Assembly: GCF_028009165.1 (NCBI RefSeq)
Contig: NW_026611614.1
Coordinates: 1-64,000 of the forward strand
Length of the DNA stretch: 64,000 nucleotides
Direction of reading: 5' to 3'
Source of the DNA: Akanthomyces muscarius
Lineage: Eukaryota; Ascomycota; Sordariomycetes; Hypocreales; Cordycipitaceae
This document shows positions 1 through 64,000 of this stretch, piece by piece. The position numbers were made by a program, and so were the translations under genes. Numbering within the stretch: position 1 is the stretch's first letter; every line of letters begins with the position of its first letter. A model generated the notes under the pieces. It was not told where the DNA came from. It worked only from the letters and a program-made list of their open reading frames with translations, and searched no databases.

Positions 1-66
1 CTAACCCTAACCCTAACCCTAACCCTAACCCTAACCCTAACCCTAACCCTAACCCTAACCCTAACC
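1..66. repeat. Terminal telomere repeat (CCCTAA)n
   Basis: Eleven perfect CCCTAA units, the standard telomere repeat of filamentous ascomycetes, in the C-rich orientation expected for a left chromosome end. This identifies base 1 as at or very near the physical chromosome terminus. Confidence 0.97.
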
Positions 67-112
67 CGGACCCGGACCCGGACCCTAACCCGGACCCGGA
101 GGGTCACCCTAA
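67..112. repeat. Variant telomere tract (CCCGGA)n
   Basis: The perfect repeats give way to CCCGGA units with an occasional CCCTAA. The same variant follows the internal telomere tract at 7911-7953. This shared variant links the two places as copies of the same kind of chromosome end. Confidence 0.8.
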
Positions 113-119
113 CCTTTGT

Positions 120-1230
120 ATTTACTAGGCGAAGCCTAGATTTCGCTTTTAAAAGATACTTAGGGTTTCTTCTATAGGGAACGTAAAAAGTAGCTTAGGG
201 TCTAGGTTTAGGTCTAGGTTAGGGTTTGAACGTGTCTTTTAACGCGAATTATTTCCGCTAGCGCGAAAATATAAGTCCTTTATAGTACTTTTAAACGTAG
301 GGTCTAGGTTTGGGTTTAGGTTAGGGTCTCTTCTATAAGGAACGTAAAAAGTAGCTTAGGGTTTAGGTTTAGGTTTAGGTTAGGGTTTCTTCTATAGGGA
401 ACGTAAAAGGAAGCTTAGGGTCTAGGTTTGGGTCTAGGTTAGGGTTTGAACGTGTCTTTTAACGCGAATTATTTCCGCTAGCGCGAAAATATAAGTCCTT
501 TATAGTACTTTTAAACGTAGGGTCTAGGTTTGGGTTTAGGTTAGGGCTTCTTCTATAGGGAACTTGAAAACATAGCTTAGGGTCTAGGTTTGGGTTGAGG
601 TTTGGGTCTAGGTTAGGGTCTCTTCTATAAGGAACTTAAAAAAGTAGCTTTGGGTCTAGGTTAGGGTCTCTTCTATAAGGAACTTAAAAAAGTAGCTTTG
701 GGTCTAGGTTAGGGTCGGATATAGGGTTACTTCTATAAGGAATGTAAAAAGTAGCGTAGGGTTTAGGGTTGGGTTTAGGTTAGGGTTGCTTCTAGGAGGA
801 ATGTAAAGAGTAGCGTAGGGTCTAGGTTTAGGTTTAGGTTAGGGTTACTTCTATAAGGGTTAGGAAAACGTAGTGTAGAGTTGGACGTAGGGTTGGACGT
901 AGAGTTGTTATATGTCTTTTAACGCGAATTATTTCCGCTACCACGAAAATATAAATCCTTTATAGTACTTTCTAATATAGGGTCTAGGTTTAGGTCTAGG
1001 TTAGGGTTGCTTCTAGAAGAATCTTAAAAATATAGCTTAGGGTCTAGGTTAGGGTAGGACTTAGGGTTACTTCTATAAGAAATATAAAAAGTAGCGTAGG
1101 GTCTAGGTTACAGTTAGATATAAGGTGGCTTCTTTAAGGGGCATTAAAGGTAACGTAGGATCTAGGGTAGGCTATACGTAGAGTGGCTTCTATAAGGCAT
1201 AGAAGAAAGTAGCGTAAAGTATAGGGTAGG
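120..1230. repeat. Subtelomeric tandem array with TTAGGG-like cores
   Basis: Complex degenerate array. Units contain 'cttctatagggaacgtaaaa' type blocks, G-rich cores of the form TAGGGTCTAGGTTTAGG, and a longer block beginning TGTCTTTTAACGCGAATTAT seen at about 232, 452 and 916. The G-rich cores run as TTAGGG on the plus strand, opposite to the CCCTAA at the terminus. No coding potential is visible. Confidence 0.85.
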
Positions 1231-1546
1231 GTCTTATAGAAAATAAAACGTAATAGTAAGAAGAAAAGAAATAACTATAAAGTGTAAGATAGAGTAAAAA
1301 GGTTTTATAATAATATATACTTAGTAAATAGTTTAATAAGATAAGTTATAATAGTGTAAAAAAGTCCTTTTTATATATACTAGTATAGAAAATAAGGTAG
1401 AATTAAAAGTACTTTTAGTATAGGGTAGGGGAATAAAAAATAAAAAGAAACTAGTATAATAGAAAAAGAAGAATAGAAATAGTAGATAAGAAAAAGTAAT
1501 ATAGAGAGTGAAAAATAGGCCTAAAAGAGGTAGGAGTGTCTTATAC
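1231..1546. other. AT-rich subtelomeric spacer, no gene
   Basis: A/T-rich sequence dominated by A on the plus strand, with many stops in all frames. Nothing recognisable. Confidence 0.6.
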
Positions 1547-1788
1547 GACAGGTAGGGGTCCTAGGGCGCTAGAAACAGGGGTCTAGCTACGTGGGTAGCC
1601 CTATAAGACATGGAGAGCCTTGTAGAGAGCTGAAAACAGGCCGGGAAGAGTGCTAGTTGCCTTCCGAGACAGGTAGGGGTCCTAGGGCGCTGGAAACAGG
1701 GGTCTAGTTACGTGGGTAGCCCTGTAAGACATGGAGAGCCCTGTAGAGAGCTGAAAACAGGCCGGGAAGAGTGTAAAGGCTGTGAAAT
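1547..1788. repeat. 121-bp tandem duplication
   Basis: Two near-identical 121-bp units (1547-1667 and 1668-1788) sharing GACAGGTAGGGGTCCTAGGG and a GAGCTGAAAACAGGCC block. They lie upstream of the full-length LINE and could belong to its 5' untranslated region, but the 5' end of that element cannot be fixed from one full-length copy. Confidence 0.8.
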
Positions 1789-2505
1789 TGCCTTGTAAGA
1801 CTTGGAAGGGCCTGGAATCACCCTAGAAGACCTGTCGGAGTCTTTCCGAGGCCTTTCTAGCTATATAATACCTTTCTTTCCCTCCTTCTTCCTTCCTTCT
1901 CTCTCTTACACACACACTTCTTCTTTTCTTTGTTTTTCTACCTCTTCTAAGTAGTCTTTCTACTTACCCTCTTTCTTCTCGAAGAAAACACATCTTCCCT
2001 TTTTTACTAAGCACTTCTCTACTCTTTACTCTCTACCCTTTACTTCCTACTCTTTACTCTCTATCCTTTTTACCTTTTTACTTTTACCTACCTACCTTTA
2101 CCTTACTATAAGGTCCTTTCTAGTAGAGAATACGTTTATTCTCTTTAGATACTTTTCTCTACTAGAAGATACTTTATATTTTCTACTAGATGTCCTATCT
2201 CTCTATAGAGGATACCTAGTATCTTTATAGACGTCCTATCTCTCTACTAGAAGCACACTTTAGAAGTCCTTCTAGTAGATATATATAGTAGAGGCACACT
2301 TTAAAAGTACCCTCTAGTATATACCTCTTTCTACTAGAAGAATCTTAGTTTTTCTAGTAGGTGGCCTCTCTTTTACCTACTTTTTAAAATACACTTTATA
2401 AGTGCCTTTTACTAGTAAATCGTCCTATCTTCGCCTTTCTAGCGATAAAGAAGTATATAGTACTTTTAGTAGCTAGAAGGGTTCTTTTTTCTCTATAAAA
2501 ATCCT
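1789..2505. other. Pyrimidine-rich region upstream of LINE, possible promoter
   Basis: No gene. A TATA-like CTATATAATACC at about 1862 is followed by a long C/T-rich tract, then by many variants of CTACTAGAAG and its complement between 2100 and 2370. The pyrimidine tract and TATA-like box would suit a fungal promoter for the downstream element, but this is inference. Confidence 0.4.
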
Positions 2506-2830
2506 TCCAGCACACGCCCAGAGCCGCCAGCACACGCCAGCACACGCCCGAAGCCGCTAGCAGCCTTCCGGCACACGCCCACAGCCACCAGCACCCTTCC
2601 AGCACACGTTGGCACACGCCAGCACACGCCTGAAGCCGCCAGCAGCCTTCCGGCACACGCCAGCACACGCCAGCACACGCCCGAAGCCTCCAGCAGCCTT
2701 CCGGCACACGCCAGCACACGCCCAAAGCCTCCAGCACACGCCTGAAGCCGCCAGCAGCCTTCCGGCACACGCCAGCACACGCCAGCACACGCCCGAAGCC
2801 GCTAGCAGCCTTCCAGCGCCTATAGCAGCC
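2506..2830 (+). repeat. GC-rich minisatellite in the LINE 5' region
   Basis: Repeated CCAGCACACGCC and GAAGCCGCCAGCAGCCTTCC blocks in variable order, ending 26 bases before the ORF start. The repeat gives long open frames on both strands, which are composition artefacts. Confidence 0.8.
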
Positions 2831-2856
2831 TCCAGCACTGGCCCAAGGCCGCTACG

Positions 2857-5800
2857 ATGGCAAAGGACAGGTGCCCGACCTGTAAAGGCTGGTACGCTGA
2901 CTTGCTCGACCATATACGCAAAAACCACCCCCAAGCCCACTATACGGACCGTCAGTTGCAAATTACAGGCCTTGTTAGCTGCCCTGACTGTGGCACAGCC
3001 TGCCGTGGCCGCCACGGCGTGGCAACCCACAGAGCCAAGGTCCACGGCGTAAAAGGAACCTCCCAGGTCTCTACACTTCCACGGGTACACACACAGCCTG
3101 TACAAGTCAAAGAGCCCTCCCCCACGCCTTCAGACGACTCGACCCTCCCTATAGACCTCCTAGTACACCTAGAAGGCTCTATACAGTACCCGGAACCCTC
3201 TCCAACCCCCTCAGAAGGCCTCTACGACAGCCTAGAAGACTCCCTGGCACCTTCTATCGAGCTAGGAGACGCTAGAAGCTGTACGCCGGCCTCCCAGGTC
3301 TCCTCGGTACCTGTGGAAGACTCTCTAGCGCCCTCTAGCGACCCTTTCGCCTCCGAAGACGACGTTCCAGCGCCTTCCCAGGCTATCCAGGTCCAAATAG
3401 GCACAAAAAGACGCCTATCAGGACCTTCAGAGGGTCCTAGACCTGCTAGAAGACCCGTCCCACCTGCAAAGGACGCCCCTAGCAGCCAGGAAGAGACAAT
3501 CCGAGCCCCAGAGAGGCTAGCAGGCCTCCACAGCTCTATCAACACATCCCAGGCCGCTGCCTGGTTCGAACCACCCACCCCAGCACAAAGACCTACCCTA
3601 TACACATCCTCCCCGAGCGCCCAGGAGGCCCACGCGGCTATTCTAGCACCTATACTCGCCAAAACAGCTATACAGCAGCTGCAACGCTTTATGAAGGTAC
3701 CTATACCGACCTATAAGCTCCGACCTAGGCCTGCCCGGATCTTCCATCTAGCAGCGAACCGGCTTGCTGTAAAATTCGTCGCTAGGCCTTCGGAAACAAC
3801 CCTCCTACACTTCCTACTACTCCCTAGGATCCTAGGGCTCGGGTTAGAGCAGGGAAACCTCCCTAGGCTCTTAAAGGACTATCCAGACAACCTAGATACC
3901 CTAGAGGTCCCTACCTACCCTATACGAGAAGACACGTCCTTCTCTACCGCCGAAAAGAAGGCTACACACCTTCTAGAAGCCGGTTTCCTAGGAAGAGCGT
4001 CTAGGACGATAGTGGACAATTCGCCACTAGCGCCTATAGACGCCTCTACCCTAGAGACCCTCCGTCAGAAACACCCTATAGGGCCTTCTGACCCCTTCAA
4101 CGCCCCAACAAGCCCGTCTCCAGGCCAGAAGATCCCTATAGAAGCGATCCTATCCACTATAAGCTCTATAAGCAGGGAAAAGGCCGCCGGACCGTCCGGC
4201 TGGACCCGGTACCTGCTAGACATCGCTATAGCGAAGGATTCAGCGGTCCTAGAGCTCCTACGGCTGCTGGCGGACATGATACGGCAAGGCACAGCACCTG
4301 GAAAGGACCTCCTAACGTCCTCACGGCTTATTGCCCTGAAGAAGAAGGACGGGGGTATAAGACCTATCGCGATAGGCGATATACTCTATAGGGTAGCTAC
4401 GAAAGCGATCCTAGCTACCCTATACCAGGACGGCATGCTCCTACCGAACCAACTAGGCGTTGGAAGCCCGGGAGGCGTGGAACCAGCGATCTTCCTCCTT
4501 TCAGAGGCAATTACAGGGGGGAATAAGCTAAAAGCACGCTCTATCGGCTCGTTAGACGCCGAAAACGCCTTTAACGCCCTCCCTCGGAAGGCTATAGCGG
4601 CTGCTGTTAGCCTCTATGCCCCTGTATTTTACAGGTCAGCACAGTGGGCGTATAACCACGCCGCGGTACTCTTCCTAGAGGACGGAAGCACTATAGCGAG
4701 CTCTTCAGGGGTACGCCAGGGAGACCCTCTTAGCGCCTTTATCTGGTCCCTAGCGTACCGCCCTACCCTAGAGGCTGCACAGAAGGCCCTGCCAAAGGAC
4801 GTCTTTATCTCGTACCTAGATGATACCTATATTATCTCTAGAGAGAAGGACCCTAGGGAAAAGGTCTTCCAGGCCTTCCACGGGTCCCCAATCAAGCTAA
4901 ACCCCTACAAATCCACCTTTTATACCCTAGAAGAGGTCAGAAAAGAAGGACTTAACGCCCTAGGAACCTATATAGGCCCCCTAGAGCAAAGAAGAGCCTT
5001 CCTACAGGGTAAGATAGAGACTCTTAAGAGAGTCTTATCTACTCTAGAGAATATGCCTAAACAGTATGCTCTCCTTCTCCTACGAGGAAGTATAACCTTC
5101 CTACTTAGGCACCTTCTTAGGCAGCTAGCTCCTAGTGGCCTGGAAGACCTATACTACGAAATCGACCGCCTTACCCTACACACCGTCGAAAAGCTCGCCT
5201 CGAAAGATCCCTCAGCACCTATCCAAGCCAACCAGGACCTTCTAGCCCTCCCAACACGTATGGGAGGCCTAGGACTTACCCTGTACGCGGAGATGCCTCA
5301 CACACACTATAGCCACGCCCGGAAAGCGTCCTCTATAGTGCTCGACGGCTTCCAGAGAGGCCCCCTCCTCTCTAGCGCCCCTATAGCGCTCCCAACGGAC
5401 CTCCCAGCGGACCTGGCGTCCTTCCCAGCGCCTAGCTGGGGCGTGCAGGTACCCCTGGAAGCCCCGGAAGGGCCCGGACAGGTCCGAATCCCCCCAGATA
5501 AGCCCTCTATAAAGGACATCAACCAGGGAAGGCTCCAGAGGGTCAAGGACCAGCTTACCCTACACGGACAACGGGCCCTACTGGAAAATTCGACCTACCT
5601 TAGCCGGAAGTGGCTGGAAGTGCTGCCAACATCAAAACAAACCAAACTAGCAGACTTCCAAGTGACAGAAGGCCTTAGGGTACGTCTTATTCTTCCTGTA
5701 CGCCCACTTAACGTACCCTGTACCTACTGTGGCTCTATAGTCACGATAGGACACGAGGATACCTGTAAAGGCGCTGAAAGGCACTGGCAAATCCGCCATA

Positions 5801-6891
5801 ACGCCATCGTCAGGGCCCTGTTTAACGCAACCGTTGCTACCCTGGACCCAAAGCTCGAGCCGAAGCTCCAGGGTAACCAGGACCTCCGCCCAGACCTATC
5901 CACAACCTTAAATGGCTCGGTTAGGTACTATGACGTCCAAATTGTCGCTATAAACAAGGCGTCAGCACGAGAGGACCCCCAGAAGGCCCTACAGGAGGCT
6001 GCAGACGCTAAAAGGGCTAAATACAGGTCCCTAGGACCCCAATTTTACCCGATTATTATCTCTGCCGGTGGCCTGATGGAAAAGGCTACCACGAAGACCT
6101 ATAAGGACCTACAGACCACTATAGGACCTGTGGCAGCCACCTGGCTAGACACAATGGTCTCTTTAGCGCTCTATAAAGCCCGGGTACACTCTAGCGCCTC
6201 TATCGCTAGGAAGCAGCCGCCTCCTAGCACCTCGTGGGCCGCTATACGCGAAGGGCTCCGGGGAGGACCTGCCACACAGACCCTCATGCCCCCCCAGCAC
6301 GTCCAGCGGTCCTTTCAGCGCTCTTCAGCGCCTACAACAGCCGCCCAGCGCTCTTCAGCGCCTACAACAGCCGCCCAGCGCTCTTCAGTGCCTGCAGCAG
6401 CCGCCCAGCGCCCTTCAGTGCCCGCAGCAGCCGCCCGGCGCCCTTCAGAGCCCGCAACAGCCGCCCGGCGCCCTTCAGAGCCTGCAACAGCCGCCCGGCG
6501 CCCTTCAGAGCCTGCAACAGCCGCCCGGCGCCCTTCAGAGCCTGCAACAGCCGCCCAGCGCCCTTCAGAGCCTACAGCAGCCGCCCAGCGCCCCACGGGC
6601 GCCTCCCGGTACATGCAGCACCTGTTGGAAGGAACCCAGCGCTCTCCAGCGCCTTTAGAAGGCTCCCAGCCACCGGAATCCTCGTCCCAGCGCTTCCAGA
6701 GGGAATATAGGGCCATGACAGCCGCCCAGAAGGCCCGGAATAGAGCCGCTAAAGGCCTGCCGGACCTCCCCTCCCCGCCGCCGCCTCTCCGGCGCTCCCA
6801 GCGCTGCACAACAGCCTCCCAGCAGCCACCCCAGCGCTCCCAGCGGTCAACCAGCTCCCCAACCGCCTCCCAGCAGCTCCTAGGCAACTAA
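2857..6891 (+). CDS. LINE ORF: zinc fingers, reverse transcriptase, restriction-like endonuclease
   Basis: A 1344-aa ORF with no frame damage. The first 70 residues hold two zinc-finger-like motifs (CPTC...H...H and CPDC...H...H), as in CRE/R2-type LINEs. The reverse transcriptase spans roughly residues 400-760, with RPIAIGD near 501, LDAENAF near 566, GVRQGDPLS near 617 and the catalytic YLDD near 652. After it come CTYC...GHEDTC near 954 (C-x2-C-x7-H-x3-C) and the endonuclease signature RPD near 1011, DVQI near 1027 and KRAKY near 1051. This order is that of LINEs with a restriction-like endonuclease rather than an APE enzyme. The tail is Pro/Ser/Ala-rich with a decapeptide repeat. The ATG at 2857 is chosen because it immediately precedes the first finger. 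The intact ORF suggests recent activity. Confidence 0.92.
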   Translation: MAKDRCPTCKGWYADLLDHIRKNHPQAHYTDRQLQITGLVSCPDCGTACRGRHGVATHRAKVHGVKGTSQVSTLPRVHTQPVQVKEPSPTPSDDSTLPIDLLVHLEGSIQYPEPSPTPSEGLYDSLEDSLAPSIELGDARSCTPASQVSSVPVEDSLAPSSDPFASEDDVPAPSQAIQVQIGTKRRLSGPSEGPRPARRPVPPAKDAPSSQEETIRAPERLAGLHSSINTSQAAAWFEPPTPAQRPTLYTSSPSAQEAHAAILAPILAKTAIQQLQRFMKVPIPTYKLRPRPARIFHLAANRLAVKFVARPSETTLLHFLLLPRILGLGLEQGNLPRLLKDYPDNLDTLEVPTYPIREDTSFSTAEKKATHLLEAGFLGRASRTIVDNSPLAPIDASTLETLRQKHPIGPSDPFNAPTSPSPGQKIPIEAILSTISSISREKAAGPSGWTRYLLDIAIAKDSAVLELLRLLADMIRQGTAPGKDLLTSSRLIALKKKDGGIRPIAIGDILYRVATKAILATLYQDGMLLPNQLGVGSPGGVEPAIFLLSEAITGGNKLKARSIGSLDAENAFNALPRKAIAAAVSLYAPVFYRSAQWAYNHAAVLFLEDGSTIASSSGVRQGDPLSAFIWSLAYRPTLEAAQKALPKDVFISYLDDTYIISREKDPREKVFQAFHGSPIKLNPYKSTFYTLEEVRKEGLNALGTYIGPLEQRRAFLQGKIETLKRVLSTLENMPKQYALLLLRGSITFLLRHLLRQLAPSGLEDLYYEIDRLTLHTVEKLASKDPSAPIQANQDLLALPTRMGGLGLTLYAEMPHTHYSHARKASSIVLDGFQRGPLLSSAPIALPTDLPADLASFPAPSWGVQVPLEAPEGPGQVRIPPDKPSIKDINQGRLQRVKDQLTLHGQRALLENSTYLSRKWLEVLPTSKQTKLADFQVTEGLRVRLILPVRPLNVPCTYCGSIVTIGHEDTCKGAERHWQIRHNAIVRALFNATVATLDPKLEPKLQGNQDLRPDLSTTLNGSVRYYDVQIVAINKASAREDPQKALQEAADAKRAKYRSLGPQFYPIIISAGGLMEKATTKTYKDLQTTIGPVAATWLDTMVSLALYKARVHSSASIARKQPPPSTSWAAIREGLRGGPATQTLMPPQHVQRSFQRSSAPTTAAQRSSAPTTAAQRSSVPAAAAQRPSVPAAAARRPSEPATAARRPSEPATAARRPSEPATAARRPSEPATAAQRPSEPTAAAQRPTGASRYMQHLLEGTQRSPAPLEGSQPPESSSQRFQREYRAMTAAQKARNRAAKGLPDLPSPPPPLRRSQRCTTASQQPPQRSQRSTSSPTASQQLLGN
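6317..6590 (+). repeat. 30-bp coding minisatellite in LINE ORF
   Basis: About nine 30-bp units (core CAGCGCCCTTCAGAGCCTGC) encode a decapeptide of the type RPSEPATAAR near the C-terminus of the LINE protein. Unit number is likely variable between copies. Long open frames on both strands here are shadows of this repeat. Confidence 0.9.
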
Positions 6892-7288
6892 GAGCCACTA
6901 TAACGCCCCTCCACCCACTATAACACCCATACCAACACCCTCTACCAGCTAGAACACACATTCCAGCACCTTCTAGCAGCTAGAACACACACTCTAGCGC
7001 CCTCTATTAGCTAGAACACACACTCTAGCGCCTCAAGCAGCTAGAACACACACTCTAGCGCCTCTATCAGCTAGAACACACATCTTAGCACCTTCCACAG
7101 CTAGAACACATATTCTAGCACCCTCCCTCCACCTACCCTACACTACCTCCTACCCTATACTACCTACCCTATACTCTCTTTCTTAGGACACTCTCCTTTT
7201 TACTTTCTTTCTTTACTATTACTTTCTCTAAATGTATTATTAGAAAATTCCCGAGCGAGCTAGCTTAGATAACTCAATTTACAGTGTC
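6892..7288 (+). other. LINE 3' untranslated region with GCTAGAACACACAC repeats
   Basis: About six copies of a block CAGCTAGAACACACACTCTAGCGCC lie between the stop codon and the 3' end TTACAGTGTC. The segment is preserved base for base, as far as I can compare by eye, in the truncated copies. That implies recent spread or conversion, and it may hold the 3' recognition signal for target-primed reverse transcription. Confidence 0.75.
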
Positions 7289-7307
7289 TAACCCTAACCC
7301 TAAGTAA
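7289..7307. repeat. Short internal telomere repeat between LINE copies
   Basis: CTAACCCTAACCCTAAG separates the full-length LINE from the next truncated copy. This is the arrangement expected when elements insert one after another into a growing telomere. Confidence 0.9.
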
Positions 7308-7910
7308 CCCAGCGCTTCCAGAGGGAATATAGGGCCATGACAGCCGCCCAGAAGGCCCGGAATAGAGCCGCTAAAGGCCTGCCGGACCTCCCCTCCCCGC
7401 CGCCGCCTCTCCGGCGCTCCCAGCGCTGCACAACAGCCTCCCAGCAGCCACCCCAGCGCTCCCAGCGGTCAACCAGCTCCCCAACCGCCTCCCAGCAGCT
7501 CCTAGGCAACTAAGAGCCACTATAACGCCCCTCCACCCACTATAACACCCATACCAACACCCTCTACCAGCTAGAACACACATTCCAGCACCTTCTAGCA
7601 GCTAGAACACACACTCTAGCGCCCTCTATTAGCTAGAACACACACTCTAGCGCCTCAAGCAGCTAGAACACACACTCTAGCGCCTCTATCAGCTAGAACA
7701 CACATCTTAGCACCTTCCACAGCTAGAACACATATTCTAGCACCCTCCCTCCACCTACCCTACACTACCTCCTACCCTATACTACCTACCCTATACTCTC
7801 TTTCTTAGGACACTCTCCTTTTTACTTTCTTTCTTTACTATTACTTTCTCTAAATGTATTATTAGAAAATTCCCGAGCGAGCTAGCTTAGATAACTCAAT
7901 TTACAGTGTC
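7308..7910 (+). mobile_element. 5'-truncated LINE copy (603 bp)
   Basis: Matches 6686-7288 at a constant offset of 622 with no indel seen. It carries the last 68 codons of the ORF plus the whole 3' untranslated region. It ends in TTACAGTGTC directly on telomere repeats. The truncated 5' end and intact 3' end are typical of target-primed reverse transcription. Confidence 0.93.
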
Positions 7911-7953
7911 TAACCCTAACCCTAACCCGGGCCCGGACCCGGACCCGGACCCC
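7911..7953. repeat. Internal telomere repeat with CCCGGA variant
   Basis: Three CTAACCC-type units followed by CCCGGACCCGGACCCGGA. The order of canonical then variant repeats reproduces positions 55-112, so this is likely a buried former telomere end. Confidence 0.88.
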
Positions 7954-7989
7954 GTGGCGGACGGGTACTTCTGCACGTGCTTGGGTTGT

Positions 7990-8124
7990 TTGGGCTCCCT
8001 GTGTTGTGTGGGCTGCTTGGGCTCCCTGTGTTGTGTGGGCTGCTTGGGCTCCCTGTGTTGTGTGGGCTGCTTGGGCTCCCTGTGTTGTGTGGGCTGCTTG
8101 GGCTGCTTGTGTTGTGTGGGCTGT
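7990..8124. repeat. 27-bp minisatellite, five units
   Basis: Tandem units with core TTGGGCTCCCTGTGTTGTG at 7990, 8017, 8044, 8071 and 8098 (the last diverged), continuing in degenerate form to about 8205. The plus strand is nearly free of A, so no frame has stops; the apparent Cys/Gly/Leu-rich ORFs are artefacts. Confidence 0.9.
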
Positions 8125-9912
8125 TTGTCTTGTTTGGGCTGCTTGGATTGCTTGGACTGCCTGTGTTGTTTGGGCTGCTTGCGCTCCCTGTGTTGTTCTC
8201 GGCTCGTTGGGCTACGTACGTCTACTACGTTCACTTGGGGCTGTCTGGGTTCGTTTCTGGACGCGCTATGTTAACCTTGGCGTCTTTACTGCGTATTCGC
8301 GTTCCCCCCCGGCGGCGTGCGACTGTCCGGGGTCTCTTTGCGTGAACTGCCTAACCCTGGGTTTCCTCGGCCTCTCTCCACGCTCGGTACGGAACCCTTG
8401 CCCTGTCTGGCCGGTCCCTGTCTTCTTCGCGTTCGCTTGTGGCTGCTTGGGGCGTGTCCTCGCCTTCGTTTCCTGCTTTGCTCCGCTACTCCGTCCTGCG
8501 TCCCGTTCTTCGCGGTTCCCTTGCGTCGACGGCCTGTACTCGGGCTTTCTTTGGGTCTACTACGTTTGCTCTGCCCTATCGGTGCCTCTTTGGCCTACTG
8601 CTGGTGTTTTGCGGTGCTGCCGGTTGTTTTGGCTTTCCGCCGCACCGGGTTGACGTGCGCCTGTTCTCTGTATGCGTTGCCTGCTTTGCCCTCCTACCAA
8701 CCCTTGGCCTGTCTTCTCACGAACTACGTCTTCCTCTCGCCCACCGTGCTTTCTTTTGCCGTACTACGGACCCTTTTCTCGCCACGTGCGCCCTGAAACG
8801 GGTCGACTTCCCCTACCTATGCCTTGTTATCGCGTAAACCGGCTACCTATGTTTACGTATGCTTCTTTGTTATCTTTCTCTTGTACTGCCGGCTGTTTTC
8901 GGTCTCTGTACACACCGTCGCTTTCTTGGGGCGTACCACGTCTATTTCCCTTTTTTCGCTTCTTGTTTGGGTCTCCGACGTAACCCTGGGCTCTCCTGTG
9001 CCTAACCACATCCGCGTTGGCTCGGTTGGCCTTGTCTTGGTTCTGCGGCCTGTACTACTGTCGACTTGGCGTTAAACCGGTGAACCACGTCTATCTGTGC
9101 TTCTCCACGGCTTGGACGGGGTTACCTACCTCTACCAACGCTTCCTCACCGCTTTTCTCTCTTGCTGGTCGCTGTTTGGCCAATCTGCGCTTTGTCGGGG
9201 CGTACCACGTTTGCTTCGGCTTTTTTGGCGCTCTTCCGGCTTACTCCCTTTACTTGGCCTTATCTGCGCCTACTCCGTCCACCTGCGTTTCCGTACTGCA
9301 TGTGTCGACTGCCTGTCCTTCGTTGCTTGGCGTTGCGTTGTCTTGCTACCGTACCCTGGCTTTTGTTGTGGCGAACCACGTATACTTTCGCCTGCTTGCG
9401 GTTCTTTTGCGTGTATAACCCCTACTTCTGTTTACTTGGACGTTAAACGGGTCAACTACGTCTACCTTCGGTCGTTGTGGTTGTAATTCGTGGTAACTAC
9501 GCTTACTTCGGCACTGTCTGTTGCTTGTTTGGCTTCTTTGTGTAAATCCCGTTTAACCACATTATACTACGCTTGTTCTACGCTTGTTCTACGCTTCGGC
9601 GGCTTAACTACGTACTTGGGGCTTGTTTCGTCCCCGGTTGGGCTATCCACATAATACTGGGTTTGTTCCTGGCCCGTTTACGTTTTCCGCGTAACCCTAA
9701 CCCTTGCTTCCGGCTTGCTTATCGGTGCTATATAACTCTGTCCTGCCTCTGGTTTGTTTGCCTTAACCACTTACCTTGGGACTTGCTTTACGCTTATTTG
9801 GCTTAACCACGTTATACTTGGGTTTTTGTACGCTTATTCCGATACACCACACACTTCCTGGCTTCTGCGTGTCTTCCTTGACCTTATACTGGCTCGTTAA
9901 TGTGGTGATGCC
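8125..9912. other. A-poor subtelomeric block without a credible gene
   Basis: The plus strand is C, G and T rich and poor in A over about 1.8 kb, which leaves frames open by composition. A degenerate motif close to AACYACGTNTACTT recurs roughly every 40-150 bases (for example near 8931, 9080, 9200, 9371, 9450, 9491, 9603, 9801). One short CTAACCC tract sits at about 9692. No domain or codon pattern supports translation. Confidence 0.65.
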
Positions 9913-9930
9913 TCCCCGAACACTTAATAA

Positions 9931-10170
9931 CTCCCCCTAACTATCAACGACTCCCCCTAACCCTCAACGACTCCCCCTAACCCTCAACGACTCCCCCTAA
10001 CTATCAACGACTCCCCCTAACTATCAACGACTCCCCCTGACCCTTAACGACTCCCCCTGACCATCGGCGACTCCCCCTAACCCTCAACGACTCCCCCTAA
10101 CCATCAACGACTCCCCCTGACCCTTAACGACTCCCCCTAACCATCGGCGACTCCCCCTAACCCTCAACGA
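9931..10170. repeat. 20-bp minisatellite with telomere-like core
   Basis: About twelve head-to-tail 20-bp units, consensus ACTCCCCCTAACCCTCAACG, each containing CCCTAACCC or CCCTAACTA. It looks like a telomere-derived or telomere-mimicking satellite. Units have no unique spacers, so it is not a CRISPR-type array. Confidence 0.92.
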
Positions 10171-11383
10171 CACCCTTAATAACACCCACTATAATATATT
10201 ATACACTCTTAATAACTCTCTCCTAATTCTCTTTACTATTACATCTTAATACTGGGTTCCCCTCCAACTATCTGTTGAAACTTGCCCCTGTTATATACTA
10301 TGTCCTCCTACCGATGGTACAACCGGTATGGTGAAACATACCCCTACCAAACCATTGTACTTGGTAATTGACCCTATTCGCCTGTCTCTCTACGGTGGAA
10401 ATATGCCTGTTGATCTTCTGTGTCCTCTTCCGATGGTCCTCCTTGACTGGGCACACTGTCCCGTGCTTGTACTATAACCCTTAATACGGTAACACACACA
10501 ATACTCACCCTAACTCGCTAACTACGCCTTGAAACTATCCGCTAATAATAAATTGCTTAACACCTTGTCGTTCTCCTTCTAAATCGCAAACTCCTGCTCT
10601 CTGGGCTGTGTGTATATCTCCACGTCCAACCCTGCTTCTCCTGTCTTCTTCGTAACCGCTGGCCGCGCCAAACCTATCATCCGTCTGACTTTTTAATAAA
10701 CGTCTATACCTCCTCTTATGGATACTGCGCCTGCTTACACTATATTATGGTGGACGGTTGGGTCTGTGAATAATTGTTGGGTGCGTGGGGTTATGTTCAA
10801 TTTTATATCCACCTTGTTCTATGACACATCCACCCTATAATCTCTACCGCCTATTTAACATATAACACCTTACTACTACAATGAAAATACTCTTACTCCT
10901 ATACTCTTTAAACTGCTCCTATATAATATTAATAACTTTTTTCTCTTTTACCTCTTTTTATCTGGGTAATAAACTATATATTCTCTTTTTAAACCCTACG
11001 GCCACTACCCTATATCACACAACCTAAGCCACCTTTTAACCTTATCCACCTATTCTTCTCTATAATGCTTTACTCTACTAACCCTTTCCCTTTTACCTTA
11101 AATATAATATATAAATAAACTCTTTCTCTAATTACCTTTCTCCACCCTTAAACTTTTTCGCTTCGCTTTATCCTCTACTAACCCGTCCTTAATGGTTACT
11201 TTCACTTTCCTAAACACGGACGGCCTGCTATACACACCACTGTAAACCTCCCCTACCCTGGACACTGCATCACCACTTATACTATACCCGAAATTACCGA
11301 TTTTAATGTAAACCAAATATACTCTGTTATATTTCTGCCACACTTCCCCCCCCTCTGCCTGTATATGGTTATATCTGCCTTGG
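10171..11383. other. AT-rich spacer, 3' flank of helicase gene
   Basis: No supported gene. Low-complexity A/T-rich and C/T-rich sequence downstream of the minus-strand helicase stop codon. Short frames at 11128-11549 are shadows overlapping the helicase 3' end. Confidence 0.55.
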
Positions 11384-14299
11384 CTATGGCCGGCCTTGTC
11401 TCTGCTGTTTCCGAACCTTCTGATCGATCTTTGTGAATAAAACACACATCTGGTTGCTCTCCATTCCCTGCCGCCCCTCTACCCTTCTCCCCATCCATTG
11501 ATAAAATGCCGCCGTGCCTGCCTCTGCGCCGACCTTGCCGGCAACCCACCGCTCATATATGAAAATCGTCGCGCCTAACACGCGAATTAACAACCCGCCG
11601 TGCTGGCACACGCCGTCCTCCAACCTCTGCCACCGACCTTTATCGCCCTCTACCGCCCGCCATTGTTCGCATATTTTCTGCGGCAACCCACATTCCCAAC
11701 ACCCACTGAACCGTTCCATCCGCTGCTTGGTCCATACCTCCTTCTCTAATGCCGCCCTCGCCTCCGTCACCTGCCGCTTTAATGTGCCTGCCTGCATCCT
11801 CACACAATCGGCTTCGTCGTGGTCGTCCGCCCGACCTATCAACCGGCACACCGCGCATCGTCCTGCCGCCCAATCCTCTAAATGGATCTCAAACTCGCTC
11901 CACGTCTGCGCCTCCTCCATCTGCCTTGTCAACGCTGCGCACTCGGCCACCCGTGCCGCGGCCGCCTGCCGCTCTATTGTCGGCCTTGCTTCGCTGTATG
12001 CCCACTCCGCCGCCTGCACTGTATCCTCCTTGTCTGCGGTCGCCGCCGCCTCCCCGCACACGTCGCACACCTCTTCGCCTTCGCCGCATTCCTCCCGGTC
12101 CACCTGGCCGTCCATCGTCCTGTCCAACGTGATCCGCCGACACTGTCTCTTGCTCGTGTACTCCACCGTCGCCGCCTCCCGTGCCCACGGGCCCTCCTCC
12201 GCTGCCCCGTCTGTGATCGGCCCACACACCACTACCGACCGGCTCCGTCGTCCATCCCGCCCGGCCCGCCCGCTCTCCTGCACTAAATCCCGGATCCGTC
12301 GCGGCATCCATGCGTGCACCACCAACCGTACGTCCGGCACGTCGATTCCCATCCCCAACGCATTTGTCGCCACAATCACCCGCTCGTCCGCCTTCCACGC
12401 CTCCATCATTCGACTTTTCCCGTCTCGCGTGTCGGCGCTGCTGTAATATGCGCTGCATCCTAACGTCGCCGCTAACGTTCGCACACGCTCTACCGTCCCT
12501 GCGTATATAATCGCCCGCCCTCCGCTGTCTTCCGCCTGCCATGTCTCTATAACCTGCTGAACCCGCTTGTTCTCGGCTTCCTCCTGCCTGGCCTGGGCTG
12601 AACCCGTCTTGTTGCCCGTCGTCTTACCTGTCGTCTTGTCTGCTTGTGTCTCCACGTCCCCACCCTTCACCACGTCCACCCTGTACGTAATGTTTCGACG
12701 TGTCGTCGGCGATCGGAATACGCGACAACTTTGCATCTCCACCGCCGCCACTTCGGCAAACGCCGCTATCTCCGCCGGCCCCAACGTCGCTGTCAAAAAC
12801 ACCCGCTGTATACCCCAATCCCGAATCACCTGCCCGACCTTCCTCATCTTCGGTCGAAACGTCGCACTCGCGTCTAATAACGTATGGCACTCGTCCACCA
12901 CCACGCGGTCTAATACCCCTTGCTTCTGTAACCGGTACACGTAATCGCCAAATCCCTTCGTGCATGCTGACTCTGGCGTCACGAACACCACGCTGCTGTG
13001 CGCTATGCCACGTCCGCTCTGCCACACGCTTGATGTGATGCCCGCCGCCTGGCAACGCGTATGTAAATCCTCCTGCAATGCCACCAACGGTACAATCACA
13101 ATTGTCGTGCTGTCTGGTGAACAATACGCCGGCAACATGAATGATACGCTTTTGCCCTCCCCGGTACTCGCAATCTGTAACACCGCCATATCGCCCTGCA
13201 CGATCGACTGCACCACCGGCTCCTGCTGGCCGCGGAACCTCGCACCGGCCCCGACCATTTGCTGCAATGCGCCGGCCGTGTTGATATGCTGTATCCGCTC
13301 GAACCGTCGCCGCTTGGCCTCGCTTCTTTCGTTATCGTATCGTTCCCTCTTCCGCTTCGCCCCCGGCTGCACCGTATGCCCGCCCCGAAATCCGAACAAC
13401 CGGTGCCACCGCTCGCTGACCGAACGGAACCTCTCTCGCATCGCCGCCGTCCCGTTCGTGTTCTCGAACATATCACGGGCGTATATCATACCCGCCACGT
13501 GTGACCCGTGCCCGGCCTGTAAATCCACCGGGTCGTCGTCGATCCCGTCTTTATCCTCGTATCCCTCCGAACTCTCCGCACTGGCGCCCAAAAACCGCCG
13601 CGCGATCGCGATCGCCATGTGCCGCCATCCCGCGATCGACACCTGGCTTCCCACATACCGCTCGCTGTACCCCTGCATCACTCGCCGTACCCTGTCTGTC
13701 GTCCATTTGCGCTCGCGGATCCAATCTTGCCAATCTGTCGGCAATGATGATGCGCACGATATCATCGACCGGCCCGACTCGCTCTCGTACCCGTCGTTCT
13801 CTCTGTCGCTCCCGCTGTGGTACCCTTCGTCCTCCCCGGGCTCGCCCTCCAACACCTGCGCCGCCCACAAAAATGCACTTACACGCCCCGCGCCCTTGAC
13901 GATGCCTTGAATCCTTTGCCAAAACGGCAACACCAACCATAAATACCACACTAATAACTCCCCCACTTCACGGGGCAAAAAACGATGGATGATCTTCGCC
14001 TCGTTGGTCTGGCGGAAATTCTTGTGGTATGCCGTTACGAACCCGACCTGCTCGTGGCTGATGAATATGTTGCGTGCCCCGCCGTTGCGCGTGTTGCGGA
14101 ACCGGATCTCTAACGACTCGCTGGCCCGCGCCGGCTGGCCCGACGTCATATGCATTAAACACCACATCACTTCCCGGAATCGTTCGACACACCGCTGGTA
14201 CCGCCGCACGGCCTGCTCTCGTAACGGGGTTCGCAAACTGCTCTTGGCCGTGATCCACGCGCGCCGATGCTTCTCCTGCTCCACGACACGATGTATCAC
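11384..14299 (-). CDS. Telomere-linked RecQ-type helicase with tyrosine-recombinase-like N-terminal segment
   Basis: A 971-codon open frame. It is the downstream part of a locus that begins at 15472; the two parts are in the same frame and separated only by TAG at 14321-14323. The first codon given is GTG, so translation from here alone is doubtful. Residues 50-275 carry the recombinase-like signature: R58-x-x-E61, the R226 box (GWRHMAIA), then H264 and Y273 with eight residues between. The helicase follows: FRGQQ near 355, Walker A ASTGEGKS at 377-384, DECH at 469-472, FLTATLG near 501, ATNALGMGID near 644, QESGRAGRDG at 674-683, and the RecQ zinc cysteines C720, C738, C745 and C748. The C-terminus has the family cysteine module CAVC near 815 and CWECGLP...C at 867-877. 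All helicase motifs are intact. Telomere-linked RecQ helicases are known from several fungi. Confidence 0.88.
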   Translation of the reverse strand: MIHRVVEQEKHRRAWITAKSSLRTPLREQAVRRYQRCVERFREVMWCLMHMTSGQPARASESLEIRFRNTRNGGARNIFISHEQVGFVTAYHKNFRQTNEAKIIHRFLPREVGELLVWYLWLVLPFWQRIQGIVKGAGRVSAFLWAAQVLEGEPGEDEGYHSGSDRENDGYESESGRSMISCASSLPTDWQDWIRERKWTTDRVRRVMQGYSERYVGSQVSIAGWRHMAIAIARRFLGASAESSEGYEDKDGIDDDPVDLQAGHGSHVAGMIYARDMFENTNGTAAMRERFRSVSERWHRLFGFRGGHTVQPGAKRKRERYDNERSEAKRRRFERIQHINTAGALQQMVGAGARFRGQQEPVVQSIVQGDMAVLQIASTGEGKSVSFMLPAYCSPDSTTIVIVPLVALQEDLHTRCQAAGITSSVWQSGRGIAHSSVVFVTPESACTKGFGDYVYRLQKQGVLDRVVVDECHTLLDASATFRPKMRKVGQVIRDWGIQRVFLTATLGPAEIAAFAEVAAVEMQSCRVFRSPTTRRNITYRVDVVKGGDVETQADKTTGKTTGNKTGSAQARQEEAENKRVQQVIETWQAEDSGGRAIIYAGTVERVRTLAATLGCSAYYSSADTRDGKSRMMEAWKADERVIVATNALGMGIDVPDVRLVVHAWMPRRIRDLVQESGRAGRDGRRSRSVVVCGPITDGAAEEGPWAREAATVEYTSKRQCRRITLDRTMDGQVDREECGEGEEVCDVCGEAAATADKEDTVQAAEWAYSEARPTIERQAAAARVAECAALTRQMEEAQTWSEFEIHLEDWAAGRCAVCRLIGRADDHDEADCVRMQAGTLKRQVTEARAALEKEVWTKQRMERFSGCWECGLPQKICEQWRAVEGDKGRWQRLEDGVCQHGGLLIRVLGATIFIYERWVAGKVGAEAGTAAFYQWMGRRVEGRQGMESNQMCVLFTKIDQKVRKQQRQGRP

Positions 14300-14320
14300 A
14301 TACCCTTCGCCGGTCCGCGC

Positions 14321-14323
14321 CTA
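14321..14323 (-). other. In-frame amber codon splitting the helicase gene
   Basis: TAG read on the minus strand between GAG and GCG. I tested nearby GT-AG pairs for an intron that would remove it. The pairs tried (34, 50, 76 and 118 bases) do not keep frame, so an intron is not supported. Confidence 0.8.
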
Positions 14324-15472
14324 CTCGTTATGCTCGTCGGCCAAAAACCAATACCCATCTCGCTGCTCGCTATTGTTGTCCTTAATGCTGCCCCACGGGA
14401 TCGCCGGCAACTGTCTGATCTCGCCCTGATCCACTAACGTCAACTCCTCCAACATGGTGCGCGCCTTATCGACCATCCCGTGGAACATGCTCGCTAACTG
14501 GGCCATGCCTACTTTCGTCTGCTGGAAACGCAACGTCTCACCCTGCCAATCGACGGTCCCCGCCGCTGTCGTGTTAAACCGGATATGCATTCCGTACGTT
14601 CGCGTCTCCAACATCCATTCCATCGGCACCGGGTACTGGTCGCTTTCCTCGCCGATCCGCGCCATAAATCGGCGCACCATCTTGCGCACGCGCGGGAACA
14701 CGCCCGCCACCCTCTGCTTGGCTTCTTGCTCTGTTAATACCACCGCGCCGTTCCCCCCGGACAACTGGCGCCGCTGGTCTGCGGCAATCACTCGGCGAAT
14801 GTCCTCTTTCCGCGCCTGATGCGCGCTGTACACTGCCATCATCCGCGCCACCTTGATGATGGCTGACATTTTGGGCGTGTAATTCATCGGGCTGCACCAA
14901 CCACCGTCCTCCCCCTCGATACCTATCACGGCCATGGCGCTTATAATGGCACTGCTGTACTCGTCGTCTTTAATGTCGTGGTCTAACAAATGCATCACGG
15001 CTGCTAACCCCTGCTGGTCGAACTCGGCGTCGTCGACCACGGCCGCCTCGGTCGCCGGGGTGCTGGCTCTGCTCGCGTGACTGGCCGTACTCGCCTTGTC
15101 GGGCGTCAACTGCCTATATATCGCATCCTGTCTCGCCTGGGCCTGGCGTCGGACCTGGCTGATGGCCGCCTGGCTGCGTGCCTGGGCGCTGCTCTCCCAC
15201 GCATCCCATGCGTCGCCCTGCTCCTCTGTCATCACGTACGGCGGCCGCTTCTCGTCCTCCACCTGCTCGGCGCGGTATATAATGCGAATTATATGTGTCC
15301 ACGTCTCTTTATACCGTGTCCATGAATCGCTTTCCATCCGCGCGTCAAACGGCCGGCTGGCTCTTTTACTGGCTTCCCTCCGGTTGATCTCGAACATGGT
15401 CGCTAACCCGACGTGGCGGCGATGGCATACCCGCTTGGCTGCTTCTATCACTCTTTCGATACTGAGGTGCAT
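14321..15472 (-). CDS. N-terminal half of the same helicase locus, ended by an in-frame TAG
   Basis: A 383-aa ORF from ATG 15472. It aligns with the middle domain of the paralogues at 15588-20093 and 20594-23608 (YTPKMSAI, VDWQGE and GYWFLADEHNE match YTTHLSG, ISWDGK and GYSFVTDPANG). The stop TAG at 14321-14323 is followed in frame by seven codons and then the helicase ORF, so one base change separates two halves of a single protein. CAG to TAG would be a RIP-type change. Upstream of the ATG there is an in-frame TAA about 12 bases away and only 115 bases to the next gene, so the N-terminal OrsD-like fingers present in the relatives are missing here. It may be a 5'-truncated pseudogene, or depend on readthrough or the upstream gene. 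Confidence 0.75.
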   Translation of the reverse strand: MHLSIERVIEAAKRVCHRRHVGLATMFEINRREASKRASRPFDARMESDSWTRYKETWTHIIRIIYRAEQVEDEKRPPYVMTEEQGDAWDAWESSAQARSQAAISQVRRQAQARQDAIYRQLTPDKASTASHASRASTPATEAAVVDDAEFDQQGLAAVMHLLDHDIKDDEYSSAIISAMAVIGIEGEDGGWCSPMNYTPKMSAIIKVARMMAVYSAHQARKEDIRRVIAADQRRQLSGGNGAVVLTEQEAKQRVAGVFPRVRKMVRRFMARIGEESDQYPVPMEWMLETRTYGMHIRFNTTAAGTVDWQGETLRFQQTKVGMAQLASMFHGMVDKARTMLEELTLVDQGEIRQLPAIPWGSIKDNNSEQRDGYWFLADEHNE

Positions 15473-15587
15473 CGCGTCAACTGCCGCTTAATGTACATCC
15501 CGTCGCAGTATTAGTGTTATAGTAGTAGTGGGCTGTTAATTGCTGTTTTTTAACCGCTAATCAGCTATCTAGCCCACCATCCATCTA

Positions 15588-18500
15588 TCAGCCCTGGCGC
15601 CGAATGGCCCTATAGAGTATCGCGTTGTCTTCATCCTTCTCATTGAACCACTCCATGAGTAAACTCATACCTATGCATAAGTTATTCGTCTCCATCCCAC
15701 CCCAGTCTTCCCTCTGCTTTTCCCCGATCCGCAGCACGTCTTGTATATGGTATGGTGTCTTGGGCGCTTTCCCTGCTAACCATGAGAAAATATTCTCCAC
15801 GGCTTCCTTTGCACCAGACATCGCAGTTCCTAAAACTTGCGCTAGTAGGTTGGGGTATTGGCACGATGTGGCCGTGGTCCGCCGTATAGCCACCCTACTA
15901 TCTTCTCCGATATCAACCCAGCGGCTACATACCTGGAATGGTAGCCCGCATTCTTGGCATCCGGAGTATCGGCCACGTCGCGCTGCCTCACTCAGCCATG
16001 TCTGCACTGCTTTAATATCTTTGTTGATTATCCTCTCTGCACTGGTGCGGTCTGTCGCCCGGGGACAGACTGATGGATCCTCGTCGTCGGCGTAGTGGTG
16101 AGGCTCATTGTGGACCAGGCAGAATATACAGCTATACTCCCAATGTCGTAACTGCTCCTTGAATATATGTCGCACCCATGCGTCTTCTCTAACCCTCTCA
16201 GTCTTTTGCCAATAGAGGAACTCTTCCTTCCGTTTCTCTAGGAAAAGAGCCGACGTTGTTGCCTCCTGCGTTGTATAGTCTGTGCTCGGATGCTGTCGAG
16301 TGGTCAACGTGCTCTTGCCTAACTTGTTGTCCTCGTCGCTAGTGATCGACCGCTCTGAGCCACCCCATCGTAGGCTAGTGTCGCTCCAAGGTGGGTTGAG
16401 GGGGGCATTCTGGCTTGTTAATGCCCCCTGTGCTGTATTGTCCGCGCTTGGAGGTTGTTGAGTGGTCAACGTGGGCTCTACTGTCTGTTGCCCCTTGGCG
16501 CTGGTGGTCGACCGCTCTGAACCACCCCAACGTAGACTGTCGTCGCTCCTATGCACATAGATGGGGGTATCTTGTCTACGGCTGCCATCTGCTGCTGTCT
16601 CTGGCAGTTGTGGTGTATGCATCTGGTTGCGGTCGCTTTGTTGGGTGTTATCTGCACCGCTACGACAGGCACGAACGCTATTCGTGGGGAACGTCAGGGG
16701 TATAGCCCTTCTGCGTCTCTGAAACAGCTGGGCGGCTACCCTAGCCGACGCCACTGTTGCCGTCCTGTGAGACTCTTCCAGCTGTGGCTGAATTTCGGTC
16801 TGAGCGGCGACTGCTACTGGTAGCACCCCCCTGCAAAGACGCTTACTAGCCGGGCCGTTGTGGAGGACTATGTCATCGTCAATTGCGGCGGCGGCGTCGT
16901 CGTCGTCACTGCCACTGCTGTTGTGATTGATCGCGGTGTGGCTGTGCCTCTCTCGTTTTAGCGACGCCTGTGGATGACTTTCTGTAGTGCCACGGCGAGA
17001 GCCAGCCTTACTAGGGATACGGAGAAACTCATGCCATCGTGTGGACGCCCATTGATATAGGTTTAGCAACTGTGGCTGTAATGTGGTCGGGAATGCGCCG
17101 TCCAGCCCGTAGGTGGACCCTCGTTGTCTTGGTCGGTGGCCCGCTTGCCAGGCGAAGATGATGTTCCGGTCAGCCGCTGCGCTCTTGTCATCGTACTGGT
17201 TGAAAGGCTCGTACACCTCCCGGACGTGTTTCTCCGTGACGCCGATAGAGAGCTGACGATAGATGCGCGAATTGACTACTTGGCCCCATTTCTCAACCGT
17301 AACGGTCTTGAGCGTTTTGTTGAATCGTGCGGATGGCCACGGCTTGCTGTCTGGCATAGGGTGCGACCGAAAGAGCAAAGGTGAGCTCGACAGGAGGGGC
17401 ATGTGGTGTACCTCGCGGTAGAGAAGGTCTATAAAGGGCCGTATGTATACTAGATACTTGAAGAGGGCGATGCTTAGTTCGGCCCCGAGGAAGCGGGCGA
17501 CGATGAACTCGTGGTTGGTCGACCGTTTAGCCTTGTGGTGCCGCGAGATGTACATAAGCTGGGACCCGTACACGAAGAGACCCCGTGGGCCATACTCAGT
17601 ATTTTGACACCACAAGCTTAATAGCTCTGTCCATCGCGCGGCCTGGCCACCCTGGGTTTGCATGGCCACGCCGGCGGACGTGCGGAATGCCTCTTCCTTC
17701 TTGAGGTATGCTTTAACCGCTTGCCGATCCCAGCGACCGCGCTTTGACAGGCCTGTCCGCCGAGTAGTGCACGCATGCTCTGCCAGCTGCAGATATGCTG
17801 ATGTCAGCTTGTTCGCCGGCTCGGTAACAAACGAGTATCCGCTTGCTGTATTTGCTATGATATCCTTGATGCCTGCAAGGTCAACGGCCGGTCCTAGCCC
17901 TAGCATCAGCTCGTCACAGAGTCTGCCTGACTCCTCAAGATAATACTGGGCAACGAGGCGGAACTGTGCCATGGGCAGCCACGCAGAGTCGTTCCAGCGC
18001 ACCGAGCCGCCGTCATCACTCCAGAAGAGAAGGACAGGAGGCGCGTCTGTTCGGGCTATCACGCGGCCGTAGTTCATCAGGCTGAATAGCTCGTCAAACG
18101 ATGATGGGGCTCCCATGACCATGAAGCGCTGTCGGACGCTATTGAGCAGCTGGAGGGATTCGGTATGTGGTCTTTTGCTGATTGCTAATGCTTTATACGG
18201 CCGTATTGGGAGTATGCTCTCTAGGAATAATAGTCGTTGGTTGTAGAGCTGGGCGGCGAGGTAGGGTGTATATGATCGCGCGGATAGGAAGCTTTGGCGC
18301 GCGTCCGAGAACCCCAAGATGCCGCTGAAGAAGACGATTGTCAGCGATGCTGGGTTGTCGTGTAGTGGCTTTTCCTTGCAGAGCGCAAGGCTAATTCCAA
18401 ACAATAGCTCGAGCAGTCTTTCCTGGTCTGGGCCTTGTTTGTTGTCCGCAGTTGGACGGTAAGTAGTCCATCCTCCTTGAGCCGCCGTAATAGCTGACTT

Positions 18501-20093
18501 CTTCAGTGCCTCGTTCTCATAGTCTGCCGTCATCGAATTGTCCGTCTCGTAACGAGAGTCATCGTCCGTGGTGTCAATAATATCTTCCTCCTCCTCCTCC
18601 TCCCCTTCCCCGCTCTCACCACCTTCTTCCACTTCCACTTCTTCGTCTCCTTCTCCTTCTTCTTCTTCTTCTTCTTCTTCTTCTTCTTCTTCTTCTTCTT
18701 CTTCTTCTTCTTCTTCTTCTTCTTCTTCTTCTTCTTCTTCTTCTTCTTCTTCTTCTTCTTCTTCTTCTTCTTCTTCTTCTTCTTCTTCTTCTTCTTTATC
18801 CTCGTTATTATCGCTATGCTCTCCGCAACCGTGCTGTACATGATCGTAGACATGACGAGTTATATGGGCGCCGGAAGGATGCTGTACCCCTGTTTCACGC
18901 TCTGCCCAGTAAGTGTCCTGCCAGAGCGCATCAATCAGTTGCGTTGTAGCTTTGTCGAGTCGGAGGCCGGTTAGCTGTCGCCGTAGAGGCGCAACCATTC
19001 GGTAAAGTCGGAGGACGAACGCCAACAGCTTCCGCTGGAGCACCCTGTACCGCTGGGTCGTTGTGGCTAGCCTGACTAGGCTGAAGGGCTTGGGGGCGGC
19101 GGTGTCCGGTTTTACGCTCTTGAGCCAGCGGCGGATATTATGGCTGGTTCTTCGTGCTGTCTCGTCGCACCGTTCCATCATAGGATCGACCAGGGCCACG
19201 ATGGAGGCAATTCTAGCCTCGTCGTCCGCTGTGGTTACTAGGCCGCCCTCCCAGTCGGGCGTGCCTTGGCCGACGACGAGTGGGAGAGCGCGAAAACGCT
19301 GGTTGGCCTGCTGCTCGGGCAGGGATATGAGCTGCAGGAGGGCGGCCCGGTCGCGGCCATGGAACATGGCCTCCCAGCACGTTCTCTCCATCCACGGGCT
19401 CTCTTCGCCAAAGGTCATCCTCCGGCCACTAGCTTGTGCTGGTGTGCCGTTAGACTGGGCGGCGTCCTGGAGGGATTCAATCCGTGCCATGACCTTGGCC
19501 TCGTGTTGCCTGACGGATAGGAGATGCTCTGCCGAGACTGCAGAGTGAAATGGGCGCACTGTGCTGCCGTTGTGGCTGATCAGCCAGTACTGCGACCTGG
19601 GGCCACGACACCACGTCTGAAGGTAAACGTATTCGATGAGCTTGTCGATCTCCGCGAGACGAGGCCGTCCGCATGCCGCCGCAGGACAGACGGGCTTGGT
19701 GCTTGGGTTATCGCTGTCGGGGTCGGTGTCGCGGTCGCGGTTGAGGCGAGAGTAGTGGCGCTTCAGGATACCGAGGTTGATGTTCCGCTCGCCGCAGGAA
19801 GTGCAGTAGTAGCCGTCGACTACCTGCAGGTGTGGGTGCTGTGGCGATCCGTCGGGTCGGGGCTGCACATTGGCTGGGTCGGGGCTGTAGAGTTGGAGCT
19901 GGCGCAGAATGCTCGTTAGGTGCCTTCGTTGCCGTAGCGGGACCTGGTGCTTGTCCCGGAGGTGCGTCGAGGGACGAGAACCCTCCACCGGTAAGGCCGT
20001 CTTGCAGGTATCGCGACAGCAGAGGAGGACGTTGGCGTCATAGTCCACGGTGAGAGCGAGATCGCTTAGGTATCGTAGCTGGGGATTGCTCAT
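15588..20093 (-). CDS. OrsD-like zinc-finger / tyrosine-recombinase-like protein with CGLP C-terminal module, no helicase
   Basis: About 1501 aa from ATG 20093; the open frame extends a little further upstream but without another ATG. The N-terminus has two cysteine/histidine fingers (CCRDTC...H...H; CTSCG...H), matching the OrsD-type zinc region of fungal proteins. A central domain is shared with neighbours, interrupted by a run of roughly 47 glutamates. Near residue 820 comes ARWTELL, then SRIYRQLSIG, then GH at 985-986 followed by Y995 (His-x8-Tyr), as in tyrosine recombinases. After a Ser/Thr/Gln-rich linker the C-terminus carries CIFC...H...C and CQECGLP...C, the same module as the helicase paralogue, but the helicase itself is absent. 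It lies 115 bp upstream of the truncated helicase locus and is co-oriented with it. Confidence 0.8.
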   Translation of the reverse strand: MSNPQLRYLSDLALTVDYDANVLLCCRDTCKTALPVEGSRPSTHLRDKHQVPLRQRRHLTSILRQLQLYSPDPANVQPRPDGSPQHPHLQVVDGYYCTSCGERNINLGILKRHYSRLNRDRDTDPDSDNPSTKPVCPAAACGRPRLAEIDKLIEYVYLQTWCRGPRSQYWLISHNGSTVRPFHSAVSAEHLLSVRQHEAKVMARIESLQDAAQSNGTPAQASGRRMTFGEESPWMERTCWEAMFHGRDRAALLQLISLPEQQANQRFRALPLVVGQGTPDWEGGLVTTADDEARIASIVALVDPMMERCDETARRTSHNIRRWLKSVKPDTAAPKPFSLVRLATTTQRYRVLQRKLLAFVLRLYRMVAPLRRQLTGLRLDKATTQLIDALWQDTYWAERETGVQHPSGAHITRHVYDHVQHGCGEHSDNNEDKEEEEEEEEEEEEEEEEEEEEEEEEEEEEEEEEEEEEEEEEEEEEEEGEGDEEVEVEEGGESGEGEEEEEEDIIDTTDDDSRYETDNSMTADYENEALKKSAITAAQGGWTTYRPTADNKQGPDQERLLELLFGISLALCKEKPLHDNPASLTIVFFSGILGFSDARQSFLSARSYTPYLAAQLYNQRLLFLESILPIRPYKALAISKRPHTESLQLLNSVRQRFMVMGAPSSFDELFSLMNYGRVIARTDAPPVLLFWSDDGGSVRWNDSAWLPMAQFRLVAQYYLEESGRLCDELMLGLGPAVDLAGIKDIIANTASGYSFVTEPANKLTSAYLQLAEHACTTRRTGLSKRGRWDRQAVKAYLKKEEAFRTSAGVAMQTQGGQAARWTELLSLWCQNTEYGPRGLFVYGSQLMYISRHHKAKRSTNHEFIVARFLGAELSIALFKYLVYIRPFIDLLYREVHHMPLLSSSPLLFRSHPMPDSKPWPSARFNKTLKTVTVEKWGQVVNSRIYRQLSIGVTEKHVREVYEPFNQYDDKSAAADRNIIFAWQAGHRPRQRGSTYGLDGAFPTTLQPQLLNLYQWASTRWHEFLRIPSKAGSRRGTTESHPQASLKRERHSHTAINHNSSGSDDDDAAAAIDDDIVLHNGPASKRLCRGVLPVAVAAQTEIQPQLEESHRTATVASARVAAQLFQRRRRAIPLTFPTNSVRACRSGADNTQQSDRNQMHTPQLPETAADGSRRQDTPIYVHRSDDSLRWGGSERSTTSAKGQQTVEPTLTTQQPPSADNTAQGALTSQNAPLNPPWSDTSLRWGGSERSITSDEDNKLGKSTLTTRQHPSTDYTTQEATTSALFLEKRKEEFLYWQKTERVREDAWVRHIFKEQLRHWEYSCIFCLVHNEPHHYADDEDPSVCPRATDRTSAERIINKDIKAVQTWLSEAARRGRYSGCQECGLPFQVCSRWVDIGEDSRVAIRRTTATSCQYPNLLAQVLGTAMSGAKEAVENIFSWLAGKAPKTPYHIQDVLRIGEKQREDWGGMETNNLCIGMSLLMEWFNEKDEDNAILYRAIRRQG
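18655..18796. repeat. (TTC)n microsatellite encoding poly-glutamate
   Basis: About 47 uninterrupted TTC/CTT triplets on the plus strand, read as GAA on the minus strand within the 1501-aa gene. It is in frame, so length changes would alter only the acidic tract. Poly-Ser and poly-Lys frames here are artefacts. Confidence 0.97.
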
Positions 20094-20138
20094 GATTTCT
20101 CTATTTGGCGTCAACGAACTACTGCGGTCGGCCACCAC

Positions 20139-20593
20139 CGCTTTTGTTGGATCTACTGTAATAAGTTGTTAATGGATGGCCAAGTGAATTGGATCCGATC
20201 GAAACCGTGGTATTATGGCTCTACTACTGTACTACTAGGTCTACTGTGACGATTGATGGGATGCCCCTTTCTCGTTGGGCTGTGCACGGACTTAAAGTAT
20301 GTAATTTCATGAAAACACGAAAATGCGCCTAAAAGGGAAATCACTAGTGGCCGCGGGATGAACCTTGCGTTCTAGTCAGGGTTCGTCAAGGCTAGTGCGG
20401 GTGCGCACGGGTAAAATTGTTGTTTTTCAGCATTTACGCAGTACTCTGCCCACAGTAGTAGTGATAGGTTACCTGTGGACAGTTGTGTTCCGCCTTTACT
20501 GGTCTGATCCATGTATGGCGATAGGTTCGCGGTGTAGATAGCTTGCGGGCTGACCGGCAATGTCGAATCCTCCATATTCTCCGCAGAACGCTT
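20139..20593. other. Intergenic spacer, probable promoter of the 15588-20093 gene
   Basis: Contains no ORF with a recognisable feature. It lies upstream of the minus-strand gene starting at 20093 and downstream of the stop at 20594. No clear TATA box or operator is evident. Confidence 0.4.
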
Positions 20594-23500
20594 CTAGGGG
20601 ACGGCCAGTCGCATGGCGATATCCGGAGCTACGGGATCCGCTACACGGAGGAACGCGTGCCATTGCCGTGAAACATCATGATACATGCGAAGAAGCCCAG
20701 GTTGAAGCTTGTCAGGGAATGCGCCATCCAGGCCGTACGTCGAGTGCCTTTGCATTGGCCGATGGCCGCTCTGCCACGCGAACGCAATGTTGTCATCCCA
20801 TCTAGAAGCCGTCTCGTCATAGCGGTTAAAAGTAGTGGCACCGATAACGTGTTTCTCTACAATGGCTACAGACAGCTGCCGGTAGAGCTGGGCGCCTATA
20901 CCCGGTGGTACTGCAGGTAAGTCCAGAGCGAGCTGCTTGAGGTGCTTTGAGAATGTGGATGTCTTCCATGTGTAACCTGTAGCCGCTGGTGAAAATAGAA
21001 GTGCTTCCTCTTTGTCTGCATGGAGGCAAACACGGCGTAGCATAGACACCGTTGGCTGGATATAGACAAGGTACTGGTATAGAAGCTCACCCAGCCGAGT
21101 AGGCAGGAATCTCGCTACTTGAAACTCGCTATTGGTACTGAGCCGACTTTTCACATGACGAGTGATACAGCAGGCTGACCCTCGGTGGAAAACCACACCT
21201 CGAAGCTGAGAAGATGTGTTGACGCGAAGAAGCGTCAAGAGTTCAGAAATGCGGCTGCCCTGGCCACCATATCCATGGACGGCTATCATTAAATCTTTTA
21301 AAAGCGCATCATGCTTCTCAATGTAGCTTATGACTGCGCGCAGATCCCATCGCCTTGTGCCGTCCCCAATACGGTCTTTTCGTAATAACCCATCTATTGG
21401 CGCGATGCAAGCTCTTTTCACAAGCTGTATGTACGCGCTCGACAACCCGTTGGCGGGGTCTGTCACGAAGGAGTAGCCGGCAGACCTTTCTGAGATTCGG
21501 TCTCGGAGTTCCCGGACCCGCGGTGGAGGAGGTTGCCAGCTGTATAGCAAGTGCTCACTCTGCTTGGCAACCCGTTCGGTCGCTGCAGCCAGGAGGTTAC
21601 GAAACCCGTCCATGGTCAAATGGTGCTTCCCATCCCAGGAGATCTCCTCCCCGTCCTCGCTCCACTCAAAGAGAAACGCAGGGCCATCTGCACGGCTCAG
21701 ACTTATGCCGTACGCCAAGAGGCTGAAAAACTCACCAAGAGGCGCGAGGGTGCCGTCACACATCTTCTCACGTCGCACACGGCAGAGGAGGTCGAGCTGG
21801 CCACGTCTCGGCCGCGCCGGCAGGCCAATATACTCATGGGCCACACGAGGCAGGGTACCTTCTAGAATGATGAGGCGTGCGCAATAGATGAAGCCTGAGA
21901 GGTGCGTTGTATAGGTCGCCGGGCGTGCAAATTCAGCCCCGTTGTCGCCAGAAAGGCCACACACAGCGCTAAAGTAGACGAGCAGCGTGGAGCTTGCTTG
22001 GCCATCGTCGAACTCTTCCATGGCCATGAAAAGACAGAATCGCAGCACAACATCTAGCTGTCGATCTTGCGCAGGCTTCGTAGTAGCCTCCTCCTCCTGG
22101 CCACTCTCCGCGTCAGGATCGCTCACTGGGCTTGCGCGGCCTGACTCCATGTAGGATGAGGGCGGCGTATTCGCCTCCTCCTCATCGTCGCCGTCATCTG
22201 CACTGTCGTCTTGGAAGTCAGAGTCTTCCCTACTGCTGCCATCGCTATCGGAGTCGTGCTCAGACTCGGAGCTGGAACCGCTGAGCAATCCATAGTTCAT
22301 GTCATTGTGCTCTCCCACCCCGGCGGCTGGAGAGAAATTCATTGTATCGTTGACACATGGGTCGGAGGCAGTCCCCGGATCCATTCGGGTCCCATGGAGG
22401 CCGCGTGTGCGGCGGACGCCACCGGTGAACTCGACAGTCCCTGACCACACCGGATCTTCCCATAGCTTCTGTAAAGCCTGGCCCTGCTCAAAGGTAATGC
22501 TCCGTCTCGTTACCGCCTTGGCGGAGGCACGGGGCATGCGCCATAGTCGCAGCCACATGCAGAGACAACGCTTCAGAAGACGCCGATACTGGCGCTCGGA
22601 GCGCTCATGCACGACGAGCTGAAACGGCGCCTTGTATGGTCGGTCGATAAACCTACCACGCAGCCATCGTCGTATGGCCGTGTCGGTATGAGCCACTGTA
22701 TCTGCGCATCGATCAAATAGTCTATCGAGCGCGTGCATGATAGTTTGGAGTCTTGCTTCATCTTGTGCCGGACTTTCCAGTTGGACACAGCCGTACGCAC
22801 CAAGATAGTACGGTCCGTCTGCCGCCGGCGTTTGATACAGTGCAATGAGAAGGCGCCGGTCCGCCTGCGCGAAGAGCGTCTCCCACTGCGTTCGGCGCAT
22901 CCAGTTGCTCACGAGGAGAAGGGAAGGCTGTTCCCGCACCGTTCGAGGAGTAGATTGCGTAGACGACGGTAGAGGCGAAGATAGCGATGTGCTGGTGAGA
23001 CGATGCAGCTCAGCGTCGCAGATCGCCTCGGCCTGCCTATCCAACTCGGCGTCCTTAACAGCCAGGGCCGCCAGGTCGGTTGTGCCAGCAGTCGGGTCGG
23101 CAGACACACGCCAAGCGGCAAGGATGTCACCAGGGAGCCAGCTCTGGAAGTGGATGCCCTCCTGGAGGTGCTCTCGCAGCCACGGTTTGGACGAACGTCT
23201 CGCTGTGATCTCGCGAGGATGCTGCTTCTTCAGGTGTCGGGAGAGGAGGTCTAGGCTTGTGGAGCGAAAGCGGCAATGAGAGCATGAAGCCGCTTTCTGC
23301 ACGGCCAGGTGCGGATGCTGCGGACAGCCATCTTCCCTGGGTGGCAGCTGGCGAGGGTCAGGGAGCTGCAGCGCGTTGATGAGCTTGTTCAAGCCGTGTC
23401 TTGCCTTTCTCGGGATACCATGCTTCTCCCCAAGGTGCCGAGACACACGGTCTTTGTCCGCCTTTAAGGCGAAGCCACATTCGATGCATATAATCGCTAA

Positions 23501-23608
23501 TTCTGGCTGATTGAAGTAGAGGCCGAGTGCAGCCATACGTTGCACGTCCTCGGGTCGCAGCGACCCGCATACCTGGGGCGCCGCCGTTGGGACATCAGGT
23601 CCCCCCAT
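20594..23608 (-). CDS. OrsD-like zinc-finger / tyrosine-recombinase-like protein
   Basis: 1004 aa from ATG 23608. Finger 1 is C41-x2-C44-x13-H58-x4-H63 (CIECGFALK...HLGEKH); finger 2 is CSHC...HLKKQH. This pair and the spacing resemble the OrsD-type domain found in fungal subtelomeric proteins. Residues 400-480 form an acidic Ser-rich linker. The C-terminal third holds R786-I-S-E789, YRQLSVAI, and H949-x8-Y958 (GHRPMQ...TYGLD), the recombinase-like signature. The protein stops shortly after this segment; helicase and CGLP modules are absent. This copy has no frame damage and gives the clearest view of the recombinase-like part. Enzyme activity is inference from motif spacing only. Confidence 0.8.
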   Translation of the reverse strand: MGGPDVPTAAPQVCGSLRPEDVQRMAALGLYFNQPELAIICIECGFALKADKDRVSRHLGEKHGIPRKARHGLNKLINALQLPDPRQLPPREDGCPQHPHLAVQKAASCSHCRFRSTSLDLLSRHLKKQHPREITARRSSKPWLREHLQEGIHFQSWLPGDILAAWRVSADPTAGTTDLAALAVKDAELDRQAEAICDAELHRLTSTSLSSPLPSSTQSTPRTVREQPSLLLVSNWMRRTQWETLFAQADRRLLIALYQTPAADGPYYLGAYGCVQLESPAQDEARLQTIMHALDRLFDRCADTVAHTDTAIRRWLRGRFIDRPYKAPFQLVVHERSERQYRRLLKRCLCMWLRLWRMPRASAKAVTRRSITFEQGQALQKLWEDPVWSGTVEFTGGVRRTRGLHGTRMDPGTASDPCVNDTMNFSPAAGVGEHNDMNYGLLSGSSSESEHDSDSDGSSREDSDFQDDSADDGDDEEEANTPPSSYMESGRASPVSDPDAESGQEEEATTKPAQDRQLDVVLRFCLFMAMEEFDDGQASSTLLVYFSAVCGLSGDNGAEFARPATYTTHLSGFIYCARLIILEGTLPRVAHEYIGLPARPRRGQLDLLCRVRREKMCDGTLAPLGEFFSLLAYGISLSRADGPAFLFEWSEDGEEISWDGKHHLTMDGFRNLLAAATERVAKQSEHLLYSWQPPPPRVRELRDRISERSAGYSFVTDPANGLSSAYIQLVKRACIAPIDGLLRKDRIGDGTRRWDLRAVISYIEKHDALLKDLMIAVHGYGGQGSRISELLTLLRVNTSSQLRGVVFHRGSACCITRHVKSRLSTNSEFQVARFLPTRLGELLYQYLVYIQPTVSMLRRVCLHADKEEALLFSPAATGYTWKTSTFSKHLKQLALDLPAVPPGIGAQLYRQLSVAIVEKHVIGATTFNRYDETASRWDDNIAFAWQSGHRPMQRHSTYGLDGAFPDKLQPGLLRMYHDVSRQWHAFLRVADPVAPDIAMRLAVP

Positions 23609-24390
23609 AGCGCTAGAGGGGGCCCGCTAACTTTCCTCCCTTGAACCCCGAGCGAGTAGCAGACCGAGCCTACTTGCAGGACGGAGCGGGAAGAAGCGAG
23701 CCACATGTAGAAGAAGCTTACAGACAGTAAAACAAGGGAATTTGCAAAGGAGAAGCAGTGGCCGCGTAGCATATACTATAAAGCACCTCTACGGCAATCT
23801 TAATTTCACACGCGTTTGAGTACACTCGTACGCGTGCAGGCCGACCTGGGCGCTCCGCGGCCTGCGCATCACTGTATGGTGTCGTCTGATTGGCTGCCTA
23901 CGGTTTTGGGAACGGGCCCCGTTTCGAGTGCTTTGGGACGCGTCTCGCGCACCAGGGTGGCCATTTGGGGGAAACGGGGCCCGTTCCCGAACTGATCTGG
24001 GCAGGGGTCGACGCACGTAGTTGATTGGGCGAAAAGCGGGAACGGGCCCCGTTCCGGTAGACAATACTTGAGTAGTCCATGGTTGACTTGCTTTACATCG
24101 CTCGCTGCACGCTGCGAAGGATATCCCGCCTCTACCCGGGGCCACAGTGGAAGTCAGGCCAAGTTCACACGCAAGTGCCAGAAGACTAGCAGCCTCTCCC
24201 ACCTGTGTTGAGGAAGACCGCGTCTGAATCTAGTACGGTCGGCCAAATAAGGCGCAAGTGAGGACACCGAAGCAATAGCAGGCGGCGACATTGTCGACAT
24301 CACGTCCCCGTCAAACTAAACAAGAACCAGGTTACCAGGGCCGTTTGGCCAATTTTCCTTGCTCACCGCCTAGATAGCGGCGAATTTTAA
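23609..24390. other. Intergenic region with three GC-rich palindromes
   Basis: No supported gene; open frames here are short and unconserved. It holds the palindromic elements listed separately and is the upstream region of the gene starting at 23608. Confidence 0.5.
23908..24055. promoter_or_regulatory. Triplicated near-palindrome GGAACGGGCCCCGTTTC
   Basis: Three copies: 23908-23925, 23971-23988 (inverted) and 24038-24055. Core GAACGGGCCCCGTT reads nearly the same on both strands. They lie 300-450 bp upstream of the ATG at 23608, spaced about 63-67 bp. This may be a binding site array, or a decayed repeat. Regulatory function is inferred. Confidence 0.45.
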
Positions 24391-24525
24391 ATGGTCAGCT
24401 ATGGGTATGCCTTGACGAAAGAGCAGATCCAGGATGCCGAGGAGGAAATCTCGCGGGAGGAATCCACATACAGATTCGCTAGACAAGTGGACAGGCCATC
24501 CATCGGGCGTCAGTTAACCAACTAA
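24391..24525 (+). CDS. 44-codon relic resembling a helix-turn-helix transposase N-terminus
   Basis: ATG 24391 to TAA 24525. The short product has LTKEQIQDAEEEI followed by YRFARQVDRPSIGRQL, a pattern like the psq-type helix-turn-helix at the start of pogo-family transposases. No downstream transposase follows, so at best it is a fragment. It could be chance. Confidence 0.3.
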   Translation: MVSYGYALTKEQIQDAEEEISREESTYRFARQVDRPSIGRQLTN

Positions 24526-24726
24526 ACAAAAGCCCGACCAATATCGGCCTCTCGTCGACGTAAGGGTTCGTTGGTTCCAACATCAGCTTAGTCGACTGGT
24601 CTGGGCGAGGTCACGGCGGCAGCGTCGGCCGCGTCGGCCGCGTCGGTAGTCGCGACGCCTCATGAACTTGTCACGCGGGAGTAGCGGTACATGGAAGTAG
24701 TATTAGCAAATCGTATGTTCTTCGCT
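24526..24726. other. Spacer with GCGTCGGCC triplicate
   Basis: 3' flank of the 24727-30170 gene, with three GCGTCGGCC-like units at about 24622-24648. Nothing else seen. Confidence 0.4.
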
Positions 24727-27700
24727 CTATAGACTTGCGTCACTATTGTCGCTTTCAGCACCGGCAGTGCTGTTCCCACTGCTGCGCTCTATGTCTTCGT
24801 CTTCGTCCGCGCTCTCGTCACCCTCGTGTAGAGCCCTATCGTCAACATATCTATACGTCTGAGGTGCTTCTGCTTGGTCTAGAAATTCGAAAAGTAGCCT
24901 ATCATCACCTGACCCGTTATGCATGCTCTTGATTTCTTCTAAGAGTCTAAGTTTGGTGATAATCAGGCTCCGTTTACCTGAAGGGTCCTCAAAGAGCTGC
25001 TCAATAACGTTAACAAATTCTTGGAGACGGCATAGCTCACCACGGGCTTGGGCAGACGGCGGTTCGGTGAGCAGAGGCATGGCACCAACGGCAGCTCGGC
25101 TGGCGTGCCGCAGAAAATTCAGGACAGGTAGTGTGGGCAGGATCACGGTCGGCGTCGCCCCCCCATGCGGCGAACCACTCTCGACCGGCACCTCCCACAG
25201 CTGAAGGTCGATCGAATCCGGATCATTGAAGTTCCAGAAGCCAGATGGTGGACTCCCTGGCAAGCTCAAGTGCCGAGGTCCGGCCACCGGCAAGAGACAT
25301 GCAAAGCACCTTTGAAGATCACCAGCCAGGCGCACCACCGTATCCAATGGTTGGCGAGCTACCCAGCCTGTTGTTATGGACAGTCCGCGCACCGCGCGGA
25401 AACTTTGGACGAGCTCTGCATTTCTATAGTGAAGCGCCTGATATGCTCTTTTCCACTTCGGTGAAAGAGGGAAAGCCGTTTTTTTTATCTAGACGTTCGC
25501 GTCTTAGTATAATGCTGAATCTACTCATGACCATCTACGTACCTCGAACGTGTCCGCTAAGTACCGGTATGGGTTGATGAGGGGAGCCCAGAATTGTATG
25601 CGAAAGAATGTTGGCAGATGGTTATAGCAGCAGCTCCGTCCGTGGCTTACGCTCATCTCTTTCGTCCGGTCTGGATTGAACATGACGGTGATGTAGCGAC
25701 CAATGGTGTCCCGAAACAGGTTGCCAAATGGGACCGCGTCCGGGTGGCGCGCTGCGTTGTATAGATCGCGTAGTCGCTCGTAGAAGACCCGGAACGCGTT
25801 CCCGGCCCATGTCACTTTGTTCGGCGTCTCGAACAGTGTGTCGAACACGTTTCTGCTCCATAGCTGCTCTTTGGGAGCCCGTTTTGCCATCCAGTTTGGT
25901 AGGCCCGTAGGGAGGTGTGGTGTGCTGTCCGGCGTCCCTGCGAGCTGCCGAATCTCCCACGCCTCGTCCAGAATATCCAGTATAGTATGCGGGGTGACCA
26001 TGCGCCCAGTAGGAGTTTGAATGGACTCGAGAGCTGTCGCGAGCGAGTTTGGTCCATTGGGATACTTACGCCGTATTTGGCTGTTCTTTACTTGGTCGTA
26101 TTCCTCCAATGCCTTACGCCAATACAGCAACAGCTTGCTCAGCATGTGGAGCCCGTATTCTCTTGCCACCTCCTGCGCTGCAATGTGAACCGCCGTTTTT
26201 TCGTCCGTTATGGCTATGTGTAAGCTGGCTCGGTCGTGTTCGCGTAGATGTGCTGCTTTGAGCATTAGGTCTTCGATGATGTACGCAGCCGACACGTTAC
26301 TACACGCAAAAGCCCGGACACTAGACTGGGCTGCCCATTCCGGGTGCAGAGGATTGCGAGGTATGTACAATTGCAGCAGCTTCGGAATGGACAGGTGACC
26401 GTGCATCCAATCGAGCTGGTCTAGTCTGAGCCAGAGAAAGCCTAAGTCGCAGACCGTTTCGCGTAGGCCGAGTCCACGTCGTGTGTACTGGACACGCCGT
26501 CCATCTTTGATCTGCTTCAATCGCCATTGGTTCTCCCATATCCATTTGTCGGCGAAGTAGTCCCTATCGCTATTTAAGGACGACACGAGCAGTCGCAGAA
26601 AAAGCTCGGCGGTATAGAAGCACACGAGTGACCGTGAGCTCCGCTTGGCATGGGAGGATGCCTCGTCTTTCTCGCCGCTTTTAGCGAAAATATAGTCGAG
26701 TGGTTTGACAAACCGGCGCGCCATGGTGCAGACAAAGTCATTCACGTCTGCTGTTGGCAACACCCAAAAAGGCTTATGCTCAAGATCTCCCACGGACGTA
26801 CAAGAGGCACCACCTACAGTTTGGTGGTCTAAAGTCCCGTCCTGCTCCCCTCGGTTAAACTTACCACCATGAAGCATCGTGAGAATGGCGTCAAGCCGAA
26901 ACATGATCTCTTTGCGGACGGCGTACCCGTTCGTGGGCGCGTCGTGGTCTGCTACAGCATCAAGATGGCGTTTATTGGCTTCCCACGCCCCCACCAGCTT
27001 CCGCCTCTGTGGCGCCCCGGTAATGGCGCTGGCACGGTCATGGCCCGCAGTGAAAACATCTTTCATCATGGTGTCTGTCAGTGCCAGGGCTGCAAGCGAA
27101 GGCGCGGCAAACGGCCGGTAATCACTGGCAATGACAGAGAATCGTTCTTTATCACAGTTGTACGCCTTCGCATGGACGACACCTAGTTTTGGACAGCTGG
27201 GGTGGCCAGGGTCGGTTGGTTGGGGCACACGCGCCGCCACACTTCGCACTTTGGCGTCGTAGGTAGCCGCATCACGAAGGTGGTACGTGCGAAAGTACTC
27301 GGACTGGAGCCCCATATCTAGCGAAATGTCTCGAAGATCAGCGTGAAATTTCTCTAGACATCGTTTCTTCCACAAAAGTGTGACGGGGACTTCGTCCCGA
27401 CCCTCTGTGGTGGACGCCGTGGCCAGATCGCGGAGCCCGATATCCAACCAGCAGGACCGGAAGTCGAGGAACATCGGGTTGAGTGCGCGCATCAAATTGC
27501 TCACAAAAAGGTCCAAGGACTGACCAAGAGTCGGCTGCGCAAAGCTGTTCTTAGTGTCATGGACCTGGAATAACAGTTTGGGGTTCTGGAAGTAGGCGAA
27601 TGCAGATGCGCCGTTTATGACGGAAATCCTGATTTGAGCGCATCTTGCCTGGAAGGCCTGCCAAAATTCGCCAAGGTACTGCCCTGGAACGGTGTAGCGT

Positions 27701-28289
27701 AAGTGGGCGGCACGAGAGCTGTCGTCTGCCGACCAGCGGTCCGTCGCTGGTTTCTCCTGATAGGATTTGCACTTGGCATTGGCGATGGCAAATGTGGAAG
27801 GCATTTCTTGTCGAAACAAAGCCGGTAGCGTGGACTGGACGGCTGGCAAGATAGCACCGTTCACCAGTTCCTCCTGGCGCGCGAGCGACAGGGTGTAGGG
27901 AGACTTGGCGGCACGTTGCTGTCGTGCTCGCTGTGGCTTTACCGGCTTGCCATCGTTGGTGTTGGGGAAAAAGACAAACACGTCCATAGGAATGCCGCCG
28001 GCGACGAACGAACCGAGCAGCGTGTGTCGTGTGTGGCCCAGGTCGACGCCATGCGGCGCGATGATCTGATTCCCCGCGATGGACCGCGTATAGGGCGGGT
28101 TGAAGGAGAGCCGGAATGAGTTGTTGTCAGGCCGGATGGCGGCGAGGCTTGTGGGGCCGAGCCAAATACTGTCCACATCCCATGCTCTCGTGATGCGCAC
28201 GTCGTGTATGCGGATGTCGCACTCCGACTTGGACAGCGACAGCGATGCTGGTGGTTGGGCAAGAAGTGACTGCCATTGTCGACCCTCGG
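24727..28289 (-). pseudogene. 3' part of a large unknown subtelomeric gene (two exons)
   Basis: Two open frames join cleanly. The 891-codon frame ends in FEVRRWS and stop, but a GTACGT donor sits after the Glu codon at 25543, and CTAG at 25489-25492 is an acceptor. Removing 25489-25542 (54 bp) continues the frame in phase into the 221-codon frame ending at 24727, whose tail is acidic and Ser-rich. Upstream the frame stays open to the solo LTR at 28290. I do not recognise the protein. Visible segments include PHGVDLGHTRHTLLGSF near the start and a helical, Leu/Arg-rich second half. No signal peptide or membrane segment is apparent. Excising the LTR and one target duplication restores frame with 28710-30170 to a protein of about 1654 aa. 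Confidence 0.72.
25489..25542 (-). other. Predicted 54-bp intron
   Basis: Donor GTACGT, acceptor TCTAG, internal ATACTAAG as a possible branch site. Its removal joins two open frames in phase 0, which would be unlikely by chance given the stop codons on either side. Confidence 0.75.
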
Positions 28290-28709
28290 TGTTACGAACC
28301 AGAATGCACGCAAGGCAGACCGGGGAAGCGGCCCAAGGAGCGACCAGACGGGCGCCTGCAGGTCGCCCGATTAGGATGCTAAGTCACGTGACTGGATCAC
28401 CGTGGATCACGGTGAGCCAGCAGCGATCCAAGGTAGCATCTTCATCGGATGGATCACTCAGGATCACTGGTGATCCAAGTGATCCAAGGAATACAATAGA
28501 GAGATAGACGGGTACTTAAGGAGGAGGTATTCCAGTAGCTAGGTAGTCTAGATCTCTATTGATCAATCTAAGCAATAGTTTCACTATTGAGAGTTCTACT
28601 CTTAACGAACGCCTACGATACTGCTCAACGTGCTACCCTGTAGCTTCAAGCCTGACTTACTCTCTAAGAAACAGACCTACTGTGACTTAGTAAATAAGCC
28701 ATCGTTACA
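28290..28709. mobile_element. Solo LTR (420 bp), copia-type size, with 5-bp target duplication
   Basis: Begins TGTTACGA and ends TCGTTACA, near-perfect inverted ends with TG...CA. It is flanked by CTCGG at 28285-28289 and 28710-28714. A related copy of the last 200 or so bases is at about 58436-58660. It interrupts the gene 24727-30170 and supplies the stop codon used by the upstream ORF. A GGATCAC-rich segment lies at 28393-28485. The family (Ty1/copia or other) is not proven without internal sequence. Confidence 0.9.
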
Positions 28710-30170
28710 CTCGGTTCGCTCGTGCTGCGGTTCCAGTGCAGGCTCGAGCCTATCTCGGATCCACTGTGTCATTTCCTGTATGGAAAAGCAGTCCCGGTCT
28801 ACATCAGGCGACTGCTGATGGGGCTCTTGACCTATATGCTCCGTCAGCTCTGCAGATATGTTGGTATGTAGAGGATACATACAAGCGCAGCGACCAGACA
28901 GCATCTCTTGGAATATGCGCAGGTAGGCATCGGATTGACGTGAGAGAAAGGTACGACCGGCGGTAGACTCAGCCGACTCAATGGCGGCAACAATCTCATC
29001 AAGAGGATGGGGAGCAACGGATGATGCTGACCCAGCTTCAGTGGGTAGTGCGTGCTGAGGTCCGTCTGGAGAGGACAAAGTCTCGACGCACGGCGTAGAA
29101 TCGTCCCCAACATACCCCTCCACACTGAGATCCCAACTCTCATCCGACACAAACAAGCCGGACTCATCTCTCGCACTGCATTCTGGCTCAGAATGGTTGT
29201 CTTGGTGCTCACCCGCGCAGTCGCTGACCGTCTCGTTCACGTTTTTCGTCTCGTCGGCGGCGGACGGGTGGTCGCGTTCTTCCTCGTCATTCTCTGCGGT
29301 GGTACCAAAAAAGGTCTCGCCCGTCGACACAACAATCACCGATCGTACAAGCGTGGCGTCCGCTCCATTAGCTTCCTCTGCAGTGTGCTCATCGCCCGGG
29401 TCGGGCGGGTCGGCCGCTGTGGGGAAGGTCGCACTTGTCGATTCGACTGGCGGTTCAATCGGAGCGGGTGACAGGATACGCACTTGACTCTGGGGTGTGT
29501 TTGCCTCGTCGATGTGCTCCTGCCAGCGCGTAATGCGCTGCCTGGCCCTGTGTTGCTGGACTCGACGGGTGGAGGAAGATGTTTTGGTCGCCGACAGTGT
29601 AGGTGGAGCGTCTTCACCTCGCTTATCCGGGATAGAGACACTGCCAGTAGCAGGCCGTAGAGCAAGGCAAACAGGTGCGCTCTTCACCGTTGTTTTCTCG
29701 TGCTCTCTTGAGACTTTCGTTGTTTGGTCTGAGAGGAAGGCGTTCGGCGTAGGGCTCTTGCGCTCACGGAGGTTGTATCGTTGCTCGGGTGCTGTCAGAC
29801 ATGGTGGACTCTGCCTCGTCAAGTCAGGTGCTTCAACGCGGCCTAAAGCAGCACTATGAAGACCATATGTCTCGCATGACTTTTGAAGTTGATCCTTCGA
29901 ACGGCTTTGTTGGTCTTGCCGTTGACCATCGTCGGTGTCTAGGACATTGTCTTGTCCGGCATGTGTTGACGCCGCGTTGTCTCTGATCTGCTCTTCAGCA
30001 TGATCGACTGTGTCTATAATGCTGATGGCAGGTTCTTGCGCCACCTCGGCAATGGTTTGGTCTCGTCTTGCTTGGGTGGCGGCTTGTCGTCGACGGAGTG
30101 ACCGCTGTCTCTCCAATTCCCGCCGAAGTTGTTGCTCTTCGGAGGTGAGACTCACTTTTCGCCGCGTCAT
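28677..30170 (-). pseudogene. 5' part of the large unknown gene, truncated by the solo LTR
   Basis: ATG 30170. The 497-codon frame starts with a basic, coiled-coil-like stretch (MTRRKVSLTSEEQQLRRELE), followed by a long low-complexity acidic, Ser/Thr-rich region, which suggests a nuclear or disordered N-terminus. The last ten or so codons and the stop come from the LTR (28709 downwards), so the genuine coding part is 28710-30170. Reading on past the LTR and one CTCGG copy continues in frame into the 3' part. The product may still be translated as a truncated protein. Confidence 0.7.
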
Positions 30171-30977
30171 GGCAATCCTTCAAATCACGTAGTTGGGTAC
30201 CTGTATACACGTTTTATTTTCAAACTTGGTTATTATTATAGCAAGAGAGCATAGAGATAGCTGTGTTGGGTCCTATTGCAACCGCATCCTTCTATCTAGG
30301 GTAGAGCCCCTGGGCGCAGACAGGAAAGAATGTGCGACGACACCACCGCTTGGCCATTGTTGTCTCTTTCCACCCCCTATTCTGCGCCTGTACACTCGCC
30401 GTACAAAGAACGAGCGGGTGCAGTGTGGTAACGCGTCGCAGTTGAACAGATCATCTCTTCTTTGTTTACACATGGCCGTCACAATCACACGAGGCTGAGC
30501 TATGGACAAGGGGTCCGACCGAGCATTTCGACCAACGGGAGGTACTGTGGCTTTGACAGGGGTACCGACCATCCATTTCCATGGTCTGCATTGGCTGCCT
30601 TGCCCTTGGTGGGGAAAACGCGCTCGTTAGGAGCCGGGATGTGTAACGCTGCGGCCCGTGCCGTATCGCAGCTTGATATCTGCGTCGTCTCGAGCCAGAT
30701 CTGCTTCTGCTCCATCCTACCGCACGTTAACAGGAAGATGGCATGCGCAATCCGGAATACCACTGATTTGCAGTCTAAAATCTTCGTAGAGCCGACCAAA
30801 ATGTCCATTACAATCTGCTACAGTCAGCTATCAACTTTTTAGAGCGTGCATCCTTACCGCCCGTTCGCTGTTCCCACCTCTTGCTCTTACTCTTGCTAGT
30901 CACTTCACTTTTTTTTCTGCCAAGTTTTTTTCTATTTGCTATCCAACTGTCTAACCCGACCCCAAACCGCCCCCTAA
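30171..30977. other. Intergenic, no supported gene
   Basis: Upstream region of the gene starting at 30170. Several 100-125 codon frames occur on both strands but lack recognisable domains and overlap each other. The last 100 bases are T-rich and lead into the LINE fragment. Confidence 0.45.
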
Positions 30978-31273
30978 TCTAGCGCCCTCTATTAGCTAGA
31001 ACACACACTCTAGCGCCTCAAGCAGCTAGAACACACACTCTAGCGCCTCTATCAGCTAGAACACACATCTTAGCACCTTCCACAGCTAGAACACATATTC
31101 TAGCACCCTCCCTCCACCTACCCTACACTACCTCCTACCCTATACTACCTACCCTATACTCTCTTTCTTAGGACACTCTCCTTTTTACTTTCTTTCTTTA
31201 CTATTACTTTCTCTAAATGTATTATTAGAAAATTCCCGAGCGAGCTAGCTTAGATAACTCAATTTACAGTGTC
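30978..31273 (+). mobile_element. Third, 5'-truncated copy of the telomeric LINE (296 bp)
   Basis: Matches 6993-7288 with a constant offset and no indel seen, all in the 3' untranslated region. It ends TTACAGTGTC and is followed directly by CTAACCCTAACCCT. It lies 31 kb from the present end, so it marks a former telomere or a block moved with its telomere junction. Confidence 0.95.
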
Positions 31274-31287
31274 TAACCCTAACCCTA
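31274..31287. repeat. Internal telomere repeat after LINE fragment
   Basis: CTAACCCTAACCCT, in the same orientation as the chromosome terminus, abutting the 3' end of the truncated LINE. Confidence 0.92.
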
Positions 31288-31440
31288 TTGCTGCGCGTAC
31301 TTGGCTTCATTGGCTTGTTTGGTTTGCCGGGCCTCGCGGGTATTGCTGCGCGTACTTGGCTTTATCGGGTTGTTTGGTTTGTTGGGCCTCGTGGGTATTG
31401 CTGCGCGTACTTGGCTTCATTGGCTTGTTCGGTTTGTTTC
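31288..31440. repeat. 55-bp minisatellite, about 2.8 units
   Basis: Units beginning TTGCTGCGCGTACTTGGCTT at 31288, 31343 and 31398. Like the 27-bp array at 7990, it follows directly after LINE end plus telomere repeats, with an A-poor plus strand. Confidence 0.88.
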
Positions 31441-32481
31441 ATTTTGGATGGCTGTTTGGTTTGGATGCTTTGTGCTGTTTGTGCTATGTGTTGTCTGGAT
31501 GCTTTGTTTTATCTCTATGGTTTGTTCTGCTACCCCGGCTTTGGCTTCTTTCGACCCTCTCTGTTAGTGCATCTATATTGGTTGTTCGGCTTGCTCCGCC
31601 TGTCTGGGCTGTTTGGGACCCTTTCTACCTGTTTCTGGACTAACCCTGGAACCGCCAACCCTAACCCTTGATGGATGTCCCTTGGGGTACGGTGCCCGCT
31701 GCGCCTCTTGGCTGCGGACGGCTTACGGATCGGCCTTCCGGATTGCGCTCGCTTTTCTTTTCTCTGCCTTGCTTGCCGCGTTTTATGTCGGTTCTGTGTT
31801 GGGTCTCTGTTTCGTCTGCGTTGTGCTGTTTCCTTCCCGTATATACGCTTGGATTGTTCCCCCGTTGGGCCCATCCTGCACTTGGGTTGACTCGGTCTGA
31901 CCTGGTTTGGTTTGGTCTGGTCTGACCTGGTATGCTATCGTTTGGCTTGGCCTGGTTTGGTTTGGTTTGCCTTGGCTGCTTAACCCTGTTTTGAACCCTA
32001 CACCCTCTGAGCTCTGAATCTAACTATTTCCGCCTTTGGCCCCGTATAACCCTACTTGTATAACCCTATTGTACTCTTTCTTAACCCCGACTTTCTTGTT
32101 GTTTTCTTGGGGGGGGCTGCTGGTGTCTGCTCGGCTGCTTTTCCATTCCTCTATCCATATTTCACCCCTGACATGGGCCTGCTTGTGCCCTTCGCACACG
32201 TGTCTATCTCTACTTTGGCTTTAATCAACGACGAATACCTACTCGGGATATCTTGGCCCAACGACACCTTCCTTCCGATATTGGCTTCCCTTTTCGGCCG
32301 GGTGGCATTAACCCAACCTGGGCATTCTTATGGCGAAACTGTTTATAACCCAACCCTAACCCTAACCCGTTTGGGTCTAACCCTGGGCTACTACGACTTG
32401 GTAACCCCAACATAAATTCTGCCGTCTTCCGACTCTCACGACAAACCCGTAACTAAATTCATAGATCCCTAACCCTGAACC
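31441..32481. other. Second A-poor block with scattered telomere repeats, no gene
   Basis: T/G-rich plus strand with tracts such as CTGGTTTGGTTTGG near 31900-31970 and short telomere repeats at about 31656-31670, 32352-32368 and 32469-32488. Long frames are compositional. It parallels the block at 8125-9912. Confidence 0.6.
32352..32368. repeat. Short internal telomere repeat
   Basis: AACCCTAACCCTAACCC in terminal orientation, embedded in the second A-poor block. Confidence 0.85.
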
Positions 32482-33102
32482 CTAGTCTCCAAGAATCGTT
32501 CTGTCATCACACACCTCAAACCACTGCCGAAGCTTTCTCCTCCGGGAAAATCGCTGGCATCGAACACCCTCTCGCCATGGCACCCGAAACGGACGCCCCC
32601 TGCTGGCCTTGGTTGGTGCGCCCATCCGCCGCTCGCTGAGAAGTCCATGCACCTCCCGACAGTGCAGCTGCATATTCCTCGCATTCCCACATGCGTGGCT
32701 ACAGCGGCTGCATTTTAGTTTGGCGGTGGGTGCTTCTAGATACGGAATCGCCTTCCGTACAGACACTGGTATCGTGTACTTGGCCAGTTCCGCCTCCGTT
32801 TGAAACATGCCTGGCAGCTGGCACAGTGTGTATGCTGCTCGGTTCCGCTGCATTTCTGTGATGGCCTCGAAATGCTGTCCGCGAATATGGCTTCGTCCGG
32901 ATGACACCAAGATCGCCGTCTTACATAGTGAGCAGAACACAAATGGGTATGCCTTGTCGTAGATGTACGGCCATATGTCCTCCTCGGTTACGCCTGGCGC
33001 AATCTCTTTTTCCTGGGCAGCGGCCGCCGGCTCTGGCGCGGACATGCTGATAGTTGATGGCTGGATAGACGTGGGGAATATTGTTGGGCGTGTATTCGCC
33101 AT
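32482..33102 (-). CDS. Short OrsD-like zinc-finger protein
   Basis: 206 aa from ATG 33102. After an Ala/Pro-rich start it has FCSLCKTAIL...HIRGQHF and CSRCSHACG...HCREVHG, the same finger pair and similar flanks (WPYIYDKAYPFVF) as the start of the neighbouring 765-aa protein. It ends after a basic segment (SRRRKLRQWFEV) that also occurs in the neighbour (RGSRSVWFEV), so it is the N-terminal module alone. It may be a truncated copy of the neighbour or a free regulatory version. It is 81 bp from the next gene and co-oriented. Confidence 0.75.
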   Translation of the reverse strand: MANTRPTIFPTSIQPSTISMSAPEPAAAAQEKEIAPGVTEEDIWPYIYDKAYPFVFCSLCKTAILVSSGRSHIRGQHFEAITEMQRNRAAYTLCQLPGMFQTEAELAKYTIPVSVRKAIPYLEAPTAKLKCSRCSHACGNARNMQLHCREVHGLLSERRMGAPTKASRGRPFRVPWREGVRCQRFSRRRKLRQWFEVCDDRTILGD

Positions 33103-33183
33103 CACACTATATGGCTGTGATTGATTCTACGAACCTATGCGCGCCGGTGGGTCTTGCCCCTATTGGATGGCCGCCACGACGCG

Positions 33184-35481
33184 CTACAAAAGACATGTCC
33201 GCATAATCTGCCCAAACCTCTCCAGCTCGAAAACTAGCAACGCGAAAAAGCTGCATTCTGGCTTGGTCCAGTCCGTATTGTCCTGCAGCCACGCAATCCC
33301 CTCGCGGCTCGCCAGATCGGTCCTCTCCATCGCCCAGCTGATCTTCACCCGGGCCACCACGCAAGCAGCGCCAACGCGGGACCTGGCTAGTACGCTAGCT
33401 GCCACGTGCCGTAGTAGCCTCTCGTCCTGACATGAACCCTCCGGCACCCTGGGTCGGAAAAAACGACCCGGTATATGCTCAAAGCTCTCGCACCGCCATG
33501 CTGGTAGACCGCACCGCCAACAACCCGACCCAATCTCCCAGCCATGCTGCCCTGCCCCTGCCAGCTCCTTCGTCAGCACGAGATCCCGTATGAGCTCCTC
33601 GTGCATCCTCGCCAGCGCCCATGGGCGGCTGCCTCGGCGTGGACATGCGTCGGCTGTGTGTGGTGCTGTCGCATGGGGCGGACGAGCCTCGGGGGAGAAC
33701 CAGCATACGGCGCATCGCCCACGCCAGCTGCTGTGAAGTCGCCGGAACGCTGTGGCCCTGCTGCGGTTGTCCCCTGTCTGGTAGCCCTCCAGCCACGTTT
33801 GATACGCGTCCTGCTCCCACGGACTGATCTCTGCGTGCCACACACCACCCTCCCTCCACTCAGTCTCTTGAGCAACACCGTCGTGGAAGAGAGACATATT
33901 GTCCATCACCGGAATACGAAGCTTGCTCTGCTCTGCGAGTGGACTGCTGTAGATGGGTACCGGACGATGCTCCGAGCCCTTCTTCGCCATCTTCCGCTGA
34001 GATGGATTGGTGGTGTCTGTGCCTGCTCGCTTTCGCAGCGCACCTACTGCGGCCGCCTTGATCGCCAAGTCGGGCTCCGCTAGCAGTGGTGGGATATCAT
34101 CCTCCTCAAACACATCAAACCCAAAGTCGGCCTCGTCAGGTGGTGTGATCTGCCCATGTTGTACTATGGCCGTCCTTGCTTGTGGTGTTTGAAATGCCTC
34201 TAGCCGCTCGGGCGGTGTGTCAAACACCAAGTCCTGCTGAGCACAACTAGAGCGATAGTGTGGCGTGTAGGTTGTGTGTGTGTGTGTTGTGTGTGTGCGT
34301 GCTGTGTGCGCCAGTCCGTTGCCCGTTGTGCCCACCGTGCCCGCCGTAAGACGTAGACATGCCCCCGCAAGCTTCTCCGGCGTGAACCCAGACGTCTGCG
34401 CGCCGGACGAGCCCATGTGAATCCATAGCGCCGCGATGCGAGCCCAGTATACGAGATCCTCGCTGCGTAGCCGCTCATCTGGAAACCCAGACGCGTCCAC
34501 ATCCACGCTGTCCCAGTCCTGGCGGAGTCCACACCGGCCACAACGCGGTTCGTCGTCCAAGCTCTGTCTGGGCGCCTCTGCCCTCCCTGTGCCTGGGCCC
34601 TCCGTGTCCTGCGTGCAGCGGACCCGGAATGTCCGTACGGTGCATAGCACACATGGTACGCTGAGCGTCTGTATGGCGATCCAGCTCGCGTCGACGTGCG
34701 GCGCTGTGTTGACCTCGGGCCGCGTCTCTCTTGAGATCGGCTCTATCTTGCTAGTATGATGATCTGGCTTGTCTATAGCGGTATTCTCGGCCGTGTTTGT
34801 GCTCGGGGTGTCTGCTGGACTGGATGCGTGCTCGCCCTCTTGGCTTCTGACGTCGTGTTGGCCTGTGATGAATGAGTCTTTACCTGGGCGCAGTCCTTGG
34901 AGTGACGAACCGTTGTCCTCCACGATACTGCTCTGGTCTGGGCCGGGCAGAGTATCGGAGCTCTGCTCTGGCGCAACTTCAAACCACACACTGCGGGAGC
35001 CTCGCGCGAAGAGCTGCTGACACCACACGCCTTTCCGCCACCTCGATTCGTTGAACAAGCTGCCGACTGGCCCGTGTGTGTGCATCCGCGCGCGTAGCCT
35101 GCTCGTGGTGATCCACTGGCAGTCCAAGCATTGCCGTCCGTTACGTTCTGGTGGACGTATGTGTGGAATGGGGGCGTTATGTCGATTGGGTAGCTGGAAA
35201 TGCTTTGCATCCTCTTTCGACTGGTACATTCCGGGGAGTCGGCTCGCGACCTTTCGCACCACACGGCGTTGCCTTATCGGTATGCTATTGTGCACATCCT
35301 TTATATGGTCAGTGATAGATGGCACGAGCACGGCGTACTGGCAGAGCCGGCAGAATAGAAATGGGTACGCCGTATCGTGGAGAAACGGGTAGAGTGGCTC
35401 CAAGTCGCCTTCTATCGCGCGCATGGTGATGCTGTGCTGTACTACGCCCACATAGTACCAACACACACGGTTCAGCATCAT
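33184..35481 (-). CDS. OrsD-like zinc-finger protein with CGLP C-terminal module
   Basis: 765 aa from ATG 35481. The N-terminal finger is C44-x2-C47-x11-H59-x4-H64, and a second finger is CLDC...H. A long low-complexity middle includes a His-Thr run from a GT microsatellite near 34270-34305. The C-terminus has CAVC...ADAC and CWRCGLP...C, the module shared with the helicase paralogues. The recombinase-like and helicase parts are missing, so this copy joins the first and last modules directly. It is an adaptor-like version or an internal deletion of a longer gene; the frame is intact, which favours use. Confidence 0.75.
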   Translation of the reverse strand: MMLNRVCWYYVGVVQHSITMRAIEGDLEPLYPFLHDTAYPFLFCRLCQYAVLVPSITDHIKDVHNSIPIRQRRVVRKVASRLPGMYQSKEDAKHFQLPNRHNAPIPHIRPPERNGRQCLDCQWITTSRLRARMHTHGPVGSLFNESRWRKGVWCQQLFARGSRSVWFEVAPEQSSDTLPGPDQSSIVEDNGSSLQGLRPGKDSFITGQHDVRSQEGEHASSPADTPSTNTAENTAIDKPDHHTSKIEPISRETRPEVNTAPHVDASWIAIQTLSVPCVLCTVRTFRVRCTQDTEGPGTGRAEAPRQSLDDEPRCGRCGLRQDWDSVDVDASGFPDERLRSEDLVYWARIAALWIHMGSSGAQTSGFTPEKLAGACLRLTAGTVGTTGNGLAHTARTHTTHTHTTYTPHYRSSCAQQDLVFDTPPERLEAFQTPQARTAIVQHGQITPPDEADFGFDVFEEDDIPPLLAEPDLAIKAAAVGALRKRAGTDTTNPSQRKMAKKGSEHRPVPIYSSPLAEQSKLRIPVMDNMSLFHDGVAQETEWREGGVWHAEISPWEQDAYQTWLEGYQTGDNRSRATAFRRLHSSWRGRCAVCWFSPEARPPHATAPHTADACPRRGSRPWALARMHEELIRDLVLTKELAGAGQHGWEIGSGCWRCGLPAWRCESFEHIPGRFFRPRVPEGSCQDERLLRHVAASVLARSRVGAACVVARVKISWAMERTDLASREGIAWLQDNTDWTKPECSFFALLVFELERFGQIMRTCLL

Positions 35482-35899
35482 ATACTAGATAAAGCCAACC
35501 CTAAGACAACAGTCGCCGCTTCAAGCCCTAACCCCTGAGCGCGTTCCCCTGGCTAGTCTATTCTACCTTCACCCGGTATGCCCCTGCTTGTGCTCTGTGT
35601 ACGAACCCACCCGTCACCTTTGGGCCAACCAACCCTACCCTATACTGCGACAACAGCATATAGTAGAGCGAATGCACCGCTATAACGACAGATATACAGT
35701 ATTGCAATACAAATTTTATACTTCCTAGCAGAGAGTAGTAGTTTAACGTCGTTTTCCGACTTCTCTATTGTATTTATCTCGTTTGCATGTGTAGATGACA
35801 CACTACTAGCCTTACGTTCTAGAGCGTAAAGCAGTCACGCATAACAAGCCCTGCGCACGCTAAAATAACTGACTTTAAAAATCCAACCTAAACATGAAC
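35482..35899. other. Intergenic AT-rich spacer
   Basis: Between the helicase stop at 35900 and the gene starting at 35481. Contains a single CCAACCCTAAG near 35490. No gene seen. Confidence 0.45.
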
Positions 35900-38653
35900 C
35901 TACAATCCCGCGACACGCATCTGTGGTCCGTAAGCTTTACGCAGAATCCTCACCCATAACATATGCATGTTTGTCCCTCTCGTATCCATGAATCTTTGTC
36001 GGCCAGCAAGCCATTGTACGAACGCCGCCTCGTCGCTCAGATCAATCGCGAACTCGTCGCGTATCCATGCCGCCTGGCGCGTTATGCTGGCCGCCACCAA
36101 TATTACAGGCAGCACCTTGTCCGCGTACACACATCGATCCCTCTCACCCCTGTCTGCTTTAGCCTGCGCGCACCAATCAAGTGGCAGCTTGCAGGTGAAG
36201 CAGCAGGAGTGCGCGGCGAACCGGAGTCTCGCTCGGAATACCCGGTGCGAGACCATCCCCGAATGCAGCGCGGGACATGCTGCCCCGAGCGCCTCGTGTG
36301 CGCCCACGTCCTGGCCATAGTCTACGCCGTGTCTGTCTAGACCGCCCTCTTCTACTAAGAAAGCCTTGATATAACATGCAGCGCACGAGTCTTTGACCTC
36401 CTCTAGCCACTGTCGAGCCATGCGCTCGTCTGCGGTTCGAGCTCGAACGTCTTCCTGGAACACACTCGCGTTGGCGGCGTGGCCCCGGGCGCGGGTCTCC
36501 TCCGTATCAGCCCGCCGTGCAAGAGCGTCTGTGCCTACGTCCCTACCCCTGACCGCCACGGGCGCGTCCTCCCGTCTCGTGTCCTGCCAACCCCTCCCTG
36601 CCTCTGCCACGTAGCGTGGTGCACACTGGTAGCATGGCACCGCGCCGTCTACATCACCACAGCACTCACCTAGCACGCCGTCCATGATCATCGCAATCTG
36701 CTCACGGACACAGCCGGGCGCAGTTGCCACCGTCCACATCGCGTGCTGGTTCCTAAGTGACACGCTGGTGATGCCCTTGGCCTCAAACGGCCGCACCCCG
36801 TCATAGATGACAATACACTGCACCGTCTGGCCGTCCTGCCGCGCGCCTCGCCCGGTTTGTTGTATATAGTCGACGAGTCCATATGGTATGCCCTGGTGTA
36901 CGATGACCACGATCCCGCCATAGTTCACGCCGGTGCCGAGCCCAGTCGTGGCGGCTATCACGGGGCTCGCCTGACCCGACAGCCAGAGCGCGATGACTCC
37001 CTTCCGCTCCGCGTCGCTCATCTCGCTATGGTGGCAGAGACAGCCTAGCTCCTCTGCGATAGCGCGGCAGTCGGCAATAGATTTGCAGTACACCACGCAT
37101 TTCTCCTGGCTTGCTATAGACGCCATCGCCTGCCTGATAAACTGGACCGTCGCCTTCTCTACTGCGCCCTCCTTCCTCCCGACTTGTATAAACTCGTATC
37201 GTGCGTTCGTCTTTGTCGTTCGGTCGCGTATAATGGCTGCGTTGGGTAGTAGAACCATCGCGCGGAAGTCTCGCTCCATAGTCTTCATGAGCGTCGCCGT
37301 GAGCATCACCATGGGCCGTGTGAAGCGATGCAGCTCCTTGAGCTTCGTAAGCGCTTCCCTGTACGATGAGTCTGTGATCGCCACGTGTGCCTCGTCGACA
37401 AAGATACGCTGCAGGTGCCCGCCGTGCGCGAGCCTGTCCACATATGCCATAAAGAGCTCGTCCTCAGCGACAGCCGTGTCAGCACTCACAAACACAAGCC
37501 GCGGCACGTATGGCATCGCCTCTCGCGTGACCACCTCGCTGCTACGGAATTGGATCGCGTCCACGCCCTTCTCCCTGGCTCGCCCGACAAGATCGTCAAT
37601 AAGCGTGGAGAACGGCACGATAACGACGGTCGTGCCCCGACCTGCCATCACCGCCGGCGCCATAAACAAGTTGCTCTTACCCGCCCCAGTCGGTAACACG
37701 CAGATTAGATGCTGCGCGCCCTGTAGCCGTAGAATCGCGTGCATGCACTCTTTCTGCTTATGCGAGCGCCACGTTGCCGCCTCGCCCTCGAGCGCCTGTA
37801 GAGCCACGAGAGCTTCGGCCTCACTATCGCCCGTCTCCACCGCCGTGTCCTCCGTGCCGCTATCCCGCTCTGTCTGCGCTCTCCTGCCCCACGGCTGTAG
37901 CGGCGTGCCCTTGTGTAGAAACGCGTGCCATAGCCGGCTGACCTCGTGAAAGTTGCGCAGCAGCGTCGGTGTCAGGTGGCCCGGCATGCCGATGTGCACA
38001 GCATAGTGCTGTCGGGCTGTCCGTGTGCTGTGCGTGCTCTGCAGATCCCACACGATGTTCCAGCTTCCGCCGACGTGGAGGAGCTCGCCAGATAACTCAT
38101 CCACCTCGAAACCCTCATTGTTCTCGTCCTCGATACGCCTCTCCATCTCCGCGAGCTGCAGCCCCTGCACGATGCGGCCCATCTCAATCACCATGATACG
38201 GTACCGCGCCACGCCGAGCCGCACGCCGACCGCCGTGCCCATCTCTCGCTGCAACAGCGCGCTCAGCTTCTCTGTGTTCCACCGCGCCGACTTTCCATGC
38301 CGCCACATAAACTCCTTGTTAGCTTGGGGCGTGGCGGGAAGCTCGAGCGCCTGCTCGAGAACCTCCTCCGCCGGCAGCAGCCACGCGATATACGCCACGA
38401 ACACCCGGCCCATCGTGTCTGGCAAGAACCGTGCCACCTTGCGTCCCATATCGCGGATAGACTTGGCCTTGTCCCGGTCCGTGACCACCATGACGTGCCC
38501 GTTGTACAGAAAAACATTTCGCATCACCTGCAGCCCGTCGCAGTGCCGCATGGTCGTCACCTCGGGCCCGCGCCCTGGCATGCCGAGCCACACGTGGCCC
38601 ATCACTATGAGCAGTTCCTTCAAACGTCGTAGCTGGCTGAGCCACTTCGTCAC
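35900..38653 (-). CDS. Telomere-linked RecQ-type helicase, second copy, with recombinase-like segment
   Basis: A 917-codon frame, GTG as given start, in the same frame as 38669-40546 and separated from it by TAG at 38669-38671 plus five codons. The recombinase-like part has R28-G-P-E31, YRIMVIE with R152, and H208-x8-Y217. Helicase: Walker A LPTGAGKS at 320-327, DEAH at 420-423, LTATLM near 451, ATTGLGTGVN near 568, QQTGRGARQDG at 598-608, then a CCGD...CYQC zinc part. The C-terminus carries CAAC and CFTCKLP...C, where Lys replaces Gly of CGLP. It has diverged strongly from the first helicase copy in sequence but keeps the same order of modules. Motif VI reads GRGARQDG instead of GRAGRDG. Confidence 0.85.
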   Translation of the reverse strand: MTKWLSQLRRLKELLIVMGHVWLGMPGRGPEVTTMRHCDGLQVMRNVFLYNGHVMVVTDRDKAKSIRDMGRKVARFLPDTMGRVFVAYIAWLLPAEEVLEQALELPATPQANKEFMWRHGKSARWNTEKLSALLQREMGTAVGVRLGVARYRIMVIEMGRIVQGLQLAEMERRIEDENNEGFEVDELSGELLHVGGSWNIVWDLQSTHSTRTARQHYAVHIGMPGHLTPTLLRNFHEVSRLWHAFLHKGTPLQPWGRRAQTERDSGTEDTAVETGDSEAEALVALQALEGEAATWRSHKQKECMHAILRLQGAQHLICVLPTGAGKSNLFMAPAVMAGRGTTVVIVPFSTLIDDLVGRAREKGVDAIQFRSSEVVTREAMPYVPRLVFVSADTAVAEDELFMAYVDRLAHGGHLQRIFVDEAHVAITDSSYREALTKLKELHRFTRPMVMLTATLMKTMERDFRAMVLLPNAAIIRDRTTKTNARYEFIQVGRKEGAVEKATVQFIRQAMASIASQEKCVVYCKSIADCRAIAEELGCLCHHSEMSDAERKGVIALWLSGQASPVIAATTGLGTGVNYGGIVVIVHQGIPYGLVDYIQQTGRGARQDGQTVQCIVIYDGVRPFEAKGITSVSLRNQHAMWTVATAPGCVREQIAMIMDGVLGECCGDVDGAVPCYQCAPRYVAEAGRGWQDTRREDAPVAVRGRDVGTDALARRADTEETRARGHAANASVFQEDVRARTADERMARQWLEEVKDSCAACYIKAFLVEEGGLDRHGVDYGQDVGAHEALGAACPALHSGMVSHRVFRARLRFAAHSCCFTCKLPLDWCAQAKADRGERDRCVYADKVLPVILVAASITRQAAWIRDEFAIDLSDEAAFVQWLAGRQRFMDTRGTNMHMLWVRILRKAYGPQMRVAGL

Positions 38654-38668
38654 GCCCTTGCGCTTCCA

Positions 38669-40546
38669 CTAGTTCAGTCGGGCGTCGAACAGTGCTGACT
38701 GCGATGCCTGGATGGCCAGACGTGCCCCGGAGCGTAGCCACGCATTGGCCTTATTCGTCGCGAAGGACTCGCCGGCACCGAGAAATGTCGTGTCGTCCTT
38801 GATGCCCTGCAGGTCTATGTTCGGCCCGATGGTCCCCCACTGGCCGCCGAAGAGTGTGTTAGCGAGACGGTCAACGCCTAGCTGCAGCCGGCACGCGGCC
38901 CGTTGAAACTCGTGGATGCGAAGATGCTCGCCGTTGTGGATGAGCGTCTCGTTGTCGTCAGTCCACCGCACGCTCGCCGTTGCTAGCGTCTTATTACGGT
39001 GCCCTTTCGCGTATGCCATCCAGTTGATCATGGTATTAACCACAGTGAAGCGGTCCACGCAGAGCCATGCAGCGTGCTGCGTCGCGAACTGCTCCATCTT
39101 CTCCACGGGAATCTCCTCAGCGTCTAGCGGCATGTCCCGGAACGCATCCTCAAGAAAGAACAGTCGAAGCACCCATAACATGGCGGCCACCATCCCGGAG
39201 AAGAGCCCCGCGGGCTGGAACCCTCCGCCGCCCGTCCGGATCGCCATGGCTGCGAAGAAGCACAGCAGCGCGTTCGTGTATAATGCCCCGCCCACCTTGA
39301 CCTTGACGGATGCCATTATGAACTGGAAGAGAGCTGTGTCTAGTGGCTCATAGCTTTGCGCTTGGTATTCGCTGCGTGGTGGTATACTCTGTCGCTCTGC
39401 CGTGGGACTCTCGTTTATGTCGCTGTTGTACGCTCTATCATCGTATGTGTCACCAGCGTATGGATCGCTGTGGATGCCGCCTTCCGAGCTGTCAGAGCTG
39501 TTGCAGTTGCCGATACCGCTGTCGTCCGCATCCTCTCGCTCTTGTAGTGCTTGGTGCACATCACATAGCAAGCCCCATTGCTCGTCTGTGAAGCGCATAC
39601 CTAACCGGTCGCGCGCCTCATCCTGACCCAGCCGGAACGCCCGCCAGCAGAAACATATATAGCGCTGCAGTATAATGCCGTATTTGTGAAGCGTGTTTTC
39701 GCCTGCATGCATCTTAAACGGCGTCGGGTTGCCTTTGCCTTCCTCTATGCCGTGTACCCGCTGCCGGATAGCCTTTGGCACAGCCCGGATCCGTGGTACG
39801 CACTGTTGCATCACCCTGATGATGCTCTCGCATAGCATCGCCAACTGTGCCCCTTGCTCAGCCGGTTCGTCTGCTGTGTTCACGTCCATCTCTTTGCTGC
39901 GGACCCAGCATGTCGCTTTGGCAATCACCGCACGGTCTTTTCCCTCTGTAAACTCGACCCAGCCCATATCTTTTATAAACTCGTTATCGTAGTCGGCGCC
40001 CTGGATCGCTTGGCCGGCGCGGCGCCATTGTGTATTCGCCTCGTATACTCGTTTCGCGCTGGCCTCGACAATCGTGTCTAGCATGCTCGGCGGCCGCTCC
40101 TCGCTCCCTCGCTCTGATGTGTCGCTATCGCCTATGTCGTAGCCAGAATGCCCAACAATCCAGTACCGTGCATAGCGTCCACCCATCCACGACTGCACCT
40201 GCACTGTCCGATAGCGTGGGCCTGGGGTGGTGTGGCCTGTGCTCTTCCAGTGAAGATTGGCGTTCTTTTCGGATGTTGTGATGAATGGGCACCCTTGACA
40301 CTGGAACCCTCTCTCGACCGGGATCACGGGCTGGCGTGGCCCTCCATTGCGCGGTAGTGGGCTCGTCTTGGGGTCGTTAGCCGTGCTAAGTGCGAGATAC
40401 TCTTGAATCGTCTTGAGCTCTGTCCCGGCTAGACGGTGTGTGTGTCGTAAATGATCAAATACGCCTTGGCCTGGTGTGAGCGCACGCTTACATCGTATAC
40501 ACACGACTAAATTATAGTCTCTGTTGATTTGGATGTGTTGATCCAT
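38669..40546 (-). CDS. N-terminal half of second helicase locus: OrsD-like fingers and central domain
   Basis: 625 aa from ATG 40546. Finger 1 is C16-x2-C19-x12-H32-x4-H37; finger 2 is CQGC...H...H. The central domain matches the paralogues (QGIKDD, GESFATNKANA aligns with GYSFVTDPANG). The stop TAG at 38669-38671 is followed in frame by WKRKG and the 917-codon helicase frame, so the locus would encode about 1548 aa if the stop were passed. It is the only helicase copy in the window that retains its zinc fingers. The stop may be a RIP-type CAG to TAG change, or the two halves may be made separately. Confidence 0.78.
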   Translation of the reverse strand: MDQHIQINRDYNLVVCIRCKRALTPGQGVFDHLRHTHRLAGTELKTIQEYLALSTANDPKTSPLPRNGGPRQPVIPVERGFQCQGCPFITTSEKNANLHWKSTGHTTPGPRYRTVQVQSWMGGRYARYWIVGHSGYDIGDSDTSERGSEERPPSMLDTIVEASAKRVYEANTQWRRAGQAIQGADYDNEFIKDMGWVEFTEGKDRAVIAKATCWVRSKEMDVNTADEPAEQGAQLAMLCESIIRVMQQCVPRIRAVPKAIRQRVHGIEEGKGNPTPFKMHAGENTLHKYGIILQRYICFCWRAFRLGQDEARDRLGMRFTDEQWGLLCDVHQALQEREDADDSGIGNCNSSDSSEGGIHSDPYAGDTYDDRAYNSDINESPTAERQSIPPRSEYQAQSYEPLDTALFQFIMASVKVKVGGALYTNALLCFFAAMAIRTGGGGFQPAGLFSGMVAAMLWVLRLFFLEDAFRDMPLDAEEIPVEKMEQFATQHAAWLCVDRFTVVNTMINWMAYAKGHRNKTLATASVRWTDDNETLIHNGEHLRIHEFQRAACRLQLGVDRLANTLFGGQWGTIGPNIDLQGIKDDTTFLGAGESFATNKANAWLRSGARLAIQASQSALFDARLN

Positions 40547-40639
40547 GGTCGTCTCCCTTCTTCTGGGTTTCGTTTGCTGTCGCTATATTTGCTGTGTGGA
40601 ATTTAGAAAAGTCCACGCCCTTTACGCCTTGACCTTTAC

Positions 40640-40915
40640 GATCTACGATCTCCCCTTTTCGCGGTTCACTCTCAGCGCTTTGTTGTTGAACCCTGACCCG
40701 CGTTTTTGAACCCTGACCCGCGCTTTTTGAACCCTGACCCGCGTTTTGAACCCAGACCCGCGCCGTCGAACGTCCGCTTTTTTTTTTCCTGAACCCTGAC
40801 CCCGGATCGTAACTCTGACCCCTACTCTGACCCCTACTCTGACCCCGATTAAACCCTGACCCGCCATCTGTCCCAAGAGCTTTGTGTCAAAAACCCTGAC
40901 CCTTTTACCCCACTT
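40640..40915. repeat. Degenerate telomere-like repeats (CCCTGACCCG)
   Basis: About ten scattered copies of GAACCCTGACCCGCG and CTGACCCC variants. They look like telomere repeats with A to G changes, or an independent satellite. The region lies just upstream of the second helicase locus, whose promoter it would overlap. Confidence 0.75.
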
Positions 40916-41053
40916 GCACCAAAAATCTGCGCGAAGTGAGGCTCACTTCCCCGTCAATAGTACCTAGGCTCCCCCATATCGCAGGCTTCCCCGACCACGA
41001 TATAACGCGCGCCGTCGCGTCCTTTAGTGGGGCGTACCCAATCAACCATTGCA

Positions 41054-42190
41054 ATGGCCGACGTTCCCGATGAGCCGCCGCGCCGCGAGTTGACACCATC
41101 GCTGCCATCGCTGGCGTCTCCGCACACGAATGCGATGCCGCCAACGTGGGGGAAGCGCACAACGCTCGATATACCGACCGAAGCTCTCTACATAGGGCCC
41201 GCCGACGGCCAAACGCCCAAAACATTGTCCGGTTCGCCTTGCACCTCCCAGTCATCGTCCGGTCCGTCTTGCACGCGCAAGACATCGTCAAGTCCGCCTG
41301 CTACGCCGCAAGACCCGATGCTGCGACCCCGAAAACGAACCGAAACATATGCGGGCGCAGGAATACACTCAGACCTAACCGCAGATATGACTACCAAAAA
41401 ACAGCGGCCTCGCCGCCCCCGCTACTCCAACCCCCTCGACACCATAACCCTCTTCAGGAAGCTCCTTAAACTCTCAAAAAGACAGGCGCGAGGGCACCCC
41501 CTCCCTCTCAAATGTCTGGTGCCGCGCCCGAAGCGCTGGGCCGGTGGGCTCGATAGTTCGGCGCCGTCGTCGTTTTGGGAGACGGACCCAGAGGCCTCGC
41601 CGTCGTGGCAAGGCCCCCGCGCCAACGGTCACGGTGGTATCGGCGGTGTCGTGGGCGCGGAGACGCCTGATGATGAACTGGACCCCTCCACCCAGCCCAA
41701 TTGGCTTCTACTGGACTGTATGCCCTCGTCGCCTCCTCCACTTTCCGCGAGCAGCAACACCACGCCGGAAGGGGAGGGGTGGGGGGTACCTATACTTTCC
41801 GGTGCGCCCCTGTCGGCGGTTTGGGACGCGAGCCCCGAGGCCTCACCGTCGTGGCAGGGTCCCCGCGCCGTTGGTCGCGGTGGTGTCGGCGGTGGCCCTA
41901 TCGTGGGTGCGGATACGCCTGATAATCAACTGAATCCCCCCACGCAACCTAATTGGCTTCCTCTACTTTCTGCGAGCAACAGTACCATGCCGGAAGAGGA
42001 GGGGTGGGGGGTGCCTATACTTTCCGATACGCCGCCGTCGCTTCCTCCGCATTCCAGCGCATGCGGCACCAGCGGCGGGAAAGAGGTAAAGGGTGGTTCA
42101 CTAAAGAGGAGGCGGGAGATGAACAATGATACGGAGATTGCGGTATCTTATAATATAGATATAGGGAGGTTCAAGCGGCATAAAAGCTAA
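41054..42190 (+). CDS. Hypothetical Pro/Ser-rich protein with an internal duplication
   Basis: 378 aa from ATG 41054 (G at -3 and +4; the frame extends upstream to a GTG at 41027). Not recognised. The second half has two imperfect repeats of about 85 residues, each with SPSWQGPRA, then GADTPDNQLNP or a variant, QPNWL, and EGWGVPILS. A basic KRRRE motif near the C-terminus could be a nuclear localisation signal. No membrane or secretion signal. It is divergent from the helicase locus at 40546 and could share its upstream region. The repeat and the long open frame support coding, but without homologues this stays tentative. Confidence 0.55.
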   Translation: MADVPDEPPRRELTPSLPSLASPHTNAMPPTWGKRTTLDIPTEALYIGPADGQTPKTLSGSPCTSQSSSGPSCTRKTSSSPPATPQDPMLRPRKRTETYAGAGIHSDLTADMTTKKQRPRRPRYSNPLDTITLFRKLLKLSKRQARGHPLPLKCLVPRPKRWAGGLDSSAPSSFWETDPEASPSWQGPRANGHGGIGGVVGAETPDDELDPSTQPNWLLLDCMPSSPPPLSASSNTTPEGEGWGVPILSGAPLSAVWDASPEASPSWQGPRAVGRGGVGGGPIVGADTPDNQLNPPTQPNWLPLLSASNSTMPEEEGWGVPILSDTPPSLPPHSSACGTSGGKEVKGGSLKRRREMNNDTEIAVSYNIDIGRFKRHKS

Positions 42191-43291
42191 ATAGATCTAT
42201 CTACTTATCCTCGTAAACCAATAGCGAGATACATGCCCTTGATAAAATAGGTGTATAGCACATAAAGGATTATTAGCATAGATTATCAACTCGATAGCGC
42301 ATCGTGATAGTTTGTAGGACTACACCTTTGCCTAGAAGGAAAGAAGTTTGGCATTCCTGATTTATTGCCACCTTGGCCGCGACGGTTGCTTATTCGTATA
42401 ACGCACAAGCTTCAAGTTTAAAACTTACTTTAATGTGGGATGGATGGCCCCAGTATTGATCGCCGCCCCCCTGCGTCGGCTTAATGATGACGGCGCATCT
42501 TTCGAGCCAAGCCTCGTCACCAAAAACTTTCCTAACAAATTCTTACTACTACTGTTTGTACTGCTACAGTTGGAAGATGGTGACAGGAAGAGTATTCCAG
42601 GGGCAACTAGGTCCGTAGTGTTTGTCGTGTGTAATTGTCGCGTGGTTGGGGAGATGTTCGCCGTTTTCTTAACTTTTAGCCCGGTGGCCGATGCCCGGTG
42701 GCCGATGAATCGCGAAACAGTGACGTCGGCCGAGGCGGGCGAGCGCGACGTTTAGTTAACTAGAGCTCAAGGTCCTGTGACAGCGCGCCTAACCGCAAAG
42801 ATGCCAGTTAGTGCACAGTGCCTTTTATGCAACAACGGCGCTCAATAACATTAGACTAATTTACCATATAGATGTGCAGCTATATAATATTCTTATGTGT
42901 TAATATATTACCTGACGTTCTTTAATTTAGTATCTACTTACTTTGCAAACCAACCCGAAATCGGTATCACGGGTGAACACTTACATAACAAATTTAGTGG
43001 GCAGGAGCAGAGAGGGCGAAGATAGTAGATATACGCCGTTAATCGGGTGATGCCCTTGCCATTGTCGCTATCTTGTCCCATGTGCTAATATACTGTTCCC
43101 GTTCAGCCCACAGAAAACGAGTTTTTATGGTTGCTATTAGTCTTTGTCGTTTCAAAACTGGTGGGCAAGGGCGGAACGGGAATGGGTAGAATTGATGCCG
43201 TTCTGACCCTGAGGAAGGCCCGGACGAGCTTGGGCTTGCCTCGGGGCACCAACTTGCGAAGCATGGCGCTACGCTCCCCACTGATGAACAC
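42191..43291. other. Spacer with a short dispersed repeat
   Basis: No gene supported. Bases 42557-42612 (CTACAGTTGGAAGATGGTGA and following) recur at 43990-44040 and, inverted, near 53490-53510. Sequence from about 43100 may belong to the decayed LINE that follows. Confidence 0.4.
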
Positions 43292-43717
43292 TTGCCATCT
43301 GTCTCGTATAGGAAAAGACAGATGAAGAAGCAGATAGCAGTCGATCACCGAGCTTGGTGGGCATCGGTTGAGAGAACGGAGTACCTAAAGCTTGGGCTCA
43401 GTGCCGAGCTGAAGAAACTACCAGAACTCAGCCTTCCCCGCCGCCTGCTCGGCTATCTTCTGACTGCGCGATCAAAACACGGTGACTTTACGGAATACCA
43501 CGAGAGATTCCACCCAGGACAGGCGCCGCTAGAGTGCCCTTACGGGCGCCAAAAGTCGCCTACCCATCTTTTCTACTACAGGAAAGTCCCTGGCCATCTC
43601 CGGGTTCGGCTAGACCCCGACCCAGAGACGGCGATAGGAAAATTCCTCGGTAGATCCTACAAGGTGTACGTGCGCATTACCGACTTCTATTATTCGAAGA
43701 TCAATAAACGCATATAG
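43292..43717 (+). pseudogene. 3' remnant of a Tad1-like LINE ORF
   Basis: A 141-codon frame with LPRRLLGYLLTARSKHGDF, YHERF, then ECPYGRQKSPTHLFYY, which resembles the end of fungal Tad1-type LINE polyproteins: an Arg-rich post-RNase H segment with a C-x-C-G...H...C zinc knuckle. The first Cys pair and last Cys appear changed (CPYG, FYYR), as expected of a relic. The reverse transcriptase is absent. Confidence 0.6.
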
Positions 43718-43839
43718 CACCAAGTAGGATATACAAGCGTGGCGCGCTCTATACAGTATACAGCCCGAGTAGTTGACGCTACTCGTAAAACCACCATCCA
43801 TTTCCTTTGTGTTCGGCGATATACGCCACTGATAGCAGG

Positions 43840-44040
43840 GCTCCCGCTGGTCCCCGTACAAAGACCAGGAGACAAAAGTTGCTGGCGCAACGCGTCCGCG
43901 GGTGCGACCGCGGGCGCATAACGCCGGCATCATCGTGATCCCGCTGACGGGTATCGATTCAGACAGACATATGCCATTAGGCGCGAAACTGCTACAGTTG
44001 GAGGATGATGGCAGGAAAAGTATTCCAGGGGCAACTAGTG
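43840..44040. repeat. Dispersed repeat, inverted relative to 53490-53650
   Basis: Shares ATCGTGATCCCGCTGACGGG, GACAGACATATGCC, GCGAAACTGCTACAG and GGTCCCCGTA blocks with the reverse strand at 53490-53650. Part recurs at 42557-42612. It is an unclassified transposon fragment or duplicated gene piece; no intact ORF. Confidence 0.7.
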
Positions 44041-44683
44041 AGAGCATGAGATTTGGGAGGCAGCTGCAGCAGATTACGAGGCGCGAGAAGCACTGTATTC
44101 TGTCAAGTAGGAATTTCTTTACCCTGCTTGGGGCCCCTCTATCCCCAAAAGGATAGTGCATCGATGTGATGCGGGACAGTGCATACCCACGCGGACGGGA
44201 TAGCCTCTCGCCGGGAAAGCAACGAAACCAGGCAGCCAATCGCTACCCCACTCACTAAGCGGGCGTGTCCTCCCTTCACACAAAGGCCGCCTTGAAGGAA
44301 CAGTGCCGAGGCCGTCAAGCGTCCCAACGTCGTGCTTCCCATTCATGAGCATGTTAGCCCAGCTGGTCGGCATTCACGTGCAATTAGATCAGCAAAATCA
44401 TCATGTATTGACCAAAACCCTACTATCATTGCCAATGTGTGGATTGGCTAATATCTGCATGTACCAAGGGTAAAAGACTCGAGACAAATCATAACGAACC
44501 ATTCAAATCCCGAAAAAAATACACAAATCCGGAATGAAAAGGAAGAATGCATGGGGTATTGCTATCACTTGCCTCAGCTCAACCGAAGCGCAGATGCTGA
44601 AAGTAAGCTGAAAGAAGAGGTAAACGTACAGTACATAGTACGGTTACGACGGAGCATAACGGTCACGGTAGCCAGTCCGGAAA

Positions 44684-44899
44684 CATCGCACGCTGTAATC
44701 GCTCTCTTGTCGCTACGTGGTCGTCTCTTCTACTGCAGAAAGATCCCTGGCAGTCTCGACTGAACTCCGACCGGGAGATGGTAATAGGGAACTTCCTCGG
44801 TGGATCCATCCGACTATCATGGTGCTACAGTGGGTCCCAGGTAATTCCGCTCGCGATAATTTCGAGAGGGGTACCGGTACCTTCCACCAGATATTTTAA
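44684..44899 (+). pseudogene. Second, more decayed Tad1-like LINE remnant
   Basis: Reads LFYCRKIPGSL, stop, LRPGDGNREL, which parallels HLFYYRKVPGHL and LDPDPETAIGKFLG of the copy at 43292-43717 at both DNA and protein level. Only a fragment. Confidence 0.5.
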
Positions 44900-45000
44900 A
44901 CGCCTATAGCGCCACTAATAGTGTAAAAAAAAACAAATCATATTAGGAATAAAGAAAGTATCGAATTCTGCGTCGATTAGTGTAATTAATACTTTGTGTA

Positions 45001-46567
45001 CTATCCTCTATTGCTGTGGAGAGCCTGAATACGGTGTGGCATCGTCGAGATAAGCTGGTAAAGAAGGTCATCGCCAAAATCCTCCCAGCACTCCACAGCA
45101 GCCCTTTCTAATAAATTAAATAATTCAGGCGTGTTCGGCATATCATCAAGCTCAGGATAGCAGTCAATAATTTTTTCCTTAAGCAATACCCAGACGTTCT
45201 CGATAGGGTTAAGATCGGGCGAATAAGGCGGCCAGTCCATAATATCAACGCCAGTACCTAGAGCAAACTCACGCAACTAATTTCGGACTCTATGAGCTGT
45301 ATGCGTAGGAGCGTTATCCTACATAAATATGTTTCCTGGTTCTAGAATTGTAGGCAATTCTGACAGCAGGACGTCAAGTACTAATCGTAAAGAGACACCA
45401 CCTCGGCGGGAGAGAGGATCGCCTTGCATCACGATTAAAGACGATCTCCTATACGCGCTAACTGCGCCCCAAAACATTAAAGAATCGCTACCCTAGGGCG
45501 CCTTTGGCTGGACTCTATCCTCATCAAATCTCTCGTCCTATGCCCTATTAGTTATTAAGTTATAGCTGATTCTCTAGAGGGTTACTAAAACACACCTTTT
45601 AAGTAAAACACCACTTTATCTTTACGTTATTACCACGCGCCATAGAGACCTCATCAGAAAAAAAACAGCGTACCCAGAAAGAGATTGGCTCCCCGAGATA
45701 CTCTCGTGTAAATCTCTGACGAGTTGCTACTGTGATGCCGGATAACGCGCTCAATGCGTGCGCGCCACACTGCCCTTATATTGTAACTATAAAAGCCTGA
45801 TACCCTGTAGCAGGTAGCAGAAGAACAACCTTTTTTCCCTTAACATAATACATTTTTGAAATACTGCGATTGATTTATTGCAAAGCCCTGCATTTGCGGG
45901 CAGGAATTGCCCTTCCGGGCATCCCCCTTCGACCTACGATAACGACTCATTGTTGAGGCCCCCGCCACAACGCGCGAGACGCGAATTCGACCTACGCAGA
46001 GCAACTCAACCTGAATTGACTTAATTCTTAAAGATCGCGATTAATCACTCGAAGGCGCCTTTTGTTATACCGATATTCAACACACAACCCTCACGGGAGT
46101 AATACCTTGATATTGGAGCATGTGGAATATTTCTACGAGTCAGCGCACGGCTTTGCTTGGTGTTTGTGTTCCCAGAATCACACTACATGTCCAGTTATCA
46201 ATCTGGGCTGTCGAATTACGCGCTTATAGAGGATACCCCAGCTTTTCAAGTAGCCGATTAGAGTCGTCACAGAACAACGAATATTTGCCCGTTCAATAAG
46301 AATTCTATCTTAGATAGAAGGCTCTTCATCAAGAATTCGTATAATACGTCTTTTATCGCGTTCAGATATCTTCTTTAGCTGCCCAGGGCGGGGTCTATCC
46401 CGACCCTTAATTTGGCGTTCATCGCGTGTCGCGATGCCAGAGACGCTCCCTTTCAGTACACGCTCCATACGCGCCACGTCTTCGCAAGAATAACCGATAG
46501 ACTGGAGGCGCCATACCTTTCCCCTCTTATAAGGACTATAATTAGGATTTTGAGTGTATCTAGGCAT
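45001..46567 (-). pseudogene. Tc1/mariner transposase, broken by stop codons
   Basis: The N-terminal piece (46310-46567, from ATG 46567) has a homeodomain-like helix-turn-helix with YKRGKVWRLQSIGYSCEDVA and a basic RPRPGQ segment. The C-terminal piece (45001-45300) has the DDE signature: DNAPTHTAHRVRN followed by DWPPYSPDLNPIENVW. Between FM and DNAP, and between RN and LREF, the frame has TAG codons where CAG and TGG would be expected; both are RIP-type changes on opposite strands. No clear terminal inverted repeats were found in the flanks. Inactive copy. Confidence 0.85.
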
Positions 46568-47160
46568 CGTGGCGGGGGATAATTATAGTTACAAAGTCGA
46601 GTGTTGATTTTCTACGGGACGCGTTTTGGTACTAGTACATAATTTTGGTGTTTTGCGAGCGGAATTACCTGGACCCACTGATATGTTGGGCAAGCTATGG
46701 AACGCTTCCATAGACTGCAGCAACGCATAGGCTTCGTGGTGCGCTAGTATTATGTGGTGCGATCAATATATGTACGTCAATATACTTGGTCTTCTGGATC
46801 GGTGTCGCTGCCCACGACCGCACTGTGCCAGAAGTAGCTTATTCCCAGCCTTAAGGCTGACAGTTGTTGGGACTGGACGATCATGCTGTAGCGTTGCTGC
46901 TTGGAGCTCACGATCAATAGATCCCGCCTTCTGCGCGAAGTCGGCAGTTGAACAAGGGCACGATGGGACTACTATTTCGCCGCTTTTTGAACAAGCTCAG
47001 CCTTGTCCAAAATTTGATGAGTGGAAAATGCTTAGACATTGTGTTTGTGTGCAAATGACATCACCCAATCAGCGTGTACTGTGCGTAGCCGAGTTGCCCA
47101 TGCCAGTTTACAGCACGTTACCACCCCCGCTAGGAGGAAGAAGGGATCCAGGGGACAGGG
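46568..47160. other. Spacer, no supported gene
   Basis: A 149-codon plus-strand frame (46752-47201) overlaps the presumed promoter of the BTB gene and has no recognisable domain, so it is not called. Confidence 0.4.
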
Positions 47161-47280
47161 AGTCGTCTACGTATAAACGCCAGGGCAGCCTCGCAATCTG
47201 AATCCGCTACCCCGCACCGATCACTTCTGTGCCTCCCTGTTCACCTACCAACGCACTTCTTCCAAATCACGAAAGGCATC
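47161..47280 (+). promoter_or_regulatory. Probable promoter and leader of the BTB gene
   Basis: GTATAAACG at about 47171 is a TATA-like box. It is followed by a C/T-rich leader (CACTTCTGTGCCTCCCTG and onward) up to ATG 47281, a typical fungal arrangement. Confidence 0.5.
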
Positions 47281-48138
47281 ATGGCTGATGTTCCATTTCA
47301 CAACATTCTCAGGTCACCTCGACTTTTTCGATTCCTTGTTGGGCCGGACAAGCAGGAATTCTTTATTCATGCTTCCCTAGTCGCAAGCCAGTCTAAAGTC
47401 CTCGATAGTCTTGTGAATGGAGCCATGAAAGAAGCCGAGGACGGATGCACCGCATGGGAGAATGTCTCCGAGGATACCTTCGTTCGATTTGGGCAGTATA
47501 TATACACCGGCGATTATCAAGGAGCTGCGCCGCTTACGCCACCAGTCGTGGAAGGGCTTGACACCGCAGCAGCTGACGAAGACCCTTTAGCTGAGAACCT
47601 CGAGGACCTATGTGTAAATACGCCCAGAAATGAAACAACAAAGAAGAAATCCAAGTCATCTCCCATTGCCGTTGCTGAGCCCAGCTCCTGCCGTACGAAT
47701 GCACTTCTCAGCACGAAAGCGACATGGAGCGAATTCAAGAGCCTTCGATCATACGAATGCAGCGGTGGCTGCTATTCTCTTCCCACCGACAACGACCACT
47801 ACTCAATAGAATACGAGGAGGTGTTTCTTTCGCACGCGCGCGTACACGCACTGGCTGAATACTACATGATCGAGCCGCTCGCGCAGCTTTCTCTGCACAA
47901 GCTACACAAGATCTTATGCCATTTCAGGCTGTACAGGAAGCGAAAACGCGATATTGTGGCGTTGCTTACCTTCTGTTACGAGGAGGACGCGTACCCACAG
48001 CTGCGCGACCTGGTGAACGCCTACGCTGCTTGTTATTTCAAGGATTTATGGCAGAATGCGGAGTTCCGAGATTTTTTTGCTTCTCGTGCGGACTTTTCAC
48101 TGGCAATCACGGGGAATGTTGTGGACAGAATGAACTGA
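47281..48138 (+). CDS. BTB/POZ domain protein
   Basis: 285 aa, ATG 47281 in good context (GGCATCATGG). Residues about 15-80 follow the BTB pattern: RFLVGPDKQEFFIHASLVASQSKVLDSLVNG, then WENVSEDTFVRFGQYIYTGDY. A lysine-rich linker follows near residue 120, and a C-terminal helical part with HARVHALAEYYMIEPLAQLSLHKLHKIL completes the architecture common in fungal BTB proteins. Such proteins dimerise and may act as adaptors for ubiquitin ligases, but the target is unknown. This is the most ordinary single-copy-looking gene in the window; no frame damage. Confidence 0.88.
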   Translation: MADVPFHNILRSPRLFRFLVGPDKQEFFIHASLVASQSKVLDSLVNGAMKEAEDGCTAWENVSEDTFVRFGQYIYTGDYQGAAPLTPPVVEGLDTAAADEDPLAENLEDLCVNTPRNETTKKKSKSSPIAVAEPSSCRTNALLSTKATWSEFKSLRSYECSGGCYSLPTDNDHYSIEYEEVFLSHARVHALAEYYMIEPLAQLSLHKLHKILCHFRLYRKRKRDIVALLTFCYEEDAYPQLRDLVNAYAACYFKDLWQNAEFRDFFASRADFSLAITGNVVDRMN

Positions 48139-48469
48139 GCTGGGATGGCGCCCGTCCTAATACCTCAGCAGATCCCCCTCATCGCCACAGATAAATCACT
48201 GTTTGCAGGGAGACTCGAAGTAAACTTGATCGATGTGCCGTGCCTGACTGTGCCGTGCCTCGCTATGCAGTGAGCGGCACCTGCAATCGGATCTCGGCAG
48301 TATAGGCTTTAGGGCAATGCTTAGGCTGTAGTTGATGACTTGAAGTTGGAGCATCATGCAGGGGGGGGACATTGTACTGAGTCAAAGACAATACGCAAAA
48401 TCTAGGCACATTCTGGTCTCCCTTAATTTTTCATGCGTGATAGGATTTTCATAGGGCCCCAAGGCAAAC

Positions 48470-48713
48470 TGTCACGGGTTAGACCCTGAAGAAGGCTCGG
48501 GCGGAAGCCCTCGTTGCGTCGTCACGATAAGATGGAGCGCGACCGCGCGGTCGCGCTGCCCTTGCGCAACCGTTACCTGCTCAACCGATGCATGGTCAGT
48601 GCGCCGACGATATTCCAGGAGAGATCCAGGGAATCTCTCCTCTTGGCTCTTCAATACTTCCTCTTTGTTACAAGATCGTTAGTTAGATTGAATAAATCTT
48701 CCAAACCCTCACA
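48470..48713. mobile_element. Solo LTR of a Ty3/gypsy chromovirus, with 5-bp target duplication
   Basis: Starts TGTCACGGGTTAG and ends CCCTCACA. It is flanked by CAAAC on both sides (48465-48469 and 48714-48718). It matches the LTR at 58161-58405 over its whole length, and that copy is preceded by a chromodomain integrase end, which identifies the family. Confidence 0.92.
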
Positions 48714-49408
48714 CAAACTCACCATGTACATGCCAGTATTTCTCACTATTCACTGAGATATTACGAAATATACTGGGCGGCGCAGAAATAGTGCCACCCA
48801 AGGCGCCAAGTTCACGCATGCGGACCTCACACTAGATTCAGACAGCATGGATTAGCCCATTGATACCGCTGAGGCAATTGGCAGGCTGCTATCGTGGCGC
48901 TTATACCAGACGGAGCCTGCAACTTGCCACTTAGCCTCGGCGCGTCGCTGAAATGTCGCCCAGAGAAACTCGTTCGTGCGAGTCTTGCCATGCAATTAAA
49001 GAAGAACAAAATATCGAGGTATAGAGAACGTCAATATTAAGCATCCAAGATGATTGTGCTTGATGATCCGGGGATTTGAACATCGCAGATTCCAACACAC
49101 AGATTCCTAGTAAAGAAAGCAGATCAATACAACCTCACCATGCGCACTGATACCAGTTATCCAGGCCCGCAAAGAAACAAATCTGCCGTGGCGTCGCATT
49201 AGCGTGTGCTGTTCTCCCCATCCTCAGCCGCTCAGCCCCCATCGGATGTTAAAAGTCTTCATTGAGGGCCGGCAATTTTTTCTTCTTCTGCCACAGCGAT
49301 GGCAGCAGGGGCTTTTGGGCAGCACTCGCCGCCATTGGTGACTTTCCATTGCCGTTAATTTTGCAAACCGCTAACTTCGGGTTGCCGAAGCGTTCTCGCA
49401 AGCTAGCC
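48714..49408. other. Spacer, nothing recognised
   Basis: Only short frames without domains. A frame at 49249-49545 on the minus strand overlaps the next hypothetical gene in another frame and could be a following exon, but no convincing splice pair was found. Confidence 0.35.
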
Positions 49409-49729
49409 TCAAGTAAAGCCATATTGGCGATTGGTCGGGGAGGGGATGAACGTTGACTGCAGCCATTGGAAGAGCTTGAGGCAAAACACATGTCGCTTGT
49501 ATACCTGCTTTTTTTCTTTGCTCTGGAACAACTTGGCGGCTTCAATTCTTCCAGCGACTATGGTGTTTAGGTTCGACGCCCTCTCCTCGGGACAGGTTTT
49601 GGGTTGGATGGACCATGTTGCGTCCCAGCAGCCCTGTAGCCGCTGCGGATGCGCAGTTCCCAGGAGCCACTCGGTGAGATCGACCTGTGCCTTGTCGTAC
49701 TCGCTGTAAATGTTTTTGTAGCCTGTCAT
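49409..49729 (-). CDS. Small hypothetical protein
   Basis: 106 aa from ATG 49729. Starts MTGYKNIYSEYDKAQVDLTEWLLGTA, which loosely resembles the YK..T..F..WL start of a fungal domain found upstream of ankyrin or ATPase proteins (DUF6604-like). The resemblance is weak. The frame is short and could be the first exon of a longer decayed gene. Confidence 0.3.
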   Translation of the reverse strand: MTGYKNIYSEYDKAQVDLTEWLLGTAHPQRLQGCWDATWSIQPKTCPEERASNLNTIVAGRIEAAKLFQSKEKKQVYKRHVFCLKLFQWLQSTFIPSPTNRQYGFT

Positions 49730-50467
49730 ACTTATACTGTCAAGGTGATCGACTTTCGTTTGTGGAGGTTACTGAACGAGTGCTGGATGAGGCGAGGTGG
49801 GATAGTCGTAAATGTACGAGGGCGGGGGACGCGCTTGGCGTGGATACGTACCTTTTGTTGACGAGGCACGGTAGTCAGGTATGGTCATATCTGTTTGGTA
49901 GCTTCACTTAATAAAGTACCCTGTGTAGCTGTCCCGGTATCCAGTAGACTTGCCAGAGTTGGACACTTCTGCAGATACAAATTGTTATCCCCTCAGCTTA
50001 TCTAGTCTTTCTTCGCTGTGCGCGCTACCTAGGAGTTGGGCTCTTACGTCCTGTGCTCCATGGCCGGCAAGTCAGGCTTTTTGGCCGCGGCAGGAGGGCA
50101 TCTACTAAAACCAGCAGCTTAAAAGCGGCGCAAATTTACGGAGATTACGCGATGTGATATATACTCACACGATCCAAAGTGATCCTGCCATGGATTGGCC
50201 ACCCCAAAGCAATCAAATGTTGCACTTCTGCTTCTCCAAGTTTTCAAGCGCTGCACATAATGATACCACTTGTTCATCTAGTTCAAATGAGATTACGCTT
50301 ACGTGGACGCAATACTCTGCACAACGATTGGAACCGCCTAACCTTCAACCTTGATGCGCCACCAGCAATGATGTATTCATCAATCACTGTGAGGAACATC
50401 GTGCAGGCGTAAGTCGATTCCAGCGGGCAGTGCCCCCGTCATACGCGGAGCGCGGGCATCGCCAGTA
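49730..50467. other. Spacer, nothing recognised
   Basis: Short overlapping frames on both strands; none is supported. Confidence 0.35.
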
Positions 50468-50653
50468 TCAGCGGATGTTGGCTCTTTTCCTGGACGCGGC
50501 AATGAAAGGGCAAGATGTGCACTGAAACCCTTCTTCTACCGGAATCGCAGGCTGCGGCGCCCGACCGTTCAACGGCAGCTGGACGATTTTCGGATTGTTT
50601 GCCTGCCCTGTGTCTAAGTAGCCTTCGATATCTTGCAAATCAGCACCTTTCAC
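50468..50653 (-). pseudogene. OrsD-like zinc-finger relic of the helicase family
   Basis: The segment GADLQDIEGYLDTGQANNPK and PAIPVEEGFQCTSCPFIAASRKRANI aligns closely with residues 40-110 of the protein at 38669-40546 (IQEYLALSTANDPK, PVIPVERGFQCQGCPFITTSEKNANL). Stops flank it on both sides and no other module is present. It is a seventh, fragmentary member of the family, 10 kb inside the main cluster. Confidence 0.8.
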
Positions 50654-50837
50654 CTAATGTTTTTTCTTAAACAGTGAACGCGCCTACAGTAGGACACTGT
50701 TGAGGGGTTGTCTCTTATCGGCGTAGCAAGTCTCCACTTTCGATTTCAGTTTTTAAACGCTGGGACAGAGGCGAGTAACGCGACCGAGAAAGAGTGAATT
50801 TGATGCTGGCTAATTATACATTGTTTTGTGCGGCTAT

Positions 50838-51487
50838 CTAACCACCGTGCTGAGTTCTCATGTGCCTCGTCAGGCTATCCCGATGCGCGGTGCCTTTGAT
50901 GGCCATATTTGTCCGGCACGATGATACATTGCAGTACCACCGTTTTTGCTCAGAGCTATCGACATGCCGCGCGTTAAAATGGCTGTGAAGATCCTCTTTG
51001 AGGCCGAAGAGCTTGCCACACCCGGTCGCCTGGCACTTGAAACGCCGCTCATGTTTTGTCGTATAGTGTCGCCTGCTTGGCTGCGTAAGCGCGGCTGCTT
51101 AATTGATGAGAAACGGCTCGAGGACACTCACGTCAACTGCTTCTGAGACGGAAAAGTTTCCGGGCACTCGCGGCACTGATGTAACCTTGGCGCAGCGTCG
51201 GCCTGCCAGATTTCATAGTTGGTTTGCTGGTCGTTGCTGTTTGTGAAAAGATTTATAGGCCATTGATTTGTTTCAAACGGTTCGTCCTGTCCAGCGGGCT
51301 CCGTGGGCTGCGCAGTCGATGCTGCGTGATGCTCCTCATACTCGGGAAGGGGACCACCGCTGCCAGAGGCAATCCACCACGGATCCACATGAGAGCCATA
51401 AAAAGATTCAGATAAGTGTGTAGAAGAAGTTGTTTTAGACCCAAGTGGTTCTGGCGGAACTTGACTAGAGATGAAGCCTTTGCTTTA
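50838..51487 (-). CDS. C2H2 zinc-finger protein, at least two exons
   Basis: Exon 51132-51487 ends ...HQCRECPETFPSQKQLT at a GTGAGT donor. A 59-bp intron (51073-51131) with acceptor AAGCAG and a CTTAC branch-like site follows. Exon 50838-51072 continues RHYTTKHERRFKC. Three fingers result: CREC...H...H spanning the intron, CQATGC...H-x4-H, and CNVSSC...H-x4-H, ending in HGG and TAG. The 5' exon frame is open back to a TAA at about 51488 but has no ATG in frame, so a further upstream exon, perhaps in the pyrimidine-rich region before 51700, must hold the start. Probably a sequence-specific DNA-binding regulator, acting in the nucleus. Confidence 0.72.
51073..51131 (-). other. Predicted 59-bp intron in the zinc-finger gene
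   Basis: GTGAGT donor, AAGCAG acceptor, CGCTTAC branch-like motif near the 3' end. Removal reconstitutes a C-x2-C-x12-H-x4-H finger. Confidence 0.8.
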
Positions 51488-52008
51488 TGAGTAGAGGGAG
51501 ATAGGGATGGAGCCTGGGGAAAAGTTGGACAAAGTCGCAAAAAACAAAACGCAATGGCTAAAAAAGGGGTTACGAAGGAGATTGACGGGTTGGTATATGG
51601 AAAGTAAAGACTGTCTGCGGTTGGCCCGCATGGGCCAACGGTTGTGGAAAGAAGAAGAAGAAAAATGAAGAAGGGGAAGCCCATGTTCCTTTATACTGGG
51701 CTGTCGCGGCCAACGCCGCAAGGAGCAAGCAATAGGATTGGTAGCTAAGAATGCGCCCTAAACACCACGTTGTGCGGGTATGCCACAAAGCCAGGTGGCT
51801 AGCGTGGATATGCCACAAGATATGCGAGGCTAGTGCGGGTATGCCACAATGTCTACGTGGTTGCACGGCAGTTCGCTCGGCCAATCAGATAACGGGATAG
51901 GTCGGGCACAAAAGGTGATTCAAGCTCAGCATGGAACTATAAAATGCAAGTGGTTGGCCGTCAAGGCACCCAAGATCAATCGTATCATCAAGGCAGAGGC
52001 CAGTCACC
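51488..52008. other. Shared upstream region of two divergent genes
   Basis: Lies between the minus-strand zinc-finger gene and the plus-strand gene starting at 52009. Holds C/T-rich tracts and three GGTATGCCACAA repeats near 51777-51850. A 143-codon minus frame beginning MGFPFFIFLLLL is probably leader sequence or an upstream ORF. Confidence 0.45.
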
Positions 52009-52711
52009 ATGGCTACCTCAATCTTTTGCTGTGCTGCCCTTGCGCCCTACCGTCCCCAGCGTCTCATGCACGAGGACAAATTCAACTCATTCTTCAAATG
52101 GGCAGCCTTTCCACAACAATCAAGGGTCGAAAGTGCCTCTGGTACAAAACTCCGAAGTGCAGGCTTTGCGGTCCAGCTTGTCCGGCAAGTCAACTATGGC
52201 CCGCTCGAGTCAAAGAGATATTTTGTACCTTGGCTGGAAAATACATTTGCCGAAGTCGACGAAGACGAACTTATTCAAGCAAACTTTGCCAAGGTCAACA
52301 CGTAGGCGCAGATGACCTTCTTCTTTCTCTCCAATGAATTAATCAACGAGCAGGTACAAGAATTTCAGGTGCCAGAGGCACGACAAGTTCTTTGAGCTCA
52401 ACATATATCAAAAGGACCCGGTCAATCTACACCACTGGCGCGCAAACTTGGCAAGGCCGGCGCGTGATATTGATTTACAGACGCCTCGTCTAAAATCGAC
52501 AAATGGAGATGCCTCCTCGCCTGGCACTTCTCGTTCCGCAGCGTTTGCCTACTCTGAAGCTGGCCCAGGAATCATGTCAGCGGCGGACGAGAAGAACGAG
52601 CATGATGGAACTTTGTGGCAGCGCGAATCATTTTCCGACAGATACTCACCAGTGAAAGACTTGACGGCATGTGATCAGGAGTGTGGTTACTGTGGAGAGT
52701 GCGACTACTAG
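52009..52711 (+). CDS. Hypothetical protein, two exons
   Basis: ATG 52009 in an ideal context (GTCACCATGGC). Exon 1 is 52009-52301, intron 52302-52353 (52 bp, donor GTAGGC, acceptor GAGCAG), exon 2 is 52354-52711. The join keeps frame and gives 216 aa. Exon 2 reads through YKNFRCQRHDKFFELNIYQ and DPVNLHHWRANLA and ends CDQECGYCGECDY. Not recognised. No signal peptide or membrane segment is evident. The C-terminal cysteine cluster could bind metal. The donor is not the commonest type, so the intron is probable rather than certain. Confidence 0.6.
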
Positions 52712-53489
52712 TTATTAACTTCGTCCAACATATTTCCTCGCAGGCTGTAATTTTTCATGGGTATTGTTAACTCGGTGTGGCTAAGTCAAACTGTTAGCAG
52801 ATGGCTGCGCCTTTTGTGCCATGTGACATATTCTCGTACGATATAGTCTAAAGCTCAACGACTCACCTTGTAGTTTTTATGTCTTCCACTGCGGACTGGG
52901 GTCGGGGACGCGCGTGTGTGTGTGTGCGTGTGCTATTAACGTCTTTAGTGCGAAGGGTCGGGGATGCAACGTAAACTGCCCGTCAGTACCGGATAGGTGT
53001 TGCTTCGTGGGGTGTTTGTCCCGTGTCCTTGTCGCGTCAGATGGTCACAATAGTGGCGTGCTTCTGGGAGACGGCTTCGGCAGAGACGAAGGAAACTGTG
53101 AGTCGTGGACGCGTGATTGAGAGTTGAGTCATCTACGCCGAAAGTCTGGCGGCCCAATACGTGCACCGCCGCCGATGGGATTAACAATATCGTTGTCGAT
53201 TTGTGGAGCCTAGAATGAAAATGAACATCGCGGCACCAAAAAGCGGAAACTCTTGTTTGTTTTCCTGAGGACAGGCAATCGCTCCTGTTGACTGTACAAA
53301 GGCAAGAATCTTTTGATTTGATTTGACTATTACGTCCGTTGGCGCCCTAGTGTAGGCTTTTGGACGTGCTATCGAGCTATCAACAGACTGTTGTTACATG
53401 ATCGCACCCACTTAGTAGGTTTCCACAGAACACGACAAGTCGCGCTCATGCTCTCAACGAAATACCTCCGGGGAATTCCTCCATATAAC
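52712..53489. other. Spacer with GT microsatellite
   Basis: GTGTGTGTGTGTGCGTGTG at about 52913-52932; otherwise nothing recognised. Confidence 0.4.
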
Positions 53490-53650
53490 TATCCTCCAGC
53501 TGTAGCAGTTTCGCGCCCAATGGCATATGTCTGTCGAAATCGATACCCGTCAGCGGGATCACGATGATGTTGGCCGGACGCGCCCACGTTTGCCGCCGTG
53601 GTTGCATCGCGGCAACTTTTGTCGCTTGGTCTTTTTACGGGGACCAACGG
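53490..53650. repeat. Dispersed repeat, inverted partner of 43840-44040
   Basis: Reverse strand carries the same GATCCCGCTGACGGGTATCG and GACAGACATATGCC blocks as 43840-44040. Both copies are diverged by several per cent by eye. Confidence 0.7.
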
Positions 53651-53764
53651 GAGCCCTTTTGTCGTCGGAAGGTAGCATGCTACGAAGTAAGGTGAGAGAT
53701 GAGACACCCCTCGAGGTGAACTCGTCGAGAATGTCGTGTCTGCGAAGGCTGCCGGGCAAGACGT

Positions 53765-54050
53765 CGTAGCTCAAGAGGAATAGAAACTCCCCAAAATTCG
53801 TCCTTTTTGTGGCTGCCGTGGCTGCCGCGGCGGCGATGGCCTTTGCCATCAAAACCGCGAGTCTCTAGGCAAGGGAGAGTTGAAATAGCAGACCCTCATC
53901 CAGGCCTGGCAAACCCAACGAGGTTAGGGTTAGGGTTGGTTGGCGAGACGCGCAGCTCAAGAGGAATATGAACTCTCCAAAAATTCTTCCTTTTTGTGGC
54001 CGTTATGGCTTTGTTAGCCGTGCCATCAAAACTGCAGGGCCTCTGGGCCT
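53765..54050. repeat. About 100-bp direct duplication flanking an inverted telomere tract
   Basis: CAGCTCAAGAGGAATA...CCTTTTTGTGGC...GCCATCAAAAC occurs at about 53768-53858 and again at 53950-54034. Between them lies GTTAGGGTTAGGGTT. The arrangement looks like a repair or telomere-healing junction. Confidence 0.75.
53922..53938. repeat. Internal telomere repeat in inverted orientation
   Basis: GGTTAGGGTTAGGGTTGG, i.e. TTAGGG on the plus strand, opposite to the terminus and to the tracts at 7.3, 7.9 and 31.3 kb. Confidence 0.88.
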
Positions 54051-54703
54051 GCAAAAGCCCCCACTACTAACAGCTGGTAACACCTCCAAAAGCGGAAAAG
54101 TTTTTACAGGGGAGAGTTGGGTGTCCGAACAAAGACTGCCGTGGTCGGGAGCTTAAGGGTAGGTTGAGGAATCGGGCGAGTCAGTGTGAAAGGGGCACGG
54201 GTACAACGGATATGAACAGGCCAAATTTATGCACGGGTTACTGGAAGAAGCGAATTGACTCGTGCTACTTTATATTATGTCTGGACATGCGGAGGCTCCA
54301 GGGGACATCTTATGTGTCCCGGTGCGGAATCCGGCGATTGCGTATGGGTAAAGGAAATAGCCCAGGTTAGCAGCAAGGACATCGGTTTAAGGGGGATGAG
54401 GATGCCGCAAGAGCGCTCCGGTAACTGAATACACAGCATCTAGACAAGGAATTCGGGACTCGACAATGGCAGGCGACTGTCCTTGGGCTGTCTAGGAAGC
54501 ACCTCAAGGTTCTATGGCTTCATGTACATGGATTGGAATCCGACGAGCATGCAACGGACGATCCGGCGATCAATGATGTCGTACATACCGGTGCAGTAGG
54601 ATGATGAGCTTTTCGGGTATGAGCGGCGGGAGGATATGTCTGAAATAAGCCAGAGGTGGCAAGGGCTGTTTTGGCGTGCATCAGGGCACGGGGTTATCTG
54701 CGC
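54051..54703. other. Spacer, no supported gene
   Basis: A 68-codon frame at 54164-54370 has no recognisable feature. Confidence 0.35.
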
Positions 54704-54726
54704 CTAGGGTTGGGGTTAGGGTTAGT
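54704..54726. repeat. Second inverted telomere tract
   Basis: CTAGGGTTGGGGTTAGGGTTAG, TTAGGG on the plus strand with a TTGGGG variant unit. Confidence 0.82.
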
Positions 54727-56938
54727 TTAGTCGTACATTCAGGGTGCGGTTCACCGTAGTGCGGATGTACTCACGTCCACCAGAGCCCGACGCGACCTCT
54801 CGAGCTCTCAGTACTTAGCCCTAAGATCATTTGGAAAAGTTGCCACGCCTTTGTAGTGCAGCAAAAGAGACTATGTGTCAGGACGGATACCGGTACAACC
54901 CGCTCGGTAATGAAAACGATGCCAGGCACTGGACCATTTGCTCAAATTCAGAGTTGGGACCACTCTTTCTTTAGAAAGCGCTTCTAAAAGTGTATGCTTT
55001 AGAGCTCCTTACGCTAGCTACGCTAGCTAAAAAAAAAGAGTCGAAAAACATCAAAGTTTGGCCGTTTTAGGATTCGCCGCTTATAGCTAGCGTGTAGTTC
55101 CTCACTATTCTATAAGTTCCATCGTATCGGCAGCCTCTTCTCTACATAACATGCTAGTACACAACTACACCAACTTTATCGGCATAAATAATGAACATCC
55201 TGTTAGTTTCTCTTAACGTCCCTATTCCTAAATGCGCGCAAGCACTTACCGCTACACTACTGGCCTGTCCCTCTCGCGAAGCGGACACTGTGATACTAGA
55301 GCTTATCAATAAACTGGGAAAACATTATAGAAAGCTGGAAGCTATGATCTGATACGAACGGCAGCTAGCCTACGGCTTGTTAGATATAGTCATAATATTA
55401 CAACGGCTTTACGTTAAAAATTACGGTGTGAGCTTCTATAAAATCGTGGAGAACTCTCTGACACTTAAGTGGCTCGACGCCACTATACGATTCTATACGA
55501 AAGGGGCTAGGAGTATCTTTAACGTCACAGTTATGAACGCCTTTGCCATGCAGCCCGACGCGGGAAATACCGATATGGATGAAGCATGCTATCACTTTAT
55601 TGCCCGAGTGTTATAAGCGAAGAAACCAAAGGTGGTACTTTAGTGTTATAGGGACTAATATAAGGACAACTAGATGAGTTGGTTTGATTTTGGGGCGTCG
55701 GACTATAAGTTAATAACAAGTATAGTGCCTATCGATGAGATCTACACGATAACGCTCATCTAGTCTTTTCATCCGTCGTGCGCTGCTAATAACACTGATT
55801 GCCGACCGGAGTACTAAGCCTTGCTTTTACACTATTTCTTAGTTGCGTTTAGAGCGCTAGATGGCCACGTTAAAGTCCCAGGCTATATGGAGGAGATACG
55901 GGAGCTATGTCTTAAAAAGGGGCAACGCAGAGAGAAACCACATATTACAGATTGGCAAGCTGTAAGCTATATTAAAGATACATTCTACACGCGGTATACT
56001 AGGATTAAGACGTTTAAAGATTCGGGATTTGTAGATAATATACTAAAAGAAGACCTATTACGGCGCCTAAGACTCGTTAGTGAGATGTTTCTTGTCCTAT
56101 AGTCTCTAGCTAAGGGGTTTTGTGCACCTGGATTATTGGCGGTCGTAAAAACAATCAATTTCTACTAGAAAGGCCATTTCGCCAATTCTCCGATTTTCCC
56201 TTAAATCACGGTATTACTTGAAGGACAAGGCACTGAGCAAGCTGGCTGGTTTTATTTAGGGGCGGGATTCGCTAGACGGATATGTCACTTCACTGAGTAA
56301 AGTCTTGACGGGCTTTGGATGAACGAATAGGGTGATATGTGTCTGAAACGAAAGATCTCGAGAGTGATTGGCAGTGCAAACATTTTCTTACGTGCTACGA
56401 CAGCTTTCCAACTTAGTACTACCATCCATTTAGCAAATAGCGCTGCATATTGTGAACTAATAATAGAGGAATCTGTGGATCCAAAATGGCTAATACAAAC
56501 AAAGTATTTTAAAGACATATCGTGTCTCCCTGACTAGCAAAAATAGAACACTAGCAGGCTTAGATTGACTCTACTTATGCGGCTTCATGCGCACATGGCA
56601 AGTGCTGCAGTCTGGTCTATTATAGTAAAAGATTACATAAAACTAATACGATATCGGGTGTCATGTGTACAGTCCTTGGTAACGAATCACCAGAATCGGT
56701 TGGAGCGCTGAAGCACCGGAGTGACAATTGACAGTTGGAAGGCGGACTGAGCCTTGCAGGCGGTGTGGTAGCAATGCACGCCCTATGCCAGCTGCATTTT
56801 GCTAGGAAAAGATTGGCATAAATTGGTCGGTCGGCCATTGTCTATACATCAACGGCCACTGACTAGCGTACGCAGGGTATCGGTCTGGCTTGCTACCAAA
56901 GCCGTGTATATCACAAACTCCAAAAAAATAGTGTCATT
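54727..56938. other. AT-rich region with decayed ORFs of unknown origin
   Basis: Two plus-strand frames, 55377-55616 (79 codons) and 55821-56102 (93 codons), are lysine/leucine-rich and open, e.g. VSYIKDTFYTRYTRIKTFKDSGF. They may be parts of one decayed TE protein, since spacing and base bias are alike, but I recognise no family. The remainder is A/T-rich with nothing identifiable. Confidence 0.35.
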
Positions 56939-57178
56939 ATGGGTGGACCTTTCATAAATGCCAGCTGCAAATCGGGCGCCGCAGCGGGCTGCAAAGCGGG
57001 CAAGAACCTGTTCACAAACCACAAGCGTATGAGTTTACCCACTACACGTGCCACTGCTCTCTCGACAACGAGGAAGCCGCGAGGATCAGGAGCAAGAAAG
57101 TACCCAAGCGACAAAAAAAATGATAGCACAAGAAACTCGAGAGCACTACTTGCAGCATCATGTCGCAGCATCAAGTAG
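56911..57178. other. Ambiguous small ORF region
   Basis: Open on both strands: a basic 79-aa plus-strand frame (56939-57178) and a hydrophobic 87-aa minus-strand frame (56911-57174). Neither has recognisable homology; at most one is real. Confidence 0.25.
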
Positions 57179-57349
57179 AACTCTCATAGCCGAGTTAGAC
57201 TGCCACATCCCAGCAACAGACGCCTGAGCCTGACTCGAAAGGAACAGAAAGAAGTAAATTGATTTCAATTTTGTAACCCATACATCGACTATAAAGAGCA
57301 TCGCGATTTCGCTTAGTAAAGCTCTTGATAAGGAAAGGTGTGGCTGCTT

Positions 57350-57859
57350 CTAACTAGAAAGAATCGAGGCATGAAAAGCCAGTGTTCCTTGGACACTGAC
57401 GGGATCCAGGCGGAAGCGCTCCCCGAATACATTCTCAACAATGAGCCCGTTGCGATATGGAGACACGGACTGCACGTTCGGATGCGAAACCAAGCGGTGA
57501 ACTGGCATACCACGCGATGGCTGCATAGAAAATTCCCGCAAGATCGGTTTCCAGCAATCCCAAGTATAGACACCATCGCCACCAGCACTCTCGTTCTTGT
57601 CGCACCCCACAATGGCGCAGCCCAGTGGTCCTAGCATCGAGGCAAGGGCGAAGCCAGTGGCACTGCTACCACCACTGCCAATAAGGCCTGTCGCGATGGC
57701 GGTGCCTTCGCCTAGCGCTACGACGCTTGCTTGAGCGCTGAGCCCTTCTAGAGACCCAATAACTCCTGCCATCATAGAGGTCCCAGCAAAACTCGCGCCG
57801 CTACCAAATACGGTGATGGCAGGAGGGCAAGCTGCAATTGATGTTATAACGGCGACCAT
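57350..57859 (-). CDS. Small Gly/Ala-rich probable membrane protein
   Basis: 169 aa from ATG 57859. Residues about 5-85 form a nearly continuous Gly/Ala/Ser-rich hydrophobic stretch (GVIGSL, ATGLIGSGG, LGPLGCAIVGCDKN) with two or three possible membrane helices, resembling the interferon-induced 6-16/ISG12-type fold found in some fungal proteins. It is followed by a soluble part starting YTWDCWKPIL. The likeness is by eye and the role is unknown. An alternative is a secreted or organelle-targeted protein. No frame damage. Confidence 0.5.
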   Translation of the reverse strand: MVAVITSIAACPPAITVFGSGASFAGTSMMAGVIGSLEGLSAQASVVALGEGTAIATGLIGSGGSSATGFALASMLGPLGCAIVGCDKNESAGGDGVYTWDCWKPILREFSMQPSRGMPVHRLVSHPNVQSVSPYRNGLIVENVFGERFRLDPVSVQGTLAFHASILSS

Positions 57860-57939
57860 TGTGGCAATGACAGTATGCAGTACACGGCGATTTGTATAGC
57901 TGTATTTTTTTACCCCTCAGTTAGCCTTTATCCCAGTGA

Positions 57940-58175
57940 GCAGCGTCGCTGTGGCTATCACAGCTAGTCGATGGTGAAGAGGAGTGGGAACTAGAGGCTA
58001 TTCTACGAGAGAAGTATGTCCGACGAGGACGGAGCCGTAAGAAGAAATACCTCGTCAAGTGGGTGGGCTACCAAGAGCCGACGTGGGAGCCTGCGGCCGC
58101 CTTAAGCGGCACATCCGTGCTGGAAACTTGGGAACGTCGCCTTGCGAAAGGGGGGAGTACTGTCACGGGTTAGAC
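57940..58175 (+). pseudogene. Chromodomain end of a Ty3/gypsy chromovirus integrase
   Basis: Open frame reading GEEEWELEAILREKYV, KKKYLVKWVGYQEPTWEP, then TSVLETWERRL: the chromodomain at the integrase C-terminus of chromoviruses, with the WEVE-, YLVKWxGY- and TWEP-type motifs all present. It runs into the LTR, where TAG at 58171-58173 ends it. A stop bounds it at 57937-57939 and no pol sequence lies upstream, so it is a 5'-deleted element. Confidence 0.9.
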
Positions 58176-58405
58176 CCTGAAGGAGACTCGGGCCGAAGCC
58201 CTCGTTGCATCGTCACGATGAGGTGGACCGCGACCGCGCGGTCACGATACCCATGTCCAACGGTTACCTACTCAACCACGCCATGGTCAGTGCGTCGACG
58301 ATATTTCAGGATAGATCCAGGGGATCTCTCCTCTTAATTCTTTAATTCTTCCTCTTTGTACCAAGATCGTTTAGATAGATTGAATAAATCGTCCAAACCC
58401 TTACA
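58161..58405. mobile_element. 3' LTR of the truncated chromovirus
   Basis: 245 bp, TGTCACGGG to CCTTACA, immediately after the purine tract GCGAAAGGGGGGAGTAC. Homologous end to end to the solo LTR at 48470-48713. Confidence 0.92.
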
Positions 58406-58435
58406 GCTATAACTGTAGCTAGGGTAGTTATAAGG

Positions 58436-58660
58436 AAAAGCAATAGAGAGGTAAACTATTATATAAAGGAAGGACCGTGGCTAGTCTAGATAGTTTAGAT
58501 CTCTATTGATCAATCTAAGCAATAGTTTCACTATTGAGAGTTCTACTCTTAACGACCGTTTATCGCCTACTACTCAAGAACTTGCTACCCTGTAGCTTCA
58601 GCCTGACTCACTACCTAAGAAACAGACCTACTGTGACTTAGTAAATAAGCCATCGTTACA
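58436..58660. mobile_element. Partial LTR related to 28290-28709
   Basis: Shares the long block TCTATTGATCAATCTAAGCA to ATAAGCCATCGTTACA with the solo LTR at 28290-28709. No target duplication was found. It abuts the chromovirus LTR, so nested or truncated insertion is likely. Confidence 0.85.
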
Positions 58661-59005
58661 GACGTGTCCTAAATCGCCTAAAACAGGGCCTATTCCTGTA
58701 ATAGTCTAAGCTAAGTATATTAATAACCTAACTAGGCAACCACTATAAGTATCGTAAAGCTAAAGAAGAAGAAGAAAAGGGAAAAGGAGAGTATAGGGAG
58801 CTCTGCTCCTAAGCCCGTCCGATGTAATCCCGCTTGCTGGCAGACCCCGGCTAGGATGGCCGGGATTACGGCGAGGGTGCCGACGGAGCTGCTTCCGGGC
58901 TCAGCCCGTTATAGTAATAACCAAAAAACCAGCGACCAGCCAAGTCCTATAAGGGAATTATAGGGCCAGGTCAACCAGGCTAGGGAATAGACGGTTAGAG
59001 AATAG
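58661..59005. other. Spacer with short inverted repeat
   Basis: Contains GTAATCCCG...CGGGATTAC around 58824-58870. Part of it, from about 58950, may extend the LINE relic that follows. Confidence 0.4.
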
Positions 59006-59092
59006 CTGACCCTGGAGGGACAGAGGGCCCTGACAGAAAATTCATCGTACCTAGCCCGACGCTGGCTGGAAGTCCTGCTAACCACAAAATGA
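59006..59092 (+). pseudogene. Relic of the telomeric LINE ORF
   Basis: Reads LTLEGQRALTENSSYLARRW and LEVLLTTK, matching LTLHGQRALLENSTYLSRKW and LEVLPTSK near residue 900 of the 1344-aa LINE protein. Diverged and ended by TGA. It is an old copy of the same family 52 kb from the present telomere. Confidence 0.85.
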
Positions 59093-59208
59093 TGATGATG
59101 ATGACGATGATTTATTAACGTCTACCTAGCGCCCTTGTAGGCATTAAGACGTGCTGGTCTAGCGGTGTTTTTGCGAGAGGCCTTGCATAAATTCTTTTCT
59201 GAAGCATA

Positions 59209-60289
59209 CAGTGGGTGGCAGAAAGTATTCGCCCCCTGTCAGGTATCTCAGCCAAAACCAGCCCAAATAGGAAGATCAAAACAACGCTGCTTTAGCGCTC
59301 AGATTGTAACCCTAACCCTGTGAGACATTATAGGGGACTTACAGTGGGTTCTAGCGCATCGCACTAACCCTAACCCTGCTAGGAGACAAAGCGGCGTACT
59401 CGGTTTTCTTATCTAGGTTAGCAGCGCTAACAAAATGCTAACGTCGGCCACCCACTTGGGAACACCCCCCACTTGGGAACACCCCTTTCACACCAAAAAG
59501 GCGCTTTTTACAGGGATTATATATCTATAGCTAGTATATCTAAAAAGATTAAAGAAATATTAATAAATCTATTATAGCTATATTAAGCTAAAAAAGAGTT
59601 TTTAGTTTATTATTAAAATCTATATAATAGATATAATTATTTAAAGTAGTAATAAATAAATTACTAGTAAATACTAAGTAATTTAAAAAATAATTATCTA
59701 ATTTTAGAAAATAGCTATAATAATAGAATAAATATAGAAAAACTCTCTAAAATATCTATTATTTATTCTATTAATATTATAAATAGATACTAATATAGTA
59801 ACGTTATATATATAAATAAGTCTTTTAAATTTTTACTAGTAAAAATTTACCTACTTTCTATTAGTCTATATTAAAGCTTTTTTAAAATTATATATATATT
59901 ACTTTCTAATAGATATATAGTAAAAAGGGCTAAAATTATTTTTAAAAAATTAATGACTATTTCTAGTAAGCTATTAGAATTAGTTCTTTAGTGTTAAGAA
60001 ACTACTAGTATTCTCCTACTAAACCTTAACAAATTTTATACCTAATCTTTAGAAATATCTAGTATTAGGTATAAATTTACTACTAATAAAAACTAAGGAT
60101 ATATAGCTTAGTTTGCTAATTATCTATCTATTAATAATTTTTTTAACTTTTTAATGTCTAGTAGTACTGTCTTATCTCTAGTTGAAAAGGTAGTGTTTTG
60201 GTGTAAAAGGGGTGTTCCCAAGTGGGGGTGTTCCCGAGTGGGTGGCCGACGTTACCTAACAGGGGGCAAATACTTTCTGCCACCCACTG
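59209..60289. mobile_element. Non-autonomous Tc1/mariner-like element with 36-bp inverted ends and TA flanks
   Basis: Left end CAGTGGGTGGCAGAAAGTAT at 59209, right end its complement at 60289, both followed by CCCCCTGTYAGGTA inside and flanked by TA (59207-59208 and 60290-60291). A second, inner inverted repeat of about 75 bp (TAACGTCGGCCACCCACTTG at 59439; complement ending 60254) bounds an extremely A/T-rich core (59520-60180). Short CTAACCC tracts occur at about 59307 and 59366. No transposase ORF. Confidence 0.82.
59520..60150. other. A/T-rich core, probably RIP-affected
   Basis: About 630 bp almost without G or C, rich in TATA and TAAT. The pattern suits heavy C-to-T mutation within a repeated element. 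No gene. Confidence 0.55.
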
Positions 60290-60683
60290 TAGTTGGCCGC
60301 ACGCTCGTTGTCGCCTCAATGCCGCCGGCGTGTCGTGGTGGATCTCACGTGCAGCCAGCCAAGACCTCTAGTCTAGAATCCTGAGGCACCTTCCCTCTAT
60401 CACCAGCAATTTATGGCAATGCTATCTACACTCTGGCCCGTATCTTGTCAGCGAGAACACCGGGGCATTTTTTCGATCGCTTGTCGCAGAGGGTTGCGCT
60501 TGGAAAGGCGTATTAAATGGAATTATGAGTGAAAGGAGAGCCAAAGAAATCAAGGTGGCGGCCCCTACATTCGCGCCCCCGTACACTCGCGCCCCCCGAT
60601 TAGTCAACAGCACCCGCTGTAAGTTTTGTACCATGCGCTGTAAATTTGGCCTATCTCATGGGCTGCTTCTACCTCGCAAAGGG

Positions 60684-60730
60684 CAGCATTTTGCGCCTCT
60701 TTTATGACCTTTTACATGACATTTGCTACA
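60684..60730 (-). pseudogene. CCHC zinc knuckle, C-terminal remnant of MULE
   Basis: Encodes CSKCHVKGHKRGAKC (C-x2-C-x4-H-x5-C), the type of knuckle found at the C-terminus of these transposases, preceded by an acidic Glu/Asp/Pro-rich linker. Confidence 0.65.
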
Positions 60731-61167
60731 AGTAGGCTGCATCTTCCCCGGTAGCTGTTGTTTGTATTGAGGCTTGTCCTCTGCGTTGTCCTCTAGTACG
60801 TCTGCTAGTCCGTCTGTTGCTTCGTTTGCTGGCTCGTCCTCTGGCCTTGCCTCATCAAGAGGTCCAATCTCCCGCTCATTTTGAGGCTTATCTTCTGGCC
60901 GCTGTATAGGTTGTAGCCTGTGGTTGTGCTGCGAAAAGCGCGCTTCAGATCGATATTCATATTCCCAATTACCATAATATTTTTTCCTTGATCAGTATTG
61001 TTGGTACAGATAGGTACGTATTAATACGATAGTTGGTGATAGAATAGGTTAATTCGTGGTGTTGTTAGTCTATTGTACAATACTCGTTTGTAGCCACCCA
61101 GAACTCTGTGGTGGCTATCGTAAAAAAGTGGGTCAATCCATGGTTCTGGCCAATGAGAGGGCTCCGT

Positions 61168-61410
61168 TCAGGCCCTCTGCCAGTCACTGCCACCAGAGGG
61201 TGGGCAGGCTGCAACAAGTATCGAAAATTGGCAACCAGCACGCCATCGACTGCAAGCATATATGAGGCTTTGCCGGCCACATTCCCATTTGGATCTTCTG
61301 ATGATAAAACGATAGCCCTCGACAGCTGCGTGAACTTGCAATAGAGAGAGCAGGTCTTCTCGTGAGTCCCACCATTGAAAAGAAGGTAAAGACGCTGTAT
61401 CGGGCACCAT
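61168..61410 (-). pseudogene. FAR1-like N-terminus of MULE transposase
   Basis: 80 codons from ATG 61410. WWDSREDLLSLLQVHAAVEG and YRFIIRRSKWE, IYACSRWRAGC follow the FAR1/WRKY-type DNA-binding pattern (F-S-x-E-x-L ... H-A ... GY-x(3)-RRS ... C-x-R) at the start of Mutator-like transposases. Confidence 0.65.
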
Positions 61411-61620
61411 GTCATTGAGACGTGCGTGGTAATGAGGAGAGGCTGTTAGGGAGATGTATGTAGTGATGAGTTATAGAAGTAGACTCTATTGGCGTGTTTA
61501 GTGGCCTTGTGCCGCTGAGGAACGACCAATACAGTGGCAACTTACAACGGGTGCTGTTGACTAGTTAATCGGGGGGCGCGAGTGTACGGGGGCGCGAATG
61601 TAGGGGCCGCCAATTAAGGT

Positions 61621-62385
61621 GTTGGGATTACGTAAGCTCAAATGTCACTCTCACCGATACCTTCTACAAAATAGATCGGAGACACTATGAATCTATTAAT
61701 GGTGATTATAACTTAAGTCTATTTATTCAGTATCAAGTTGTTTGTAACTCTACTGTCTACACCGCGAAGAAACTGTTAAACTGTTATGCGAATTATATGC
61801 TAATAGATCGTGAGAATAAGGACGAAGGGGGCGCTAGACGTTGCCTTCCTGAGGCCCTCTCGGTCTATAATAATGGCGAAGTGGGCTACTATTAACTAAA
61901 AACACTTTATAATGCCTTAAAGCGCGAATTAGTGCGCCTAGATGGGATTTTAGCGGCGATATAGCCACTATTATAGGGCGCAGCCTGTGCAGCCTCTGCC
62001 TTTATTAGGTAAGACCTCGTCTATATTTCAGCTCGATCCGGTTGATAACAATTTTTTTCGATAGGACTGTATCTATACTTTTTGCTTTTCTGCTCAAAAA
62101 GCCACTGTCATCAGTTTCGCTTATAAGCTCCATATGTGGAGCTGGTTGGATGTGGCATCTCAACAACAAAGAAAAAATTAGCGACTATGTTGTTATACGT
62201 GGCTGTAGACAGAATTTGTCGCATATAATTTGTCTTGTTGACGATGGATCTCTTACTCCTGGTGATGAGACTCGGTTGAGAACGGGATGGTTCAAAATTT
62301 TCGAGTGGCTGAACACAACGTACTAAGGTATAGCACGTCATCGTCTGGCTGGCACTCTTGCAGGATGCCAGAGACCTATTCAAGC
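61621..62385. other. Spacer with no supported gene
   Basis: A 94-codon plus frame at 62042-62326 has a hydrophobic start but no recognisable family. The rest has frequent stops in all frames. Confidence 0.35.
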
Positions 62386-62920
62386 TTAATGAAATGGCTT
62401 TCCTTCTTCTCTATAGTACCTACCCGGTAGAGTCGATAGCTGCTCCGGCTGTTCCAAGCACGCATAACGGTTGCCGCCAATTTCGGCAGATAATGGTTGA
62501 GCGTCAAAATCGGGAAACGAGAGCTGAACCTGGCGGCGTGTTGGAACTCGCTGTGTTATAGAGAGGGTCTTGTACGATGCAAGAGATATCTCCGTGCCTC
62601 TCCGCAGAGAGAAACTCGCGTAGCGCCAGAAAGAGAGCATGCTGAGTGTCGCTTGGGAGTTTGTCGTCATATATCCAATTCATGGTCGAGCATGCAAAAG
62701 CAACAATATTGTTTATCCCGGGTGGGATTACCGCCGAGGACAAGGCAGCCATAAACTGGTGGTAATGATAACTTGCATCCCAGGCCTTTCTCTCACGAGT
62801 GAGCCGGGCTTGGACGGCCCCGTACGAGGTGATGGCCCAGCCAGGTACCAAGCACCCCGTGGAGATACATCTCTTCTCCGTCGAATAGGTGCCACCCTAT
62901 ATGATGCATATGTTTTCATC
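62386..62920 (-). pseudogene. SRR1-like domain fragment with frameshift
   Basis: Minus-strand frame with GINNIVAFACSTMNW, QHALFLALREFLS, RHGDISCIVQDPLY, which resembles the SRR1-like domain of fungal proteins (IV-x-F-G-C-G ... QHAA ... QDP-x-Y). No ATG precedes the domain in frame. The frame closes at 62504 and similar residues continue in another frame (DAQPLSAEIGG onward), suggesting a frameshift. A broken, partial gene. Confidence 0.5.
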
Positions 62921-63272
62921 GTTCCCGTAACCGTAGGGTAGGATCATTTCCAAGTTCATGTGTAGCGATAGTGTTCAGAATCTGGTTCAGTGACTGCTAG
63001 CTGTAAAGTACTGTGCATGCTGGTATGGTAGCTGCTGAACAACATCCTAGAAATGTTCTTTAAACCATCCGATACACTGCTCCTTTGCCATGCTCGCTTG
63101 CTCTGCAATGTCATTCTCAGATAAATCTGCGCGTATATACTACAACAGCTTTTCGAGGATGTCAAGTCTACCTATGTATGTAAAGCTCAGATCTTCGCCT
63201 TACACGCTAACCCGATAAGTAGGCAATCTTGCCATCCGTCATTCTCCTTGTTGGCATAAAAGCGACGATGGA

Positions 63273-63815
63273 TTGGATTCCGGTTCGGAGTCCGGTGGTG
63301 TCGTCACCGGCGGATACGACGACGACGTGCTCTCTATGCTAGGTGGTCTATCACCCAACAAATTCTGCCTCCAATCCAAGGGGTACCGCACGGCCACTCT
63401 TTGGGATTGTCTTGTTCAGCCCGACCCCGTCATAATTGAGAAAGGAGACGACGCTGGACAACTTAATCCTTGGATTGCCAATGGGGTCATACTTCGCCAG
63501 GAGTACTTCGTGAGATCGGATTAGGCCGCCGAGCAGTTGATCAAAGAGGCACAGGCAATATACTACGGCGAGAACCCTTTTGTCGTCCGACTGCACTGGC
63601 TGGTGGAATTCATGGCAGATCGATCGCAGAATAGTGAGGTGCTCCGTGATGTGGCGCCGCTTGTGGGAGGCATCACTGTCAACGTGGACCTGCATGATGG
63701 CAACAACGGGCACCACAAATACGGGAAAGAGGTGCAGCCCCAATGTATGCCGCTTTTCGGTCAGGGTCCGGCCGGGCATGGCGTAACCGGCAGTCGACGG
63801 ACGCGGGTATCCTAA
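63273..63815 (+). pseudogene. Degenerate 2EXR/F-box-type fungal protein with an in-frame TAG
   Basis: Two frames, 63273-63524 and 63537-63815, lie in the same phase and are separated only by TAG at 63522-63524 and four codons. The text around the break (ILRQEYF, EQLIKEAQAIYYGENPFVV) resembles the 'hypothetical domestic' fungal motif in which a ligand-like R-x-x-EA-x-x-x-x-Y-G-x-N-x-F follows an F-box-like start. No ATG is in frame at the beginning. It is probably a pseudogene; an intron spanning the TAG would be under 40 bp and is unlikely. Confidence 0.45.
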
Positions 63816-64000
63816 TGAGCACCGCACAGTAGCCTCACGCAGACGGTTGAGAGCGGCGCAGGTAATGAGTCTGGACGAGGAGACGATGCATCTCTACCTC
63901 ACGCAAAGGCACTGCTGTGTGACGAACGCCTATGCCGTCAGGCCACGGGGCAAAAGGTCAGGGCATTAAAAGCAGTTCTAGCAATCAATGTAGGCGTAAT

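Follow-up and report, generated by a model that had tools for sequence, protein, structure and literature searches.

Structure models support a tyrosine recombinase (YR)-type catalytic fold in the telomere-linked helicase (TLH) family of Akanthomyces muscarius. On balance, we favour the reading that this family, here genes A to E, consists of very diverged tyrosine recombinases and supplies the integrase for a mobile element that is limited to chromosome ends, with an on-board helicase. Domain order, the predicted YR fold, invariant residues, purifying selection and repeated subtelomeric copies argue for it; DNA binding by the OrsD domain, catalysis, a junction step and mobility are what we infer in addition.

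Gene organization at the chromosome end

The window, the whole 64,000-base stretch analysed here, covers bases 1–64000 of contig C7 in a 36.2-Mb genome of 12 contigs. It opens at the contig end with the telomere repeat (CTAACC)n (1–91, unstranded), and five contig ends in the genome are marked by TTAGGG runs. The outer part of the window holds, all on the minus strand, genes A, B and C, a subtelomeric element (24056–30981), two ORFs (32482–33102 and 33184–35481) and gene D. Gene A lies 11–15 kb from the telomere repeats. The proposed telomere linkage is supported: A, B and C are protein-identical on three contig ends (C7, C8 and C9), and other copies lie near further ends. The mark of a TLH, a RecQ gene near telomere repeats that recurs on several ends, is thus found here.

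Two of the genes, A and D, combine a YR catalytic part with a helicase. Gene A (11384–15472, minus strand) consists of a helical part, a YR catalytic part (13403–14320; R14, E17, K49, R182, H220 and Y229 of the ORF at 11384–14167), a RecQ-type helicase domain (12023–13270) and a Cys-rich C-terminal part common to A and B (11441–11893); a Pfam search found no OrsD match in it. Gene D (35900–40546, minus strand) has an N-terminal OrsD zinc region (PF12013; 40238–40531), a YR catalytic part (37883–38668; R11, E14, K45, R135, H191 and Y200 of the ORF at 35900–38602), a RecQ-type helicase domain (36800–37759) and a Cys-rich C-terminus. Each of the two is one reading frame broken by exactly one TAG, which precedes the first catalytic Arg by 65 codons in A (14321–14323) and by 33 codons in D (38669–38671). 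The YR and helicase parts lie downstream of the TAG in open frames, and the nearest ATG is 13 codons (A) or 10 codons (D) before the first catalytic Arg. These TAG codons may stem from RIP, lie in an intron that escaped notice, or mark a split that is tolerated shortly before the catalytic core.

Both helicase parts contain an SF2 core of RecQ type, with the motifs TGEGK/DECH/TATL/QESGR in A and TGAGK/DEAH/TATL/QQTGR in D. They match TIGR00614 with E-values of 9.6e-40 (A) and 5.9e-34 (D), both below the curated cut-off of 219.8 bits, and their relatives in the PDB are RECQ1, RECQ5 and BLM. The RecQ zinc-binding domain PF16124 is not clearly seen (E 0.14 in A, no match in D). Two of the four paralogues had been said to continue into intact RecQ-type helicases; this holds for the helicase domains with their canonical motifs, but not for the whole genes, given the TAG in each.

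The other two genes are uninterrupted, and these are the members without a helicase. Gene B (15588–20093, minus strand) comprises an OrsD zinc region (PF12013; 19749–20030), a YR catalytic part modelled over 16998–18032 (R820, E823, K854, R946, H986 and Y995), a low-complexity linker and the Cys-rich C-terminal part common to A and B (15672–16163). Gene C (20594–23608, minus strand) comprises an OrsD zinc region (PF12013; 23216–23509), an acidic linker and a YR catalytic domain (20624–21676; R786, E789, K820, R910, H949 and Y958). A Pfam search found no helicase domain in either gene: B lacks the helicase and keeps the Cys-rich C-terminus, and C ends after the YR domain. A 174-bp CTT repeat inside B (18623–18796) encodes a run of glutamate.

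The surrounding sequence has features of its own. Adjoining the telomere, a plus-strand ORF of 1344 amino acids (2857–6891) encodes a reverse transcriptase (RVT_1), within which positions 5156–6563 are 97% identical to a C3 end; it resembles the telomere-associated retrotransposons of Fusarium (FoTeR) described in PMC12857005. The 24056–30981 element contains ORFs of 820 and 497 amino acids with no Pfam match above the cut-off, and has at least 12 further copies at 98–99% on seven other contigs, many of them about 14 kb from a contig end. In other copies, 24056–28290 and 28698–30981 are directly joined, leaving 28291–28697 as an insert of about 407 bp; copies without it have flanking matches that overlap by about 19 bp, and the insert itself has 86–87% copies on C3 and C6. 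This resembles an insertion of SINE type or similar, flanked by a long target duplication. Both ORFs between this element and gene D carry OrsD, and the second (33184–35481) also has part of the A/B Cys-rich C-terminus and no helicase match; the two are mosaic relatives of this family.

Conservation of the catalytic residues

The original prediction was that four paralogues carry, in order, an Arg followed three residues later by Glu, a second Arg, and a His followed nine residues later by Tyr. We recovered these residues in A, B, C and D. In B (R820xxE, R946, H986/Y995) and C (R786xxE, R910, H949/Y958) they are exactly as claimed. For A (264/273) and D (208/217) the spacing of 9 stands but the numbering does not: counted from the codon after the TAG, the pairs are 271/280 and 213/222. 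In addition to the residues of that prediction, all five members A–E have an invariant Lys between the two Arg. The catalytic set common to the tyrosine recombinase/topoisomerase IB superfamily, Arg I, Lys, Arg II, His/Trp III and Tyr, is therefore present. Many members of this superfamily, though not all, have a His or Lys at the third position before Arg II. Here this position is not conserved (A, R, Q, A and S in A, B, C, D and E, respectively), and it is not treated as defining for superfamily membership.

The catalytic parts are 56% identical between A and E, 43% between B and C, and 21–26% in all other pairs. An alignment of the five lineages has 228 gap-free columns, of which 18 do not vary; R786, E789, K820, R910, H949 and Y958 (in C numbering) are among them. 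R, E, K, R, H and Y are kept in every one of the five lineages, all of which have an open catalytic part. The placement of the second Arg of D depends on a gap: a longer loop follows this residue in D, so that it is aligned in some alignments and shifted by 11 in others.

How easily could such a pattern arise by chance? Shuffling of single proteins, 5000 times for each, produced the loose motif 50 times for A, 146 for B, 63 for C and 47 for D, a rate of 1–3%, so one protein by itself proves little. Random placement of the 18 invariant columns of the A–E alignment gave the order R+3E, R, H+9Y in 12 of 200000 trials; when a Lys between the two Arg was required as well, the count fell to 4. As the pattern was noticed before testing, the latter figure is a guide only.

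Predicted fold of the catalytic domain

We modelled the catalytic domains of B and C. The C model is the weaker, and the two are not independent because they were built on the same few sequences. In a structural alignment of the B model, all of the first 37 rows belong to the tyrosine recombinase/topoisomerase IB superfamily, with Xer and the best Cre rows scoring 9.7–8.0 against 7.3–6.5 for topoisomerases, a small gap; Ndc10 is also a structural match. H986 of B aligns with Cre 315 in 14 of 16 rows, with XerH 335 in both rows and with Tn1549 370 in two of three. The catalytic Lys lies at or near a beta hairpin in both models, where it is expected in this superfamily. Much of the stretch around the His and Tyr (model residues 297–317) has a pLDDT below 50.

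Similarity searches gave no corresponding signal. Foldseek with the B model found no significant match in the PDB (best XerA, E 0.31), and the best hit in a viral library had an E of 0.25. The original prediction had proposed modelling C and searching with its fold: 11 of 12 structural-alignment rows point to the same superfamily as for B, but Foldseek returned nothing relevant (best E 0.73). Profile searches, proposed likewise for the segment before the helicase, gave no match to a YR family, either in Pfam or among PDB profiles. PF00589 (Phage_integrase) had no match in A–D at E up to 10, a search in which HMMER filters drop most weak matches, and none in the whole genome at E 0.01. PF11917 (DUF3435) had no match in A–D and matched the genome at two places only, both on C3; an A–E profile compared with one DUF3435 protein, a weak test, gave a probability of 0.1%. 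The proposed domain identity is supported by the predicted fold, the structural alignment and the invariant residues, but not by Foldseek significance or profile matches.

The two DUF3435 (Starship captain-type) genes on C3 (G000:C3:411319-412610 and 549669-550960) lie about 137 kb apart in divergent orientation and are almost identical, agreeing at 3614 of the 3624 positions compared; they are possibly Starship copies or an inverted duplication.

Family copies, decay and selection

E, the fifth member, is located close to the C10 end. Its N-terminal half, which includes an OrsD domain, is decayed, with six in-frame stops between the OrsD start and the catalytic part (the last 78 codons before the first catalytic Arg); 864 open codons holding the YR part and helicase come next, followed by further stops. 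Given the one TAG in both A and D and the six stops in E, the genes that combine YR part and helicase may be split or in decay.

Most additional copies, on C3, C5, C6, C7, C8 and C10, contain several to many TAG and TAA codons, which we read as RIP. We scanned 11 such loci, matched 10 frames and counted residues in seven alignments. Six copies have the whole catalytic part (L004, L024, L006, L020, L010 and L022): Lys and Tyr are kept in all six and Glu in five, and Arg I, Arg II and His III are each lost in four. These residues are lost to stop codons or to other changes, and many of the changes are transitions, as RIP would cause. A seventh copy (L025) has the first half of the catalytic part only, with Arg I and Lys kept and Glu changed. 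As dead copies with many stops, all were left out of the invariance count.

Selection on the segment, as had been suggested, is supported by comparison of A with E: dN/dS is 0.34/1.41 for the YR part, or 0.27/1.39 when the acidic insert is left out, and 0.33/1.28 for the helicase. The ratios are rough, as E is partly decayed and synonymous sites are close to saturation. Roughly, then, the YR and helicase parts appear similarly constrained.

The outer 31 kb (1–30981) appears to be shared with the ends of C8 and C9, as judged from proteins A, B and C and the DNA at 23700–30981, all of which match there at 100%, the C9 match stopping at 30981; D is found at 100% on C7 only. As read by eye, most subtelomeric members seem to be oriented with transcription running to the closest contig end; E on C10 differs. 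The genome comparison found no element boundary, target duplication or empty site for A–D; a C3 end without these genes has about 7 kb of other sequence in the corresponding stretch.

Discussion

The main rival to a YR integrase is a fusion of RecQ with an enzyme that resembles type IB topoisomerases or processes junctions, by which the host would resolve telomere recombination intermediates. RecQ helicases work with topoisomerases, as Sgs1/BLM does with Top3, and a topoisomerase IB–RecQ fusion would be the one-polypeptide counterpart of such pairs. We consider this unlikely: Xer and the best Cre rows stand above the topoisomerases, if by little, and many diverged, RIP-like decayed copies near chromosome ends look more selfish than host repair. 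The two readings are only weakly separated. Less probable still is a YR-fold protein without catalysis, domesticated like Ndc10 and binding telomeric or subtelomeric DNA beside the helicase. A protein that only binds would not need Lys, Tyr and both Arg, so the invariance of the six residues in all five open lineages, at 21–26% identity in distant pairs, counts against it.

The segment might also be a helical linker of RecQ helicases, of another fold, in which the motif arose by chance. The frequency of the loose motif in single-protein shuffles and the lack of a significant Foldseek match fit this idea, but the invariant-column test, the superfamily membership of all 37 leading structural-alignment rows (and of 11 of 12 for the weaker model) and the occurrence of the segment in B and C without a helicase make it very improbable indeed.

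Under the integrase reading, the shared plan is an N-terminal OrsD zinc region (in B, C, D and E; not found in A) and a helical region, which probably binds DNA, then the YR catalytic domain, followed in A, D and E by the RecQ-type helicase and in A and D also by the Cys-rich C-terminus. The zinc and helical parts would hold a subtelomeric site; the Tyr, activated by Arg-Lys-Arg-His, would attack a strand to form a 3'-phosphotyrosine link; strand exchange would yield a Holliday-junction-like intermediate, and the fused RecQ motor would open or move it.

These genes share their predicted catalytic fold, the R, K, R, H, Y order and the His-to-Tyr spacing of 9 with Xer, Cre and the Tn1549 integrase, but differ in lacking a profile-level match and a conserved box II His/Lys, in the long acidic insertions of A and E and in the RecQ fusion of A, D and E. 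Starship captains (DUF3435, PF11917) are likewise fungal YR proteins, and occur on C3 of the same genome, but A–D have no PF11917 match, and we know of no helicase in the DUF3435 family. Cryptons are fungal YR transposons with short direct repeats and defined ends, and Ndc10 of budding yeast is a domesticated YR fold derived from them; such boundaries and insertion signature were not found at A–D, and to our knowledge no Crypton has a fused RecQ. The protelomerases TelK and TelA make hairpin ends in phages or plasmids, and the TTAGGG repeats at the ends studied here do not suggest hairpin formation of that type. Helitrons join a Rep nuclease to a helicase of a different type, not a YR to RecQ. 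The enzyme of our reading would work like Crypton, Starship or integron recombinases with an added helicase, a combination comparable to the Tyr nuclease and helicase joined in Helitrons. PMC6431247 describes RepHel as a DNA-breaking Rep domain and helicase in one protein. The fused YR–RecQ would be a new architecture within known families, with an apparently intact catalytic residue set.

With known TLHs (U. maydis UTASa, M. oryzae TLH1, S. pombe tlh1/2 and Fusarium TLH) the family shares a multi-copy RecQ-type helicase near the telomere. The accessible literature reports telomere-linked RecQ helicases from many fungi, with a role proposed rather than demonstrated, and PMC10532341 reports an OrsD domain for U. 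maydis UTASb. We found no report of a recombinase domain in these helicases in the accessible parts of this literature (including PMC12857005, PMC4522978, PMC10532341, PMC10799480, PMC8381367, PMC11499160 and PMC6431247; preprints and most subscription papers fall outside this scope). That fungal TLHs as a class are active YRs with a built-in RecQ motor, acting as chromosome-end mobile elements or as a single-protein machine for strand exchange and junction movement by which subtelomeres are copied, captured or reset, is possible, if doubtful. On this wider reading, B and C, which lack the helicase, may be partners in a multi-recombinase complex, as three chromosome ends each carry a tandem of three different YR proteins. 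If the N-terminal half is indeed a recombinase, it would give a direct mechanism for the spread, copy-number change and chromosome-end location of TLHs, and their role would become testable with single-residue mutants of the Tyr and Arg. It would also add a fused YR–RecQ architecture to the superfamily of Cre, Xer, topoisomerase IB and the telomere resolvases.
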